DNA of 64,000 nt from Aquimarina longa SW024 (GTDB lineage Bacteria; Bacteroidota; Bacteroidia; Flavobacteriales; Flavobacteriaceae), in assembly GCF_001401755.1 (NCBI RefSeq), contig NZ_AVQK01000014.1, positions 124,001 through 188,000 of the forward strand, read 5' to 3'. Below are positions 1 through 64,000 of the stretch, in pieces. Every line of letters begins with the position of its first letter. Positions within the stretch are counted from its first letter, which is position 1. The position numbers and the translations under genes are program-made. The notes below the pieces were generated by a model. The model did not search any database. It was not told the origin of the DNA and worked only from the letters and a program-made list of their open reading frames with translations.

Positions 1-1
1 A

Positions 2-388
2 GAAGAAGAAGTATATACTGCAGCAGATTTGGTAAAAAGTCATATCGGAAAATCTTTGATTACTGTAAAAACAGAAGAGTTGGTATCACATGCTATTGAA
101 CGCATGCGTAAGTTTCAGATCTCACAAATACCTGTTGTTGATAGCGAAGGATTTGTCGGTTCTGTAGATGAAAGTGCCCTTTTTACGGCATTTCTTGATG
201 ATAAAAATATGGATAGTACGCCTATAAAAGATGTTATGAAAAAACCTTTTCCGGTTGTAAATGCTAAAACTTCACTCGATGAAATTTCAAAACTTATAAA
301 AAATGGTAGCGCCGCTGTTTTAGTTGCTTTAGAAAATGGTAAGCATCATATTGTAACAAAATATGATGTTATTAGCCATATAAAATAA
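2..388 (+). CDS. CBS-domain pair, C-terminal end of a cystathionine beta-synthase-like enzyme (5' partial)
   Basis: The reading frame is already open at base 2 and ends at 388, so only the last ~128 residues are visible. They form two consecutive CBS motifs, the first around residues 15-65 (ISQIPVVDSEGFVGSV) and the second around 75-128 (AAVLVALENGKHHIVTKYDV). CBS pairs bind adenosyl ligands and regulate the enzyme they are attached to. In Flavobacteriaceae this tail is usual on PLP-dependent cystathionine beta-synthase/cysteine synthase, and the sequence looks like it, but the catalytic domain lies outside the window, so the enzyme identity is inferred. An IMP dehydrogenase-like or standalone CBS protein cannot be excluded. 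Confidence 0.6.
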   Translation, partial: EEEVYTAADLVKSHIGKSLITVKTEELVSHAIERMRKFQISQIPVVDSEGFVGSVDESALFTAFLDDKNMDSTPIKDVMKKPFPVVNAKTSLDEISKLIKNGSAAVLVALENGKHHIVTKYDVISHIK

Positions 389-497
389 ATTCTTATCTTT
401 ATAAAATAATTTATCTCCCCTTTCTATCCGCATTGTACGCTTATAAAAGGGGTGTTTTTATACTTTATTATTTGTAGCATATTTTCATTAGGATACA

Positions 498-1508
498 ATG
501 AAAGCAACAAGTGTAAAATGGAATGATATGCTTAAGTACTCTTTTGACTTTTCTGATATTACGAAGCTAAAGAATTATTTTAAAGATCAATTTAATTCTG
601 GGAACTCTTGTGATCGGATCTATTTTCCATCAGAAATAGCAGAAGGATATGTGTTGTATTATAAAATATCTCCAGAAGTTTTTCTTTTAATAAATAATTA
701 TAAAGCAAATACAGATATAAAATATATCAGAACCCCTATTGATGAGAAAGATATTATACTACATTTTAGAAAATATGCTTTAAATCATAGATTAGAAGAA
801 GATCAAATTACTAGTACCTATTCAGATAGATATACTCCAGGCAATATGCGATGCATGGATGCTAGACAAGGAGAGCAAATTTATATAACTAAAGGAGCAG
901 AGGTTAAATCTGCTATGATTGTATTAAAAAGCTCATATACTAAACCGTATTTTATAAAAAATGCAGGAATGGCCGAAAAAGTAGATAGCTATATTAGATA
1001 TTCTCATCAAGACATTAATAAATTTTACCTTTCCTATAAACAATCAAAACTCTTTGATCAAATTGTAGAACCAGATACAGATAGAGTAGAAAATTATTTA
1101 TATTTTGTTGCTAGAGGAGTTCGATTACTAGAAACTTTTTGGAAAGATGTTTTAAAATGGGATACAGAAAGTAATCCATTTAATATTAATAGTACACAAG
1201 TTGATAATATCTATAGAGTAAGTGATTATCTTAAAGGTAATCTTAAAGAACCTTTTGTAGGTGTCGATCAATTAGCAACTATGGCGAATATGAGTAGAAC
1301 AAATTTCTTTAATATGTTTAAAGAAATTCATAACCAATCTCCATTAGAATTTTTTAATAATAAAAGGCTTGAAACTTCATATAATATGATAATTGGAGAA
1401 GGATTGTCTATAAAAGAAGTTATGAATATTCTTAATTATTCTAATTCTTCAAAATTTAAAAAAGCGTTTTTTAATAAATTTAATATTTATCCTGATATCA
1501 TTATATAG
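498..1508 (+). CDS. AraC-family transcriptional regulator
   Basis: A 336-residue protein with a C-terminal AraC-type double helix-turn-helix over about residues 235-330 (VDQLATMANMSRTNFFNMFK, then SIKEVMNILNYSNSSKFKKAF). The first ~220 residues match no sensor domain that I can name. It stands alone, more than 100 bp after the CBS gene and 430 bp before the next gene, so it is probably monocistronic. Its targets cannot be read from the sequence. Confidence 0.85.
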   Translation: MKATSVKWNDMLKYSFDFSDITKLKNYFKDQFNSGNSCDRIYFPSEIAEGYVLYYKISPEVFLLINNYKANTDIKYIRTPIDEKDIILHFRKYALNHRLEEDQITSTYSDRYTPGNMRCMDARQGEQIYITKGAEVKSAMIVLKSSYTKPYFIKNAGMAEKVDSYIRYSHQDINKFYLSYKQSKLFDQIVEPDTDRVENYLYFVARGVRLLETFWKDVLKWDTESNPFNINSTQVDNIYRVSDYLKGNLKEPFVGVDQLATMANMSRTNFFNMFKEIHNQSPLEFFNNKRLETSYNMIIGEGLSIKEVMNILNYSNSSKFKKAFFNKFNIYPDIII

Positions 1509-1938
1509 AGAATAAAGAAAAAGTAAAGCGATAAAATTTACCTTTTAGAGTCTCTAAAAAAATAAAGATGGTCACCAAAAATGGCAACCATCAATAACCT
1601 AACACAAACTCAACTTAGCTTAGGGTTTTACTTTATAATCTTAAATATTTTTGAGTGAATTAATTTTCCCTTTAATTCGATACAACAAATAAAAGAAATG
1701 AAATTGTTGTTAAGTTTTCCATTAATACATAATATCTTACCATTAGTACATTTTTAAGTGTATTTAACTTATTTTTAAGAATTTTATTAAGAAATCATAC
1801 TATACCAAGAGGGTTAGTTTGTTATTTAAATGTTAATTTTTGTTTAAGAAAAGAGTTTGTAATTGTTTTTAAAAAAACACGGGGTAAAAAAACAAGTAGG
1901 ATAGAAAATCAAATAAAATTTTAGTACTTTGATCAGCT
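1509..1938. other. Gene-free interval of 430 bp
   Basis: No credible coding frame on either strand. A short inverted repeat near 1568-1590 (GATGGT and ACCATC arms) is followed by no uridine run, so I do not call it a terminator. The rest is AT-rich and presumably carries the promoter of the DUF2851 gene downstream. Confidence 0.5.
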
Positions 1939-3216
1939 ATGACAGAAGATTTTATTCAATACTTATGGAAACATAAAAAACTAATACCAAATATTCTTAA
2001 AACTACTAGAGATGAAAATCTAATCATCCAACAAGTAGGAAATCATAATACAGATAATTCAGGACCAGATTTTTTTAATGCAAGACTTATTATAGAAAAC
2101 CAGAAATGGGCAGGAAATGTAGAAGTCCATATCAAGTCAAGTGATTGGTATGTTCATAATCACGAGAATGATCCTGCATATGATAATGTAATTCTTCATG
2201 TAGTTTGGGAAGATGATATGGATATTTTTAGAAAAGACAATTCGGTAATACCAACACTACAGTTAAAAGATTATATCCCTCAGGGAATATTGATTCGGTA
2301 TCAAAATCTTTTTGAGAAAAGAACTAGAGACTGGATCAGTTGTGAAAAACAATTACCCGAAGTCTCAAGCTTTATAATTTCTAATTGGCAAGAAAGATTA
2401 TATTTAGAAAGATTAGAGCAAAAATCAAATATGATACTAGAACTTCTAAAGGATTCTTCGAATAATTGGGAGGCAGTATTATTTAAACTTCTGGCAAAGA
2501 ACTTTGGTTTAAAAATAAATGGAGATGCTTTTTTAAGCTTAGCAAATTCAATAGACTTTTCAATAATAAGAAAATGTACAAACCAACTAAATCAATTAGA
2601 AGCATTGTTTTTTGGACAGGCAGGATTTTTAGAAAAAGATATAGAAAATGAGTATACAAAGACGCTAAAGAAAGAATATCAATTCTTACAACATAAATTT
2701 CAATTAAATACTCGGGGAGTGTTAAGTTTCCAATTTTTTAGATTAAGACCTCCCAATTTTCCTACGATACGCTTAGCACAATTTGCAATGTTATATTTTA
2801 GAAATCATCAACTTTTTAATGAAGTCATTAGCATCAATACAGTAGAAGGTTTTTATAGTTTTTTTATGGTCGAAGCAAGTGATTTTTGGAAGAACCACTA
2901 TACTTTTGAAAAAGAATCAAAAACTAGTAAAAAGAGAATAACAAAACCATTTATTGATTTATTACTTATTAATACGATTATCCCTATAAAATTTATGTAT
3001 GCCAGAAGCCTAGGGAAAAATATAGAAGAAGAAATTTTTGATTTAATTTGTCAATTAGTTTATGAAAAAAATAGTATTGTCGATAATTTTAAAAAATTAA
3101 AAGTCCCAGTAAAGAATGCACTACATTCTCAGGCTGTGATTCAGCTAAAGAATACATATTGTGATCAAAAAGCATGTTTAAAATGCGCAATAGGAAATTA
3201 TTTATTGCAAGGATAA
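1939..3216 (+). CDS. DUF2851 family protein
   Basis: A 425-residue protein with the full DUF2851 pattern seen in Bacteroidota: an N-terminal segment with NSGPDFFNARLII and WAGNVEVHIKSSDW, HVVWEDD near residue 95, and a C-terminal cysteine cluster CDQKACLKCAIG. The family is widespread in Bacteroidota and has no established function that I know of. The N-terminal part has the look of a nuclease-like fold, and that is only inference. Length is normal. It is followed 32 bp later by the PspC-like gene. Confidence 0.85.
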   Translation: MTEDFIQYLWKHKKLIPNILKTTRDENLIIQQVGNHNTDNSGPDFFNARLIIENQKWAGNVEVHIKSSDWYVHNHENDPAYDNVILHVVWEDDMDIFRKDNSVIPTLQLKDYIPQGILIRYQNLFEKRTRDWISCEKQLPEVSSFIISNWQERLYLERLEQKSNMILELLKDSSNNWEAVLFKLLAKNFGLKINGDAFLSLANSIDFSIIRKCTNQLNQLEALFFGQAGFLEKDIENEYTKTLKKEYQFLQHKFQLNTRGVLSFQFFRLRPPNFPTIRLAQFAMLYFRNHQLFNEVISINTVEGFYSFFMVEASDFWKNHYTFEKESKTSKKRITKPFIDLLLINTIIPIKFMYARSLGKNIEEEIFDLICQLVYEKNSIVDNFKKLKVPVKNALHSQAVIQLKNTYCDQKACLKCAIGNYLLQG

Positions 3217-3248
3217 TGGAATCTAGGATAATATAATTATTTTGCAGA

Positions 3249-3470
3249 ATGCTTTATAACCTAAGACATTTTTTAGAACGCAATGGATTTTATGTTTCTT
3301 CCAGATTAGCCGATAGGTTAGGGATGCGAGCTAAAAATGTGCGTTTATTTTTTATTTATCTAACTTTTGCTACCGTAGGTTTAGGTTTTGTGATCTACCT
3401 TAATATGGCATTTTGGCTGAAGTTAAAAGATTTGATTTATACTAAACGGACTTCTGTATTTGATTTATGA
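3249..3470 (+). CDS. PspC-like small membrane protein
   Basis: A 73-residue protein with one hydrophobic segment (residues 33-57) preceded by the PspC-type stretch SRLADRLGMRAKNVRLFFIY. Members of the PspC family are small inner-membrane proteins, some acting in phage-shock regulation. Its stop codon overlaps the start of the downstream channel gene by 4 bp, which implies translational coupling and a shared operon. Confidence 0.7.
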   Translation: MLYNLRHFLERNGFYVSSRLADRLGMRAKNVRLFFIYLTFATVGLGFVIYLNMAFWLKLKDLIYTKRTSVFDL

Positions 3471-4483
3471 TAAGGATGTATAACTGGGGTAGGTCAAAAA
3501 TATATATAGCTTTAATTTTGATGATAACAGTAATTGTTATTGGAGTATTAGGATTTCGCTTTTTTTCTGATTATTCTTGGGTAGATGCTTTGTATATGAC
3601 CGTAATTACAATGTCTACTGTAGGTTTTGGAGAAGTACAACCTTTAGATGATAATGCAAAGTTATTTACTGTATTTCTGATTACGATTAGTGTAACCATA
3701 TTTGCATATGCAGTATCTGTTATAACAGAATATATTGTAAGTAAGAGTGACCCTAAAAGAGTTCAATATCGAAAAACCCAGAAAATGATACACCAGATAG
3801 AGAATCATACTATTATTATTGGTTATGGACGTAATGGTAGGCAAGCAGCAATAAAGCTATTAGCATATGATAAACCTTTCGTTATAGTTGAAAAAGAAGA
3901 TGAGGTTATAGAAAAATATCAGAATGAAAAACTGTTTTTTCTAAAAGGTAATGCTACTGAAGATGAGGTTTTGATAGAAGCAGGTATAAGAAATGCATCT
4001 TGTTTAATATGTACATTGCCAGAAGATGCTGATAATTTATTTATAGTGCTTTCTTCAAGACAGATTAATAAAGACCTTAAAATAATAAGTAGAGCCTCCC
4101 AAGATACTTCTTATAAGAAAATACGATTAGCAGGTGCTGATAATGTGATTATGCCAGATCGCATAGGAGGAGATCATATGGCTTCATTAGTCGTAGTACC
4201 TGATCTAATAGAATTTTTAGACAACCTTTCTATTGTAGGAAAAAGATCAATAAATATAGAAGAGATCTCTTTTGAAGATATGTTTGAAGATCAAAAAGAA
4301 AGGACGATATTAAATATAAATATGAGATCTAGAACAGGATGTACTATTATTGGATATAAATCTCCAGATGGAGAGTATGTTGTAAATCCCGAAGCAAATA
4401 CTGTTCTAAAACCAGGTTCTAAAATAGTGGTTCTTGGTCGTCCAGAACAAATTAATCTCTTAAATAAGGAGTTTGGTATTTAA
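3467..4483 (+). CDS. Two-TM potassium channel with RCK (TrkA-N/TrkA-C) domains
   Basis: A 338-residue protein with TM1 at about residues 12-31, a pore helix leading to the K+ selectivity filter TVGFGE (51-56), and TM2 at about 65-88. A TrkA-N nucleotide-binding domain begins with IIIGYGRNGR (116-125), and a TrkA-C-like domain closes the protein. This is the architecture of MthK/KtrA-gated potassium channels in the cytoplasmic membrane, in which ligand binding to the RCK ring opens the pore. It is translationally coupled to the PspC-like gene upstream. Confidence 0.9.
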   Translation: MIRMYNWGRSKIYIALILMITVIVIGVLGFRFFSDYSWVDALYMTVITMSTVGFGEVQPLDDNAKLFTVFLITISVTIFAYAVSVITEYIVSKSDPKRVQYRKTQKMIHQIENHTIIIGYGRNGRQAAIKLLAYDKPFVIVEKEDEVIEKYQNEKLFFLKGNATEDEVLIEAGIRNASCLICTLPEDADNLFIVLSSRQINKDLKIISRASQDTSYKKIRLAGADNVIMPDRIGGDHMASLVVVPDLIEFLDNLSIVGKRSINIEEISFEDMFEDQKERTILNINMRSRTGCTIIGYKSPDGEYVVNPEANTVLKPGSKIVVLGRPEQINLLNKEFGI

Positions 4484-4501
4484 TGATAAGAAAACATTTA
4501 A

Positions 4502-4536
4502 CCTAAAAAAAATTGTAAACAACCGTTTTTTTTAGG
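4502..4536 (+). terminator. Putative intrinsic terminator after the channel gene
   Basis: Inverted repeat of CCTAAAAAAA and TTTTTTTAGG separated by a short loop. It sits 18 bp after the channel stop codon and 46 bp before the next start. The stem is almost all A-U, so efficiency is uncertain. Confidence 0.45.
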
Positions 4537-4582
4537 ATCTTGCTCGCATCTAAACAATTAAATTTAATTAACTCATAATACT

Positions 4583-6250
4583 ATGAAGAGAATTCTTCTT
4601 TCGTTCTTAGCTCTTACTATTCCATTTTTAACATTTGCACAAGAGACCGTAGAAAAAGGTCTAGATAAAAAAATTGATGAGGCTTTTAAGCCTATTTCTG
4701 ATTTTTTTTCCAACGTAATCTTTTTTGAAGTTTTTGAAGGAGCTCCTTTTGTTATAGTATTATTAGTATTAAGTGCATTGTTTTTTACACTTTATTTTGG
4801 TTTCCCTAATATTCGATATTTTGGAAGAGCAATAAATGTGGTAAGAGGTAAATATGATGATGTAGAAGGGCATGGTTTAGGAGACTCTGCCGCTGCTGTA
4901 GATGGAGACATTAGAGATACCATAAGAGATGAATCTAAAGAAGGAGAAGTTTCACATTTTCAGGCATTAGCGACAGCGGTTTCAGGAACAGTAGGAAATG
5001 GAAATATTGCAGGTGTAGCCTTAGCAATAGCCTTAGGAGGACCAGGAGCAACATTCTGGATGATTATTTGTGGATTATTAGGAATGTCTACAAAATTTGT
5101 AGAATGTACCCTTGGAGTTCAGTATAGAGATGTAGGAGAAGATGGTACTGTATATGGAGGACCAATGTATTACCTAAGTAAAGGACTTAAGGAAAAAGGA
5201 TTTAAGGTACTAGGAAAAATTACAGCAGTTATATTTGCTATATTTTGTATCGGAGGTTCTTTTGGTGGAGGTAATGCCGCTCAGTCTAATCAAGCTACAG
5301 TTGTTTTAAAAGAGCTTTTAGAACTTCAAAGTACAGGAGCAGGTTTTTGGATAGGAATAATATTAGCAGTTCTTGTAGGGATTATTATCATCGGAGGGAT
5401 TAAACGTATCGCTTCGGTAACAGAAAAAGTAGTTCCTTTTATGGCTGTATTGTATATTATTGCATGTTTATACATCATTTTTGGAAATATTTCATTAGTA
5501 GATGATGCCATAGCATTAATCATTAGCGAAGCTTTTAATCCCACTGCAATAGGAGTAGGAAGTATTATAGGAGTTTTATTAGTAGGCTTTAAAAGAGCAG
5601 CATTTTCTAATGAAGCAGGAGCAGGATCAGCATCTATTGCACACTCAGCAGTAAAAACAAAATACTCAGCCAGTGAAGGACTAGTAGCATTACTAGAGCC
5701 ATTTATTGATACGGTGGTTATTTGTACGATGACTGCATTGGTAATTGTTATTTTTAATTTTGGAGGCTTCTTTGATTATGGAGGGATTCCAGGTGCTATT
5801 GAACAAGCAGATGGAACTTTTAATGTTCTAATTGATGGAGTAAACTATATAGATGTTAAAGGGAAGGTGCTTATAGATGGAGAATTAAAAGAAGGAGCTG
5901 GTATAACAGCTTCAGCTTTTGCAAAATATATACCATATTCTAATATTTTCTTAACTATAGCAGTAGTGTTATTTGCAGTATCTACAATGATATCATGGTC
6001 ATATTATGGTTTACAATCATGGAAGTTTTTATTCGGTAGAGGTAAAGCAGCAGATTTAACATATAAATTATTATTTTTAACATTTGTGATTATCGGAGCA
6101 GCAGCAAGTATGGGGTCAATATGGGCATTCTCAGATGCTATGATATTTGCAATGGTATTTCCTAATATGGTAGGGTTGTTCTTCCTGTTTCCAACAGTGA
6201 AAAAGGAATTGATACGATATTTTGATGCGATAAAAGGAGCAAACAAATAA
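4583..6250 (+). CDS. Sodium:alanine symporter (AGCS family amino-acid carrier)
   Basis: A 555-residue polytopic membrane protein with AGCS family signatures: TAVSGTVGNGNIAGVALAIA (131-150), the glycine-rich GGSFGGGNAAQSNQ block and the FSNEAGAGSASIAH motif. The family imports alanine or glycine with sodium. Unusually, a cleavable-looking signal peptide (residues 1-19, ending FAQ) precedes the first membrane span; N-terminal extensions of this sort occur in Bacteroidota carriers. A gene-internal loop of ~45 residues rich in V, D and G (about 405-450) is longer than in enterobacterial relatives. Confidence 0.9.
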   Translation: MKRILLSFLALTIPFLTFAQETVEKGLDKKIDEAFKPISDFFSNVIFFEVFEGAPFVIVLLVLSALFFTLYFGFPNIRYFGRAINVVRGKYDDVEGHGLGDSAAAVDGDIRDTIRDESKEGEVSHFQALATAVSGTVGNGNIAGVALAIALGGPGATFWMIICGLLGMSTKFVECTLGVQYRDVGEDGTVYGGPMYYLSKGLKEKGFKVLGKITAVIFAIFCIGGSFGGGNAAQSNQATVVLKELLELQSTGAGFWIGIILAVLVGIIIIGGIKRIASVTEKVVPFMAVLYIIACLYIIFGNISLVDDAIALIISEAFNPTAIGVGSIIGVLLVGFKRAAFSNEAGAGSASIAHSAVKTKYSASEGLVALLEPFIDTVVICTMTALVIVIFNFGGFFDYGGIPGAIEQADGTFNVLIDGVNYIDVKGKVLIDGELKEGAGITASAFAKYIPYSNIFLTIAVVLFAVSTMISWSYYGLQSWKFLFGRGKAADLTYKLLFLTFVIIGAAASMGSIWAFSDAMIFAMVFPNMVGLFFLFPTVKKELIRYFDAIKGANK

Positions 6251-6271
6251 TAAGTAGCTTTTTATTTTATA

Positions 6272-7144
6272 ATGAATTATAAAAAATCCCATCTTGAAAT
6301 ACATTCACGTTTTCGGAATGGGATTTTTGTTTTATCACTTATAATAGTGGTACTAGTTCTGGGATATTGTTTTTACCCAATTCCTGTTGCAGTAAAAAAA
6401 CATAATTTTGTAGCGCTACAATCATTTCAGCAACAAGTAGATTCTCTTAAAGAAATTTCAGCCAAACAAAGAAAAATATATCGGATACAACCTTTTAATC
6501 CTAATTTTATTTCAGATCATAAAGGATATATGTTAGGGTTTTCTTCAGAAGAATTGGATAGACTTTATGCTTATAGAAAAGAAGGGAAATGGATCCGTTC
6601 GATTACCGATTTTAAAAAAGTTACAAAGATTTCAGACTCACTTCTCACAATAGTAGCCCCACTATTTAAATTTCCAGATTGGACAAAAAATAAAACGACA
6701 ACTAGGAAATACAAGAAAAAAGTATTTCCTATTAAATCATATGCTCAGAAAGCAGATTTAAATACAGTCTCCGTAGAACAACTTAAGAAGAGCGTTGGTC
6801 TACCTGATTTTATAGCAATTAAAATAATTAAATATAGGAATCGTATAGGAGGTTTTGTAAACGATATACAATTAGGAGATCTAAATCTGTATGAATATCA
6901 AAAAAATAAAACGCTATCGATGTTTACCGTTAAAACTTCTAAGAAAATAAAAAGAGTCAATATAAATAAAGCGTCTGTTGAAGAATTAATTGAAGTACCA
7001 TATATTGATTTTGAAACCGCTTTAGATATTAGAGATTATATTGATCATAATGGGCAAGTTTCAAGTTTTGATGAATTAGGAAAAATCAAGAGTTTTTCTT
7101 TAGAAAATAAAGATAAAATAGCATTATATTTGACAATAAAATAA
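6272..7144 (+). CDS. Membrane-anchored helix-hairpin-helix protein (ComEA-like)
   Basis: A 290-residue protein with one N-terminal membrane span (about residues 18-38) and repeated helix-hairpin-helix units: around 90-125 (LDRLYAYRKEGKWIRSITDF), 160-210 (ADLNTVSVEQLKKSVGLPDF) and 228-285 (VNINKASVEELIEVPYIDFE). HhH units bind DNA non-specifically; ComEA uses them for DNA uptake. The topology, with the HhH part after a single N-terminal anchor, fits an envelope DNA-binding role, but a competence function is inferred. Only 21 bp separate it from the symporter gene. Confidence 0.75.
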   Translation: MNYKKSHLEIHSRFRNGIFVLSLIIVVLVLGYCFYPIPVAVKKHNFVALQSFQQQVDSLKEISAKQRKIYRIQPFNPNFISDHKGYMLGFSSEELDRLYAYRKEGKWIRSITDFKKVTKISDSLLTIVAPLFKFPDWTKNKTTTRKYKKKVFPIKSYAQKADLNTVSVEQLKKSVGLPDFIAIKIIKYRNRIGGFVNDIQLGDLNLYEYQKNKTLSMFTVKTSKKIKRVNINKASVEELIEVPYIDFETALDIRDYIDHNGQVSSFDELGKIKSFSLENKDKIALYLTIK

Positions 7145-7285
7145 GAATTATTGAAAAATGCTGTAAAATTTGATAAATCGTTAATTTGTGATTTTTGAAA
7201 TCTAGATAGGTTTTGATAGATGAATAAGTACGACAAATCATATATATGCACAGTAATAAGTTAATTTAAAAAATAAAGTTATCAT

Positions 7286-8452
7286 ATGAATAACATGTAT
7301 TTTACAGAAGAGCACGAATTATTTAGGCAAAGCCTTAGGGAGTTTTTAAAGAAAGAAGTTGCGCCAAATATAGAAAAGTGGGAAAAAACAGGAAGTATAG
7401 ATCGATTTATTTGGGAGAAATTTGGAGAAATGGGATACTTTGGTATAGCATATCCAGAAAAATATGGAGGGTTAGATCTTGATCTTTTTTATACAGTTAT
7501 ATTCTTAGAAGAATTACAAAAAATTAACTCAGGTGGCTTTGCAGCTGCAATGTGGGCTCATGCATATCTCGCAATGACACATATTAATAAAGAAGGCGAT
7601 CACAATATAAAAGAAACATATTTACGCCCAAGTATATCTGGAGAAAAAATAGGATGTTTGTGTATAACAGAGCCTTTTGGAGGATCTGATGTTGCAGGAA
7701 TGAGAACAACAGCAGTTAAAGACGGAGATCATTATATTATTAATGGATCTAAAACATTTATTACTAATGGAGTTTACAGTGATTACCTTGTAGTTGCTGC
7801 AAAAACAAAACCAGAATTAGGTAATAAGGGAATAAGTATCTTTGTAATCGATAGAGAAACAGCAGGAGTCTCAGCAACTAAATTAGATAAATTAGGTTGG
7901 AGAGCTTCTGATACAGGAGAAATAGCCTTTGATAATGTGAGAATTCCTGTTAGTAATTTGATGGGAGAAGAAAATAAAGGGTTTTCATATATAATGCAGC
8001 ATTTTGCATTAGAAAGATTGATTATGGGAGTTAATGCACATGCACGAGCAGAATATGCATTAGAGTATACCATAAGATATATGTCAGAAAGAGAAGCCTT
8101 TGGAAGAACGATAGATAAATTTCAGGCCTTAAGACATACTATAGCAGATATAGCAAGTGAAGTAGAAATGTGTAAAGAATTTAATTACTCCATAGCTAAA
8201 AGGCTTAATGATGGTCAATATGTAGTTAAAGAAGCCAGTATGTCTAAATTGCTTTCTACAAAAATGGCAGATGAATCCATATATAAATGTCTACAATTAT
8301 TAGGAGGATATGGATATATGGAAGAGTATCCTCTAGCAAGACTATCTAGAGATAGTAGGTTAGGACCTATAGGAGGAGGAACCTCAGAGATTCTAAGAGA
8401 AATTATAGCTAAAATTGTTATTGATAAAAAAGAATACAAAGCGGCAACATAA
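7286..8452 (+). CDS. Acyl-CoA dehydrogenase (long-chain/isovaleryl type)
   Basis: A 388-residue FAD-dependent acyl-CoA dehydrogenase of normal length, with the signatures CLCITEPFGGSD (124-135) and YPLARLSRDSR near the C-terminus. The catalytic base of short- and medium-chain enzymes (E in the YEGT motif) is replaced by G (PIGGGTSEI). A Glu sits instead in ALERL (E243), the base position of long-chain and isovaleryl-CoA dehydrogenases. This points to long- or branched-chain acyl-CoA oxidation. It is followed by a terminator and stands alone. Confidence 0.9.
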   Translation: MNNMYFTEEHELFRQSLREFLKKEVAPNIEKWEKTGSIDRFIWEKFGEMGYFGIAYPEKYGGLDLDLFYTVIFLEELQKINSGGFAAAMWAHAYLAMTHINKEGDHNIKETYLRPSISGEKIGCLCITEPFGGSDVAGMRTTAVKDGDHYIINGSKTFITNGVYSDYLVVAAKTKPELGNKGISIFVIDRETAGVSATKLDKLGWRASDTGEIAFDNVRIPVSNLMGEENKGFSYIMQHFALERLIMGVNAHARAEYALEYTIRYMSEREAFGRTIDKFQALRHTIADIASEVEMCKEFNYSIAKRLNDGQYVVKEASMSKLLSTKMADESIYKCLQLLGGYGYMEEYPLARLSRDSRLGPIGGGTSEILREIIAKIVIDKKEYKAAT

Positions 8453-8491
8453 AGATCTGTAACCATTCAGTAAATAGAATTAAATACTGAT

Positions 8492-8528
8492 AAAGTCATC
8501 TAATAAAGTTTTAGATGGCTTTTGTTTT
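8492..8528 (+). terminator. Intrinsic terminator of the acyl-CoA dehydrogenase gene
   Basis: Arms AAAGTCATCT and AGATGGCTTT with one G-U pair, separated by a loop of about 9 bases and followed by TTGTTTT. It lies 40 bp after the stop codon. Confidence 0.7.
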
Positions 8529-8884
8529 GATGTAAAGTTAAGAATAGAGTAGATGAAGATTAATTATATCAGTTGCACCTTGAATTTACTGTAAAAGAAA
8601 ATCAGCTATTTTTTATTTTAAAGCATAAGCGAAAAAGAGAATTTTATTGCGGTAAATCCAAAGTATACAATACAACTTCGTTATAAAATTTGAAAAAGCA
8701 ATAAAGAAAGATATTTTCTTGATGTTAACATAGCACCACATGATGAAATTAAAAAACTCAGCGGAGAGATAATGTTTACAGCAGTTTTAAGAAGGGATGG
8801 GTTTTCTATGACATAATTCGGGTTAAAGATCCTAGGTTTCTATTAAGGTTTAAAAAAAAATATTAAATTATTTATTTAATAACG
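8529..8884. other. Gene-free interval before rpsU
   Basis: No frame longer than a few dozen codons and no recognizable product on either strand. It may be a decayed gene, because short in-frame stretches exist between stops, but I cannot identify an ancestor. Confidence 0.4.
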
Positions 8885-8915
8885 TTTTGTGGGTAATAGT
8901 TTTATGTTATATTTG
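8885..8915 (+). promoter_or_regulatory. rpsU promoter, Bacteroidota consensus
   Basis: A TTTTG at 8885-8889 and TATATTTG at 8908-8915 with an 18-bp spacer match the primary sigma-factor consensus of Bacteroidota (-33 TTTG, -7 TAnnTTTG). Transcription would begin near 8922, about 28 bases before rpsU. Confidence 0.7.
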
Positions 8916-8936
8916 CGCCCTAATTATTTCTAAAGA

Positions 8937-8945
8937 AAGGAGGTG
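8937..8945 (+). promoter_or_regulatory. Strong Shine-Dalgarno sequence of rpsU
   Basis: AAGGAGGTG lies seven bases (after GGAGG) before the rpsU ATG. Bacteroidota genes in general, and nearly all others in this window, lack such a site. Published work on Flavobacterium shows that the ribosome's anti-SD is sequestered by bS21 with bS18 and bS6, and that rpsU is among the few genes with a strong SD, giving autoregulation by bS21-deficient ribosomes. Confidence 0.8.
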
Positions 8946-8950
8946 CCACT

Positions 8951-9145
8951 ATGTTAATTATACCAGTTAAAGACGGAGAAAATATAGATAGAGCGTTAAA
9001 GCGTTTTAAAAGAAAATTTGATCGAACAGGAACAATGCGTCAGCTTCGTAAGCGTCAAGCGTTTTCAAAGCCTTCTATAGAAAGAAGAGCACAGATCCAA
9101 AAAGCGCAATATATTCAGCACTTAAGAGATCAAGAAGAGATTTAA
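8951..9145 (+). CDS. rpsU: 30S ribosomal protein bS21
   Basis: A 64-residue basic protein beginning MLIIPVKDGENIDRALKRFK with the conserved RKRQAFSKPSIERRAQ tail: typical bS21 of Bacteroidota in length and sequence. In this phylum bS21 helps to hide the 3' end of 16S rRNA, so translation is largely SD-independent. A consensus promoter, a strong SD and a terminator frame it as a single-gene unit. Confidence 0.95.
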   Translation: MLIIPVKDGENIDRALKRFKRKFDRTGTMRQLRKRQAFSKPSIERRAQIQKAQYIQHLRDQEEI

Positions 9146-9215
9146 ATGTTAATAGCGTCGCTATTTTGAGTTCTTTGGGAGCAAAGAATAGACTTCGTTT
9201 TTCGTTATAAATTTT

Positions 9216-9267
9216 AACCGTTAGAAGAGTAAAAGTTTCATACTTTTGTTTTCTAACGGTTTTTTTT
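9216..9267 (+). terminator. rpsU terminator abutting xerC
   Basis: Perfect 11-bp arms AACCGTTAGAA (9216-9226) and TTCTAACGGTT (9251-9261) followed by a T run that continues up to the xerC ATG at 9268. The loop contains a second small stem. The run of U would form the immediate leader of xerC if transcription reads through. Confidence 0.85.
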
Positions 9268-10158
9268 ATGTTTATTTCAGAGTTTATAGACTACTTATTT
9301 CTTGAAAAAAAATATTCTAAGCATACAGTAACAGCTTATAAAGCAGATTTATTGTCTTTTTTTGAATTTTATGAGATAGAGTATGAAGGTGCAAAAGTGA
9401 TAGAGGCTAATTACTCGCAAATCCGATTTTGGATAGTGAACTTGGTTGATGATGGGGTTTCTAATAGAACGGTTAATAGAAAAGTGTCTTCTCTTAAAGC
9501 ATATTATCGATTTTTGCTTAAAGTAGGGCAGATAGACAAGACGCCTTTACTGAAACATAGAGCTTTAAAAGAGTCTAAAAAACTTCAAGTACCCTTTTCT
9601 TTGCAAGAAGTTCAAGATGTTTTGAGTATTCTTACGGATAAGGAAGATTATGAAAGTGTTCGAGATAGATTGATTGTAGAGCTTTTTTATGCAACAGGGA
9701 TCCGAAGAATAGAATTGGTAGATCTTAAGATTTCTGATATTGATTTAGCTAATAAGCAGATTAAGGTTTTAGGTAAGCGAAATAAGGAAAGATACCTGCC
9801 GCTTCTTTCGTCGGTCTGTGAGACTATAAAAACGTATTTAGTTTTAAGATCTGATTTGGTTATAGAGTCAGAAGTTTCTTTTTTGTTTTTGACAAAAAAA
9901 GGAGTTAAAATCTACGAAACACTTGTGTATCGTGTCATAAATAGCTATTTTAGTAAGGCATCTTCAAAAGTAAAAAAAAGTCCGCATATCTTAAGACATT
10001 CTTTTGCGACACATTTGCTAAATGAAGGAGCAAACCTAAATGCTGTAAAAGAATTGCTTGGTCATTCCAGTTTAGCTGCTACTCAGGTGTATACGCATCA
10101 TAGTGTGTCTCAGTTATCGAAAGTGTATAAACAATCTCATCCTAGGAATAAAAAGTAA
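9268..10158 (+). CDS. xerC: Tyrosine recombinase XerC
   Basis: A 296-residue tyrosine recombinase with an N-terminal SAM-like DNA-binding domain (1-100) and a C-terminal catalytic domain. The catalytic residues are all visible: R146 (TGIR), K170, H240 and R243 (SPHILRHSF), H266 (LLGHSS) and Y275 (VYTHHS). It is of the Xer type that resolves chromosome dimers at dif. I see no insertion like the extra helix of integron integrases, so it is not an obvious IntI for the cassette array at 36.9-60.6 kb. Confidence 0.9.
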   Translation: MFISEFIDYLFLEKKYSKHTVTAYKADLLSFFEFYEIEYEGAKVIEANYSQIRFWIVNLVDDGVSNRTVNRKVSSLKAYYRFLLKVGQIDKTPLLKHRALKESKKLQVPFSLQEVQDVLSILTDKEDYESVRDRLIVELFYATGIRRIELVDLKISDIDLANKQIKVLGKRNKERYLPLLSSVCETIKTYLVLRSDLVIESEVSFLFLTKKGVKIYETLVYRVINSYFSKASSKVKKSPHILRHSFATHLLNEGANLNAVKELLGHSSLAATQVYTHHSVSQLSKVYKQSHPRNKK

Positions 10159-10230
10159 AGGACAAGTTGTTGGCTTGTCAATCTTTTTGGCTTATTAAAA
10201 ATTTCGTTCAACCAATTAAATCAAGTAAGT

Positions 10231-10533
10231 ATGAAAGTGAACTTGCAATCCGTAAATTTTAATGTAGATCAAAAATTGGTGGATTTTCTCCAGACTAAGT
10301 TAGATAAATTAGAAACTCATTTTAATCGAATAATTTATGCAGATGTTTTTTTGAAAGTTATGAATACAAGTAGTAAGGAAAATAAAATTACTGAAATTTT
10401 ATTAAGTGTTCCTGGAGATGAGTTTATGACTAAAAAGATTAATAAAACCTTTGAAGAAGGTGTGGATGAGTGTGTTAGTTCACTTGAAAGGCAGTTAAAA
10501 AAACGTAAAGAAAAATTAAATGCACATTTTTGA
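10231..10533 (+). CDS. hpf: Short-form ribosome hibernation promoting factor
   Basis: A 100-residue protein with the HPF/YfiA fold pattern: MKVNLQSVNFNVDQKLVDFL, a central beta strand block and a basic C-terminal helix (LERQLKKRKEKLNAHF). The family binds in the 30S decoding channel and stalls ribosomes in stationary phase. It lacks the dimerization domain of long HPF. It is 72 bp downstream of xerC, probably in the same transcript. Confidence 0.9.
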   Translation: MKVNLQSVNFNVDQKLVDFLQTKLDKLETHFNRIIYADVFLKVMNTSSKENKITEILLSVPGDEFMTKKINKTFEEGVDECVSSLERQLKKRKEKLNAHF

Positions 10534-10552
10534 TTATTTTTCTCGAAAATTA

Positions 10553-10584
10553 TTTTGTGAAAGTAATAAAATAGTATACATTTG
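10553..10584 (+). promoter_or_regulatory. Promoter of the tRNA cluster
   Basis: TTTTG (10553-10557), a 19-bp spacer and TACATTTG (10577-10584) match the Bacteroidota consensus. It lies about 50 bp before tRNA-Thr(TGT). Confidence 0.65.
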
Positions 10585-10634
10585 CAGTCCGTTAGAAATA
10601 GCGGACTTTTTTATGTTCTAAAACATAGTGAAAA

Positions 10635-10708
10635 GCCGATGTAGCTCAGCTGGCTAGAGCAGCTGATTTGTAATCAGCAGGTCGTGGGTTCGAGTCCCTC
10701 CATCGGCT
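10635..10708 (+). tRNA. tRNA-Thr (anticodon TGT)
   Basis: Cloverleaf with acceptor arms GCCGATG and CATCGGC, D-arm GTAGCTCAGCTGGCTAGAGC, anticodon loop TTTGTAA, and T-arm GTGGGTTCGAGTCCCTC, ending in discriminator T. No CCA is encoded. Confidence 0.95.
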
Positions 10709-10755
10709 CTAAAAAACTTAAATATTTAATAAATAAATAAGTTTTTTAATTAGAG

Positions 10756-10786
10756 TTTTGAATTGTGAAATAAATTACTATTTTTG
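10756..10786 (+). promoter_or_regulatory. Promoter before tRNA-Tyr
   Basis: TTTTG (10756-10760), an 18-bp spacer and TATTTTTG (10779-10786) match the consensus. It would give a start near 10793, about 44 bp before the tRNA. Confidence 0.55.
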
Positions 10787-10836
10787 CGCACTCAAAATTC
10801 ATAAGTTCATTAATAAAATATTGATTTTTTTCAATT

Positions 10837-10918
<82 letters not shown>

Positions 10919-11038
10919 CTTAATTTAGAATATTTTTAGGTACTTGATTTAAAGTAGTAAGAAAGCTTCTGTAAAGTAATTCTAATGTGAAAATAAAGTT
11001 TTGAAATAATTTTTTAAATATTATTTTGAAATTTACAA

Positions 11039-11111
11039 GCGGGAGTAGCTCAGTTGGTAGAGCGTCAGCCTTCCAAGCTGAATGTCGCCAGTTCGAACCT
11101 GGTCTCCCGCT
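11039..11111 (+). tRNA. tRNA-Gly (anticodon TCC)
   Basis: Acceptor arms GCGGGAG and CTCCCGC, anticodon loop CTTCCAA, T-arm CCAGTTCGAACCTGG, discriminator T. Confidence 0.95.
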
Positions 11112-11339
11112 CTATTTTCATAATTAATTAAATTTTTATAATTAATTAATGAAAAACAGGTTGAAAAACTTGTACTGAGTAGAGTCTGATTAAGCCTCAG
11201 TTTCTAGCTCTAAAATTAGAGCAAATCTTGATTTACTAGTTAATTTAAGATTGGATTTTTAATATAAATGTAATGATTGATTGGATTTCTTTCTAATAGT
11301 AATGAAAGTGCTCTGGTTTTTCATTATATCTGTTAAAAA

Positions 11340-11411
11340 GCCGGTGTAGCTCAGGGGTAGAGCGTTTCCTTGGTAAGGAAGAGGTCACGAGTTCAAATCT
11401 CGTCATTGGCT
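11340..11411 (+). tRNA. tRNA-Thr (anticodon GGT)
   Basis: Acceptor arms GCCGGTG and CATTGGC (two G-U pairs), anticodon loop TTGGTAA, T-arm ACGAGTTCAAATCTCGT. It ends 60 bp before tuf, the usual Bacteroidota arrangement. Confidence 0.93.
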
Positions 11412-11470
11412 CTAGGTTCAGAATTTTATAATTGAACACTAATATATAACTAAGATTAAATAAATTAATT

Positions 11471-12658
11471 ATGGCAAAGGAAACTTTTGATCGTTCCAAA
11501 CCACACTTAAATATTGGTACTATTGGACACGTTGATCACGGTAAAACGACTTTAACTGCTGCGATTACTAAGGTATTAGCTGATGCAGGTCTTTCTGAAG
11601 CAAGAGATTTCGATCAAATCGATAATGCTCCTGAAGAAAAAGAAAGAGGTATTACTATCAATACATCTCACGTAGAGTACCAAACACAAAATCGTCATTA
11701 CGCACACGTAGATTGTCCAGGTCACGCCGATTATGTAAAGAACATGGTTACTGGTGCTGCTCAGATGGATGGAGCGATTTTAGTAGTTGCTGCTACTGAT
11801 GGTCCTATGCCGCAAACTCGTGAGCACATACTTTTAGGACGTCAGGTAGGTATTCCTAGAATCGTTGTATTCCTTAATAAAGTGGATATGGTTGATGATG
11901 AGGAATTATTAGAGCTTGTAGAGATGGAAGTTAGAGATCTTCTTTCTTTCTATGAATATGATGGTGATAACGGTCCTGTAATTTCAGGTTCTGCACTAGG
12001 AGCTCTTAATGGTGAGAAAAAATGGGTTGATACAGTAATGGAGCTTATGGCTGCTGTAGATGCTTGGATTGAACTTCCTGAAAGAGATGTAGATAAGCCT
12101 TTCTTAATGCCGATAGAAGATGTATTTTCTATTACAGGTCGTGGTACTGTAGCAACAGGACGTATCGAAACTGGAATCGCTAATACAGGAGATCCTGTTG
12201 AGATCATTGGTATGGGTGCTGAGAAATTAACATCTACAATTACAGGTATCGAAATGTTCCGCCAAATCCTTGATAGAGGAGAAGCAGGAGATAATGCAGG
12301 TATCTTATTAAGAGGTATTGAAAAAACTCAGATATCAAGAGGAATGGTAATCGTTAAGCCGGGTACTGTAACTCCACACCAAAAGTTTAAAGCAGAGGTG
12401 TATATCCTTAAAAAAGAAGAAGGTGGACGTCATACTCCATTCCATAATAACTACCGTCCTCAGTTCTATGTACGTACTACTGATGTAACAGGAAATATTG
12501 CACTTCCTGAAGGAGTTGAAATGGTAATGCCTGGAGATAACTTAACAATCACTGTTGAGCTAATTCAGACAATTGCTATGAATGTAGGACTACGTTTTGC
12601 TATCCGTGAAGGAGGAAGAACAGTAGGTGCAGGTCAGGTAACTGAAATTTTAGACTAA
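11471..12658 (+). CDS. tuf: Elongation factor Tu
   Basis: A 395-residue GTPase with the G1 loop [10 protein letters not shown]3 DCPGHADY and G4 NKVD, followed by the two beta-barrel domains ending [11 protein letters not shown]. It delivers aminoacyl-tRNA to the ribosome. It sits between tRNA genes and secE-nusG, the conserved order in this phylum, and its codon use is strongly biased as expected of a highly expressed gene. Confidence 0.98.
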
Positions 12659-12678
12659 TTACAATATATTGTAAATAA

Positions 12679-12714
12679 AAGTTGAGGTATTCGTCAATAC
12701 GAATACCTTGACTT
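12679..12714 (+). terminator. Hairpin between tuf and tRNA-Trp
   Basis: A 15-bp stem (AAGTTGAGGTATTCG with CGAATACCTTGACTT, G-U pairs included) closed by a 6-base loop. No T run follows, and tRNA-Trp starts six bases later. It may protect the tuf 3' end or be a processing site rather than a full terminator. Confidence 0.5.
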
Positions 12715-12719
12715 ATGTT

Positions 12720-12792
12720 ACGGGTTTAGCTCAGTTGGTAGAGCACTGGTCTCCAAAACCAGGTGTCGTGAGTTCGAGTCTCTCAACCCGTG
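12720..12792 (+). tRNA. tRNA-Trp (anticodon CCA)
   Basis: Acceptor arms ACGGGTT and AACCCGT, anticodon loop CTCCAAA, T-arm GTGAGTTCGAGTCTCTC, discriminator G. Position just before secE is conserved across many bacteria. Confidence 0.95.
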
Positions 12793-12891
12793 CTAAGTCA
12801 ATCAACATTTTTACTTAAAGTTGATTGTAATAATGAAGTTTTATAGCGAAATTAGGGTTTATCTAATTTTGTTTAAAAAATAAATAAGAAG

Positions 12892-13089
12892 ATGGCTGGA
12901 TTAATAAATTATATTACAGAATCATATAGCGAGCTAAAGAATCATGTAACGTGGACTCCGTGGGCGGAAGCACAAAAACTTACTTTAGTTGTAATCATTT
13001 TTTCGGTTATTTTCTCTTTGGCTATATGGGGTATTGATACTACGTTTAGTAATGTAATAGAATACTACTTTACTTTGGTTAAATCTTAA
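12892..13089 (+). CDS. secE: Preprotein translocase subunit SecE
   Basis: A 65-residue protein with a cytoplasmic amphipathic helix (ITESYSELKNHVTWTPWAEA) and one membrane span (about 28-52), as in single-span SecE. It is the clamp of the SecYEG channel. It is followed 9 bp later by nusG. Confidence 0.93.
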   Translation: MAGLINYITESYSELKNHVTWTPWAEAQKLTLVVIIFSVIFSLAIWGIDTTFSNVIEYYFTLVKS

Positions 13090-13098
13090 ATAGTTAAA

Positions 13099-13653
13099 AT
13101 GGCTGAAGTAGATAACTCCAAGAAATGGTACGTGGTAAGGGCAGTAAGTGGTCAAGAAAATAAAGTTAAAGACTATATTGAGCGCGAGATAGCTCATATG
13201 GGACTTGAAGATTATATTTCTCAGATTCTTGTTCCTACGGAAAAAGTAGTGCAAATCCGTAATGGAAAAAAAATAAATAAAGAAAGAGTATATTTTCCAG
13301 GTTATGTTATGATAGAAGCAAACCTTTCTGGAGAAGTACCTCACATAATTAAATCTATTAATGGTGTGATTGGATTTCTAGGCGAAGTAAAAGGAGGAGA
13401 TCCTGTGCCATTAAGAAAATCTGAAATTAATAGAATGTTAGGTAAAGTTGATGAACTAGCAGTTAAAACTGATAACGTAGCAATTCCTTATACTGTTGGA
13501 GAAACAGTAAAGGTAATTGATGGTCCGTTTAATGGATTTAATGGTACAGTTGAAAAAGTAAACGAAGAAAAGCGTAAACTAGAAGTAATGGTTAAGATTT
13601 TTGGAAGAAAAACACCACTAGAGCTAAGTTATATGCAAGTAGAAAAAATATAA
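13099..13653 (+). CDS. nusG: Transcription termination/antitermination factor NusG
   Basis: A 184-residue protein with an NGN domain (KKWYVVRAVSGQENKVKDYI, then VYFPGYVMIEANL) and a C-terminal KOW domain (VGETVKVIDGPFNGFNGTVE). It binds RNA polymerase and couples transcription to translation or Rho. Start and length are normal. Part of the secE-nusG-rplK operon. Confidence 0.96.
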   Translation: MAEVDNSKKWYVVRAVSGQENKVKDYIEREIAHMGLEDYISQILVPTEKVVQIRNGKKINKERVYFPGYVMIEANLSGEVPHIIKSINGVIGFLGEVKGGDPVPLRKSEINRMLGKVDELAVKTDNVAIPYTVGETVKVIDGPFNGFNGTVEKVNEEKRKLEVMVKIFGRKTPLELSYMQVEKI

Positions 13654-13678
13654 TAATTGTTACATTATAGATCCAGAG

Positions 13679-13707
13679 TTGTTCTTTTGCTTCCACTTAT
13701 AGAACAA
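13679..13707 (+). promoter_or_regulatory. Hairpin in the nusG-rplK spacer
   Basis: Arms TTGTTCT and AGAACAA around a 15-base loop, located 22 bp before the rplK start. This is a likely leader structure; whether it is a regulatory or processing site cannot be told. Confidence 0.35.
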
Positions 13708-13728
13708 TTCTAATTTAAAATTAGAAAA

Positions 13729-14166
13729 ATGGCTAAAGAGATAGGTAAAGTAGTAAAATTACAAGTGCGTGGAGGTGCAGCAAACCCATCCCCACCAGTT
13801 GGACCTGCTTTAGGTGCTGCCGGAGTAAATATCATGGAATTCTGTAAGCAATTCAATGGTAGAACACAAGATAAAGCTGGTAAGGTATTACCAGTTGTAA
13901 TTAATGTGTATACAGACAAGTCTTTTGACTTTGTTATAAAAACTCCACCAGCAGCTGTTCAGATACTGGAAGCAGCAAAACAGAAAAAAGGTTCTGGAGA
14001 GCCTAACCGTAAAAAAGTAGCAAGTGTTACTTGGGATCAAGTTCGTACAATAGCAGAAGATAAAATGCAAGATTTAAATGCATTTACTGTAGAGTCTGCT
14101 ATGAAAATGATCGCTGGTACTGCTCGCTCAATGGGTGTAACTGTAAAAGGAGAAGCTCCTTTTTAA
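13729..14166 (+). CDS. rplK: 50S ribosomal protein uL11
   Basis: A 145-residue protein with the uL11 signatures [31 protein letters not shown] and the C-terminal RNA-binding domain ending [11 protein letters not shown]. Forms the GTPase-associated centre stalk base. Followed 18 bp later by rplA. Confidence 0.97.
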
Positions 14167-14184
14167 TCCAAAAACGTTTACAAA

Positions 14185-14880
14185 ATGGCAAAAGTAACTA
14201 AAAAGCAAAAAGAAGCACACGCTAAGATTGATAATAATAAAGCGTATTCATTAGATGAAGCTTCTGCTTTAGTAAAAGAAATAACAAGCGTAAATTTTGA
14301 TGCTTCTGTAGATCTTGCTGTTCGTTTGAACGTAGATCCACGTAAAGCGAATCAGATGGTACGTGGTGTGGTAACATTACCTCACGGAACAGGAAAAGAT
14401 GTTAAAGTATTAGCATTAGTAACACCAGATAAAGAAGCCGAAGCTAAAGAAGCAGGAGCTGATTTTATAGGTTTAGATGAATACCTTGAAAAAATTAAAG
14501 GTGGTTGGACAGATGTCGATGTAATCATCACCATGCCTAGTGTTATGGGTAAATTAGGACCATTAGGAAGAATATTAGGACCTCGTGGATTAATGCCTAA
14601 CCCAAAAACAGGGACAGTAACTATGGATGTTGCAAAAGCAGTATCTGATGTTAAAGCTGGTAAAATTGATTTTAAAGTTGATAAAACTGGTATTGTTCAT
14701 GCAGCAATAGGAAAAGCATCTTTTGATGCAGATAAACTAGAAGGAAATGCTAAAGAATTAATAACAACATTAGTAAAGTTAAAACCACAGACTGCAAAAG
14801 GAGTATATATTAAATCTATATATATGTCTTCTACAATGAGTCCAGGTATAGAAGTTGATTCTAAAAACTTTGCTGGGTAA
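14185..14880 (+). CDS. rplA: 50S ribosomal protein uL1
   Basis: A 231-residue uL1 with the motifs [19 protein letters not shown] and [24 protein letters not shown] block (here [20 protein letters not shown]). Part of the L1 stalk at the E site and, in many bacteria, a translational repressor of the rplK-rplA message. Directly follows rplK. Confidence 0.97.
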
Positions 14881-14895
14881 TTAAGATAAACGATT

Positions 14896-15417
14896 ATGAC
14901 AAGAGAAGAAAAATCACTAGTAATTGAAGACTTAACTGCTCAGTTAGCTGAAAATGCTGTTATATATTTAGCTGATATTTCAGGATTAGATGCAGGAACA
15001 ACTTCAAATTTACGTAGAGCTTGTTTTAAAGCCGACGTATCATTAAAAGTAGTAAAGAATACACTCCTTGCAAAAGCGATGGAGAATTCTGATAAGGATT
15101 TTGGAGATTTACCAACCACATTAAAAGGTAATACTTCAATATTATTTTCTGAAACCAGTAATGCACCAGCAAAGGTTATCAAAGAATTTCGTAAGAAATC
15201 AGAGAAACCACTATTAAAAGGAGCATTTGTAGAAGAAGCAGTATATGTAGGTGATGAAAACTTAGATGCTTTAGTTAATATTAAGTCTAAGGAAGAAGTT
15301 ATCGGAGATATTATCGGTCTATTACAGTCTCCTGCTAAAAACGTAGTTTCTGCGTTAAAATCAAGTGGAGGTAAAATAGCTGGTATCCTTAAAACATTAT
15401 CCGAAAAAGAAGGATAA
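14896..15417 (+). CDS. rplJ: 50S ribosomal protein uL10
   Basis: A 173-residue uL10: N-terminal rRNA-binding domain (LTAQLAENAVIYLADISGLD, LKVVKNTLLAKAM) and a C-terminal helix that binds bL12 dimers. It follows rplA by 15 bp and precedes rplL. Confidence 0.96.
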   Translation: MTREEKSLVIEDLTAQLAENAVIYLADISGLDAGTTSNLRRACFKADVSLKVVKNTLLAKAMENSDKDFGDLPTTLKGNTSILFSETSNAPAKVIKEFRKKSEKPLLKGAFVEEAVYVGDENLDALVNIKSKEEVIGDIIGLLQSPAKNVVSALKSSGGKIAGILKTLSEKEG

Positions 15418-15487
15418 TAACAGTAGTGTACGCACTTTTTAACAATTATATTTCAATTACAAAAAAAATTATTTAAAACGATAGAAA

Positions 15488-15862
15488 ATGGCAGATTTAA
15501 AAGATTTCGCAGAACAATTAGTTAACTTAACAGTAAAAGAAGTTAATGAGTTAGCTGATATATTAAAAGAAGAATATGGTATCGAACCTGCTGCTGCTGC
15601 AGTAGCTGTTGCTGGTGGTGCTGCCGCTGGTGGTGATGCTGCTGAAGAAAAAACAGAATTTGATGTAATCCTTAAGGCTGCAGGAGGTGCTAAATTAGCA
15701 GTTGTAAAACTTGTAAAAGAACTTACAGGTCTTGGTCTTAAAGATGCTAAAGGGTTAGTTGATGAAGCTCCTAAAGCAATCAAAGAAGGAATATCTAAAG
15801 ATGAAGCAGAAGCTCTTAAAGCTCAATTAGAAGAGGCTGGAGCTGAGGTTGAGCTTAAATAA
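15488..15862 (+). CDS. rplL: 50S ribosomal protein bL12
   Basis: A 124-residue acidic protein with the dimerization domain, an Ala/Gly-rich hinge ([19 protein letters not shown], residues ~34-52) and the C-terminal factor-binding domain. Recruits translational GTPases. A 70-bp spacer separates it from rplJ and a strong hairpin follows it. Confidence 0.97.
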
Positions 15863-15883
15863 GCTTACCATTATTGACATATA

Positions 15884-15920
15884 GGTTTAGACCCAGAGAA
15901 TGTTCTCTGTGGTCTAAACC
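15884..15920 (+). promoter_or_regulatory. Strong hairpin between rplL and rpoB
   Basis: Long stem GGTTTAGACC plus AGAGAA paired with TTCTCT and GGTCTAAACC (single mismatched positions). It is followed only by ATTTTGCG, not a uridine tract. Its position matches the attenuator/RNase processing region known in the rplL-rpoB spacer of other bacteria; the function here is inferred. Confidence 0.6.
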
Positions 15921-15992
15921 ATTTTGCGTATATAAACATTAAGTGTTAAAATACGCACCTTTTTTAAAATTTTAATTTAATTCCGTCCATTG

Positions 15993-18900
15993 ATGTTAGC
16001 AACGCAAACTGAAAGATTGAATTTCTCTTCTGTAAAGAATAGACCTGATTATCCAGATTTCCTAGATATTCAGATTAAATCCTTCCAGGATTTCTTTCAA
16101 TTAGAAACAAAATCTGAAGAAAGAGGAAACGAAGGTCTATATAATACCTTCATGGAAAACTTCCCGATTACAGACACACGTAATCAATTTGTACTAGAAT
16201 TTTTAGATTATTTTGTAGATCCTCCAAGATACGATCTTCAAGAATGTATCGAAAGAGGTCTTACGTATAGTGTACCTTTAAAAGCACGACTTAAACTATT
16301 CTGTACAGATCCAGAACACGAAGATTTTGAGACTATTGTTCAGGACGTTTATTTGGGTACCATACCTTATATGACACCTAGTGGTACTTTTTGTATTAAT
16401 GGTGCCGAGAGAGTTGTCGTATCTCAATTACACCGTTCACCTGGAGTATTCTTTGGACAATCATTTCATGCAAATGGAACTAAATTGTATTCTGCAAGAG
16501 TCATCCCTTTTAAAGGATCTTGGATAGAATTTGCTACCGATATTAATAGTGTAATGTACGCTTATATCGATAGAAAGAAAAAATTACCAGTAACTACACT
16601 TTTCCGCGCAATAGGATTTGAGCGTGATAAAGATATTTTAGAAATATTTGATCTTGCAGAAGAAGTAAAAGTTTCTAAATCTGGATTAAAAAAAGTATTA
16701 GGGCGTAAGTTAGCTGCTCGTGTATTAAATACATGGCATGAAGACTTCGTGGATGAAGATACAGGAGAAGTAGTATCTATAGAACGTAATGAGATTGTTT
16801 TAGATCGAGATACGATTTTAGATAAAGATCATCTTGAAGAGATTATAGAATCTGGAGCAAAAGCAATTTTACTTCATAAAGAAGATAATCAAAAAGGTGA
16901 TTATGCAATTATTCATAACACATTACAGAAAGACCCTACGAACTCTGAAAAAGAAGCAGTAGAGCATATATACCGTCAATTGCGTAATGCAGAACCGCCT
17001 GATGAAGAGACAGCAAGAGGTATTATTGATAAATTATTCTTTTCTGATCAACGATACAACTTAGGTGAAGTAGGTCGTTATAGAATGAATAAAAAATTAG
17101 GGCTTAATATCGAAATGGATAAGCAAGTGCTTACCAAAGAAGATATTATTACCATCATAAAATATTTGATAGAATTAATTAATTCTAAAGCTGAGATAGA
17201 TGATATTGACCACCTTTCTAATCGTCGTGTTAGAACTGTAGGAGAACAATTATCACAGCAGTTTGGCGTTGGTTTAGCTCGTATGGCTCGTACCATTAGA
17301 GAACGAATGAATGTTAGAGATAATGAAGTGTTTACGCCAATTGACTTGATCAATGCAAAGACCTTATCATCTGTAATTAATTCATTCTTTGGGACCAATC
17401 AGTTATCTCAATTTATGGATCAAACGAATCCATTAGCAGAGATTACACATAAACGTAGACTTTCTGCACTAGGGCCAGGTGGTTTATCTCGTGAGCGTGC
17501 AGGGTTTGAAGTACGTGATGTACACTATACACATTATGGACGTTTATGTCCTATTGAAACTCCTGAAGGACCAAATATTGGATTGATATCTTCTTTAGCC
17601 GTTTTTGCTAAGGTAAACTCAATGGGATTCTTAGAAACCCCTTATCGTAAAGTAACTGATGGTAAGGTGGATATTGCTGAATATAGATACTTAAGTGCAG
17701 AAGAAGAAGAAGAAAAACTGATAGCACAAGCTAATATCCCTATGACGGATGAAGGTAATGTTACTGCAGAAAAGGTAATTGCACGTATGGAAGGAGATTT
17801 CCCTGTGATTGATCCTACTAATGTAAATTATGCCGATGTTGCTCCTAATCAAATTGCTTCTATTTCTGCATCGTTAATTCCATTCTTAGAACATGATGAT
17901 GCAAACCGTGCTTTGATGGGATCCAATATGATGCGTCAGGCAGTACCATTATTAAGAGTAGATGCACCTATTGTAGGAACAGGACTAGAACGTCAGGTAG
18001 CTTCAGACTCTAGGGTATTGATTAATTCAGAAGGAAACGGAGTTGTTGAATATGTAGATGCTCAGAAGGTCACTATCAAGTATGATAGAACTGAAGAACA
18101 AAGAATGGTAAGTTTTGAAAGTGATTCTAAAACATATGAATTAATAAAATTCAGAAAAACCAATCAAGGAACTAATATTAACTTGAAACCTATAGTAAAT
18201 GTAGGAGATCGTGTTAAGAAAGGAGAGGTTTTATGTCAGGGATACGCTACAGAAAAAGGAGAATTAGCTCTTGGTAGAAATATGAAAGTAGCCTTTATGC
18301 CTTGGAAAGGGTATAACTTTGAGGATGCGATTGTAATTTCTGAAAAAGTAGTAAGAGAAGATATTTTTACTTCTATTCATATTGATGAGTATTCTCTTGA
18401 AGTTAGAGATACTAAACTAGGAAATGAAGAATTAACGAATGACATTCCTAATGTTTCAGAAGAGGCTACCAAAGACCTTGATGAAAACGGAATGATAAGA
18501 GTTGGTGCTGAAATTAAACCAGGTGATATTCTTATTGGAAAAATTACTCCAAAAGGAGAAAGTGATCCTACTCCTGAAGAGAAGTTATTAAGAGCAATCT
18601 TTGGAGATAAAGCAGGTGATGTTAAAGATGCTTCATTAAAAGCTTCTCCATCATTGCATGGTGTAGTAATTGATAAAAAATTATTTGCTCGTGCGATAAA
18701 AGATAAAAGAAAACGATCTCAGGATAAGGAAGATATAGAGATTTTAGAAAGATCATATGATACTAAATTCGAATTATTAAAAACCGAATTAGTTGATAAA
18801 TTATTCCTTATTGTTGGAGGTAAAACTTCTCAAGGAGTTATGAACGATCTTGGAGAAGAAGTACTTCCAAAAGGGAAGAAGTATACTCAAAAAATGCTGA

Positions 18901-19802
18901 ATAGTGTTGATGATTATGCGCATCTTACCAGAGGAATGTGGACTACTGATGATGATTTAAACCGTATGGTTGCGGATCTTATTCATAATTATAAGATTAA
19001 AGAAAATGATTTACAAGGTAATCTACGTAGAGAGAAATTTACAATTTCTGTAGGAGATGAATTACCTTCTGGAATTATAAAACTAGCAAAAGTTTATATT
19101 GCCAAGAAACGTAAACTTAAGGTAGGAGATAAGATGGCAGGTCGTCACGGTAACAAAGGTATTGTTGCCCGTATCGTAAGAGAAGAAGATATGCCGTTCT
19201 TAGAAGATGGAACACCAGTTGATATTGTATTAAACCCATTAGGTGTACCTTCTCGTATGAATATTGGTCAGATTTATGAAACAGTATTAGGATGGGCAGG
19301 ACAAAAGTTGCATAGAAAATTTGCTACGCCAATTTTTGATGGAGCAACATTAGATCAAATAAATGGATTTACAGATGAAGCAGGAATTCCAAGATTTGGA
19401 CATACTTACTTATATGATGGAGGAACAGGAGACCGTTTTGATCAACCAGCAACTGTTGGAGTGATTTATATGCTTAAACTTGGGCATATGGTAGATGATA
19501 AAATGCACGCTCGTTCAATAGGTCCTTACTCGTTGATTACTCAACAACCGCTTGGAGGTAAGGCTCAGTTTGGAGGGCAACGTTTTGGAGAAATGGAAGT
19601 TTGGGCGTTAGAAGCTTATGGTGCTTCTGCAACCTTACGAGAGATATTGACAGTAAAATCTGATGATGTTATAGGAAGAGCTAAAACATACGAAAGTATT
19701 GTTAAAGGTGAACCTATGCCAGAACCTGGATTACCAGAATCATTTAATGTATTAATGCATGAATTAAAAGGTCTGGGTCTAGATATTAGATTAGAAGAAT
19801 AA
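15993..19802 (+). CDS. rpoB: RNA polymerase beta subunit
   Basis: A 1269-residue beta subunit taken from the ATG at 15993; a TTG one codon earlier is a less likely start. Visible motifs include the rifampicin-pocket region ([20 protein letters not shown], then [20 protein letters not shown]) and the catalytic-region GRHGNKG and [20 protein letters not shown] near the C-terminus. No known resistance substitution is evident in the rifampicin pocket (Q, D, H and S residues are present). Forms the catalytic core with rpoC. Confidence 0.98.
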
Positions 19803-19814
19803 TAATAAAATAAT

Positions 19815-19851
19815 CAAACTGTCACCTGAGCTTGTCGAAGGAGACAGTTTG
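19815..19851. repeat. REP-like palindrome between rpoB and rpoC
   Basis: Arms CAAACTGTC and GACAGTTTG enclose CCTGAGCTTGTCGAAGG, itself a partial palindrome. The inner motif is one I recognize as recurrent in many bacterial intergenic hairpins. Located 13 bp after rpoB. Confidence 0.7.
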
Positions 19852-19907
19852 TATATCAAATTATTATTCAATTTTAAATTACAATAATTCTTTAGCAACC
19901 ATATATT

Positions 19908-22900
19908 ATGGCAAGAAATAATGATAAGAATACAGTAAAGAGATTTAATAAAATCTCTATAGGTTTAGCATCTCCTGAGTCGATTTTAGCAGCATCTAAG
20001 GGAGAAGTATTAAAACCCGAAACTATCAATTATCGTACTCACAAACCTGAGCGTGATGGTTTGTTCTGCGAGCGTATTTTTGGACCTGTAAAGGACTTTG
20101 AATGTGCTTGTGGTAAATATAAAAGAATTCGCTACAAAGGTATCGTATGTGATCGATGTGGAGTAGAGGTTACCGAGAAAAAAGTACGAAGAGACCGTGT
20201 AGGTCATATAAACCTTGTTGTTCCTGTAGCACATATTTGGTATTTTCGTTCTTTACCAAATAAAATAGGATATTTATTAGGCCTTCCTTCTAAGAAGTTG
20301 GATATGATTATTTACTACGAACGTTATGTAGTGATCCAACCAGGTATTGCGAAAAATGAAGAAGGAGAAGCCGTACAGAAAATGGATTTCCTTACTGAAG
20401 AAGAATATTTAAACATATTAGATAGTCTTCCTCAAGAGAATCTTTATCTTGATGATACAGATCCTAATAAATTTATAGCTAAGATGGGGGCAGAATGCCT
20501 TATCGAAATTCTTAGAAGAATTGACCTTGATGAATTATCTTATGAATTAAGGCATAAAGCGAATAATGAAACATCTAAGCAACGTAAAACTGAGGCCTTA
20601 AAACGTCTTCAGGTTGTAGAATCATTACGTGATGCTAATAAAAATAGAGAGAATAATCCAGAGTGGATGATTCTTAAAGTTGTACCAGTAATTCCACCAG
20701 AATTGCGCCCGTTGGTACCATTAGATGGAGGTCGTTTCGCGACATCAGATTTAAATGATTTATATCGACGTGTAATTATTCGTAACAACCGTTTAAAACG
20801 TTTGATGGAAATTAAAGCTCCAGAAGTTATTTTACGTAATGAAAAACGTATGCTTCAGGAATCTGTTGATTCATTATTTGATAATACACGAAAAGCTTCT
20901 GCTGTTAAAACAGACTCTAACAGACCACTGAAATCGTTATCTGATTCTTTAAAAGGTAAGCAAGGACGTTTTCGTCAGAACTTACTTGGTAAACGTGTAG
21001 ATTATTCAGCACGTTCTGTAATTGTTGTAGGACCAGAATTAAAATTATTTGAGTGTGGTCTTCCAAAAAATATGGCTGCGGAACTTTATAAACCATTTGT
21101 AATCAGAAAATTGATTGAACGTGGTATTGTAAAAACAGTAAAATCTGCTAAGAAAATTATAGACAGAAAAGAACCTGTTGTTTGGGATATATTAGAAAAT
21201 GTTTTAAAAGGACACCCTGTATTACTAAACCGTGCTCCAACACTTCACCGTTTGGGTATTCAGGCATTTCAGCCTAAACTAATTGAAGGTAAAGCAATAC
21301 AATTACACCCATTGGTTTGTACTGCATTTAATGCCGATTTTGATGGAGATCAAATGGCAGTACATTTACCTCTTGGACCTGAAGCAATTTTAGAAGCTCA
21401 GCTATTGATGCTAGCATCACATAATATTCTTAATCCAGCTAATGGGTCTCCAGTGACTGTACCTTCTCAGGATATGGTACTAGGACTTTATTATATGACT
21501 AAGCCTCGTAGATCTACTCCAGAATTAAAAATAGAAGGAGAAGATTTAACTTTTTATTCTCCAGAAGAAGTAGTGATTGCTTATAATGAGAAACGACTTA
21601 ATATTAATGCTAATATTAAAGTACGTACTAAGGATATTGATGAAAATGGAGAACTGGTTACTAAAATTATAGAAACTACTACAGGTAGAGTTTTATTTAA
21701 TGATAAGGTTCCTGAAAAAGCTGGATATATTAATGAGGTACTAACGAAAAAATCTCTTAGAGATATTATCGGAGGTATATTAAAAGTAACCAGTGTTCCC
21801 GAAACAGCAGCATTCTTAGATGAAATCAAAACTTTAGGATACAACTTTGCATTCCAAGGAGGATTATCATTTAGTTTAGGAGATATTATTATTCCAAAAG
21901 AGAAGCATACTATGATTGCTAGTGCTAACACTCAGGTTGATAATATTGTTGCTAACTATAATATGGGATTGATTACTAATAACGAACGTTATAATCAGGT
22001 AATTGATATATGGACATCTACAAACGCGGAATTGACAGAATTATCGATGAAGCGTATTCGAGAAGACCAACAAGGGTTTAACTCGGTATATATGATGCTT
22101 GATTCTGGAGCAAGGGGATCTAAAGAGCAAATTAGACAGCTAACGGGGATGCGTGGATTGATGGCAAAACCTAAGAAAGCTAGTTCTGCTGGAGGTGAAA
22201 TTATTGAAAATCCAATTCTTTCTAACTTTAAAGAAGGACTTTCTATTTTAGAATACTTTATCTCTACTCACGGTGCTCGTAAAGGTCTTGCAGATACGGC
22301 TCTTAAAACTGCGGATGCTGGGTATTTAACACGTCGTTTAGTTGATGTAGCACAGGATGTAATCGTTAATATAGAGGATTGTGGTACACTTAGAGGAGTA
22401 GAAGTATCTCCATTAAAGAAGAATGAAGAAATTATAGAAGGATTAGCTGCTAGAATAGTAGGTAGAACTTCATTAATAGATGTTATTAATCCTTTAACAG
22501 AAGAAGTATTAGTAGAAGCAGGAGTAGAAATTGATGATGCTACAGCTAAAATTATAGAGAATTCTCCTGTAGAATCTGTAGAAGTTCGTTCAGCATTAAC
22601 TTGTGAAGCTAAAAAAGGAATCTGTGTAAAATGTTATGGACGTAACCTAGCAACTGGTAAAACTGTTCAGAGAGGAGAAGCTGTAGGAGTTGTAGCTGCT
22701 CAATCTATTGGAGAACCAGGTACTCAGCTTACCTTACGTACATTCCACGTGGGAGGTATTGCAGGTAACATTTCTGAAGAAAATCAATTGAAATCTAAGT
22801 TTGGTGGAAAAGCTGAAATAGAAGAACTGAAAACAGTAAAAGGAGAAGATAACGAAGGTAATGAAATTGATGTAGTAATTTCTCGTACCTCAGAAGTTAA

Positions 22901-24209
22901 GATTATCGACCCAAAAACTAAAATTGTTTTAAGTACAAACTTAATCCCTTATGGTTCTCAATTATTTATTAAAGATGGGGATGTGCTTGCAGCAGAGCAA
23001 GTTATATGTCAGTGGGATCCATATAATGGGGTAATTATTTCTGAGTTTGCTGGTCGAGTAAGATACGAGAATATAGAGCAAGGAATTACATATCAAGTGG
23101 AGATTGATGAACAAACTGGTTTCCAAGAAAAGGTGATTTCTGAATCTCGTGATAAGAAAAAAATACCTACGTTACATGTACTAGGAAAAGGAGATGAAGT
23201 ATTACGTTCTTATAACCTTCCGGTTGGGGCTCACCTTATGGTAGATGATGAGGATAAGATTAAGGTAGGTAAGATTTTGGTTAAGATTCCACGTAAGTCT
23301 GCTAAGGCAGGGGATATTACTGGAGGTCTTCCAAGGGTAACAGAATTATTTGAGGCACGTAACCCTTCTAATCCTGCAGTGGTTAGTGAGATAGATGGTG
23401 TAGTATCATTTGGAAAAATTAAACGTGGTAATAGAGAGATTATAGTAGAATCTAGAATAGGAGAAATTAAAAAGTATCTTGTTAAACTTTCTAATCAAAT
23501 TCTGGTTCAGGAAAATGATTATGTACGTGCAGGAATGCCATTATCAGATGGTTCTACTACTCCAGAAGATATTCTTAAAATTAAAGGACCTTCTGCAGTG
23601 CAACAATACTTGGTTAATGAGGTACAAGAAGTATACCGTCTACAAGGGGTGAAAATTAATGATAAGCACTTTGAAGTGGTAGTACGACAGATGATGCGTA
23701 AAGTAAGAATTCAGGATCCAGGAGATACTATTTTCTTAGAGAATCAATTAGTGCATAAATCTGATTTTATAGAAGAAAATGATGGAATGTTTGGGATGAA
23801 AGTTGTTGAAGATGAGGGGGAAAGTGAGAGACTTAAACCAGGACAGATTATTTCTCTTCGCGAATTGAGAGATGAAAATTCTTCTTTACGTAGAGATGAT
23901 AAAAATTTAGTCACTGCAAGAGATGTGTCTCCTGCTACAGCAACTCCAATACTGCAAGGTATTACTAGAGCTTCGCTACAGACTAAATCATTTATCTCTG
24001 CAGCATCATTCCAAGAAACAACAAAAGTATTAAATGAAGCTGCAGTAAGCGGTAAAGTTGATACACTTGAAGGTCTTAAAGAGAATGTAATTGTTGGACA
24101 TAGAATTCCAGCAGGGACAGGAATGAGAGATTATGAAAGTATTATTGTTGGTTCAAATGATGAGTTTGAAGAGCGAATGGAACAGCGACAAGAAGTTAAT
24201 TATAACTAA
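19908..24209 (+). CDS. rpoC: RNA polymerase beta' subunit
   Basis: A 1433-residue beta' subunit with the N-terminal zinc-binding cysteines ([20 protein letters not shown]), the Mg-binding NADFDGDQ motif, the second cysteine cluster ([19 protein letters not shown]) and the trigger-loop region. Full length, with a terminator 12 bp after its stop. Confidence 0.98.
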
Positions 24210-24220
24210 TATGAATGAAT

Positions 24221-24254
24221 AGCCTGCCTTTTTAGGCAGGCTTTCTTTTTTTTT
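24221..24254 (+). terminator. rpoBC terminator
   Basis: Perfect 8-bp arms AGCCTGCC and GGCAGGCT, loop TTTTTA, followed by TTCTTTTTTTT. Confidence 0.93.
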
Positions 24255-24287
24255 GACCAAAGCATTTTTTAAAAATAAATAAGAGAT

Positions 24288-24596
24288 ATGGTAGATAATG
24301 AGAATCAAAATCAGTTAAATATTGAATTAGATGAGGCTACAGCAGATGGAGTGTATAGTAATCTTGCAATTATTAATCATTCAGTTTCAGAATTTGTAGT
24401 TGATTTTGTAAATATTATGCCAGGTAGACCTAAGAGTAAAGTAAAGAGTAGGATTATCTTAACTCCACAACATGCAAAAAGATTATTAAAAGCTCTTCAT
24501 GATAATATAAACAGATTCGAAGCAGCACACGGAGAAATTAAAGACTACGAGCAACCACCAATTCCGATGAACTTTGGTCCTACGGGAGAAGCATAG
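24288..24596 (+). CDS. DUF3467 family protein
   Basis: A 102-residue protein with the DUF3467 pattern: YSNLAIINHSVSEFVVDFVN, then a basic RPKSKVKSRIILTPQHAKRL stretch. Function is not established. The location immediately after rpoC is typical of Flavobacteriia, but it is behind the rpoC terminator and therefore likely has its own promoter or depends on read-through. Confidence 0.85.
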   Translation: MVDNENQNQLNIELDEATADGVYSNLAIINHSVSEFVVDFVNIMPGRPKSKVKSRIILTPQHAKRLLKALHDNINRFEAAHGEIKDYEQPPIPMNFGPTGEA

Positions 24597-24637
24597 ATGA
24601 ATTATAATATTAGATTTTTTTATTATATGTATAATTT

Positions 24638-24668
24638 AATTTCATTCATTATTATAATGAATGAAATT
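24638..24668. terminator. Bidirectional terminator between convergent genes
   Basis: Perfect 14-bp arms AATTTCATTCATTA and TAATGAATGAAATT with a 3-base loop, lying between the + strand DUF3467 gene and a minus-strand gene. Confidence 0.65.
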
Positions 24669-24773
24669 TATTTGTTTTAGGATATGAAGTTAGATCTTCT
24701 TTTCGCTTTTCATCCAAAAAATATGTACATACAAAAAAATAATTTTGATTAGTAATTTTATTTTATAAGGGTA

Positions 24774-25604
24774 CTATTTATCACTTAGAATATCTACCCA
24801 ATTGTCAAGTAGCTCATTAGAAATCTTGTTAAACTCTTTTTTCATAAAAGGATGAATTATAATGTTGTGAATTTTCTTTTTATAAGCAAAGTCAAACATC
24901 ATTATGATTTTTGTTTTGTTTTCAGAAATCTCTACAACTTTCCAGGTTCCTTTTAATAATTTTAAAGGATAGGGGTAATCCTTAGCATTTGTATGCACTC
25001 GAAAAGAGTATTGCTCTCCTTCTTCCCATAAAATAGCAGTTTCTGTCCAACTGTCAGCTTTATGTGAACAGCTTCTAACCATACCTTCTCCTTTACCAGA
25101 TATAATCTCTACACGATCAATATTAGGAGCAACTTTGTGATAATTTGCAACATCCGAAATTACCTCCCAAGTACTTTTTTTTGAAGCGTTCACAATTCTT
25201 TTATATTCTAGATGTTTAACTTTTTTTTGACTTACATTATCTATTTGAGCAAGCCCTATAGTTTGTCCAATACCAAACAACAGAATTATAAAAGCAATAA
25301 TAGAAATAGTTTGATATCCTATAGTTGAAATATTAAATGGTTTTATTATCACTATAACTACACTGACCAATACCCATATTATATCTTGGGTTATAATATA
25401 AAAGACTGCATCAGGTTTAGGATTTTTAATTTGAATATATACAGAATACGAAAAATAGAGAAGTCCTATCCCAATTACCCAAAAAATAACTGAATTTTGC
25501 TTGTTAAACCAACTTGCTATTGTTTTATTAAATAGTATAAGAGAAATACCTGTTATAAATGAAAAAATAGTATTGCATAGTAATACAGTTTGTAAAAAGC
25601 TCAT
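24774..25604 (-). CDS. Membrane protein with C-terminal START/SRPBCC-like domain
   Basis: A 276-residue protein: four hydrophobic segments in residues 1-118 (first TVLLCNTIFSFITGISLIL), then a soluble domain of about 150 residues beginning RIVNASKKSTWEVISDVANY with the pattern of SRPBCC ligand-binding folds (VISDVANYHKVAPNIDRVEI, ... WKVVEISENKTKIIMMFDF). Role unknown; lipid or small hydrophobic ligand binding is the usual property of the fold. It is 63 bp downstream of the Crp-type gene on the same strand. Confidence 0.65.
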   Translation of the reverse strand: MSFLQTVLLCNTIFSFITGISLILFNKTIASWFNKQNSVIFWVIGIGLLYFSYSVYIQIKNPKPDAVFYIITQDIIWVLVSVVIVIIKPFNISTIGYQTISIIAFIILLFGIGQTIGLAQIDNVSQKKVKHLEYKRIVNASKKSTWEVISDVANYHKVAPNIDRVEIISGKGEGMVRSCSHKADSWTETAILWEEGEQYSFRVHTNAKDYPYPLKLLKGTWKVVEISENKTKIIMMFDFAYKKKIHNIIIHPFMKKEFNKISNELLDNWVDILSDK

Positions 25605-25667
25605 GATGTATTATGTTTTTGTTTCTACAAATGTCCTATAGTATGTATTATTTCCTCTTGATAAATG

Positions 25668-26246
25668 TTAAGAAATTGACTGCGTCCAATTTTTTCTTAA
25701 TCTACTTAATGATTCTGGAGTAATCCCAAGCATAGAAGCGATATACTGAAGCGGAACATTATTAAACAGAGTAGGTTCATCATTAAGTAAAGATTCAAAC
25801 CTTTGTTTTGCAGTTGTATGCAATTGCGCAAACATACTACGTTCTAATAATGCAAAAGAATGTGCGAGTAATAAATTATCAAACTCAAGCCATTTAGGTT
25901 GTTGTTTACAGATACTAAAATGATTATCTCTACTAATAACGCATAATGTACAATCAGTCAATGCTTGAATATTCCAATAATTTTCGGATTTGAAAATAAA
26001 ACTAGAAAGTGAAGTAATAAATTTTCCGCTACTACCAATCCAAAAAGTAATTTCTTTTCCTTCTACTATATCATACATTCTTAAATACCCTGATTCGATA
26101 AATGCCATTTTTCGGCAGATTTTTCCTGATTCAAGAAAAAAATCTCCTTTTTTTATTTTTTTAATTTCAAAAGAAGAGATTATAGAGTTTAAAGAGTTGT
26201 TATCAATATAGATTTTATCTAGGATACATTTTTTTAGCAGTTCCAT
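25668..26246 (-). CDS. Crp/Fnr-type regulator
   Basis: A 192-residue protein with a cyclic-nucleotide-binding-like beta roll (GDFFLESGKICRKMAFIESGYLRMY region) and a C-terminal segment LQYIASMLGITPESLSRLRKNW typical of the HTH in flavobacterial cNMP-binding regulators. It precedes the membrane/START-like gene, which is a natural target. The cAMP-contact Arg motif is not clearly present. Confidence 0.85.
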   Translation of the reverse strand: MELLKKCILDKIYIDNNSLNSIISSFEIKKIKKGDFFLESGKICRKMAFIESGYLRMYDIVEGKEITFWIGSSGKFITSLSSFIFKSENYWNIQALTDCTLCVISRDNHFSICKQQPKWLEFDNLLLAHSFALLERSMFAQLHTTAKQRFESLLNDEPTLFNNVPLQYIASMLGITPESLSRLRKNWTQSIS

Positions 26247-26928
26247 TGACTAGTGTTTTAAAAATATGAGTATTTAAATATTGGTATCTTTATGTTTGAT
26301 TCTAAGTCTATTGATTTGTTTTTCATTTTTGATTTTATTTAAAACTATGGATTTTTAAATCTATAGTGGTTTATTTTATAAAAAGGCTATTTTTTTTCTT
26401 CAAGATGTTTCAATAAAAATAGGGACTTAATTACGGTTTAATTTTGTTTTTTAGCTTTAATTTTTTTTAAAGAACACATTTAACTTTTTCTATTTTATAA
26501 AAAATATCGTATAAATGTTTTTATAATTTACAAGTAATTATATGAAATATTATTTTGGGCTTAAAAATAGATAATTAACTGTTTAGTAACTTCTTATCAT
26601 AAACTTTGTCTTTCAATTTGTTAAAAAGAAGTACGGTTTATTACCTCTTGAAGATCTGTAAAAACCTTATTTTAAAACACTCTTTTTGTGGGTTTAATAT
26701 ATTGATAATCAGTTGATTTTTTGAGGAAAAACAGTATCTGATTTACATTAAAATCTATTAAATTTACAAAGAAGAGGTACATGATAGATTTGAAAAATTA
26801 TACTTCATAGTTTATTTTATATTTCGAAACCCACATTTGTCAAATAATTTGTTGTTCATTAATTAGAGTGTTTTAATCAGTTGTAATCCCAGATTGATTA
26901 ATTAACTAGATAAGAGACATGAACTTAT
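26247..26928. other. Gene-free interval of ~680 bp
   Basis: Very AT-rich with no credible coding frame. It lies between divergent genes and must hold both promoters, but I cannot place them with confidence. Confidence 0.5.
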
Positions 26929-27501
26929 ATGGCTTTGACACGATTTTTATTTGTAGTAGTGTTTGTTATAAAAGCACCTTTTACTTATTCACAAGAGAAT
27001 GATCCTTGGGTACTAGGTATAGGTGTAAATGTGGTGGATAACTCTGGTAGTCGTTTTGGAGAGTTACTTGATATAGAGAATAACTGGAATTTTTCTCGTT
27101 TGATTAAGACAACTATAGAAAAAAGATTTGAGTATGATTATGGAGCAGAGCTATCACTATCTCTTAATGAGTTTAGTAAGGGTAAAAAAGTGAATGATAA
27201 TTATAATACAGAGGCAATTAATTATTTCGCAATTGATTTTATGCTAAAGAATTATACGTCTAATTATTGGCAAGATGCAAGGCATGCTAATTATACTGGT
27301 TATTTTATTGGTGGATGGGGAGGTAATTTTTTTGATAGTGTTATTAATAACAGCATCAATTTTGGATTTGGTATAAATATAAAATTAGGCATGTATTTAT
27401 GGCTTAATTTTCAAACATTAGGGAAATTCTCAATAGATAATAATACTCCTGGAAATGCGAATCATTTACAGCATTCTGTTTCTATGATATTCTGGTTGTG
27501 A
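26929..27501 (+). CDS. Putative outer-membrane beta-barrel protein
   Basis: A 190-residue protein with an N-terminal signal peptide (residues 1-21, ending TYSQ) and alternating beta strands rich in aromatic girdle residues, ending SVSMIFWL with a terminal hydrophobic residue like outer-membrane barrels. It resembles the small OmpA-like N-domain proteins of Flavobacteriia that sit beside glycan loci. It is followed 37 bp later by the sugar acetyltransferase gene. Confidence 0.55.
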   Translation: MALTRFLFVVVFVIKAPFTYSQENDPWVLGIGVNVVDNSGSRFGELLDIENNWNFSRLIKTTIEKRFEYDYGAELSLSLNEFSKGKKVNDNYNTEAINYFAIDFMLKNYTSNYWQDARHANYTGYFIGGWGGNFFDSVINNSINFGFGINIKLGMYLWLNFQTLGKFSIDNNTPGNANHLQHSVSMIFWL

Positions 27502-27538
27502 ATAGTATTAAAATAATATAAATTAATTAATTAGATAT

Positions 27539-28135
27539 ATGGAACCCAATTATTTTGTGCATAGAACTGCTGAAATAGATGAAAGATGCACGATAGGAAA
27601 TGATACTAAAATATGGCATTTCTCGCATATTATGACAGACTGTATTATTGGTGACCATTGTAATATTGGTCAAAATGTAGTCATCTCTCCAAAAGTTATT
27701 TTGGGTAACAATGTAAAAATACAAAATAACGTATCTGTTTATACAGGGGTTATCTGTGATGATGATGTATTTCTTGGTCCTTCTTGTGTATTTACAAATG
27801 TAATTAACCCTAGAAGTAGTGTTAATAGGAGGGGGCAGTATAGTAAAACTCATATAGGAAAAGGCGCAACGATAGGAGCTAATGCGACTATAATATGTGG
27901 TAATAATATAGGGACATATGCTTTTGTAGGTGCAGGTGCTGTAGTTACTAAAGACGTAAAACCATATGCGTTGGTTGTAGGAAATCCAGCTAAACAAATA
28001 GGATGGATGAGTGAATATGGACACCGATTGGAGTTTAACTTAGAGGGAATAGCAACCTGTTCCGAAAGTGAAGAAATATATAATTTAAAAGATCAACAAG
28101 TTTTTAAAACATATTTTGTCAAAAAAGAAGTATGA
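27539..28135 (+). CDS. wlbB: UDP-2-acetamido-3-amino-2,3-dideoxy-glucuronate N-acetyltransferase-like (WbpD/WlbB)
   Basis: A 198-residue left-handed beta-helix acyltransferase with hexapeptide repeats (IGNDTKIWHFSHIM, IGDHCNIGQNVVIS, IGANATIICGNNIG). The end YALVVGNPAKQIGWMSEYGH is diagnostic of the WbpD/WlbB group, which makes UDP-2,3-diacetamido-glucuronic acid. The next two genes supply the 3-dehydrogenase and 2-epimerase of the same pathway. Confidence 0.8.
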   Translation: MEPNYFVHRTAEIDERCTIGNDTKIWHFSHIMTDCIIGDHCNIGQNVVISPKVILGNNVKIQNNVSVYTGVICDDDVFLGPSCVFTNVINPRSSVNRRGQYSKTHIGKGATIGANATIICGNNIGTYAFVGAGAVVTKDVKPYALVVGNPAKQIGWMSEYGHRLEFNLEGIATCSESEEIYNLKDQQVFKTYFVKKEV

Positions 28136-28207
28136 TTTCTGTTCTACCCCTTTTTTAATAAGTACAGATAAAGAATATAAAGTGTTAAAAAACAAATAAT
28201 TATTTAT

Positions 28208-29182
28208 ATGATGATGAAAAAAAACTTTGCATTGATTGGAGCAGCAGGTTATGTAGCACCTAAACATCTTAAGGCAATTAAGGATACAGACAATAACCTT
28301 TTAGCAGCACTTGATAAATTTGACAGCGTAGGGATATTAGATAGTTATTTTCCTAATACTGATTTTTTTGTAGAGTTCGAGCGTTTTGATAGGCATATTG
28401 AAAAACTAAAAAGAAGAAAAGGTGTCCTTTTAGACTATGTAAGTATATGTACTCCAAATTATTTACATGATGCTCATATAAGAATGGCACTTCGTAGAGG
28501 AGCAAATGCAATATGCGAAAAACCTCTTGTTTTAAATCCCTGGAACATACAACCTCTTATAGAAATAGAAAAGGAGTCAGGAAAAAGAGTACATACAATC
28601 TTACAATTACGATTACATCATAGCATTATGGCACTAAAAAAGATGGTAGATGAGGGGCCTAAAGATAAAATATACGATGTTGATCTTACTTATATAACTT
28701 CTAGAGGTAGTTGGTATACTAATTCTTGGAAAGGAGAAATAGGTAAGTCGGGAGGAGTTGCAACTAATATTGGGGTCCATTTTTTTGATATGTTACATTG
28801 GATATTTGGAGGGGTTACAGAAAATATAGTGCATAAGAGAGATGAACATAATGCATCAGGATATATGGAACTAGAAAGAGCTAGAGTAAGATGGTTTCTT
28901 TCTATTGATTATAAAAATATACCAGAGTCTATTAAAATGAGAAATCAAAGAACTTATCGTTCTATAGAGATTGATGGAAATGAAATTGAATTTAGTTCAG
29001 GTTTTACGGAATTGCACACTAAAAGTTATGAAGAAATTTTAAAAGGAAATGGGTTTGGATTAATTGATGCCAGACCTTCAATACAAATAGTGCATGATAT
29101 AAGAGAAGCAGAATTAAGCCCTCTAAAGAATGATTATCACCCTTTATTGATCAGTAATGCTAAGAAAGTACAGTATGTGTAA
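28208..29182 (+). CDS. wlbA: Gfo/Idh/MocA oxidoreductase (WbpB/WlbA-like UDP-GlcNAcA 3-dehydrogenase)
   Basis: A 324-residue NAD-dependent enzyme. N-terminal Rossmann motif ALIGAAGYVAPKHLKAI and the catalytic EKPL motif (ICEKPLVLNPWNI), plus the GGVATNIGVHFFDMLHW segment typical of WlbA. It oxidizes the 3-OH of UDP-GlcNAcA before transamination. The aminotransferase partner (WbpE) is not in this window. Confidence 0.8.
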   Translation: MMMKKNFALIGAAGYVAPKHLKAIKDTDNNLLAALDKFDSVGILDSYFPNTDFFVEFERFDRHIEKLKRRKGVLLDYVSICTPNYLHDAHIRMALRRGANAICEKPLVLNPWNIQPLIEIEKESGKRVHTILQLRLHHSIMALKKMVDEGPKDKIYDVDLTYITSRGSWYTNSWKGEIGKSGGVATNIGVHFFDMLHWIFGGVTENIVHKRDEHNASGYMELERARVRWFLSIDYKNIPESIKMRNQRTYRSIEIDGNEIEFSSGFTELHTKSYEEILKGNGFGLIDARPSIQIVHDIREAELSPLKNDYHPLLISNAKKVQYV

Positions 29183-29253
29183 TTTTTACAGAAATTATTT
29201 AGATCGGCATATTTAGGTTTAATCAATAGTGTTTTATGAATTAGTAATAGTAT

Positions 29254-30417
29254 ATGACGATGATAAAAAATTTAATTGTTTTTGGGACAAGACCGGAGGC
29301 TATAAAAATGATCCCATTAATAAAAGAGTTTTCAAAGCATAGAGGTATTTTTGAGACTAAAGTTTGTAGTACTGCTCAGCATAGAGAAATGCTAGATCAA
29401 GTGTTATCATTTTTTGAAATTACACCAGATTATGATATGGATGTAATGACGCCAAATCAAACGTTATATACTTTAACTGCTAGAATAATAATAGGATTAA
29501 AACCTATTTTAGAAGAATTTAAACCCGATTATGTATATGTACATGGTGATACAACTACCACTATGTCTTCTAGTATAGCAGCATTTTATTCAGGAACAAA
29601 GGTATGTCATATAGAGGCTGGATTGAGAACTTTTAATAAAAAGTCTCCTTTTCCAGAAGAGATGAATAGATCCATTACTGGGCGTATTTCTGACTATCAT
29701 TTTGCGCCAACAGTAAAATCAAAAGAAAACCTACTAAAGGAGAATATCTCTGATGAAAGAATTATTGTTACAGGAAACACAGTTATCGATGCTTTAGAAT
29801 ATAGTGTAAATAAGGTAAGATCTTCTAGATATAAAGATGCAGAGATTGAAAATCTAAAACAAATAATAGATCCGGATAAGGACTTAATATTGGTAACGGG
29901 TCATAGAAGAGAAAATTATGGACAGGGTATTCATAATATATGTATGGCTTTACAGAAAATAGCTTTACAGAATGAAAATGTACAAATTATATATCCTGTA
30001 CACTTAAATCCTAAAATACAAAAACCTGTTTATCAGTTATTATCTAATGTACAAGGGATAGAACTAATCATACCATTGAGCTATCCAGCTTTTATATGGT
30101 TAATGGATAAAGCATATTTGATTATCACAGATAGTGGAGGGATACAAGAAGAAGCGCCAAGCTTAGGAAAACCTGTTTTAGTAATGCGTGATACAACCGA
30201 AAGACCAGAAGCGGTAGAATCAGGTACAGTTGTATTAGTAGGTACAGAGGTAGAAAAAATTGTATCAGAAACAGAAAGTCTATTAAGAAATAAAAATAGA
30301 TATACTAAAATGAGCTTGTTACATAATCCATATGGTAATGGAGATGCTAGTCATAAAATTGTAGGTTTTATAAAGGATATACACGCTAAGGATGAAACAA
30401 AACTAATTCTTAAGTAG
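29254..30417 (+). CDS. UDP-N-acetylglucosamine 2-epimerase family enzyme
   Basis: A 387-residue enzyme with the start FGTRPEAIKMIPLIKEF and the HGDTTTTMSSSIAAFY, HIEAGLRTFNKKSPFPEEMN and DSGGIQEEAPSLGKPVLVMR blocks of the WecB/WbpI family. Given its neighbours, the substrate may be UDP-2,3-diacetamido-glucuronate (WbpI activity) rather than UDP-GlcNAc. Confidence 0.88.
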   Translation: MTMIKNLIVFGTRPEAIKMIPLIKEFSKHRGIFETKVCSTAQHREMLDQVLSFFEITPDYDMDVMTPNQTLYTLTARIIIGLKPILEEFKPDYVYVHGDTTTTMSSSIAAFYSGTKVCHIEAGLRTFNKKSPFPEEMNRSITGRISDYHFAPTVKSKENLLKENISDERIIVTGNTVIDALEYSVNKVRSSRYKDAEIENLKQIIDPDKDLILVTGHRRENYGQGIHNICMALQKIALQNENVQIIYPVHLNPKIQKPVYQLLSNVQGIELIIPLSYPAFIWLMDKAYLIITDSGGIQEEAPSLGKPVLVMRDTTERPEAVESGTVVLVGTEVEKIVSETESLLRNKNRYTKMSLLHNPYGNGDASHKIVGFIKDIHAKDETKLILK

Positions 30418-30470
30418 ATAAATGATACTACATATACTTTTAATGAGAAATATTAATTAACCATTAGTAA

Positions 30471-31856
30471 ATGAATAATGTAATATCAAGAGTAGTTGCA
30501 AATGACTTATGTATTGGATGTGGGATGTGTGCTGCTGTTTGTCCTTCTCATAATTTAGGAATTAGATTAAACCAGCAAGGTACTTATGAGCCTTTTTTAG
30601 AAAAAGATCAATGTGATGATAAAGGAAATTGTCTAAAGGTGTGTCCTTTTAATCCATTTCCAGAAAAAAAAGTAGCCACAGAAGATGCTATACTGTCTAC
30701 AATAACAAAAGAAAATGATTCGCCTAATTATTCTAAGTCTTTTGGGGGGTATAATTCTTTATATGTAGGATATGCAAAAGAGTATAGAAGAGAGGCTTCT
30801 TCTGGGGGAATTGCTACTTGGTTGCTTAAACAATTACTGAAACATAAAATAGTGGATAAAATTATTGCTACTATAGAAAATGATAAGGACGATTCAGTAT
30901 TTTATAAATACACAATAATTGATACTATAGAGGATATTAACCTTACTTCAAAAACAAAATATTATCCAATGCATATTGGTGATATAGCAAGATTAATCAA
31001 GGGAACAAACGAGTCATATGCTATAATAGGGTTGCCGTGCACTATAAAAGCTATTCGATTGGCACAAGTATCAGAACCAGAAAACTGGAAGACAATAAAG
31101 TTTTGTATCAGTATTTTCTGCGGTGGGTTAAAGAGTACATTTTTTACGGAATACTTAGCTTCTAAGATTGATGTTAGGTATGATGAGATTATAAAGCCTG
31201 AGTATAGGGTGAAAAATATAAATTCTACTGCAGGAGATTATTCATTCTCGTGTAGTAAAAAAGGGGATGATAATACTCCTTTATTATTGCCTATGAAAAA
31301 AGTAGGGGATATGTGGGGTACAGGATATTTTAAACCTAATCCATGTGATTTTTGTGAAGATCTTTCTGGAGAATTAGCAGATATCTCTTTAGGAGATGCA
31401 TGGATTCCTCCTTATAATAAAGATGGAGCAGGGCATAGCCTTATTATCACCAGAACTCAATTTGCAGAACAGTTAATAAGCACTGGTATGAGTGCTCAGC
31501 AATTGATATGTGATGGTATTCATCAAAAACAAGCATCTCTTTCGCAAGAGGGGAATTATAATCATAGAAGAGTAGGGTTGTCTTATAGATTAAAATGGGC
31601 AAAAAAAAGGGGAGATATTATTCCTCCTAAGAGAACTAGAAGAATATGGATTGAGAATCCCTTAAAATCAAAAATCTTTAAACTTAGACAGAAACTTCAA
31701 AAAGAGAGTACCATTTTTTGGATTGAAGAGAGAATTGAAAAAGGGAAAAACTTTGAAGAAAAAATATCAAAAACCAAAGCAGAGTTAGCGTATTATACTA
31801 AAATAGAGCATTTGTTTAGAAAAAAATATTGGATAAGAAAATTAATCAGAAAATGA
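30471..31856 (+). CDS. F420H2 dehydrogenase/hydrogenase beta-subunit family protein with two 4Fe-4S clusters
   Basis: A 461-residue protein: ferredoxin domain with CIGCGMCAAVCP and a second set C-5-C-3-CP (QCDDKGNCLKVCPF), then the FrhB-type domain (YRREASSGGIATWLL; ISIFCGGLKSTFFTEY). This family recurs in polysaccharide loci next to pyruvyl transferases, as here, with a stop/start overlap. Its reaction in glycan synthesis is not known to me; a redox role is inferred. Confidence 0.8.
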   Translation: MNNVISRVVANDLCIGCGMCAAVCPSHNLGIRLNQQGTYEPFLEKDQCDDKGNCLKVCPFNPFPEKKVATEDAILSTITKENDSPNYSKSFGGYNSLYVGYAKEYRREASSGGIATWLLKQLLKHKIVDKIIATIENDKDDSVFYKYTIIDTIEDINLTSKTKYYPMHIGDIARLIKGTNESYAIIGLPCTIKAIRLAQVSEPENWKTIKFCISIFCGGLKSTFFTEYLASKIDVRYDEIIKPEYRVKNINSTAGDYSFSCSKKGDDNTPLLLPMKKVGDMWGTGYFKPNPCDFCEDLSGELADISLGDAWIPPYNKDGAGHSLIITRTQFAEQLISTGMSAQQLICDGIHQKQASLSQEGNYNHRRVGLSYRLKWAKKRGDIIPPKRTRRIWIENPLKSKIFKLRQKLQKESTIFWIEERIEKGKNFEEKISKTKAELAYYTKIEHLFRKKYWIRKLIRK

Positions 31857-33034
31857 AAAGAATCTTATTATATGGCATATTAGGAGTCTACAATTATGGA
31901 TGCGAAGCAATTGTAAGAGGGACAGTAGATAACTTAAAGAAAGCTTTCCCTAAAGCCTCAATAACATATGCATCTATTAATGTAGAAGAAGATAAAAAAC
32001 GGTTAAAAGGCTGTGATGTAGAAATTATAGAAAGACCTGTAAAAGGAGCTATAAAAAGAAGAATAATCAGAAAATTAGTATCATACATAGGTATTGATTA
32101 TAAGGTGTATTATGATTCTTTTAAAATCATTGATGATTATGATATTATTGTATCTATTGGTGGAGATATGTATACCCTAAGTGCTAAGGGAGTGTATCCA
32201 TATTCTTTAATGAAACTAGGAGACATTGCAATAAAGAAAGGTAAAAAATATATCATATGGGGAGCCTCAATAGGTCCTTTTGATAGCTATCCTAAAATTT
32301 TAAAAAAGATTCAAAAACATCTTAGAAATGTATCATTAATCATTAGTAGAGAGCATGAAACCATTAATTATTTAAAAAGTATAGGTATTCATGAAAATGT
32401 TATTTTTTTACCAGATCCTGCTTTTTATGTAGCTACAGCAAATGAAAAATTGATAACAGAAACTCGAACAAAAAAGAATACGATAGGAATAAACTTAAGT
32501 CCATTATCGACGTTTTATTTTACAGATGATCTCCAAAAGATGATTGCTCAGCAAGTGGATACTATTCTAAAAATAATAAGAACGTTTAATTGTGATATCG
32601 TTTTATTACCTCATGTAATATCAGAAGATATTAATGATGATGATTATCGGTATCTTTTAAAAATAAAAGATATGGTATCAAGAATATATCCTCAAAATAT
32701 AAGAATTGTAGAAGATGACCCTGGTTTTATAGGAATTAAGGAAGAATTAAAAAAGTGTGATATTGTTATAGCTGCCAGAATGCATTGTGCTGTAAATGCC
32801 GTAGCCACAAAAATCCCTGCAATATTCTTATCATATAGTAGAAAATCTTTTGGAATGGCTAATCTGATATATAAAAACAATGATTATGTCGTCGGATTAG
32901 AAACATTTAGTGATGCAAATAGTATTATTGATAAAATTAAAGAAATCTCTAAATTAGAAATCTCAAATTTTCAATCTAATGTTGATCAGTTAAAAAAGAT
33001 AGAGCAGATAGATAAGGTCAAAGAATATATATAA
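31853..33034 (+). CDS. Polysaccharide pyruvyl transferase family protein
   Basis: A 393-residue protein taken from the ATG at 31853, which overlaps the upstream stop (ATGA); an ATG-like start 24 bp earlier is less likely. Motifs: GVYNYGCEAIVRGTV, SIGGDMYTLS, GASIGPFD and AARMHCAVNA, all typical of CsaB/WcaK. It adds ketal pyruvate to surface glycan sugars. Coupled to the preceding ferredoxin-domain gene. Confidence 0.85.
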   Translation: MKRILLYGILGVYNYGCEAIVRGTVDNLKKAFPKASITYASINVEEDKKRLKGCDVEIIERPVKGAIKRRIIRKLVSYIGIDYKVYYDSFKIIDDYDIIVSIGGDMYTLSAKGVYPYSLMKLGDIAIKKGKKYIIWGASIGPFDSYPKILKKIQKHLRNVSLIISREHETINYLKSIGIHENVIFLPDPAFYVATANEKLITETRTKKNTIGINLSPLSTFYFTDDLQKMIAQQVDTILKIIRTFNCDIVLLPHVISEDINDDDYRYLLKIKDMVSRIYPQNIRIVEDDPGFIGIKEELKKCDIVIAARMHCAVNAVATKIPAIFLSYSRKSFGMANLIYKNNDYVVGLETFSDANSIIDKIKEISKLEISNFQSNVDQLKKIEQIDKVKEYI

Positions 33035-33077
33035 AAATTCAGTATAGAACTATGATAATTAACTATATAAACCCTAT

Positions 33078-34553
33078 TTGAAAACAGTTGTACAAAAAAT
33101 AAAGAACTTTCAGTTTTCTAATGATCTAAAAGAGTTAATACGCAATTCATTTTGGTCGTTATTAGGCGGAATTATTTCTAAAGTAACTTTATTTATAGCA
33201 TGGGTAATGGTTGCTAAAATATTGGGTAAAGAGGGTAATGGGCAAGTGGGTATTGTAAAATCTACCATCAATATGTTTGTACTATTTGTAGGCTCAGGTA
33301 TAGGATTAACCGTAACTAAATATATACCGCAATTATTATCAGAGAATCTTCATCGGATTAATAAAATTATAAGCCTTTCATTTGTTGTATCTATTATTGT
33401 AGGATTGTTTCTTAGTAGCGTACTTTTTTTTGGAGCTGAATTTTTATCGACTACTATATTAAACTCTCCAAGTTTAGTAATTACATTAAAAATCAGCGCT
33501 TTCTTATTATTTTTAAATGCTATAAATGGAGTTCTTTCAGGAAGTCTACAGGGATTTAAAGGTTTTAAAGATTTAATGATTATTAATAGCATTTATGGGG
33601 TAGTACTTTTTGGGTTACTCTATTATGGAGCATTATTGTATGGTATAGAGGGGACTTTTTTAGGATTTGTTCTAGGAACATTTTTTCAGGTGATCTTAAG
33701 CTTTTATTTTTTGAGAAAGCATATGCATAAGAATACAATCAAATTTACATTTGCTTTTAAAGAAGAGTATAGGGTTTTAAAAAAATTTACATTACCAGCA
33801 ATCTTAACTGGATTAATGGTTATTCCGTTTAAATGGTTAGTAGATACAATTATGGTCAACTCAGATAATGGCTATGCATATTTAGGTTTATATGCAGCTA
33901 TTGTACTATTTCAGACCTTATTATTGATGATTACCAATACTATAAATGCTCCTTTGATAACTATAATGACAAAAAAAAATAGTTCGGGTAGTATTGATAG
34001 AATAAATGTTGTACTCCCATGGGCTATAGGGATATTGGTATCATTACCTATTTTGTTTTTCTCATACTTTTTTGGTAGTATTTTTGGAAAAGAATATGTG
34101 TTAGATGATAACTATAGGGTAACTCTTTTTTTAGTAGTATTTACTACAGTGGTGATGTTGTATAAACAGGGACTTGCCAGAATTATGATTGTAAACAATC
34201 TAATGTGGTTTAGTTTTTTAAGTAATATGATATGGGGAGTTGCCTTACTTGTTAGTTTTTATTGTTTTTCTGATAAAACTCCTAAAAGTCTAGCTATAAG
34301 TTATCTGATAGCATATAGTATTAATACGATTATTGTTTTTCCTATTTATATCAAAAGAAAAATTATTCCGATACATTTAATAAAATCTACAGATTCATTC
34401 ATTATCTGGATCCTTTTTATAACAATAGTAGTAAGTGTTTATTATTATCCGGATATGAGTATTGGTCTAAGGTTAATTAGTATGATTGGTAGTATGCTCG
34501 TATTTTCATTCTTTTTTTACCGTTTAATTATGATTAAAAAGAAGACTGTCTGA
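33078..34553 (+). CDS. Oligosaccharide flippase (Wzx/MATE-type)
   Basis: A 491-residue polytopic protein with ~14 predicted membrane spans, start SFWSLLGGIISKVTLFIAWV and the usual EGNGQVGIVKSTINMF loop. The frame opens at a TTG at 33078, in a good position after the pyruvyl transferase stop; no ATG is closer. It exports lipid-linked oligosaccharide across the inner membrane. Confidence 0.85.
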   Translation: MKTVVQKIKNFQFSNDLKELIRNSFWSLLGGIISKVTLFIAWVMVAKILGKEGNGQVGIVKSTINMFVLFVGSGIGLTVTKYIPQLLSENLHRINKIISLSFVVSIIVGLFLSSVLFFGAEFLSTTILNSPSLVITLKISAFLLFLNAINGVLSGSLQGFKGFKDLMIINSIYGVVLFGLLYYGALLYGIEGTFLGFVLGTFFQVILSFYFLRKHMHKNTIKFTFAFKEEYRVLKKFTLPAILTGLMVIPFKWLVDTIMVNSDNGYAYLGLYAAIVLFQTLLLMITNTINAPLITIMTKKNSSGSIDRINVVLPWAIGILVSLPILFFSYFFGSIFGKEYVLDDNYRVTLFLVVFTTVVMLYKQGLARIMIVNNLMWFSFLSNMIWGVALLVSFYCFSDKTPKSLAISYLIAYSINTIIVFPIYIKRKIIPIHLIKSTDSFIIWILFITIVVSVYYYPDMSIGLRLISMIGSMLVFSFFFYRLIMIKKKTV

Positions 34554-34579
34554 CCAAACTATAAGCAAGTATTAAAGAA

Positions 34580-35590
34580 ATGAATGTTATATTTTATATC
34601 TCTAGATCAAGTCCTGTAAGCGATGCTACAAAAGTGTATTTAAAAACGCTTCATATGGCATTATCGGAAGAAGCAGAGATCGTAATTACTTCTTCTCTTG
34701 GAGATTTAGTAAAAGATACTTTAGTAGTAACGTATACTGCCAGAAGTTTTTTAGAGGTTAAACTTTATAAACCAGGATTAACTGTTTTTAATTGGTATCA
34801 GGGGATTAGCCCAGAAGAATCTCTAAGTCTAGGAGGAAAGAAAAGAGGATATATAAAACATTCTTTTTTAGAAAAAATAGCTTTGATGTTCTCTGCATTT
34901 AATTTTTTTGTCTCAGAAGCAATGAGATCGCATTATAAAAAGAAGTACTATTATAAAAAAAGTAATTATAGTATAATGCCATGTTTTAATAGCAATCTAC
35001 TTCCTGAGATTATTAAAAAGAATTATAAAGAACCTTCTTTTGTCTATATTGGTTCGATGTCTAGTTGGCAATGCATTGATGAAACATTAAGTGTGTTTAA
35101 AAATATTAGCTCACGGATACCTAATGCAACATTAACATTATTAACTGCTCAGAAAGATATTGCGTATAATAAGCTAAAAATACTGGATATTGATGATGTC
35201 GTACGTGTAAAATATGTGCCGTTACAGGATATTGCTAAAGAGTTGTTAGCTTATAAGTATGGGTTTCTATTACGAGAAAACCTTAAACTGAATAATGTGT
35301 CAACACCTACCAAGATGAGTACGTATATGGGGAGTGGTGTTATTCCTATTTTTTCGGATACGATAGATGATTTTAGACATAGATTTTCTAGTTTAGAATA
35401 TACAATAATGATAACCTCTTCTTCTATTAATGATATTGTAGATCAGATCATAGATTTCGAAAAAAATGTGATCATAGATATAGAACAGATTTATAAAGAA
35501 TACGAATCTGTATTTGATACTTATTATAATAGAGAAAAGTATATCACTGCTATTAGAGAAAAAATACCATACATTCTCGGTAATAGGTAG
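34580..35590 (+). CDS. Glycosyltransferase (GT4-like)
   Basis: A 336-residue protein with a C-terminal GT-B pattern (SFVYIGSMSSWQCIDETLSV; LRENLKLNNVSTPTKMSTYM; GVIPIFSD). The acceptor is unknown. Last gene of the glycan cluster; the next gene is convergent. Confidence 0.75.
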   Translation: MNVIFYISRSSPVSDATKVYLKTLHMALSEEAEIVITSSLGDLVKDTLVVTYTARSFLEVKLYKPGLTVFNWYQGISPEESLSLGGKKRGYIKHSFLEKIALMFSAFNFFVSEAMRSHYKKKYYYKKSNYSIMPCFNSNLLPEIIKKNYKEPSFVYIGSMSSWQCIDETLSVFKNISSRIPNATLTLLTAQKDIAYNKLKILDIDDVVRVKYVPLQDIAKELLAYKYGFLLRENLKLNNVSTPTKMSTYMGSGVIPIFSDTIDDFRHRFSSLEYTIMITSSSINDIVDQIIDFEKNVIIDIEQIYKEYESVFDTYYNREKYITAIREKIPYILGNR

Positions 35591-35688
35591 TGTATATTCT
35601 GCTTGCATGATGATCTGCTAATTGCAGCTATACCGGAATCCTATCCTAATTCCCAATAGAGTGGAGGGATATGCTATAGGTTAATCGA

Positions 35689-36339
35689 CTAACTTTTTCT
35701 TTTTCTTCCGATGGCTTCTAAGAGTTGAGGGCTATCCTTTAGTGCTATCACTGCAATGTTATAAAAGTCTCTCATCCAATCTTCCATTTTGGCAAAGATT
35801 ATATTCTTTTGTTTAGTAGCATCTTGTGATTCGCCTACTTTTTGAATATATACTGCACGTGCTTTTTCTACCTTTTCTATCTGCAGTTTACTAGCATGGA
35901 TATCTTCTGCAGTTATTTTTAATGGTTTTAATTTTTGTAATATGTCTTTATCTATATTGGTATAAAACCTACGTATCATTTCTATCCAGTTTATATATGC
36001 ATTGGGAACTACGGTATCTATTCCTAATTTTTGTAGTATTTCAGGGTTTTTGCGCAATATAGCTTTTGATTTTTTTCGATGTTCTTTAAACTGTTTGTCT
36101 AAGTGTTTTTTTTCTTGTTTAAAAAGTGTTGATGCTGCTACCGTTTTTTCGTTTTCTTTTTTATTAAAATCATATCCATTACGAGTTTGTATGAGTAATT
36201 CTTTTCCTTCTGCAATTTTAATAGCATCATAACTAAGGTCTGCCATCTTTATAGCGATTTCTGATTGTTCTTTAACATTTTCTAATGCGATACGATATTG
36301 TTCTAGTAGTTTTGGTTGTGATTTTTTTGAAATTATCAT
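35689..36339 (-). CDS. Hypothetical helical protein
   Basis: A 216-residue, Lys/Glu-rich, all-helical protein with long predicted helices (residues 10-45, 75-105 and 140-180) and no signal peptide. I know no domain for it, but the composition is like small helical cytoplasmic proteins found repeatedly in Aquimarina-type genomes. It marks the left border of the accessory region. Confidence 0.6.
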   Translation of the reverse strand: MIISKKSQPKLLEQYRIALENVKEQSEIAIKMADLSYDAIKIAEGKELLIQTRNGYDFNKKENEKTVAASTLFKQEKKHLDKQFKEHRKKSKAILRKNPEILQKLGIDTVVPNAYINWIEMIRRFYTNIDKDILQKLKPLKITAEDIHASKLQIEKVEKARAVYIQKVGESQDATKQKNIIFAKMEDWMRDFYNIAVIALKDSPQLLEAIGRKRKS

Positions 36340-36447
36340 ACTTATATTTTAACTTTTATACTGTTTATAGGTAGTTGTTTTTATTGATTGTCTTTATAAT
36401 CCATAAATTTTAGCAAGCACTACTGTTCTAATCTACTAATTATATAT

Positions 36448-36651
36448 CCCGTTAGAGTAATCATGTTTTCCGAAATAACAATCATGAGTTCCGACAAAGT
36501 AATCATGCTTTCCGATAAAGTAATTATGAGTTCCGACAGAGTAATTATGCTTTCCGATAAAGCAATCATGAGTTCCGACAGAGTAATTATGAGTTCCGAA
36601 ATAACAATCATGCTTTCCGATAGAGTAATTATGCTTTCCGAAATAGCGATT
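36448..36651. repeat. 21-bp tandem repeat array (~9.5 copies)
   Basis: Nine full units start at ATG at 36463, 36484, 36505, 36526, 36547, 36568, 36589, 36610 and 36631, preceded by a partial unit. Two unit types alternate irregularly (ATGCTTTCCGATAAAGTAAT and ATGAGTTCCGACAGAGTAAT). Because 21 is a multiple of 3, the array is open in several frames, and the + frame would give heptads such as IMSSDKV. I see no promoter or start that would support translation, so I call it a repeat only. Confidence 0.9.
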
Positions 36652-36844
36652 ATATATATTACTATCTTTAATTAAGAGCAAGTATACAGCATATGAGTTT
36701 CATTTTTCGAAACTGAGAAAAAAATATTTTTATCTTAGGATAGTTATCAAAATAAACTGTAAATACTTATTCTATCTTGAAACTATTATAAATAGGAGTC
36801 ATATTTTTAAGTTTTCTGATTTTACACGAGGTAGGTGTATATTA

Positions 36845-36875
36845 TTTGTAATCAATTAGAAATAGCCTAGATTTG
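36845..36875 (+). promoter_or_regulatory. Consensus promoter reading into the cassette array (Pc-like)
   Basis: TTTG at 36845-36848, exactly 19 bp spacer, TAGATTTG at 36868-36875: an excellent Bacteroidota promoter. Transcription would start near 36882 and enter the first cassette, whose recombination point is at 36919. In integrons the equivalent Pc promoter drives promoterless cassettes. Confidence 0.65.
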
Positions 36876-36891
36876 TAATAAATACATGGAA

Positions 36892-36927
36892 TGTAATAGC
36901 AATTGCTATTACAACATTGTTAGCCAC
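36892..36927. repeat. Palindrome and left junction of the cassette array (attI-like candidate)
   Basis: A perfect 22-bp palindrome (36892-36913, half TGTAATAGCAA) abuts ACATTGTTAGCCAC (36914-36927), whose exact inverted copy is at the end of the first cassette (38038-38051). The putative crossover is G36919^TT. No integrase gene neighbours it in the window, so calling it an attI is speculative; it could also be a truncated attC. Confidence 0.5.
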
Positions 36928-36939
36928 AAGCAGAGCAAA

Positions 36940-38064
36940 ATGCGGATAACTTTAATCATATTAATTGGAATACACGGGATTATCCATTTATTTGGTTTTT
37001 TTAAAGCATTTGGTATATCTGAATTTCAAGCGATTTCACAACCGGTTTTAAAAACTTACGGAATATTTTGGTTACTAGCATTTGTTCTATTTGCTATAAC
37101 AATTGTTCTAGTTCTTATACATTCCGATTATTGGTGGTTAAGTGGGATTTTGGCAGTTATTATTTCGCAAATACTAATTTTTAATTATTGGTCAGAAGCA
37201 AAATTTGGGACAATAGCTAACCTAGTAGTTCTAATAGCAGCAATTATTGGGTATTCAAGATTCAAATTTGAAGATAAAATCAAAAGAGAAAGAACCGTGT
37301 TATTCGAAAATTCGCAGCTCAAAAGCCAAGAAATTGTTACTAAAGAAGCTATAAAAGATTTACCTCTAATAGTTCAAAAATGGTTAATTAGCAGTGGAGT
37401 AATCGGCGAGAAAATGGTTTCAAATGTGTATTTAACTCAAGAATTACAGCTTAAACTCAAACCTGAACAAACAGACTGGTATAATAGTACAGCAGAACAA
37501 TATTTTACCATTTCCCCGCCTTCGTTCAGCTGGAACATTAAGACAGAAATGAATGCGATATTGAGTGTAGTAGGTAGAGATAAATTTGAAAACGGCAAAG
37601 GCGAAATGTTAATAAAGCTCCTTTCACTCATCCCAATTGCAAATGCAAGGAATAGCGAAAAAGTAAATCAAGCAACTTTACAGCGGTTTTTGGCAGAAAT
37701 TGTTTGGTTCCCTTCAGCTTCTCTTAACCAGTACATAAAATGGGAGTCTATAAACGACTATTCTGCCAAAGCGACAATGGAATATAAAGGAACTAAAGGT
37801 TCGGGTGAATTTTATTTTGATGAAAATGGAAATTTTAAAAAAGTTGCGGCAATGCGTTACAAAGATGCAACTGATGCAGAGCCTACCAAATGGACTGTTA
37901 TCGCAACCAAAATTGAAGATAGAAATGGAATAAAAATACCTACAGAATGTGAAGCAAATTGGTATTTGGAAGATGGCAAATGGAATTGGTTGAAATTAAA
38001 AATAAGAGATATTAAATATAATGCGAAAATAATGCCAGTGGCTAACAATGTATATAAAAAATAG
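36940..38064 (+). CDS. Cassette 1: membrane protein with DUF6544-like domain
   Basis: A 374-residue protein taken from the ATG at 36940, 15 bp after the crossover box; an upstream ATG at 36886 lies before the junction and is rejected. Four hydrophobic segments (residues 3-20, 38-60, 65-85 and 88-105) are followed by a ~250-residue soluble domain (LPLIVQKWLISSGVIGEKM...; AKATMEYKGTKGSGEFYFDE) that looks like DUF6544 (formerly DUF6920). The last codons run through the R'' arm of the attC-like site (GTGGCTAAC encodes part of VAN). Function unknown. Confidence 0.7.
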   Translation: MRITLIILIGIHGIIHLFGFFKAFGISEFQAISQPVLKTYGIFWLLAFVLFAITIVLVLIHSDYWWLSGILAVIISQILIFNYWSEAKFGTIANLVVLIAAIIGYSRFKFEDKIKRERTVLFENSQLKSQEIVTKEAIKDLPLIVQKWLISSGVIGEKMVSNVYLTQELQLKLKPEQTDWYNSTAEQYFTISPPSFSWNIKTEMNAILSVVGRDKFENGKGEMLIKLLSLIPIANARNSEKVNQATLQRFLAEIVWFPSASLNQYIKWESINDYSAKATMEYKGTKGSGEFYFDENGNFKKVAAMRYKDATDAEPTKWTVIATKIEDRNGIKIPTECEANWYLEDGKWNWLKLKIRDIKYNAKIMPVANNVYKK

Positions 38065-38173
38065 GCGAAACAGCAATAAAATAAAGAACTTGGCTTGTAT
38101 CAAACTTTGTGTTTAACTGAAAGCTCAGTACTTCAAAATCGCCTACTTTTCATATACGTAACCGTTGTAGCTA
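38038..38173 (+). repeat. attC-like site 1
   Basis: R'' GTGGCTAAC (38038-38046) pairs with the start of its own cassette GTTAGCCAC (36919-36927). Inner arms TAGGCGA and TCGCCTA at both ends of a ~70-bp core, then ATACGTAACC before R' GTTGTAGC (38164). Confidence 0.75.
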
Positions 38174-38178
38174 ATTTG

Positions 38179-39027
38179 ATGAACGAAACAACATATCACC
38201 TTAACCAAGGAATTGAAACGATTTTAGATATTCATTTATATCTTATAATCGGGTTAATAATTTCTACAATATTTTCGTTTTCTATATTAAAAGGAACAAA
38301 TAACAGATTAGGGAAATCGATTATTCTAAACTCTTTCTTTTATATATCAATATTAATTTTCTATCAATTATCAATTGAAAAAAATCTTCATATAGCTATT
38401 TTTAGTGCCGAAAAAAAAGAAGAACCTTGGCTGGTAATATCTTTTATAATCACATTTATAATCATTACATATTTTCAAGTTTTGATATTTAGAAAATGGT
38501 TTGAAAAAAAAATAAAAAGCCAATTATTTATCTCAAATTTTATTTTCCTAACAACTATTTTGATTGTTTTCTATCCAAAAAATTATACAAATGAGAATAT
38601 TATTGATTACGACAGAATTTTATTTCTACCAGACAAAAATGAATTTGAATTACTAAATAATACTATTATAAGAATTGACACAGCTTGTACTTCGAAAGAT
38701 AATTACATTAACGGAAAAGTAAATAATTCTTATAATTTTAGAGTACCGATAATTAGTAATAAGAATGAAAGAATGAAGTTTGGGTTCCAACTTCTAAATA
38801 AATCAAATCAATTTGGAACATCAGAAAATGGGAGTGATTGTAAAGTATTACCATTAAAAAAGTTGAATGACAAAATTATTGTTTTAATTAAACAAAAGAA
38901 TCCAAATAAAAATATAGGTTGGAAAAAACCAATTATAACAGATACAATAACATACAGAAAAATAAAAGAGGAAAAACGAAAAACTGGTTATTATGGAGAT
39001 GCAGATTGTGATTGTATTGAACATTAA
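38179..39027 (+). CDS. Cassette 2: four-span membrane protein of unknown function
   Basis: A 282-residue protein from the ATG at 38179, 8 bp after the R' box. The longer frame from 38095 would start inside the attC-like site and is rejected. Four membrane spans in residues 15-145 are followed by a soluble C-terminal domain of ~135 residues ending with the cysteine-rich DADCDCIEH. No family recognized. Confidence 0.65.
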   Translation: MNETTYHLNQGIETILDIHLYLIIGLIISTIFSFSILKGTNNRLGKSIILNSFFYISILIFYQLSIEKNLHIAIFSAEKKEEPWLVISFIITFIIITYFQVLIFRKWFEKKIKSQLFISNFIFLTTILIVFYPKNYTNENIIDYDRILFLPDKNEFELLNNTIIRIDTACTSKDNYINGKVNNSYNFRVPIISNKNERMKFGFQLLNKSNQFGTSENGSDCKVLPLKKLNDKIIVLIKQKNPNKNIGWKKPIITDTITYRKIKEEKRKTGYYGDADCDCIEH

Positions 39028-39032
39028 AAAAC

Positions 39033-39170
39033 TAGCTACAACACCGTGTATAATTAATTGCTGGTTATAGCCTACTTACGAAAGTCCTCGCGGACTTTCT
39101 ATCTGTGATTTATTTGCTAACTTTAGTGCTTAAATCACGCAACTAACCATACACAAACACGTTGTGCATA
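39033..39170 (+). repeat. attC-like site 2
   Basis: R'' TAGCTACAAC matches its own cassette start GTTGTAGCTA (38164-38173) perfectly. Core contains the stem GAAAGTCC-tcgc-GGACTTTC and TTAGTGCTTAA. R' is GTTGTGCATA (39161-39170). Same core subtype as site 5. Confidence 0.8.
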
Positions 39171-39181
39171 ATTGAAGAAAA

Positions 39182-39835
39182 ATGTTGTTTCAAAAGAAAA
39201 TTAAGCCTAAAAAAATAAAAGATAAGAATACTAGAGAATTACGTTCTTCTGGAATTGAAGTAATTGAACACCTACCCTATTTGGATAGTCCTGAATTTAG
39301 AGAACCAAAAGAAATTGCTCGTAGAACAATGGTTCTCACAGCATTATTTCAGTTGCATCTTCAAGCACCAAGAGAAATAATAAAAAAATGGCTTAAAGAA
39401 AACGGACTTTTAACGAAACTAAACGCTGAGGAATTAGAGTATTTGGAAACAGAATATTCTGACTTGCCCGAACAAACTCAAACCGATATTTATTGGTTTG
39501 TAGAAGCTATTTGGGCTTTCGCTTGGGTAGGTGGATTTCATAATAATCTGACTTTGAATACTGGTGTGGAAGATTCACTTGCTTCTTTAATTCCAAACAT
39601 TGCGAAAAACGAACCAGCTGAAAAATTTATATCTGAATTCAAATTGAGAAATCAAGTGGATATCTTTAAAATGTTAGACAAGTTTTATCGTGCTCATTGG
39701 TTCGCTCGAAATAACAACTTAACTGGAAAACAATCGGACAAAGTTGATTTGGACATAATATTGGAAAGAAGAAAAGCATTAGAATATACAGTTTACAAAG
39801 AATTTGATTGGGATGAAATTTCACTTAACACCTAA
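39182..39835 (+). CDS. Cassette 3: DUF4272 family protein
   Basis: A 217-residue soluble protein with the DUF4272 signature (YLDSPEFREPKEIARRTMVL, then LTALFQLHLQAPREIIKKWL, and IYWFVEAIWAFAWVGG). The family has no known activity. It fills its cassette alone, starting 21 bp after the crossover and stopping 6 bp before R''. Confidence 0.85.
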   Translation: MLFQKKIKPKKIKDKNTRELRSSGIEVIEHLPYLDSPEFREPKEIARRTMVLTALFQLHLQAPREIIKKWLKENGLLTKLNAEELEYLETEYSDLPEQTQTDIYWFVEAIWAFAWVGGFHNNLTLNTGVEDSLASLIPNIAKNEPAEKFISEFKLRNQVDIFKMLDKFYRAHWFARNNNLTGKQSDKVDLDIILERRKALEYTVYKEFDWDEISLNT

Positions 39836-39841
39836 AACAAC

Positions 39842-40044
39842 TATGCACAACACAGTGTATAAAACATAGCTAATAAGTGCTAAACCGAAAGGTTTGTGTA
39901 TATTTATAAAGACCGCCAAATTTTTAATTTGGATTTTAAAAAGAGAAAAATTAAAAACAAAATATAAAAATTTGGCTCTGTGTTAACCCGAAAAGTTAGC
40001 GTCTTTTTACACGCTACGTTTCATACACAAGACCGTTGTACTCA
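39842..40044 (+). repeat. attC-like site 3
   Basis: R'' TATGCACAAC pairs with its cassette's start GTTGTGCATA (39161-39170). About 200 bp, with arms GTGTATAAAACATAGC and GCTACGTTTCATACAC and a TTTGGCTCTGTG core; CAAGACC precedes R' GTTGTACTCA (40035). Confidence 0.75.
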
Positions 40045-40064
40045 ATTGCTAATTAGAATTCAAA

Positions 40065-40235
40065 ATGGGAATATTTAAGAACATATTTAAAAAGAATAAA
40101 TCAATACCTGAGTTTGACTTTATTGAAACGTATGAGCACAAAGACAAATATTTTTCAAGAATAAAAAAATGGAATTGGATTAACTCTGAACAAATTTCAA
40201 TATTTGAAAAAGATGAAAAAGGAAAAATAAAATGA
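40065..40235 (+). CDS. Cassette 4: small hypothetical protein
   Basis: A 56-residue basic protein beginning MGIFKNIFKKNKSIPEFDFI. The stop overlaps the next start (ATGA at 40232). Short N-termini of this type occur in small immunity-like or chaperone-like proteins, but I recognize no family. Position 30 bp after the crossover and coupling to the next gene support it as real. Confidence 0.5.
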   Translation: MGIFKNIFKKNKSIPEFDFIETYEHKDKYFSRIKKWNWINSEQISIFEKDEKGKIK

Positions 40236-41530
40236 AAGCAAGTAAAGTAGAAAATAATTCAAAATCTGTAAATTCAAGCAAAACTCCTTTTTTCAATAGA
40301 AATGGAGAGAATTCTTTTTTTGGGAATAAAGATTTTTTCTTCAGCCCTTCTACCCCTTTACAGACTAAACTAATCGACGGAGAAAATCAAACTTTTTCTG
40401 ATATTAAGGATAAAGGGAAAGATGATTCTGGCATTTCAGAATATGTAGTTCAATCAGGTGACGGAGCTTATAGAATTGCAAAAAAGAATAATGTAAATGT
40501 TCATGAATTCTTGAAATTAAATGGATTAAAATTAACAAATAAATCAAAGGTAGTTTATTTGAAATCAGGGAAAGAAAAGGTTTTTGAAATAGGAGAAACA
40601 GTTAAAATACCACCAAATACTGATAGGAGTTTAGACGCTAAAAAAATATCAACTGAGAAAGAACCCAAACCTGAACCGAAAACCAAAATCAACATCTTTG
40701 TTACACCTAAATCTGATAAAACAACCGAAAGTAGTATGGATGATTTAGGTGCCTGGGCAAATGATGGAATTGATGATGCTACACAATTAAATGAAAAAGG
40801 GGCAGATAATGCCACAGAATTTTCCTTTAGAAAAGTGGGCTATATTGATAATCTACGAACTATTAAAATAGAAAATTTAGACGACCTAATTAAGCAATTA
40901 GAAAATATGAAGGCTGGAACTGAAGTTGGTATAAATTATCTTTATTTTAGTTCTCATGGAAGTTATAATTCTCCTTCTTTCTATATCGGTTCTCATTATG
41001 ATGGGAAAGGGAAATGGAGTTCAAAAAATAAGATTAGCATGGGAAATGTAAGCAAGCTTAATAAACTTAGTAAATTCCTTAGCCCAAAAACAAAAGTGTT
41101 AATTATGGCTTGTCATACAGGTGGAGGAAAAAACACAAAACAGTCTGAGAAATTCGTACAAGAATTAGCAAATCAACTAAATGCGACTGTATACGCAAAT
41201 AGAAGCTGGGGGTTAGCATCATCTGGAAATTTTGAAGATAATCTTTATGCATACACTAATGCGTTATATGGAGACGAAACTCAAGATTTATATAAGAAGA
41301 AACCCAATGCATTCAAGTTTATGGGAACTATGTTGAAAGCAATGCCTCAAAAGAAAGGTGAAAAATCAGTTCCAGAAATTACAAATGCCCTTATCTTAAA
41401 AAGAGATGGTACTTTCAAGGTAATGGAATCTAATTACAATAAAGTCATCAAAAAGGTTTTAGATAAAATCGCTAAAGGAGGCACCTATAAATCAAAAAAA
41501 GAAATGGTCGATGATAAAGAAATCAAATAA
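40232..41530 (+). CDS. Cassette 4: LysM plus caspase-fold (clan CD-like) protein with eCIS-type N-terminus
   Basis: A 432-residue protein in three parts. Residues 15-48 contain PFFNRNGENSFF, FFFSPSTPLQTKL, the same pattern as the N-termini of DUF4157/eCIS-associated proteins of Bacteroidota (FF...iQtKL). A LysM domain follows at about 70-126 (YVVQSGDGAYRIAKKNNVNV). A domain at about 150-345 shows a catalytic-type His in LYFSSHG (H242) and Cys in LIMACHTGGG (C294), the His-Cys dyad arrangement of caspase-like peptidases. I infer a secreted effector or peptidase. Coupled to a tiny upstream gene and overlapping the downstream lipoprotein gene. Confidence 0.65.
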   Translation: MKASKVENNSKSVNSSKTPFFNRNGENSFFGNKDFFFSPSTPLQTKLIDGENQTFSDIKDKGKDDSGISEYVVQSGDGAYRIAKKNNVNVHEFLKLNGLKLTNKSKVVYLKSGKEKVFEIGETVKIPPNTDRSLDAKKISTEKEPKPEPKTKINIFVTPKSDKTTESSMDDLGAWANDGIDDATQLNEKGADNATEFSFRKVGYIDNLRTIKIENLDDLIKQLENMKAGTEVGINYLYFSSHGSYNSPSFYIGSHYDGKGKWSSKNKISMGNVSKLNKLSKFLSPKTKVLIMACHTGGGKNTKQSEKFVQELANQLNATVYANRSWGLASSGNFEDNLYAYTNALYGDETQDLYKKKPNAFKFMGTMLKAMPQKKGEKSVPEITNALILKRDGTFKVMESNYNKVIKKVLDKIAKGGTYKSKKEMVDDKEIK

Positions 41531-42263
41531 CTTAAATTTAATCCATCTCATAATTGGATTACTTATCGTTGGTTGCGTCGATGCCAACAAAAAAAATGGC
41601 AGAATGGAATTAACAGAAATTGTAAAAAAGCATAATTCAGAAATGGTAAAATTTTTCTCAGATATTAATCTCTTCACTATGAAGGGAATTTCTCCATTCA
41701 ATTCTTCTAAAGAGGTAAACTTCCCTTTTATAGCCATTGAGGACAAAGAAGAAGAAAAATTATTATCATTTTACTTTAACAGTTCAGTTTCAGATACATA
41801 CTCATTTAAATGGGATGGACAAAATTATCTCTGGTCTGAAAGTTATTTAGATGATGATGCAAGTAAATGGTTAGAGTATATATTAATCACTTCAAAGTCA
41901 ATTTTTAAAGTAAATGCTTTTATTGATGAAAAAGATAGAAGTATGTTTATTAACGATATAATAGAGTTTAAATCAAACAGCAAGATAATGTACTTTTTCC
42001 CAGAAAAATCAATTCAAATTAGAGAAGTTAAAGAAGTTGTCAGCTTAGATTTAGAGAAAATCTCTAATTTAATCAAAAAAATAAACTACAACTATGATGA
42101 AATAAATAAAGAATTAGTAATTAAAAAAATCATCCTGCAAAACTTAATTGATGATGACAATAAATCAACATGTAAAGTTTTAAATCAAAAATATTTCTCC
42201 TTCTTGTGGGATATTTTTTTAAATAGAGAAAGAGGTGTTTTAGTTAAGGAAAATGAATGCTAA
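41511..42263 (+). CDS. Cassette 4: lipoprotein of unknown function
   Basis: A 250-residue protein with a lipobox-type signal (LIIGLLIVGC, Cys at 22) overlapping the caspase-like gene by 20 bp. No domain recognized. The overlap with a putative effector gene suggests an immunity partner; that is inference only. Confidence 0.55.
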   Translation: MIKKSNNLNLIHLIIGLLIVGCVDANKKNGRMELTEIVKKHNSEMVKFFSDINLFTMKGISPFNSSKEVNFPFIAIEDKEEEKLLSFYFNSSVSDTYSFKWDGQNYLWSESYLDDDASKWLEYILITSKSIFKVNAFIDEKDRSMFINDIIEFKSNSKIMYFFPEKSIQIREVKEVVSLDLEKISNLIKKINYNYDEINKELVIKKIILQNLIDDDNKSTCKVLNQKYFSFLWDIFLNRERGVLVKENEC

Positions 42264-42267
42264 AAAC

Positions 42268-42342
42268 GCCGCCTAACAATGCATAAAACGTTCATTGCCA
42301 GTAAAATCTGGCAATGCCGTTTATGCGAGACCGTTAGCCATT
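42268..42342 (+). repeat. attC-like site 4 (classic ~70 bp form)
   Basis: The most textbook site: R'' GCCGCCTAAC, L'' TGCATAAAACG, apical stem CATTGCCAG-taaaat-CTGGCAATG, L' CGTTTATGCG, spacer AGACC, R' GTTAGCCATT. The upstream cassette's start (GTTGTACTCA) does not pair with this R''. Confidence 0.85.
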
Positions 42343-42346
42343 ATTT

Positions 42347-42952
42347 ATGAACGACAAAACTATAAAAGAAGTAATAGAATCTGAATTAAAGATTTACGAC
42401 CGATTATTCCCCTTTGGTTTTATTTTATTAATGTCTATATTTTTTGTTATAGTTGGATGGAGTAAAGAAATCAGTTTTTTTGGAGTTAAATTATCATTAC
42501 TGAATTTCGCCTATATTTATTGCGTAGCCGCACCTTTTTATTTTGCATATATAGATAGAGTATTTGATTCTATTTTTGGTGTTATTTCTTTATCCAAAAA
42601 CAAAAATGATGATTTATATTACTCAATAACTGCAAAAGGCTTATTCAATATTTATTACTCACCTACAATGCGAATTCCACTAAATGGTACAATTAATAAG
42701 TTATTATTATTTATTGTAATGTTTACTTCTTTATCAATAATGTTGTCGTTCATAAGAGAAACTGAATTGAATAAATACATATTAGGAATCTTAGGCTTGT
42801 ATTTAGGAAAGTCTCACATATCTATTATTAGAAATATAATCCGAATTGACAAATACTTACTTTCTACAAAAGATAAAGTTATACCAACAACAGGAATTTC
42901 CTTTACAATAGCAATAATTGCATCAATTGTTATGTGTTTTTATTTAAATTAA
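42347..42952 (+). CDS. Cassette 5: polytopic membrane protein
   Basis: A 201-residue protein with five to six membrane spans (first FGFILLMSIFFVIVGW). Start 8 bp after the R' box. No family recognized. Confidence 0.6.
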   Translation: MNDKTIKEVIESELKIYDRLFPFGFILLMSIFFVIVGWSKEISFFGVKLSLLNFAYIYCVAAPFYFAYIDRVFDSIFGVISLSKNKNDDLYYSITAKGLFNIYYSPTMRIPLNGTINKLLLFIVMFTSLSIMLSFIRETELNKYILGILGLYLGKSHISIIRNIIRIDKYLLSTKDKVIPTTGISFTIAIIASIVMCFYLN

Positions 42953-42964
42953 AGAGCAATTGTA

Positions 42965-43084
42965 ATGGAAAAAGCGAATAAAGTATGGCTAACTGAACTT
43001 GGAACTGAAATTGCTAAAGCTTTAACTGATGAGTCATTGATATTAGAAAGAAAGATTGAAATAGGGAATAAAAACAATGGCTAA
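42965..43084 (+). CDS. Cassette 5: 39-residue hypothetical protein
   Basis: MEKANKVWLTELGTEIAKAL start; its stop codon TAA lies within R'' (GGCTAAC) of attC-like site 5. Short and without known relatives. The stop-in-R'' arrangement, seen also at 52487, supports translation, but it could be chance. Confidence 0.35.
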   Translation: MEKANKVWLTELGTEIAKALTDESLILERKIEIGNKNNG

Positions 43085-43124
43085 CAATGTGTATAATTCA
43101 TTGCTGGCTATTGCCTACTTACGA

Positions 43125-44153
43125 ACCTGAGTTCGACGTAAGAAAACAGATTTTATAGTATAGAAAAAGCAGAATATTTAGTAAATTAAAGTGCTGAATT
43201 CCAATTAACTAAAATTATTCTGCTTATGATTTCTAAAGATAAAATTACTGAAATATTTTGTTCTATTGATGATTTTTGTGCTGTTTATGAGCCTGCTATG
43301 CGAAAAAGACAAGTTACCACAGGTAAAAAGACCAGAAATCGAAAATTTAGGATGTCTACAAGCGAGATAGTAACTATTACGATATTGTTTCATTTAAGTG
43401 GGATACGAACTTTTAAACATTTCTATATTTTATATGTGCAACAACAATTACAAAGTGAATTTCCTAATACTGTTTCTTATAATCGTTTTGTAGAATTAAT
43501 GCAATCTAATCTAATGCCTTTGACTCTGTTTTTGAAGACTTGTTGTTTGGGAGAGTGTACAGGTATTTCTTTTATAGATTCGACTCCAATTAGAGCTTGC
43601 AAGAATAAGAGAATTAGCAATAATAAAGTCTTTAAAGATATTGCTACTATAGGAAAATCAACAATGGGATGGTTCTATGGTTTCAAGCTTCATATCATTA
43701 TTAACGATAAAGGTGAACTCCTTGATTTCATTATTACTCAGGCCAATGTAGATGATAGGACGCCTTTGAAAAGAGACAACTTTCTAAAGAAAATATTTGG
43801 AAGTTTATATGCCGATAAAGGCTATATATCTAAGGAATTAACTTCGATATTATTCGATCAAGGATTGCATTTAGTGACTAATATTAAAAATAATATGAAA
43901 AATGTATTAATGACAATGAGAGATAAGATACTACTAAGGAAAAGATCCGTAATTGAAACTATAAATGATCAATTAAAAAACATTGCTCAAGCAGAACATT
44001 CCAGACATAGAAGCTTTGGTAATTTTATTACCAATCTTGTCGCTAGCCTTATTGCTTATTGTTTTCAAGAAAAGAAACCAGCTATTAAATTTGAAACTGA
44101 AAACACATCACAATTAGCACTGTTTTGCTAAAATCCTTAGATCGAGTTCAGGT
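43125..44153 (+). mobile_element. IS982-family insertion sequence
   Basis: A 1029-bp element. Terminal inverted repeats ACCTGAGTTCGACGTAAG (left) and, reading inward from the right, ACCTGAACTCGATCTAAG (14 of 18 match). Direct duplication TACGA at 43120-43124 and 44154-44158. One intact transposase frame. Confidence 0.9.
43226..44131 (+). CDS. IS982-family transposase
   Basis: A 301-residue DDE transposase: ISFIDSTPIRACKNKRISNN (first Asp), LYADKGYIS (second Asp), KRSVIETINDQLKN (Glu). The frame is intact, so the copy may be active or recently so. Confidence 0.92.
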   Translation: MISKDKITEIFCSIDDFCAVYEPAMRKRQVTTGKKTRNRKFRMSTSEIVTITILFHLSGIRTFKHFYILYVQQQLQSEFPNTVSYNRFVELMQSNLMPLTLFLKTCCLGECTGISFIDSTPIRACKNKRISNNKVFKDIATIGKSTMGWFYGFKLHIIINDKGELLDFIITQANVDDRTPLKRDNFLKKIFGSLYADKGYISKELTSILFDQGLHLVTNIKNNMKNVLMTMRDKILLRKRSVIETINDQLKNIAQAEHSRHRSFGNFITNLVASLIAYCFQEKKPAIKFETENTSQLALFC

Positions 44154-44276
44154 TACGAAAGTCCTCGCGGACTTTCTATCTGTGATTTATTTACTAACTT
44201 TAGTGCTTAACACGCAACGAAATCATACACTAGACCGTTGTAAACAAGTAAAAACTATAGAGTGCAAAATAACACT

Positions 44277-44750
44277 ATGAAAAAAGATTATTTATATCGA
44301 ATATTTGGAGGGATATTAATTTTGATATTTCTATTCTTAACATTTTTCGAATATGATAGGATTTTACACCCTGCATCAGAATTTATAGCTAACGGGAAGT
44401 ACATTGATTATTCAATATTGTTGTATTCAAGTCGTTGGATAATTTATTTTCTACTCTTTCTAGCTGGATTTTTCACTTTCCTTAAATCAAAAAAATCATA
44501 TCTGATTTTATTAATATTTAGCCTAACAGCCTTACTAGAAATTTACATTAATGAAGTTTTCTACATCGTAAAAAGTTTATCTGGATATCCAAAATATTTT
44601 CTATTAGGTAGTTCCATAATGTCAATAGTGGTTATTGCCATAAATGCATTAAAAACGAAAAAAATAAGTTTTATTGATTTTTTTCTAAGCAGTATTTTGG
44701 CTATACTAATTGTGTATCTACCCAATACTTTAATTACATATTATTTTTAA
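44277..44750 (+). CDS. Cassette 6: four-span membrane protein
   Basis: A 157-residue protein from the ATG at 44277 (a GTG 15 bp upstream is weaker). Four membrane spans (first RIFGGILILIFLFLTFFEYD). Unknown family. 9 bp separate it from the S41-like gene, so both share the cassette. Confidence 0.55.
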   Translation: MKKDYLYRIFGGILILIFLFLTFFEYDRILHPASEFIANGKYIDYSILLYSSRWIIYFLLFLAGFFTFLKSKKSYLILLIFSLTALLEIYINEVFYIVKSLSGYPKYFLLGSSIMSIVVIAINALKTKKISFIDFFLSSILAILIVYLPNTLITYYF

Positions 44751-44759
44751 TCTAGCTCT

Positions 44760-46073
44760 ATGATAATGGTTAAAAACACCAGATATACTGTAATTCTATT
44801 ATTCCTATTTATTTTTTCGAGCTGTAATAATAAATCAGAAGAAGAAACTGAAATGACAGTTGAAAAATGGGAAAATGATATTGAAAATCTCTTTAATACT
44901 TTAAAATCGAAGCATATAAATCTTTATCACAGCTTACCTGAAATTGAAATGGAACAAGCGGTAGACAGCTTACTAAAAAATCTTCCTGATCTTTCAGATG
45001 ATCAAATTTTTATACGTCTTTCAAAAATAATAAGATCATTAGATGATAGTCACACTGGAATATGGGCTCAACCCAAGTTTTATAACACCTATCCTTTAGA
45101 GTTTTTTATTTTTAGCGATACGGAGATAAGGGTCTTAAGAACTCCAAAAGATTACCCGGAACTATTAGGAGCGAAACTAGTCGGTATAGATAATACTACC
45201 TTGAACGAAATAATAAGCAAAGTACTTCTCGTGATTCAATGTGCAGATAATTGGTATTCTGAAAGGGATCGATTAGCTAGATATCTAAAATATTCCAAAG
45301 TCTTAAAAGCATTGGAAATCACCAATGAAGGCGAATCTGCTAACTTTGAGTTTATATTAGAAAATGGCACATATAAAACAATTAAACTAGAAGCACTTCC
45401 ACAAACTGAATATCTGGCATCCCTTAAAGATCCAATTAATCTAGAAAGTCCATTCAGTTTTGAGGAATCTTTGATAGGAACTCCCTATTTATGGTATCAA
45501 CCAATCGATAAGCTCAAAACAGGATATCTTTATTTTGCAGCATACCCAAGCGCGTTGCAAATGAGACGATTTGCTGTTGCCCTATCAAGAGATGTAATTC
45601 AAAGAGGTACTAAAAATATTATTATTGATGTAAGAGATAATGGCGGAGGGAATTTCTATGTTGGTTTAGAACTTATAAAATTACTATCATCCACTGATCA
45701 AATTGATTGGAAAAATGGAGTTTACGTTATAACGGGAAGAAAGACATATTCAGCAGGAATGAGTAACACTGCTCATTTTAAGGAATTATTAAATGCAAAA
45801 ATTGTTGGAGAGCGCACAGGAGGAAATCCAAACGATTATCAGGATGCCGAAATGTTTCAATTACAAAACTCAAAATTACAGGTGCAATTTTCCAAGAGAT
45901 ATTACAGATTTCAAGATACTATTTCGAATGGAATCATTCCTGATGTTCATATCAAACCAAGTTGGAAAATGCTAAACAATAAAATTGATGCTAATATAAA
46001 ATGGGTTTTAGAGGATATTAAACAGAATGAGGACAATAAAAGCCAGTTTACAACAATGTATAAGCGACATTAA
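44760..46073 (+). CDS. Cassette 6: S41-family (tail-specific protease-like) lipoprotein
   Basis: A 437-residue protein with a lipoprotein signal (FIFSSC, Cys22), the DSHTGI stretch (96-101), IIIDVRDNGGG (287-297), a candidate nucleophile Ser331 in GRKTYSAGM, and GERTGGNP. These are S41/CtpA peptidase hallmarks, without a clear PDZ. Its final codons run through R'' (GTTTACAAC, 46046) of attC-like site 6. Confidence 0.8.
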   Translation: MIMVKNTRYTVILLFLFIFSSCNNKSEEETEMTVEKWENDIENLFNTLKSKHINLYHSLPEIEMEQAVDSLLKNLPDLSDDQIFIRLSKIIRSLDDSHTGIWAQPKFYNTYPLEFFIFSDTEIRVLRTPKDYPELLGAKLVGIDNTTLNEIISKVLLVIQCADNWYSERDRLARYLKYSKVLKALEITNEGESANFEFILENGTYKTIKLEALPQTEYLASLKDPINLESPFSFEESLIGTPYLWYQPIDKLKTGYLYFAAYPSALQMRRFAVALSRDVIQRGTKNIIIDVRDNGGGNFYVGLELIKLLSSTDQIDWKNGVYVITGRKTYSAGMSNTAHFKELLNAKIVGERTGGNPNDYQDAEMFQLQNSKLQVQFSKRYYRFQDTISNGIIPDVHIKPSWKMLNNKIDANIKWVLEDIKQNEDNKSQFTTMYKRH

Positions 46074-46103
46074 AACGACCGCTTATACAGTCCGTTGGCA
46101 GTA
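46046..46103 (+). repeat. attC-like site 6 (58 bp)
   Basis: R'' GTTTACAAC pairs with its cassette start GTTGTAAAC (44237). Arms GTATAAGCG and CGCTTATAC, spacer AGTCC, R' GTTGGCAGTA (46094-46103). Overlaps the 3' end of the S41-like gene. Confidence 0.85.
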
Positions 46104-46147
46104 ATTCCGAACATAAACAAACTAAGTTAATTGTTATTGATATATAT

Positions 46148-47062
46148 ATGAAAAAACTACATTTTTTATCAACCATATTATTGTTTTTTGTTATAACAAA
46201 TGATTTATATTCTCAAAATAAGTCAGTTGATAATTTATATAAAAAATTTCCTGAAATCTATAATGGTTATACATTTAACGAATACAATGTAAATAAAGAC
46301 TTTACAGATATTTTATGGTCTTTAAAATTGAATTCTGGGAAATACATTTATGATGAACAACACTACAGTAGAAATTATTATTTGATATCAATTGGGAAAA
46401 GTAATATTGATACAATTACTATTAATGCGGGGAATAAGAAAAAAAGAAGAGTTCTTGTATATAGAAATAAGAAACTAGAAAGAGAATTTGCTTATAATAG
46501 TATTAATAAATTAAAATTTAGTTCAATATTTTTTTATAAAAAAAACAAAGAAATTCAAGTTAAAGATTATAGTAATCTGAAACAAAAAGATAGTATTATA
46601 ACTTATTTGAAAAATAATAAAAGAATTAGAACAGAAAAGTTTATCAATAATAGACTAATTGAAGAAAATATATACGAAAAAGATAAAGTAATAATTAGTA
46701 AACAATATTTCAAAAAAAACACCTATGAGATTGTAGAGTATTTAAACGATGACTGGGTAATCAAAAAATACTTTGTAAATGATAAACTTAAAGTTTATGA
46801 AAAATTGAACCTTTATACTTCTTCGAGTGATAATCCTCAAAAGATAAGTGTTAAAATAGAATACGACAAATATGGAAAAGAAATAAAAAAAACTCATTCT
46901 GAGTACGCTAAAGAAACTATATTCACTCAAAACTCAAAAATAGTTAGAGTCCGTAAAAATGATGGTACAATTCATATTACAGAATATAACCCTAATGGAA
47001 AAATTATAAAGACCTACATTCAAACTCCTAGTCAAACTGAAAACCCAGAAGATATAGATTAA
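46148..47062 (+). CDS. Cassette 7: exported hypothetical protein
   Basis: A 304-residue protein with a signal peptide (residues 1-22, ending LYSQ) and a long, Lys/Tyr-rich, beta-repeat-like body with MORN-like or YwqK-like short repeats (IEYDKYGKEIKKTHSEY; ITEYNPNGKIIKTY). Known relatives are antitoxin-component-like surface proteins in Bacteroidota. Function unknown. Confidence 0.55.
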   Translation: MKKLHFLSTILLFFVITNDLYSQNKSVDNLYKKFPEIYNGYTFNEYNVNKDFTDILWSLKLNSGKYIYDEQHYSRNYYLISIGKSNIDTITINAGNKKKRRVLVYRNKKLEREFAYNSINKLKFSSIFFYKKNKEIQVKDYSNLKQKDSIITYLKNNKRIRTEKFINNRLIEENIYEKDKVIISKQYFKKNTYEIVEYLNDDWVIKKYFVNDKLKVYEKLNLYTSSSDNPQKISVKIEYDKYGKEIKKTHSEYAKETIFTQNSKIVRVRKNDGTIHITEYNPNGKIIKTYIQTPSQTENPEDID

Positions 47063-47070
47063 TTAAAAAC

Positions 47071-47193
47071 TACTGCCAACAAAGTATAAAGCACACAACA
47101 CTATGTATATTTCATTTGGCAAATAGTTTGTCTTCGCTATCGCTACGCAAACGATTATCACCAAACAAAAACATACATTTAACGTTGTAATGC
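47071..47193 (+). repeat. attC-like site 7 with possible nested arm
   Basis: R'' TACTGCCAAC pairs perfectly with its cassette start GTTGGCAGTA (46094-46103). Twenty bases further a second R''-like stretch GCACACAAC is present before the arms CATTTGGC and R' GTTGTAATGC (47184-47193). It may be a fusion of two sites. Confidence 0.7.
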
Positions 47194-47209
47194 ATTTACT
47201 CTAAACTAT

Positions 47210-47773
47210 ATGAAAATAAGAATACCAAAATTAATTATTTTAGTTTTTACACTTACCCTTTTAAATTGCAAATCGGAAAGCAATAATAACCATATGGAAA
47301 CTATAAAGAAAAACCATAAGTCAGTGGATGTTCTATGGAGAAAATTTTTAATAGAGAACCCAAATAACAGAACAAAAGGAACACCTTTATCGTTCTATTT
47401 TTGTGATAACAAAAAAGATGCTAATGAATGTGCTGAATTGGTTGTAAAAGGCATAAAACAAGCTACCGCAACATCTTTGTGGTGGTATAAAAAGAATAAT
47501 GAACAACTTCCCAAAGTTGGTGACCAATATATTGTAACTGATTGGAATGGAAATGCAAAGGCTATAATTAAAACTACTAAAATCGAACAAGTTCCTTATA
47601 ATAAAATTACTCCAGAATTTGCAAAAATTGAAGGTGAAGGCGATAAATCTTTAGACTATTGGAAAAGAGTTCACGAAGCATATTACAAGAGAGAAATGGA
47701 ACCTCACGGAGACAAGTTTGATGAAAATATGATTATCGTATGTGAATACTTTAAAACTATATATTTAAAATGA
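47210..47773 (+). CDS. Cassette 8: ASCH-domain protein with lipoprotein-type N-terminus
   Basis: A 187-residue protein. Residues 35-180 show an ASCH/PUA-like fold (SFYFCDNKKDANECAELVVK, LPKVGDQYIVTDWNGNAKAI, KIEGEGDKSLDYWKRVHEAY). ASCH domains normally act in the cytoplasm on RNA or acetylated cytidine. Here the first 28 residues look like a lipobox signal (TLLNC). An internal Met at 47294 could be the true start, giving a plain ASCH protein. I cannot decide between them. Confidence 0.7.
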   Translation: MKIRIPKLIILVFTLTLLNCKSESNNNHMETIKKNHKSVDVLWRKFLIENPNNRTKGTPLSFYFCDNKKDANECAELVVKGIKQATATSLWWYKKNNEQLPKVGDQYIVTDWNGNAKAIIKTTKIEQVPYNKITPEFAKIEGEGDKSLDYWKRVHEAYYKREMEPHGDKFDENMIIVCEYFKTIYLK

Positions 47774-48297
47774 TTAATACAAAAAACTACATATTAAAAG
47801 AAATAGAACAATCAGACATAAACAATATACACAAAGGACTATCGAACCCTGAAATAACAAAATACTATGATGTTCATTTTTCTACATTAGAAGAAACAAA
47901 ATAACAAATGGAATGGTATAATAACTTAAAAAAGGAAGGTACTGGAATTTGGTGGGGAATTTATGATAAAAAAAGTAATCAATTTTGTGGTGCAGGAGGT
48001 TTTAACAGTTTGGAGAAAGAACATCAAAAAGCCGAAATTGGTTTATGGTTACTAAAAGAGCATTGGGGAAACGGAATTTTAAAAGAAGTTATGCCAAAAC
48101 TATTTGAACAAGGCTTTACTGAATTAAACTTAAATAGAATAGAAGGTTATGTAGTAAGTGAAAATACAAAATGTAAAAGTGCATTGGAGAAAATTAATTT
48201 CAAATATGAAGGAACAATGCGTGAATGTGAAATTAAAAACGGAGAAAAAATAAATGTTGATTTCTATTCAATATTAAAAAGTGAATGGAATAAATAA
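47770..48297 (+). pseudogene. GNAT N-acetyltransferase with in-frame stop
   Basis: One continuous frame from ATG 47770 (overlapping the upstream TGA) to 48297 encodes a GNAT acetyltransferase except for TAA at 47902-47904 (codon 45), where relatives carry Glu or Gln before QMEWYNNL. The downstream part restarts at ATG 47908 with IWWGIYDKKSNQFCGAGGFN and LLKEHWGNGILKEV, the acetyl-CoA-binding block. It reads as a single nonsense change; readthrough or a sequencing error are alternatives. Confidence 0.75.
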
Positions 48298-48301
48298 AAA
48301 C

Positions 48302-48441
48302 GCATTACAACAATGGCTATAAGTAATTGCTTGGGTATGGTAAGTTCCAATCGGAAAATTCGGAGAATTTTCCTCAGTTTAATGACTTTTGCTATCTTAG
48401 TGCTCTTAAGCAATTACTCATAGCTGAGACCGTTGTAAAAC
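48302..48441 (+). repeat. attC-like site 8
   Basis: R'' GCATTACAAC pairs with its own cassette start GTTGTAATGC (47184-47193). Arms CTATAAGTAATTGCTT and AAGCAATTACTCATAG, GAGACC, R' GTTGTAAAAC (48432-48441). Confidence 0.8.
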
Positions 48442-48584
48442 ATTCCCCACATCAGAATCCGATTAATTCCTCGAGCTAACGAAGCGAAAAATTAATCTAA
48501 ATGTTGGTGAAAATTAATAGATTTGACAAAAACATAATTAACTGAATATCAATAACAAAATTTGACGTTAGTCGAGATTAAAAA

Positions 48585-49133
48585 ATGAAATCTTTAAAAT
48601 TTATTCTAATATTAATTTCACTAAGCATCTTTGCTTGTTCTGAATCTAAAACAAAAGATTCGAAGAAGGCTAATGATTATATGAATATCGAAGTAATTTC
48701 GAAATCTAGTATTTTATCAAAACAGCAAACTGTTGATTCATCAAGTATACTTTTAACAATTGAACGTGGAGCTTTTCATTATGATAAATTTATACTGAAA
48801 GACACCATAATTACCTTTTATCCATCTTCAGAAAATTGGGGCAAAGAAAATGACAAGTACAACCAAGTTTCTGAACAAATAATTAGTAAACAAACACTAA
48901 ATAAATTTATAGAAAAAATTATTGAAGATGGTTTTTTCGAACTAAGAAATTCATATTCAAGTAATACTAGTTGCAATAGTCATTTAACAGTTACCTTTAA
49001 GTTTAACAATCAAACAAAAAAAATAGTTTCAGAAGATTTTGAAAGAGAATGTCCAGAACTTTTGAAATTTATAGAACAAGAAATAATTCGAATGCATAGT
49101 AAAAATTTAAAACGGATTTTATTGCCTGGTTAA
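48585..49133 (+). CDS. Cassette 9: small lipoprotein
   Basis: A 182-residue protein with lipobox SLSIFAC (Cys18) and no recognized domain. The cassette's 5' leader (48440-48584) is 145 bp, longer than in the others, and contains no obvious second gene. Confidence 0.6.
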   Translation: MKSLKFILILISLSIFACSESKTKDSKKANDYMNIEVISKSSILSKQQTVDSSSILLTIERGAFHYDKFILKDTIITFYPSSENWGKENDKYNQVSEQIISKQTLNKFIEKIIEDGFFELRNSYSSNTSCNSHLTVTFKFNNQTKKIVSEDFERECPELLKFIEQEIIRMHSKNLKRILLPG

Positions 49134-49159
49134 AAAAACGTTTTACAACAGTGGTAACC

Positions 49160-50867
49160 GTTGCACAACCCTATAATTTCACGAAAAATGACTTTAAATA
49201 AGCCTTTTTAAGAGGCTTGTTTTTTTAGTAATTGTAAGCTGTTTTTAATTTAGAGTGGCTTAAAAAGTAATATATAAAGCCTATGAACATCAATTTTATT
49301 AAAAACAATGTATTTATGGTTTTAGCCTTACTTTTTATAGTCTTTTTTATAAATTTTAAATACTTTTTCAAATTATAAGCCATTGCGGATACATGCATCA
49401 CCTTATTTGCTTGCTTGATTCCTAATGTATTTATTTTTCGAAGTCCCATAAACTGGGTTAATGTGCCAAAAACAGGCTCTACAGTACTTTGCCGTTTACC
49501 TTTCATATAACCACCTTTTTTACTATTTACTCGTTTGTTATCACGTTCATATTCTTCTTGGTAATAGGTAACACTAAACTTTTTCTCTTTTGCTGTTTTC
49601 CTTAAGCATTGGTTCTTTATAGGACAGGTTTTACATAGTTTACTTGATCCTCGATATTCTTTCTTCTTTGTTTGTGTTCTATAATCTAAAAATACTTTTT
49701 TAAATGGAATGATTTTCCCTTTTGGACATTGATAATAATCTTCTTTTTTATGATAAATAAAACCTTCTGGTCCGCCTTTGTAAGTTCCATGAGGTGGTAT
49801 AAAACTGGTGATGCCTTTTTTTTCTAAATAAGCATATACCTCACCACTACTATACCCTGTATCGGCTATGCAGTTTTCTAATAAAAAACCAGAGCGCCAT
49901 AATCGTTTATACAAACGGTTTATAATATCTTCTAAACATAGACTGTCTTTTTTATCGGCATGATAAGCTTGTATATCAGTAATCACATGATTTGCTGTAT
50001 CTACACTAAGTTGACTACTATAATTTAATTTTCGTGCCTTACCTGGTTTTACACTAATTCGTGCATCTGGATCCGTAGGACTGTAATGTGTTTTATTACT
50101 GGTGTAACGACTTCCTTTATTATTGGCACCCGGACGATGATTTTGGTCTTTTTTCCATTTTTATTTCGTGATACAATACTATCTAATCCCTGTTTATTGG
50201 CACTTAGTGTCCTTTGTTCTTTGGTAGTTTCATCTTGCTTTGCCTTTCTAAAAACTTCTTTATCTCGGTTGCTTATATGACCAATGGAAGCTAAATGAGA
50301 TGCTAAATCTTCTTTGGGAACTTTTAACTCCAAACTATCCATACTAGCATTGGCTTTTATTGGTGCTGAATCAATTGCTTGAGTATGTCCACTTACCATA
50401 CCATTTTCTACGCACATTTCTAATACTTTGGTAAAAACAGTTTCAAAAACGGACTCTGGAAATAGTTGACGAGTACGACTAAAGGTAGAATGCCAAGGGA
50501 GTTTTTCATCGATGTCGTAATCTAAAAAATATAACAAATCTAAACGCATACTACAATGAGAAATCAGTTTACGATCGCTGATAATATTTTCTAAGTAACC
50601 GATTAAATTGAGCTTAAAAAACACGATAGGGTCTATACTTTTTTGTCCGCTTTTACCATAGTAACATGCCGTTTCTTTATATAAAAATTCTAATTGGAGT
50701 ATGTCTTTTAATCGTCTGTAAAAATTAGCTGCGGGTACATGATCGCTTAAGCGAAAACTATTAAATAACTTCTCTTGGTATATTTTAATGCCTTGCATCA
50801 ATAAAAATAAGAAACCTATTAAATCTCAACTCTATTCTAATCTTATTTTTTTGTTAACTTGTGCAAC
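49160..50867 (-). mobile_element. IS1182-like insertion sequence
   Basis: Ends GTTGCACAA and TTGTGCAAC as 9-bp inverted repeats enclose a minus-strand IS1182-type transposase in two frames. No target duplication is evident. Element length about 1.7 kb is normal for the family. Confidence 0.75.
49225..50801 (-). pseudogene. IS1182-type transposase split by a frameshift
   Basis: N-terminal part at 50801-50049 (MMQGIKIYQEKLFNSFRLSD, SAPIKANASMDSL) and C-terminal part at 49986-49225 (IADTGYSSGEVYAYLEKKGI, KRQSTVEPVFGTLTQFMGLR). The two join in the -1 frame at GGA AAA AAG (plus-strand T run 50149-50154), after which the text reads DQNHRPGANNKGSRYTSNK as in intact relatives. A AAA AAG is a slippery heptamer, so programmed frameshifting, a real mutation and a sequencing slip are all possible. 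Confidence 0.75.
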
Positions 50868-51074
50868 AGACACAATGTATAAAAAACATAGGGCGGTTTA
50901 AGTTTATTCGAAATGTTGAGGCTTATCCGTTATGTCGCCAAATATAAAATTTGGTGTTTCAATATTGAAGATAAACACAAAACATTATATTTGGCTTAGT
51001 TATAAACGTGGAGTTAGTGATTAACCACCTGCCCTACGTTTCTTATACGAGACGTTACCTACAAGCTCAAAAAA

Positions 51075-51650
51075 ATGAACAATTTCGCTGAGATATCTAA
51101 ATTTTTCAAATCTGAATATTCATTAAATCAAGATGGATTAGAGGAACTGTTCTCATCATTTGAAATTAAAGAACATAAGAAAGGAACCCTATTAATTAAA
51201 GCTCAAAATAAGGAGAAACAACTTAGGTTTCTTAATAAAGGAATAGTAAGGGAATACTACTCAAATCAAGAAAAAGAAATTAATATAAACTTTTACGTTA
51301 AACCACAGTTCATTTCTGACTTATTGACTTTCAGTCAGAATACTTTAACTAATAAAAATCAAGAATGCCTTTCTTTAGTAGAGGTTTTAAGCATTGACAG
51401 AAAACCTTTTTTTGATTTGTTAGAGAAATATCAATGTGGAAAATCTTTTGTTGAATCTTCGTTTCAAAAATTATTAAAACAAAAAGAAATGTTGGAGTTT
51501 AATCGCATCACTAAAACTCCAGAAGAATTATATAAAGAATTATTCATTTACAAATCTGAATGGCTTCAATCTATTCCTCAATATCATATTGCTTCTTATT
51601 TAAATATAACTCCTGAAACATTAAGTCGTATTAGAAAACGTACTTCTTGA
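51075..51650 (+). CDS. Cassette 10: Crp/Fnr-type regulator
   Basis: A 191-residue protein with a cNMP-binding-like domain (SSFEIKEHKKGTLLIKAQNK, LRFLNKGIVREYYSN) and the HTH block YHIASYLNITPETLSRIRKR. It is a distant paralogue of the chromosomal regulator at 25668-26246. Likely controls the hydrolase 62 bp downstream. Confidence 0.85.
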   Translation: MNNFAEISKFFKSEYSLNQDGLEELFSSFEIKEHKKGTLLIKAQNKEKQLRFLNKGIVREYYSNQEKEININFYVKPQFISDLLTFSQNTLTNKNQECLSLVEVLSIDRKPFFDLLEKYQCGKSFVESSFQKLLKQKEMLEFNRITKTPEELYKELFIYKSEWLQSIPQYHIASYLNITPETLSRIRKRTS

Positions 51651-51712
51651 TTTGAATCAATGAAAAGGATTCTTATTTATTTGACTTTTGTATAACACAT
51701 AAAAAATACAAA

Positions 51713-52489
51713 ATGCTAAATATTCATCACATACGAAATGCTACTATGGTTCTTGAAACAGAAAATGAAGTTATTTTAATTGACCCAATGTTAGGAGATG
51801 TAGGAATTATGCCTTCATTTACATTATTCAGGCATAAAGCAAGAAAAAACCCTATCGTTCCACTACCACACAAGGTAAATTCTATACTTGAAAAAGTAAC
51901 TCATTGTTTAATTACACATCAACACCCTGACCACATAGATAGTAAGGGAATACAGTTCTTGATTAAAAATGATATTCCTATTACTTGTAGTATCAAAGAT
52001 GAAAAGGCATTAACCAAAAGAGGACTAAATATAGTTCAAACATTAAAATACTGGGAAGAACAAACTTTTTTAGGAGGTACAATTGAAGGAATACCAGCTA
52101 AACACGGTTATGGATTTGTTTCTAAATTAATGGGTAATGTAATTGGTTTTTTTATCAAACTTCCACAACAAAAATCTATTTATATAAGCTCTGATACAAT
52201 ATACACAGAGTCGGTTGACAAAGTACTAAAGAATTACAAACCGGAGATTAGTGTTTTAGCTTGTGGAACAGCTCAATTTGACTTATTTAACAAACTTATT
52301 ATGGATATGAATGATATTTTAAAGTTTGTTAAAAATACATCAGGAAAAGTAATTGCTAATCATATGGAATCCATAAATCATTGTCCATTAACTCGAAAAA
52401 AACTAAGAGAAATATTGATTAAGAACAGCTTAATAAATAAAGTTCTTATTCCCGAAGATGGAGATGTGATAGAAATAACCAGTAGGTAA
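51713..52489 (+). CDS. Cassette 10: metallo-beta-lactamase-fold hydrolase
   Basis: A 258-residue protein with the metal-binding THQHPDHID motif, DPMLGDVGIMP at the start and ISSDTIYTESV (metal Asp). Resembles UlaG-like L-ascorbate lactonase relatives. Its stop codon TAA (52487-52489) is inside R'' GTAGGTAAC of the following attC-like site. Confidence 0.8.
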   Translation: MLNIHHIRNATMVLETENEVILIDPMLGDVGIMPSFTLFRHKARKNPIVPLPHKVNSILEKVTHCLITHQHPDHIDSKGIQFLIKNDIPITCSIKDEKALTKRGLNIVQTLKYWEEQTFLGGTIEGIPAKHGYGFVSKLMGNVIGFFIKLPQQKSIYISSDTIYTESVDKVLKNYKPEISVLACGTAQFDLFNKLIMDMNDILKFVKNTSGKVIANHMESINHCPLTRKKLREILIKNSLINKVLIPEDGDVIEITSR

Positions 52490-52682
52490 CAATGTATAAG
52501 AAAACATAGGGCTGTTTAGGTAAAACTTAGAAGCCAGTGCTTCTTTACAAAGTCACCAACTATAAAATTTGGCATTTTCAATAAAAAAGATAAAAGCAAA
52601 ATATTATATTTGGCTTAGTACCAATCCGAAACGTATCGCTTATCACCTGCCCTACGTTTCATACACGATACCGTTGTGGGTA
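52482..52682 (+). repeat. attC-like site 10
   Basis: R'' GTAGGTAAC pairs with the start of its cassette GTTACCTAC (51054-51062). About 200 bp; arms AACATAGGGC and GCCCTACGTTTC, TTTGGCTTAGT core, ATACC before R' GTTGTGGGTA (52673-52682). Confidence 0.8.
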
Positions 52683-52701
52683 ATTTGAAAAAACAAGATA
52701 T

Positions 52702-53805
52702 ATGAATAAACATCTTTGGTTTGTATTAACCATTTTTATTGTGAGCTGTACCTTAAAAGCTCAAGAAAAAAAAGAAAAATTCTTAAATGAATTAAAACAA
52801 GAAATTCAAAAAGAAAGAATCCCAGGATGTGGAATAGTAGTAATCAAAAATGGACAAACTGTACTTTTGGAATCTCTTGGACTCTCTGATTATGCTTTTA
52901 CCGTTCCTGTTGATAGTAATACAATTTTTTCAATCAATTCACTTTCAAAAATATTTGCTGGTACGGCAACTATGCAGTTGGTAGAAGATGGTAAAATAAA
53001 GCTATTAGACCCAATTTCAAATTATTTAGACGATTTACCGAATGAATGGAATGAAATTACAATTCGTCAACTTTTAAGTCATACTTCTGGTTTACCAGAT
53101 ATTGAAGACACGCAAAACGGTGGACTGATTGGCGGGAAAGGGGAAAAATTTGCTTGGGACAAAGTGAAAAATGAGAATATTCGATTTAAAGCTGGTGAAA
53201 GCTTCGACTATATCCAAACCAATTATGTATTGATTTTAAAACTGATTGAAAAAGTAAGTGGAATGACTTACTTAGAGTTTTTACAAAAAAATCAATTTGA
53301 CAAAATTGGTATAAACAAAGAAATTGTTTTTGGAAGTTCTTTTGAAAGTGTTCAAAACAAAAGCTCAACATACAGTTATTATGAAAAGAATAAACAAACT
53401 GGCAAATACGAAAAAGGAGAAAAACTATTTGAAATTTCAGAAGATTTTTCTCCACTTGTTTGGGCGGATGCAGGCGCATTTGCAACCACTAAAGCTTTGA
53501 CTAAATGGATTAAAGCCTTGGAAAACGACATATTCATAACTTCAAAAAGCAGGAAAGAAATGTGGACTGCCGTACCATTAAATGACGGCCAATATGGTGG
53601 ATTTGGTGGGTTTTTGAATGGTTATGGATATGGATGGCCTGTTATTATGCGAGAAAATCATCCTGCTATAGCACCTATTGGTGGTGGAAGAGCATCTTTA
53701 ATTATTTATCCTGATGATAAATTAACAATTATTCTTTTAACAAATTTGACAGGTAGTTCACCTCAGAAAATAATTGAAAAAGTAGCTCACCACTATTGGG
53801 AATAG
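52702..53805 (+). CDS. Cassette 11: beta-lactamase-like serine hydrolase
   Basis: A 367-residue exported protein (signal peptide about 1-20, lipobox-like VSC). Motifs: SxxK SLSK (nucleophile Ser in FSINSLSKIFAG), LLSHTSGLPD, and FDYIQTNY where the usual YSN motif is YIQ (Asn replaced by Gln). It is in the S12/class C penicillin-binding fold group. Substrate unknown; the altered YxN makes lactamase activity uncertain. Confidence 0.8.
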   Translation: MNKHLWFVLTIFIVSCTLKAQEKKEKFLNELKQEIQKERIPGCGIVVIKNGQTVLLESLGLSDYAFTVPVDSNTIFSINSLSKIFAGTATMQLVEDGKIKLLDPISNYLDDLPNEWNEITIRQLLSHTSGLPDIEDTQNGGLIGGKGEKFAWDKVKNENIRFKAGESFDYIQTNYVLILKLIEKVSGMTYLEFLQKNQFDKIGINKEIVFGSSFESVQNKSSTYSYYEKNKQTGKYEKGEKLFEISEDFSPLVWADAGAFATTKALTKWIKALENDIFITSKSRKEMWTAVPLNDGQYGGFGGFLNGYGYGWPVIMRENHPAIAPIGGGRASLIIYPDDKLTIILLTNLTGSSPQKIIEKVAHHYWE

Positions 53806-53811
53806 AAAAAC

Positions 53812-53946
53812 TACCCACAACATTGTATAAAAATAATAGCGGTTTAATGACTAAAACGAAAGTAAGAAAATATAAAAAAGCCTGTGTTTAAACGAAAAGT
53901 TAGTGGTTACAAATCCGCTACTGCTTATACTTGACCGTTGTGGGTA
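53812..53946 (+). repeat. attC-like site 11
   Basis: R'' TACCCACAAC pairs perfectly with cassette start GTTGTGGGTA (52673-52682). Arms AATAGCGG and CCGCTA, then TTGACC before R' GTTGTGGGTA (53937-53946), which is identical to the previous cassette's start. Confidence 0.8.
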
Positions 53947-53966
53947 ATTTGAAAAACATATCGGAA

Positions 53967-55310
53967 ATGAAAAAAATACTTTTATTATTAATCTTTCTAA
54001 TTTCTATTTCTGGTTGTAATTCACAACAAAAAGAATCAGATAAGGAACTTGGTCAATTCTATAAAATATATCCAAAAAAACAATATGTGGAGGATATTGA
54101 CGAACTGACTGAAAAGTTAATAAATGAGCACCCTCAACCTTTTGAGTTTGTATCAAAAGAGACTTTTTTTCAAATGGTAACTGAAAAGAAAAATTCAATT
54201 ACCGATAATACAACATATGGAGAATTTATCTGGCATATTAGCGAGATAATTGCCCGCATAGGCTGTAGTCACACAAACTTAGGTGCCTTCTTCCAAGAAA
54301 GTAAAATTCTACCAATAGAACTGGTATTCCCTTTAGAAATTCGAATGATTGAAGGTAAAATGTACGTTTCAAATTCATTGATAAATAAAGATAAAAAATT
54401 AGAAGGTTCTGAAATATTAACTATTAATGGTGTAGATGCTAAAAACATTAAAGACAATATTTACAAACATATATCTGCCGATGGCGGAATTGGTCGCGAA
54501 TCTCAAAAAAAATATTTCAATTTCTTTTCACCTTACTACATTTCATATTCTCTCAATTTTCCTGAACATTATGAAATAAAAGTGGCAGGAAGAAAAGAAT
54601 CCATTTCCTTAGAAAATCTAAAAGAGTACAAATTCACTTTTGAAGGTAAAGAAAGTTATTCAAAAAAATACTGTGAGGATGTTTTATGTTTTCGGACTAT
54701 TGAAGCTAAAAGCACAAGCATACTTACTATGAGAACCTTTTATTATAATGGAGAAGATTTGACTAAATATCGCCAACTGCTTGAAGAATCGTTTAAGGAA
54801 ATAAAGAAAAAAGGAATTAAAAACTTAATTGTTGATTTAAGAGGTAATGGAGGTGGTCAAGGATTTAATGGGGCACACCTGTTGAGGTATTTGTCATCTG
54901 AAACTTTTACCTATTCTATAAGAAATAAGTATTCTAATGAAGAACAATTCAACCCAATGAATCCCTTTGAAAACTCATTCAATGGAAAAATCTATATTTT
55001 GCAAGATGCTGGCTGTGGCTCAACTACAGGACATTTTTTATCATTGGTCAAGTATAATAAAATAGCCATATTGATTGGGGAAGAATCTGGCGGCACTTTT
55101 AGTTGTAACGACTATAGTATGAACTTAGACTTAAAGAATACAGGTGTTTCGACTAGAATAGCAAGGAGTACTTTTGCAACAACGGCAAAAAACCTACCAA
55201 AAGACAGAGGAATTATACCAGACCATTATGTCGTTCGAAATATTCAAGATTTTTTAAAAGACCACGATACCGTTATGAAATATACTTTTGACCTAATAAT
55301 AGCGGAATAA
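53967..55310 (+). CDS. Cassette 12: second S41-family lipoprotein
   Basis: A 447-residue protein taken from the ATG at 53967; an upstream TTG at 53931 precedes the crossover and is rejected. Lipobox ISISGC (Cys17), IGCSHTN, LIVDLRGNGGGQGF, the candidate nucleophile in AGCGSTTGHF and IGEESGGTFSC. A distant paralogue of the S41-like lipoprotein in cassette 6. Possibly an envelope peptidase. Confidence 0.8.
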   Translation: MKKILLLLIFLISISGCNSQQKESDKELGQFYKIYPKKQYVEDIDELTEKLINEHPQPFEFVSKETFFQMVTEKKNSITDNTTYGEFIWHISEIIARIGCSHTNLGAFFQESKILPIELVFPLEIRMIEGKMYVSNSLINKDKKLEGSEILTINGVDAKNIKDNIYKHISADGGIGRESQKKYFNFFSPYYISYSLNFPEHYEIKVAGRKESISLENLKEYKFTFEGKESYSKKYCEDVLCFRTIEAKSTSILTMRTFYYNGEDLTKYRQLLEESFKEIKKKGIKNLIVDLRGNGGGQGFNGAHLLRYLSSETFTYSIRNKYSNEEQFNPMNPFENSFNGKIYILQDAGCGSTTGHFLSLVKYNKIAILIGEESGGTFSCNDYSMNLDLKNTGVSTRIARSTFATTAKNLPKDRGIIPDHYVVRNIQDFLKDHDTVMKYTFDLIIAE

Positions 55311-55416
55311 AAACTATTAACACCGTGTATAATTCATTGCTAGTAAAGGCTTACTTACGAAAATCCGAGCGAATTTTCTATTCGGTTTGTATTTGCTAAA
55401 TTAGGTGCTTAAAACA
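55305..55416 (+). repeat. 112-bp exact direct repeat, copy 1
   Basis: Identical to 60441-60552. It starts at GAATAA, the last codons of both flanking genes, and covers most of attC-like sites 12 and 13. Identity stops at a T/C difference. Confidence 0.9.
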
Positions 55417-55449
55417 TGCAACAAATCATACACAAACACGTTGGCAACA
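55313..55449 (+). repeat. attC-like site 12
   Basis: R'' ACTATTAAC, core TTACGAAAATCCGAGCGAATTT, R' GTTGGCAACA (55440). R'' does not pair with the start of its own cassette (GTTGTGGGTA), unlike most. Confidence 0.7.
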
Positions 55450-55671
55450 ATTCAAAAAACTCACCCTTGATTAAAATATGAAACTCCCTAAAATTTTAGT
55501 ATTAAGCTAAACTTCAGGTTAATCTATTGGTTTACTTTATTTGAATAAAGGCAAACGTTCTTAAATCGTTTTTAACGGATATAGCAAGGATGAAATTATC
55601 TTAAAATGTATTTTTTTATTGTAAAACAATATTTTTTTATATATTTACAGTAATAAATTACATTTTGTTCT
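55450..55671 (+). promoter_or_regulatory. Leader of cassette 13 with possible operator
   Basis: A 222-bp interval. It holds a ten-codon orphan frame starting ATGAAACTCCCTAAAATT (near 55478), possibly the remnant of a lost gene. Shortly before the first gene is a palindromic element TATTGTaaaACAATA (55617-55631) and a TATATATTTAC box, so this cassette may have its own promoter, perhaps under the XRE protein of the cassette. Confidence 0.4.
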
Positions 55672-56181
55672 ATGCAAAAATCAATCATTATTTCCAAAGT
55701 TTTATACTACATCTCTAGGGTATTGGGCGGAATATACTTAATTACTGGATTATATGGATTATTTAGCTGGGTTACAAACACCCATTTATTAATAAAAAAT
55801 CAGCAAACAATTATCAACTATCCCTTTACAGAGGAATCTTTTTTAATTTTAGATAGTAACACAACGTATTTGGTTTTTTCGTTTTTAATTCCCGTTTTTG
55901 CGTATGGTTTATTTTTTTGGTTGCTATCTAATGTTTTTAAGGTTTTTTACCAGAATAAGTTATTTACCGCAGAAAATATTGCTCATTTGCGACGGTTTTA
56001 TCTTGTCAATATATTTCTGCCTACTGCGCTTACTACATTCGCATCATTTTTTATGCAAATAGAACATGAAATGTTTTTAATCATTATCCTGCATCTTGTT
56101 CTTGGCGTTTTTGTGTTTTTTATGTCAGAAATATTTAACCAAGGATTGAATTTACAAAACGAACAAGACTTATATATCTAA
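55672..56181 (+). CDS. Cassette 13: DUF2975 membrane protein
   Basis: A 169-residue protein with four membrane spans and the DUF2975 loop VFKVFYQNKLFTAENIAHLRRFY. Members usually pair with a YozG-type XRE regulator, exactly as here (3 bp spacing). Confidence 0.8.
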   Translation: MQKSIIISKVLYYISRVLGGIYLITGLYGLFSWVTNTHLLIKNQQTIINYPFTEESFLILDSNTTYLVFSFLIPVFAYGLFFWLLSNVFKVFYQNKLFTAENIAHLRRFYLVNIFLPTALTTFASFFMQIEHEMFLIIILHLVLGVFVFFMSEIFNQGLNLQNEQDLYI

Positions 56182-56184
56182 ACT

Positions 56185-56388
56185 ATGCCAATTGTAATAA
56201 ATATAGACGTGATGCTTGCCAAACGAAAAATGAAGAGTAAAGAGTTGGTTAAAGAAATTGGCATTACAGCTGCAAATTTATCAATACTGAAAAATGGAAA
56301 AGCCAAAGGCATTCGCTTTGAAACTTTAGAAAAAATATGTAAAGCCTTGGATTGTAAACCTGGAGACATCATAGACTATGTAGACTAG
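56185..56388 (+). CDS. Cassette 13: XRE-family (YozG-like) regulator
   Basis: A 67-residue helix-turn-helix protein (MLAKRKMKSKELVKEIGITA, FETLEKICKALDCKPGDIID). Minimal repressor size. Directly follows the DUF2975 gene and likely regulates this cassette. Confidence 0.85.
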   Translation: MPIVINIDVMLAKRKMKSKELVKEIGITAANLSILKNGKAKGIRFETLEKICKALDCKPGDIIDYVD

Positions 56389-56409
56389 TTTTTCTTTAAA
56401 TATTATCTT

Positions 56410-57282
56410 ATGAATGCTTTGAATATCAATAATGTATCCCTTGTGTATAACAACGGATACCAAGCACTTAATGTCATAAATATAGAAATAACAAACGGTG
56501 TTTTTGGCTTACTTGGGCCTAACGGCGCAGGAAAATCTTCGCTTATGAAAACCATCGTAGGTTTACAAAAACCATCGGAAGGACAAGTTTTTTTTAACGA
56601 TGTAGATATTGTAAAAAAACCATTAGAGATACAAAAGCAGTTAGGTTTTTTACCACAGTATTTTGGTGTTTATCCTAAAGTTTCGGCTTATAATTTATTG
56701 CAACATTTAGCTAAATTAAAAGGCATTCATAACAAAAAAGAATGTCATGACCAAATTATGAATCTTCTGGATAAAGTGAATATAGTTGATGCTAAAAACA
56801 AAGAAGTACATACGTTTTCTGGCGGAATGAAACAACGTTTTGGTGTGGCTCAAGCTTTATTAGGAAATCCTAAAATTGTTATAGTAGACGAACCTACAGC
56901 AGGTTTAGATCCTGAAGAACGTAATAGATTTAATGCGTTATTGAGCGAAATAGGTGAAGACATTATCATTTTATTATCCACCCATTTGGTAGAAGATGTA
57001 CGAAATCTTTGTTCGGAAATGGCGATTATAAAACAAGGAACTATTGTCGCAAAAGATAGCCCAAATCAATTTATTGATGCATTGCAAGGGAAAATATGGC
57101 AAAAAGCGACCAACAAGAGTGAGCTTCTTAATATAGAGTCAAACAATAATGTAATCAGCAAACAATTTATTGAAAAGGTTATGCATGTAACCGTGTATGC
57201 TGATGCTTGCCCTACTGGGTTTAAAGCTGTAACGCCTAATTTAGAACACGTTTACTTCACTTATTTAAACAATGCGAAATGA
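56410..57282 (+). CDS. Cassette 13: ABC transporter ATP-binding protein
   Basis: A 290-residue ATPase with Walker A GPNGAGKSS, signature FSGGMKQR and Walker B IVIVDEPTAGLD. It overlaps the permease start by 4 bp. It belongs to the ABC-2 exporter group. Confidence 0.92.
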   Translation: MNALNINNVSLVYNNGYQALNVINIEITNGVFGLLGPNGAGKSSLMKTIVGLQKPSEGQVFFNDVDIVKKPLEIQKQLGFLPQYFGVYPKVSAYNLLQHLAKLKGIHNKKECHDQIMNLLDKVNIVDAKNKEVHTFSGGMKQRFGVAQALLGNPKIVIVDEPTAGLDPEERNRFNALLSEIGEDIIILLSTHLVEDVRNLCSEMAIIKQGTIVAKDSPNQFIDALQGKIWQKATNKSELLNIESNNNVISKQFIEKVMHVTVYADACPTGFKAVTPNLEHVYFTYLNNAK

Positions 57283-60200
57283 AAACGGTTTTACTTAACG
57301 ATATATACAGCTCACTAAAACAAATAGCGACTCAATTTGCGTTGTTAGCTTATTTAGTACTTGGTTTTTTTGCAGGTTTTAAGTTTCATATTAATGTAGG
57401 CGACGGCATTGCAGCCAATGCGCCCTATTCGGTTGGATTTATGACTGGTTTGTTAAGCCTAATTATTATTTTGATAGCAACATTATTGGCTTTTTCTGGG
57501 CTATTTAAGGAAAGTGACACTAATTTTGGCTTAATCGTATTTACAACACCCACAAAGAAACGCGACTTTGCTTTAGCACGCTTTTTATCCTTCTTTTTAC
57601 TTACTGCATTTAGTTTTCTTATTTTAATGCTTGGTTATGTTATAGGATTGCATGTACAAACAGGTTCTGAAATGCTTTCAGGGTTTAATCTATGGCATTA
57701 TGTATATTCTTTTTTAATTTTTGGTGTGGTCAACAGTTTATTGGTATGCAGTATTCTGTTTTTCTTTGCTAAACAATTTCAGAATAAATTATTGGTTGCT
57801 ATTGCAGGTTTAATGCTGTATATAACCTATATGATTGTGTTAATGTTTTCAAACGCTCCGTTTATGGCGCAATCATTACCACAGTCTTTATTAGCTCAAA
57901 AAATATCTGCCATAACAGATGTTTTTGGGTTATCGGCTTATTTTTATGATGCCAAAGACTTTAATGTCTTTGAAAGAAACCATAACACTGTTTCGTTTAG
58001 TAATATTCTGTTAATAAATCGTTTAGGCGTTGTCCTGTTATCATTAATTATAGTAAAATCAGGTATACGTGCGTTCTCATTTCTGCCAGTTTTCAAGCAA
58101 AAGTTAAAAAAGAAACATACTGTAGCAACGTCTGAGAAGACTAAATTTTTAGATATGCCATTTGCAATAGCTGGCACTTTATTTAATTCTAAAACAAAAC
58201 GGAAAGCCCTCTACTCTTTTGTGAAAATCGATCTTATTTATTTGTTTAAAAGTATTCCGCTTATTTCGGTTTCTGCCTTACTCTTATTTTATGTAGGTGT
58301 AGAAATGTATGGTGATATTGATATGGGCATTAGGCTACCACAACAATACGCTAGCTCTGGCTTGTTAGCTAAAACTATTAATGAGACATTTTACTTTATA
58401 GGCGCTTTGGTTGTGGTTTACTTTACAAACGATGTGTTTTGGCGCGCAAATACAAGTGGCTTTTCAATAATTCAAAACACAACCTATTATGCAAGAGAAC
58501 GATTATTGGGACATAGTGTAAGTATGGTGTTTTTAATCACATTTCTTACAGGTTTAATGCTCTTGGAAGCTGTTATTTTTCAACTTGGTTTTAAATATCT
58601 TTATATTGATTGGCAGGCGTATTTTGGTATTTTAACCTTTAATACATTACCACTCATACTCCTTTCCTTAATACTTCTTTTTATAAATAGTATTTGCAAA
58701 AGTAAATCTGTTGCATTAGGCATTTCAATCTTATTATTCTTATTGTTTATAACTCCTATTTCAAAAAGCATCATAACGAATCCGTTGTTTAGGTTTTTAT
58801 CTGGCTACAAAGGTGCTTATAGCCATTTTATAGGTTACGGCCCTTATTTAACGATATTTATTTACAGACTAGCTTTTGGGTTTACTCTTGTAGGACTTCT
58901 ATTTACTTTATTTCATTTGATAAAAACTAAAGCTATAAAATACCGTTTGCTTATTGTATCTATTACTTTTGTAAGCATAGCCATTTTAAGTGGGTTTTCA
59001 TTTTTAGATGGTTATGTTTCAAAAGATAAAGATTCCGCTATTCTAGAGCGAGTTGCTTACGAAAAGCAATACCGAAAATACCAGAACCTTCCGCAGCCAA
59101 TAATAAAAAAGGTTCACACAGAAATAGATTTATTCCCAGAAGAAAAAGCATATAATATAAAAGGCTCTTACCGGTTGGTAAACAAACATAACCAAGCTAT
59201 AGACTCTATACTTATTAGCGTACCTAAAGATTTTGAGATACAATCACTTTCCTTTTATTATAAAAATGATACGATAAGGTTAGACAGTTCTATTTTTGAA
59301 ATAAAATTAAAACACGCAATACAAGCCAAAGACTCGGCAAAACTTACTTTTAATTTGGCTTATAAATGGCAAGCTGTAAACAGTCACAATCCTTTTAATG
59401 CTATTGTTAAGGATGGTTCTTTTATGCGAATTAGTCGTTATTTCCCTCGTTTTGGATATGATGCTAGCAAGGAACTTTTAGATAAGACTATTAGAAAACA
59501 ACATGCATTGGGTGAAGTAACAGCCATGAAACCATTTGATGCTGCAAAGACCACTGTAGATGATTTTATTGCGTTGGACATGCAAATTTCAACAGATAAA
59601 AATCAAATTACTGTTGGTACTGGTGAATTAAAATTGCATTGGCAAGAGGCTAATAGGCATTACTATACCTATCAAGCAGATGACATACCTTTTAGGTTTG
59701 CGGTTGCTTCAGCTAAATATGAGGTTAAAAAAGTACAACATATGGATGTTTCAATTGAGGTTTTATACCATCCTTTGCATGAAGACAATGTAGATCATCT
59801 TATTGAAAACACAAAATTGTCATTAGATTATTGCACCAAGTACTTTGGTCCTTACCCTTTTTCTTCTGTTAAATTTGCTGAAGTTTCATCATTTACACAA
59901 GGTTTTGCAGGAACCGCTTATCCTGGTGTTATATTTATGACAGAGCATATGACGTTTCATGCTAACCTAGCAGGTAATTACAATCAAGATGTAATTAATG
60001 AACTGGCTGGACATGAAGTAGCGCATTTTTGGTGGGGAACAAACCAGATTGATCCCGATTATCGCGAAGGCTATGGGATGTTAACAGAAAGTTTGGCAAT
60101 GTATACCGAAATGATGATTTATAAACACATGTACGGTAAAGACAAAATGTTAGAACGTGTGGCGATACACAAACAAATATATGATGCTGAAAAAGGTTTT

Positions 60201-60446
60201 AGTGATGATAATTCTTTATTGAAAGCCACAAAAAACAATGCCTTCGTTTCCTATTCTAAAGGTGCTATTGTTTTTGTAGAATTGAGTGAGATGCTTGGAG
60301 AGGAACGATTGAACTTAGCATTACGTACTTTTTTAGAACAACACGCTTATCCTAACGCGAAGCCTATTTCAACTGATTTACTAAAAGAGATTTTGAAGAT
60401 TAGCGATGAAACTCTTAATGAGAAAATTAAAGCCATGTTTGAATAA
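57279..60446 (+). CDS. Cassette 13: ABC permease fused to an M1-type metallopeptidase
   Basis: A 1055-residue protein. Residues 1-590 carry about a dozen membrane spans of an ABC-2 permease, and the rest is an M1 (gluzincin) peptidase domain with HEVAH (H912, H916), a glutamate in MLTESLAMY (E937) and the catalytic-Tyr-region YSKGAIVF. Such permease-peptidase fusions occur in Bacteroidota; the natural substrate is unknown. Its stop is GAATAA, immediately followed by the attC-like site. Confidence 0.85.
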   Translation: MKTVLLNDIYSSLKQIATQFALLAYLVLGFFAGFKFHINVGDGIAANAPYSVGFMTGLLSLIIILIATLLAFSGLFKESDTNFGLIVFTTPTKKRDFALARFLSFFLLTAFSFLILMLGYVIGLHVQTGSEMLSGFNLWHYVYSFLIFGVVNSLLVCSILFFFAKQFQNKLLVAIAGLMLYITYMIVLMFSNAPFMAQSLPQSLLAQKISAITDVFGLSAYFYDAKDFNVFERNHNTVSFSNILLINRLGVVLLSLIIVKSGIRAFSFLPVFKQKLKKKHTVATSEKTKFLDMPFAIAGTLFNSKTKRKALYSFVKIDLIYLFKSIPLISVSALLLFYVGVEMYGDIDMGIRLPQQYASSGLLAKTINETFYFIGALVVVYFTNDVFWRANTSGFSIIQNTTYYARERLLGHSVSMVFLITFLTGLMLLEAVIFQLGFKYLYIDWQAYFGILTFNTLPLILLSLILLFINSICKSKSVALGISILLFLLFITPISKSIITNPLFRFLSGYKGAYSHFIGYGPYLTIFIYRLAFGFTLVGLLFTLFHLIKTKAIKYRLLIVSITFVSIAILSGFSFLDGYVSKDKDSAILERVAYEKQYRKYQNLPQPIIKKVHTEIDLFPEEKAYNIKGSYRLVNKHNQAIDSILISVPKDFEIQSLSFYYKNDTIRLDSSIFEIKLKHAIQAKDSAKLTFNLAYKWQAVNSHNPFNAIVKDGSFMRISRYFPRFGYDASKELLDKTIRKQHALGEVTAMKPFDAAKTTVDDFIALDMQISTDKNQITVGTGELKLHWQEANRHYYTYQADDIPFRFAVASAKYEVKKVQHMDVSIEVLYHPLHEDNVDHLIENTKLSLDYCTKYFGPYPFSSVKFAEVSSFTQGFAGTAYPGVIFMTEHMTFHANLAGNYNQDVINELAGHEVAHFWWGTNQIDPDYREGYGMLTESLAMYTEMMIYKHMYGKDKMLERVAIHKQIYDAEKGFSDDNSLLKATKNNAFVSYSKGAIVFVELSEMLGEERLNLALRTFLEQHAYPNAKPISTDLLKEILKISDETLNEKIKAMFE

Positions 60447-60552
60447 AAACTATTAACACCGTGTATAATTCATTGCTAGTAAAGGCTTACTTACGAAAAT
60501 CCGAGCGAATTTTCTATTCGGTTTGTATTTGCTAAATTAGGTGCTTAAAACA
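60441..60552 (+). repeat. 112-bp exact direct repeat, copy 2
   Basis: Identical to 55305-55416. The two copies flank the 5-kb ABC/M1 cassette. Confidence 0.9.
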
Positions 60553-60597
60553 CGCAACGAAATCATACACTAGACCGTCAAACTGACGTTGCGTCAT
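60449..60597 (+). repeat. attC-like site 13 (last of the array)
   Basis: R'' ACTATTAAC, ending TCATACACTAGACC like site 5, then GTCAAACTGAC before GTTGCGTCA (60588). The extra 11 bases and lack of pairing to the cassette start suggest a rearranged or decayed site. Confidence 0.6.
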
Positions 60598-60621
60598 TCT
60601 GAAAAAAACTAACATATAATT

Positions 60622-61437
60622 ATGAATTATCAAACATATAAACCTCATTCAGATTTAGAATCGCTCATAAGTTGTTATTGGACTCTAGAAGTACCTGCTG
60701 AATCTGATACACAAAGACAGCGAATAATTCCTGATGGTACAATTGAAATGGCTTTTATACTTGGAGATGATATTAAAAGATACACTTCGGAAGATGAATT
60801 TATCCTTCAACCTCGGGCAATGGTTCTTGGACAGATCATTGAACCTTTTTATATTCAACCAACTGGCTATGTCAACACATTTGCAATTCGTTTCTACCCC
60901 TACGGTTTTGGAAATTTTGTAACAGTACCAATAAAAGACTTGGCAAATAAGGAAACGCCAATAGAATTGTTGTTTGGAAAAAAAATTGCTAAAGAATTAG
61001 AGCAAAAAATAGTTGAGGCAATCAGTAGTAGTGAACGAATAGAAATTATAGAAAATTTTCTTTTAGATAGGTTGAATGAAAAAACTACTGTCGACAAAAT
61101 AGTAAAAACTACAATTGATGCTCTTATAGCAACAAAAGGAAATGCTTCGATAACTTCAATACTCAAAGAGGATTTATCTAAACGCAGACAACTTGAAAGA
61201 AATTTTATAAAGCAAATTGGCGTTAGTCCAAAACAGTTAGGTAAAGTAATCAGACTTCAAACAGCACTTAAAATGTTACTGAACAAAAAGTCTGAAAACC
61301 TGACGGACATAGCTTATGAAAGTGAGTACTTCGATCAAGCTCATTTTATCAAAGACTTTAAGGAGTTTACCGGAATAAATCCGAAAGCGTTTTTAGGTAA
61401 TGAAAACATGATACTTTCTACTCTTTTCTACAAATAG
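60622..61437 (+). CDS. Cassette 14: AraC-family regulator
   Basis: A 271-residue protein with N-terminal HSDLESLISCYWTLEVPAES and RIIPDGTIEMAFILGD (the DUF6597-type sensing domain) and a C-terminal HTH (TDIAYESEYFDQAHFIKDFK, GINPKAFLG). Followed by the VOC lipoprotein gene. No attC-like site closes this last unit. Confidence 0.85.
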   Translation: MNYQTYKPHSDLESLISCYWTLEVPAESDTQRQRIIPDGTIEMAFILGDDIKRYTSEDEFILQPRAMVLGQIIEPFYIQPTGYVNTFAIRFYPYGFGNFVTVPIKDLANKETPIELLFGKKIAKELEQKIVEAISSSERIEIIENFLLDRLNEKTTVDKIVKTTIDALIATKGNASITSILKEDLSKRRQLERNFIKQIGVSPKQLGKVIRLQTALKMLLNKKSENLTDIAYESEYFDQAHFIKDFKEFTGINPKAFLGNENMILSTLFYK

Positions 61438-61512
61438 TTAATGTGTCGCATTTTTACAATTTCATCATTTATAGGTAAGCTAAATTTATCTTTTAAAATT
61501 AAACAGGGTAAT

Positions 61513-62007
61513 ATGAAAAAATCTATACTATGTTCAGCCATAATACTATGCATTGTTATTACTGGCTGTAATACTCAAGATAAATCAAAGGTCGAAACTA
61601 GTGTGGTCGAATCTAACTTAAATCAAAAAACAAAAGAAATGAAAAACTATATTTCACTTTTTGAAATTCCAGCAACGGATATTTCTAGAGCAGTAAATTT
61701 TTATCAAGCAATTTTGGGGATTAATATTGAGAAAATGGAAATACCAGGAATTGAAATGGGAGTATTTCCATACGAAGATCAAATAATTACAGGAGTTATA
61801 ATGAAAGGCGAAGGGTATAAACCTTCTGCTGATGGAGTAACCATGTATTTGAATGGCGGAGATAATCTTCAAACCATTCTTGATAAGATTGAGAAAAATG
61901 GGGGGAAAATTCTTATGCAGAAAACAGCTCATGCGGATGAAAGTGGTTTTTTTGCGTTGTTTTTAGATACTGAAGGAAATAAACTTGGTCTAAATTCCCC
62001 TAATTAA
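61513..62007 (+). CDS. Cassette 14: VOC-family (glyoxalase-like) lipoprotein
   Basis: A 164-residue protein from ATG 61513; the longer frame from 61441 is rejected because ILCIVITGC (Cys16) forms a proper lipobox with the later start. VOC fold pattern: YISLFEIPATDISRAVNFYQ and SGFFALFLDTEGNKLGL. A VOC protein with a lipid anchor is unusual. Ends at the array boundary. Confidence 0.75.
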   Translation: MKKSILCSAIILCIVITGCNTQDKSKVETSVVESNLNQKTKEMKNYISLFEIPATDISRAVNFYQAILGINIEKMEIPGIEMGVFPYEDQIITGVIMKGEGYKPSADGVTMYLNGGDNLQTILDKIEKNGGKILMQKTAHADESGFFALFLDTEGNKLGLNSPN

Positions 62008-62358
62008 CGAAAAAAGCGAACATATAACAACTTTTTCTGTTACTGTTTTGGTAAGGGGAATATCATGTTGTATGAGTACAAAGCTGTTCACATATTTAAA
62101 ATATTCTGTTTCAGTTTCTGATGATTCTGATGCTGCTGTTGTGACTTTGTCTTTGGTTTTAAGAAGTTCTTTATATTCTTCGGTAAATCGATAGGCAATA
62201 ATTCTACCATTGGCAATGGCCTGTATAGGGGTGTTTAGTCCTTCTATATGTACTCCTCCGTGCCAAGTGTTTAAGTGACTAATGAGATATTTACCAAAAC
62301 GATTATTGAATTTTAAGTTTTGGTTAGGTCCACTTTTTTCTGGATCACTTATTTTCAT
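61990..62358 (-). pseudogene. Truncated M23-like peptidase of the contractile injection locus
   Basis: 122 codons. Residues 1-110 (HLNTWHGGVHIEGLNTPIQA, SFVLIQHD) look like the start of an M23/LytM-type peptidase. From about TEKV onward the frame enters unrelated DNA of the cassette side, near 62028, so the gene's 3' part appears lost. It is the next gene after PAAR, where effectors are usual. Confidence 0.6.
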
Positions 62359-62372
62359 AATAGTTTTTAGTT

Positions 62373-62834
62373 TTATAGGCTTAGTCCAGTTTTATCTAAT
62401 CGTCCACTTTCTTCTGCCTCTTCTCTCAACTGTTCTTGATTTTCTTGTGCTTCTCTAGTATTGCCGAGTATGCGATTGGTAATAGAGATGGTGGGGAAGG
62501 GTATCTCTGCAATGGGCATTACTGCTCTTGGTTGGCTACATCCTGTACCGATTAGTACGGTAGGGTTGCCTTCTGTAATACTACCGCCGTGTGCTGTGAG
62601 GTCTCCTATAGTACTGGCTGGTCTACCGCCGATCAGTACACTGGTGACTCCTGTTGCGACGGTGTCTACTGCTCCTATACAGATACATAGGTCGCCTACT
62701 ACTGCGGCAGATTTATCACCGATCAATACACTGGGTACTCCGGGTCCTATAATTATTCCTCCTACATGGGGTACGGTACCCGAACACATGGGGCATAGGT
62801 GCATACTATCTATTGTTGCTGCTGGTCCTGGCAT
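62373..62834 (-). CDS. PAAR-domain protein
   Basis: A 153-residue protein with PAAR repeats (HLCPMCSGTVPHVGGIIIGP; VLIGDKSAAVVGDLCICIGA; VLIGGRPASTIGDLTAHGGS) and a charged C-terminal tail. PAAR proteins sharpen the VgrG spike tip. It lies 2 bp downstream of vgrG and 14 bp upstream of the truncated peptidase gene. Confidence 0.9.
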   Translation of the reverse strand: MPGPAATIDSMHLCPMCSGTVPHVGGIIIGPGVPSVLIGDKSAAVVGDLCICIGAVDTVATGVTSVLIGGRPASTIGDLTAHGGSITEGNPTVLIGTGCSQPRAVMPIAEIPFPTISITNRILGNTREAQENQEQLREEAEESGRLDKTGLSL

Positions 62835-62836
62835 AG

Positions 62837-64000
62837 TTAATTGATTTTTACGATTGTTGCGCTTACTTCTGTAAGGGTTTGTCCTGTTATTTTGGTTTGT
62901 GTACCATTGATCTCAGCGGTGGTTTGCCCTTCTATAGTGGTGTTCTGCGCTGTGGCAGTAAGGTTTCTTATAGCTTGTAGTGCTAGATTACTGCTACTTC
63001 TAGCAGTCATATCGCCAGTGGATTGTAGTGCTACAGTGCCTTCTGCTAATGCGCTAAGGTCTTGCTTTGCTGCTACTTGTATATTTTGATTGGCTTGGAT
63101 ATCGATGTGCTCCTCTGCAGCGATACGGATATTCTTAGCGGTGATCTCTATGTTTTCTGTAGCGGTAATGGATAATGATTTTTCTTGGGTATTAAAACTA
63201 ATCCTACTGCCTTCATTATCATAGATATTGATCATCTCTTGCCCCTCAGTATCATTGAGCTCTATGGTATGACCGCTACGGGTTCGGGTTACTTTTTTAT
63301 TGTTAGCATCAGAGCTCCATTGATCGGGTTTATTAATGCCTGTATATACTGCTCCGATTACATAGGGTTGTGCTATGTCTGCTGAGTGGTAGTTTACAAT
63401 TACCGAACTATCGATCTCTGGGATCATATGGTGTCCGTAAGTAGCGCCTGTATACGGGGTAACGACTCGTATCCATGGACTGGTAGTGCCTGATTGGGTA
63501 TCAAATGGATAACGGATTTTTATACGTCCCATCTTATCGGGATCATTGGTGTCTACTACGGTAGCGGTATTGGACTGCGCTGTAGAGAATGCTCGTGTAT
63601 CGGTGAGGGGAAATATATCGATATCCATCGGTACGGCAGTGATATGATTCTGATAGCTACCGATAGCGGATAGGCTGTGTTTTATATTTGTTATTCTATA
63701 GCTACCGTAGGTTCCTCGATCATTGCGGATGCTAATGACTTTACCAACACTGATCCCCATATGGGTACTATCGCCAGTAATACTAATTTGTTGCTGTTCG
63801 GTTACTTTTTTTTGTAAAATGGCCATGGTATCCATACGTTGCTGTAGATCGGGATGCTCATAGGAGTGGTGTAGCTCTTTTGTATCATTAGGGTATAGGG
63901 CATCGGCTACGGTATTAGCGATTGCGGTTACTCCCTGTGCATTGGTGATGACATCGGTGGTGGTTGCGGTGGTTTCTTCTTCGGTATGGTAGTTATGTCC
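62837..64000 (-). CDS. vgrG: VgrG-type spike protein (5' part outside window)
   Basis: The reading frame is open from 64000 to 62837 (388 codons) with an OB-fold region (DKMGRIKIRYPFDTQSGTTS, VIVNYHSADIAQPYVIGAVY) and a long repetitive beta-helix C-terminal part (ITAKNIRIAAEEHIDIQANQ; a TALTA-like repeat). The M at 63835 is only an internal methionine, since the frame continues upstream. It is a spike protein of a Bacteroidota (type VI subtype iii-like) or eCIS system. Confidence 0.88.
   Translation of the reverse strand, partial: GHNYHTEEETTATTTDVITNAQGVTAIANTVADALYPNDTKELHHSYEHPDLQQRMDTMAILQKKVTEQQQISITGDSTHMGISVGKVISIRNDRGTYGSYRITNIKHSLSAIGSYQNHITAVPMDIDIFPLTDTRAFSTAQSNTATVVDTNDPDKMGRIKIRYPFDTQSGTTSPWIRVVTPYTGATYGHHMIPEIDSSVIVNYHSADIAQPYVIGAVYTGINKPDQWSSDANNKKVTRTRSGHTIELNDTEGQEMINIYDNEGSRISFNTQEKSLSITATENIEITAKNIRIAAEEHIDIQANQNIQVAAKQDLSALAEGTVALQSTGDMTARSSSNLALQAIRNLTATAQNTTIEGQTTAEINGTQTKITGQTLTEVSATIVKIN

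What the first reader, a model, noticed from the sequence alone, without database searches (positions are those of the whole stretch)
36919..60597. An integron-like cassette array with 13 attC-like sites in a flavobacterial chromosome
Seen: 13 structured, 58-200 bp (IS insertions excluded) imperfect palindromes separate + strand cassettes of one to five genes. Every palindrome begins with a variable arm ending AAC and finishes with GTT plus a variable arm; most have GACC or similar just before GTT and inner arms around GTATA/TATAC. Established: R''..AAC, L'', L', GTT..R' with extrahelical bases is the plan of integron attC sites, and clusters without integrase are called CALIN. Inference: this is a mobile cassette reservoir. 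Core subtypes recur (sites 2 and 5; 9 and 10; 12 and 13). I do not know of an array like this described in this phylum, which is not proof that none exists.
Basis: partly seen in the sequence, partly recalled or inferred. Interest (0 to 1): 0.95.

Follow-up and report, generated by a model that had tools for sequence, protein, structure and literature searches.

The report
Overlooked integron system in marine flavobacteria
This stretch of a flavobacterial chromosome is a row of gene cassettes separated by hairpin sites, one of its cassettes sits as an exact unit at an unrelated place in the same genome, and the cassettes are probably captured and shuffled by a recombinase that lacks a domain thought essential in known integron enzymes, so a large group of bacteria likely has its own overlooked gene-collecting system.

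Summary
Confirmed and extended. The window holds 13 attC-like sites on one strand, behind an attI site that keeps a relic of an integrase gene's 3' end. The two ends of a cassette are inverted repeats of each other (10 of 13 window cassettes; 233 of 310 over all arrays, permuted mean 6), as expected if cassettes circularise. Window cassette 1 has a 99.5% copy elsewhere in the genome whose homology stops at the GTT triplets. Integrase genes lie directly before an identical attI on two other contigs, and about 80 further sites lie in the 7% of the genome examined. Around 60 related integrase genes, 102 same-strand sites lie downstream, none upstream. Two sister species share integrase and attI (94%) but not the cassettes behind them. 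The integrase is not canonical IntI: it lacks the IntI insertion (13 of 13 tested) and branches outside IntI. Its sites mostly lack GTTRRRY, over half show no extrahelical base, and they carry positioned A.C mismatches (T.G on the bottom strand). Recombination is untested; coupling of sites with integrase across the genus was not shown. Ten literature searches found no description. A new variant of integron.

The parts
36831..36892 (+). relic of the 3' end of the integrase gene, up to the attI palindrome
   Evidence: 36831-36922 is 90.2% identical over 92 bp to L017 and 90.7% over 86 bp to L018; identical from CTAGATTTGTAA to GTT
36893..36921 (+). attI: 20-bp palindrome GTAATAGCAATTGCTATTAC, then AACATT and GTT
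   Evidence: the same sequence follows the integrase stop codon in L017 and L018
36920..38164 (+). cassette 1 (DUF6544/DUF6920 gene)
   Evidence: 99.5% copy in L024, homology 36919-38166, flanks unrelated
38044..38166 (+). attC site 1
39040..39163 (+). attC site 2
39849..40037 (+). attC site 3
42275..42335 (+). attC site 4
   Evidence: held-out model hit, E 2.4e-7
43083..44239 (+). attC site 5, split by an IS (transposase 43226-44131)
46052..46096 (+). attC site 6
   Evidence: held-out model hit, E 9.8e-5
47078..47186 (+). attC site 7, composite with inner site 47097-47186
   Evidence: held-out model hit for the inner part, E 5.1e-6
48309..48434 (+). attC site 8
49147..51056 (+). attC site 9, split by an IS1182-like element (about 49.15-50.87 kb)
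52488..52675 (+). attC site 10
53819..53939 (+). attC site 11
   Evidence: used in the model
55319..55442 (+). attC site 12
60455..60579 (+). attC site 13, core nearly identical to site 12, ends in GTC

Best explanation
The block is an integron cassette array whose own integrase gene is lost, and its cassettes were most likely inserted one at a time by a tyrosine recombinase without the IntI-specific domain, predicted to join the GTT of an attI site to the folded bottom strand of each cassette's attC hairpin. Shown by sequence: attI with an integrase relic; 13 attC-like sites; integrase genes before an identical attI on two other contigs; cassette ends that match within a cassette; whole-cassette copies that end at the GTT triplets; and unrelated cassettes behind a shared integrase and attI in related species. 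Inferred: that this integrase is the enzyme; that the bottom strand is the substrate; that positioned T.G wobbles, unequal spacers and, in under half of the sites, a bulged base tell the strands apart; and that cassettes travel as circles.
For: Own-end rule: 10 of 13 window cassettes plus the IS unit, summed score 101 against a permuted maximum of 88, 0 of 100000 permutations; 123 of 142 (permuted mean 3.5, maximum 11), arms of one site only 4 of 111; 233 of 310 (permuted mean 6.1, maximum 18). Window cassette 1 copied at 99.5% in L024, ends at GTT. 13 non-duplicate homologous cassette pairs, 10 of them homologous in the cassette only. Identical attI after the integrase stop in L017 and L018. 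102 same-strand and 0 opposite sites in 240,553 bp downstream of 60 integrase loci, 0 in 516,938 bp upstream. G426 and G408: 94.1% through integrase and attI, then unrelated. Covariation. Strand-neutral counts at stem position 7: A.C 225, G.T 1.
Against: No recombination was observed. Across 32 genus genomes the coupling fails with this model: matches in 18 of 24 genomes with the integrase and 7 of 8 without it. 3 of 13 window cassettes, and 77 of 310 overall, miss the own-end rule. The integrase lacks the domain that IntI is said to need. At stem position 11, 105 of 394 sites are G.T, against the strand rule, which I put down to shifted register.
Confidence: 0.87

Rival explanations
1. The cassettes are integron cassettes, but another enzyme (canonical IntI from elsewhere, or host XerC/XerD) moves them; the integrase next to attI is a bystander.
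For: Canonical IntI occurs in 105 of 395 phylum genomes; arrays also occur in genomes without a hit to this integrase at E <= 1e-40, such as G396, G398, G405.
Against: No IntI over the cut-off in this genome and one (G037) among 85 matched genomes of its class. Sites lie only downstream of this integrase in 60 loci, and its attI is the array's first junction.
Confidence: 0.07
2. The units are non-autonomous transposons with short terminal inverted repeats, set head to tail by chance or by homologous recombination at repeated palindromes.
For: Cassette ends are inverted repeats; some site families recur many times, which could recombine by homology.
Against: The repeat sequence differs from unit to unit while the core stays alike; arrays run on one strand; each array starts at an integrase attI; copies end at GTT although the flanking site types differ.
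Confidence: 0.04
3. The palindromes are ordinary terminators or repeats between genes of a block inherited as a whole.
For: Strong hairpins between genes are common, and a few genome-wide model hits stand alone (L224, L230).
Against: Covariation, own-end rule, strand bias and absence upstream, single-cassette copies.
Confidence: 0.02

Closest known systems
Sedentary chromosomal integrons (IntI, attI, attC), e.g. superintegrons
   Same: Integrase gene beside an attI, one-strand cassette arrays, sites bounded by AAC and GTT, paired bottom strand, single-cassette mobility.
   Different: Integrase without the IntI insertion and outside the IntI clade; GTTRRRY in only 26 of 310 cassette starts; no bulge in 199 of 367 stems where canonical sites have two extrahelical bases on one side (PMC3053210, passages seen); matching arms of 6-7 nt beyond GTT; palindromic attI after the integrase stop.
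Treponema integrons
   Same: intI transcribed toward attI, in the direction of the cassettes (PMC3607928, passages seen), as here.
   Different: Those are reported as IntI integrons; no direct sequence comparison was made here.
CALIN (clusters of attC sites without an integrase)
   Same: The window block has sites and no intact integrase.
   Different: It still has its attI and a relic of the gene, and integrases lie elsewhere in the genome.
XerA / archaeal Xer recombinases (NF040815)
   Same: The integrase meets this family's cut-off, 224.4 against 220 bits, and its model is closest to 4a8e and 5hxy (pTM 0.54).
   Different: It has an extra N-terminal part of about 100 residues before the SAM-like domain and sits at cassette arrays.
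CTXphi integration by host XerCD
   Same: A Xer enzyme without I2 acts on a folded single strand whose stem has no extrahelical bases (PMC4792948, passages seen).
   Different: There the enzyme is the host's; the same passages call it not a complete system.

Membership tests
Integron (IntI type) | Integrase with the IntI-specific additional domain (I2) | tested here: not met
   Absent in 13 of 13 of this family, present in 16 of 16 canonical IntI; IntI4 residues 200-247 have no counterpart
Integron (IntI type) | Score over the integron integrase family cut-off (TIGR02249) | tested here: not met
   188.4 bits against 265
Integron (IntI type) | Integrase inside the IntI clade | tested here: not met
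   IntI one clade at 100/99, this family one clade at 99/98; grouping the family with one IntI rejected, p-AU 0.0025. Sister relation to IntI or Xer unresolved
Integron (general) | Integrase gene next to an attI that opens the array | tested here: met
   C10 and C36 and related loci; at the window only a relic
Integron (general) | attC: imperfect palindrome between AAC and GTT, bottom strand the paired one | tested here: met
   pairing in cells not tested
Integron (general) | R' core consensus GTTRRRY | tested here: not met
   26 of 310; GTTR in 298 of 310
[quoted passage not shown]
   No bulge in the first 15 columns in 199 of 367; the commonest other form has one bulge
Integron (general) | Cassette is the unit of mobility, crossover at GTT | tested here: met
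   Copies bounded at GTT; position inside GTT not resolvable
Integron (general) | Cassette gain and loss between relatives at attI | tested here: met
   G426/G408 and G419/G400
Integron (general) | Integrase-dependent recombination | not testable with these tools
   needs a bench assay
Integron (general) | Match to the published attC models (IntegronFinder, HattCI) | not testable with these tools
   models not held; Rfam gave nothing at E <= 1
XerA-type recombinase (NF040815) | Score over the family cut-off | tested here: met
   224.4 and 222.1 bits against 220

The most novel reading that the evidence does not exclude
Bacteroidota carry a second lineage of integron, built on a Xer/XerA-type integrase that never had the I2 helix; its attC sites mark the strand with positioned G.T wobbles instead of paired extrahelical bases, its attI is a palindrome right after the integrase gene, and it arose apart from, or before, IntI integrons, so cassette capture from folded single strands does not need the domain held to define integron integrases.
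Probability: 0.45. Interest if true: 0.95.

Novelty: new variant of a known kind. Interest (0 to 1): 0.88.

Why it matters
At least one earlier survey selected integrases by the IntI additional domain (PMC2426708, passage seen), and the IntegronFinder 2.0 paper names one complete integron in Bacteroidetes proper, in Salinibacter (PMC9024848, passage seen). Here 24 of 32 genomes of one genus match the new integrase, two of them weakly and one broken, and about 80 sites outside the window were seen in 7% of one genome. A pool of mobile genes across a large part of a phylum may have been missed. Mechanistically, gain of an I2-like domain has been proposed as the step that permitted single-strand substrates (PMC4792948, passages seen); an integron without it makes that idea directly testable.

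Tried and rejected
Rfam over the array: nothing at E <= 1. Generic inverted-repeat listing: few of the sites stand out. Model R1 as a whole-genome detector: its first look scores only 150 candidates per genome and loses long sites; for example it gave 0 matches in G400, where my scanner finds 18 sites. Presence of sites and of the integrase did not go together: matches in 18 of 24 genus genomes with the integrase and 7 of 8 without. Of 79 listed hits I chose 14 regions to fetch: five hold 9 to 17 sites on one strand (L219, L221, L222, L223, L226), L229 nine on one strand and one on the other, L228 seven, L231 six, L227 four, L220 and L225 two each, L224 and L230 one each, L232 three on both strands. 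31 of the 85 cassettes of these regions miss the own-end rule.

Canonical IntI neighbourhoods as yardstick: highest count 11 in 345,777 bp against 97 in 375,566 bp of the new arrays; the scanner is tuned to the new geometry, so this shows only that the geometry differs. The scanner favours A.C, so the strand claim rests on the strand-neutral run, not on 647 A.C, 31 C.A and 10 G.T. In one search position 11 shows 105 G.T, which I put down to bulges shifting the register. attI palindromes: score 10 or more in 29 of 55 loci, 1 of 55 shuffled; 26 of 55 fall below, some because the tblastn match ends before the stop. One of the 102 downstream sites (L092) is probably the attI palindrome itself. The structure model has pTM 0.54 and served for fold ranking only. 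Plasmids: at best 43% identity over the whole protein, 55% over 62% of it; phages: 36%; no arrays were examined there.

Rows dropped: 11 of 24 cassette pairs are records fetched twice (L063 = G395, L074 = G425). Of the 13 left, three come from one trio (G419, G410 twice), three from another (G419 twice, G426).

Literature: ten searches of open-licence PMC only; no bioRxiv, few subscription papers. Passages were seen in PMC9024848, PMC8618304, PMC9668308, PMC8352920, PMC3607928, PMC2426708, PMC3053210, PMC2727003 and PMC4792948; other papers as listings only. An unsearched paper may describe this.

Full report
WHAT IS THERE. Between 36.9 and 60.6 kb lie 13 imperfect palindromes of the plan AAC - 3 nt - stem - 5 or 6 nt - GTT, all read on the + strand. 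The genes I assign between them lie on the + strand, apart from the pieces of one IS transposase. Of 17 cassette proteins scanned, 12 match Pfam (DUF6544/DUF6920, DUF4272, LysM, two S41 peptidases, ASCH, GNAT, DUF6438, a cyclic-nucleotide-binding protein, a metallo-beta-lactamase fold, a beta-lactamase-fold protein, DUF2975) and 5 match nothing; the ABC-transporter genes at 56.4-60.4 kb are named by reading only. The first element, at 36919, is not an attC. The stretch 36831-36922 is about 90% identical to the 3' end of an integrase gene plus the site after it on contigs C36 and C10 of the same genome, and identical from CTAGATTTGTAA to GTT. It is an attI whose gene was lost, leaving its last codons.

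THE SITES ARE REAL STRUCTURES. On 8 sites (outer stem halves, bottom strand) 95.4% of cells are paired and 8 pairs change on both sides; no shuffle of 500 equals this, and sliding the partner drops pairing to 28-52%. The structure was drawn from these sites, so the held-out hits matter: the model finds sites 4, 6 and the inner part of 7. The bottom strand folds better than the top in 12 of the 13 folds made (site 6 is the exception, and site 5 was too long). With strand-neutral scoring on 394 sites from all arrays, stem position 7 is A.C in 225, Watson-Crick in 154 and G.T in 1; position 12 is A.C in 205 and G.T in none. A.C on top is T.G below, so the bottom strand is the better paired one.

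CASSETTES MOVE SINGLY. In integrons a cassette's start pairs with its own end once it is circular (recalled). Here the nucleotides after GTT match the inverted ones before the next AAC in 11 of 14 window units; one unit is the IS, so in 10 of 13 cassettes; 0 of 100000 permutations reach the sum. Over arrays of the own genome and relatives 123 of 142 cassettes match at 6 or more of 7 positions (permuted mean 3.5), against 4 of 111 for the two arms of one site; with further arrays 233 of 310 (permuted mean 6.1). Window cassette 1 has a 99.5% copy inside an array on contig C27 (L024): homology begins at the GTT of attI and ends at the GTT of site 1, and the flanks differ. Of 13 non-duplicate homologous cassette pairs, 10 are homologous in the cassette only, 3 also in one flank. 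In G426 and G408 homology (94.1%) runs through integrase and attI and stops one base after the attI GTT; in G419 and G400 (89.5%) it stops 12 bases after it. In the 14 to 59 kb compared behind it, one 553-bp stretch (71.8%, G419/G400, at different places) is the only further match of 250 bp or more in these two pairs.

THE INTEGRASE. The genome has an open 375-residue gene on C10 and a copy cut by a contig end on C36, both directly before an identical attI, and pieces of a broken one on C5 with its own attI (L020). The C10 protein shows GLRRSE, HMLRHSFAT, LGH and IYT (their catalytic roles are recalled). NCBIfam puts it over the cut-off of NF040815 (224 against 220) and under that of the integron integrases TIGR02249 (188 against 265). 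The IntI insertion is present in 16 of 16 canonical IntI from other Bacteroidota and absent in 13 of 13 of this family. In the tree IntI is one clade (100/99) and this family another (99/98); which is nearer to Xer is open. Best folds are archaeal Xer and XerA, then IntI4. Around 60 loci with a relative of the integrase, 102 same-strand and 0 opposite sites lie in 240,553 bp downstream and none in 516,938 bp upstream. By record title sites occur in Flavobacteriales, a Lewinellaceae MAG and a Cytophagales MAG. In the genus 24 of 32 genomes match at E <= 1e-40, two weakly and in part (G404, G415), one broken (G397). The genus is probably Aquimarina: G413's contig length equals that of Aquimarina sp. 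MAR_2010_214. Canonical IntI occurs in 105 of 395 phylum genomes, but among 85 matched genomes of the window's class I see it listed in one, G037.

EXTENT. In 394,177 of the genome's 5,506,799 bp the scanner finds 89 sites, 8 of them in the window and at least two of the 89 chance; in each contig with three or more besides the window all lie on one strand. Contigs C25-C28, C31, C33, C38 and C40 carry them along most of their length. Complete genomes show 23 sites (G419) and 18 (G400, one more on the other strand) behind the integrase. Arrays without an integrase nearby also occur, also in genomes with no hit to it.

HOW IT PROBABLY WORKS. Inferred: the integrase binds a double-stranded palindromic attI and a folded attC bottom strand, exchanges one strand at GTT, and replication resolves the product, as in integrons. 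IntI reads extrahelical bases, one of them through the alpha-I2 helix (PMC3053210, passages seen). This enzyme lacks that insertion, and 199 of 367 sites have no bulge in the first 15 stem columns, while 363 of 367 carry at least one A.C or C.A there (the scanner favours A.C). I therefore think wobble pairs and unequal spacers (3 against 5-6 nt) give strand choice; in a canonical site without extrahelical bases the central spacer can do so (PMC2727003, passage seen).

AGAINST. No activity was seen. Sites and integrase did not go together across the genus with the model used: 18 of 24 with, 7 of 8 without. Three window cassettes and 77 of 310 overall fail the own-end rule. Prior work outside the searched library cannot be excluded.

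VERDICT. It works like an integron. As IntI integrons are defined it is not a member, because the integrase domain, family score and most of the site consensus fail. New variant of a known kind.

Noticed in passing
window 49134-50875 and L040 926-2668: An IS1182-like element (99.4% identical copies) sits at the same place, just after the AAC arm, of two attC sites with different cores, as if it targets attC sites.
   Followed up: partly
L229 (G415), sites between 684 and 12043: Seven cassettes in a row begin with the same hairpin, GTTCGAGTCCATACTC..., instead of a cassette-specific arm.
   Followed up: no
L022, L024, L028 (own genome) and G419: Short cassettes of 231-372 bp without a long reading frame (longest 30-40 codons) recur in several arrays; perhaps promoter-bearing or selfish cassettes.
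   Followed up: partly
L020 7380-7520 (G000:C5): A third integrase remnant of another subtype, followed by a different palindromic attI.
   Followed up: partly
window 55319-55442 and 60455-60579: Sites 12 and 13 are near-identical, left arm included, and enclose the 5-kb ABC-transporter stretch; it may have come in by homologous recombination.
   Followed up: no
window 36460-36680: Direct repeats of about 20 bp (gttccgacagagtaattatg-like) just before the attI relic.
   Followed up: no
window 62373-63835: Reading frames that look like PAAR and VgrG-like spike proteins next to the array; named by eye only.
   Followed up: no
L168 (G037:C40): The one genome of the window's class whose integrase passes the canonical IntI cut-off; its neighbourhood was not studied on its own.
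   Followed up: no
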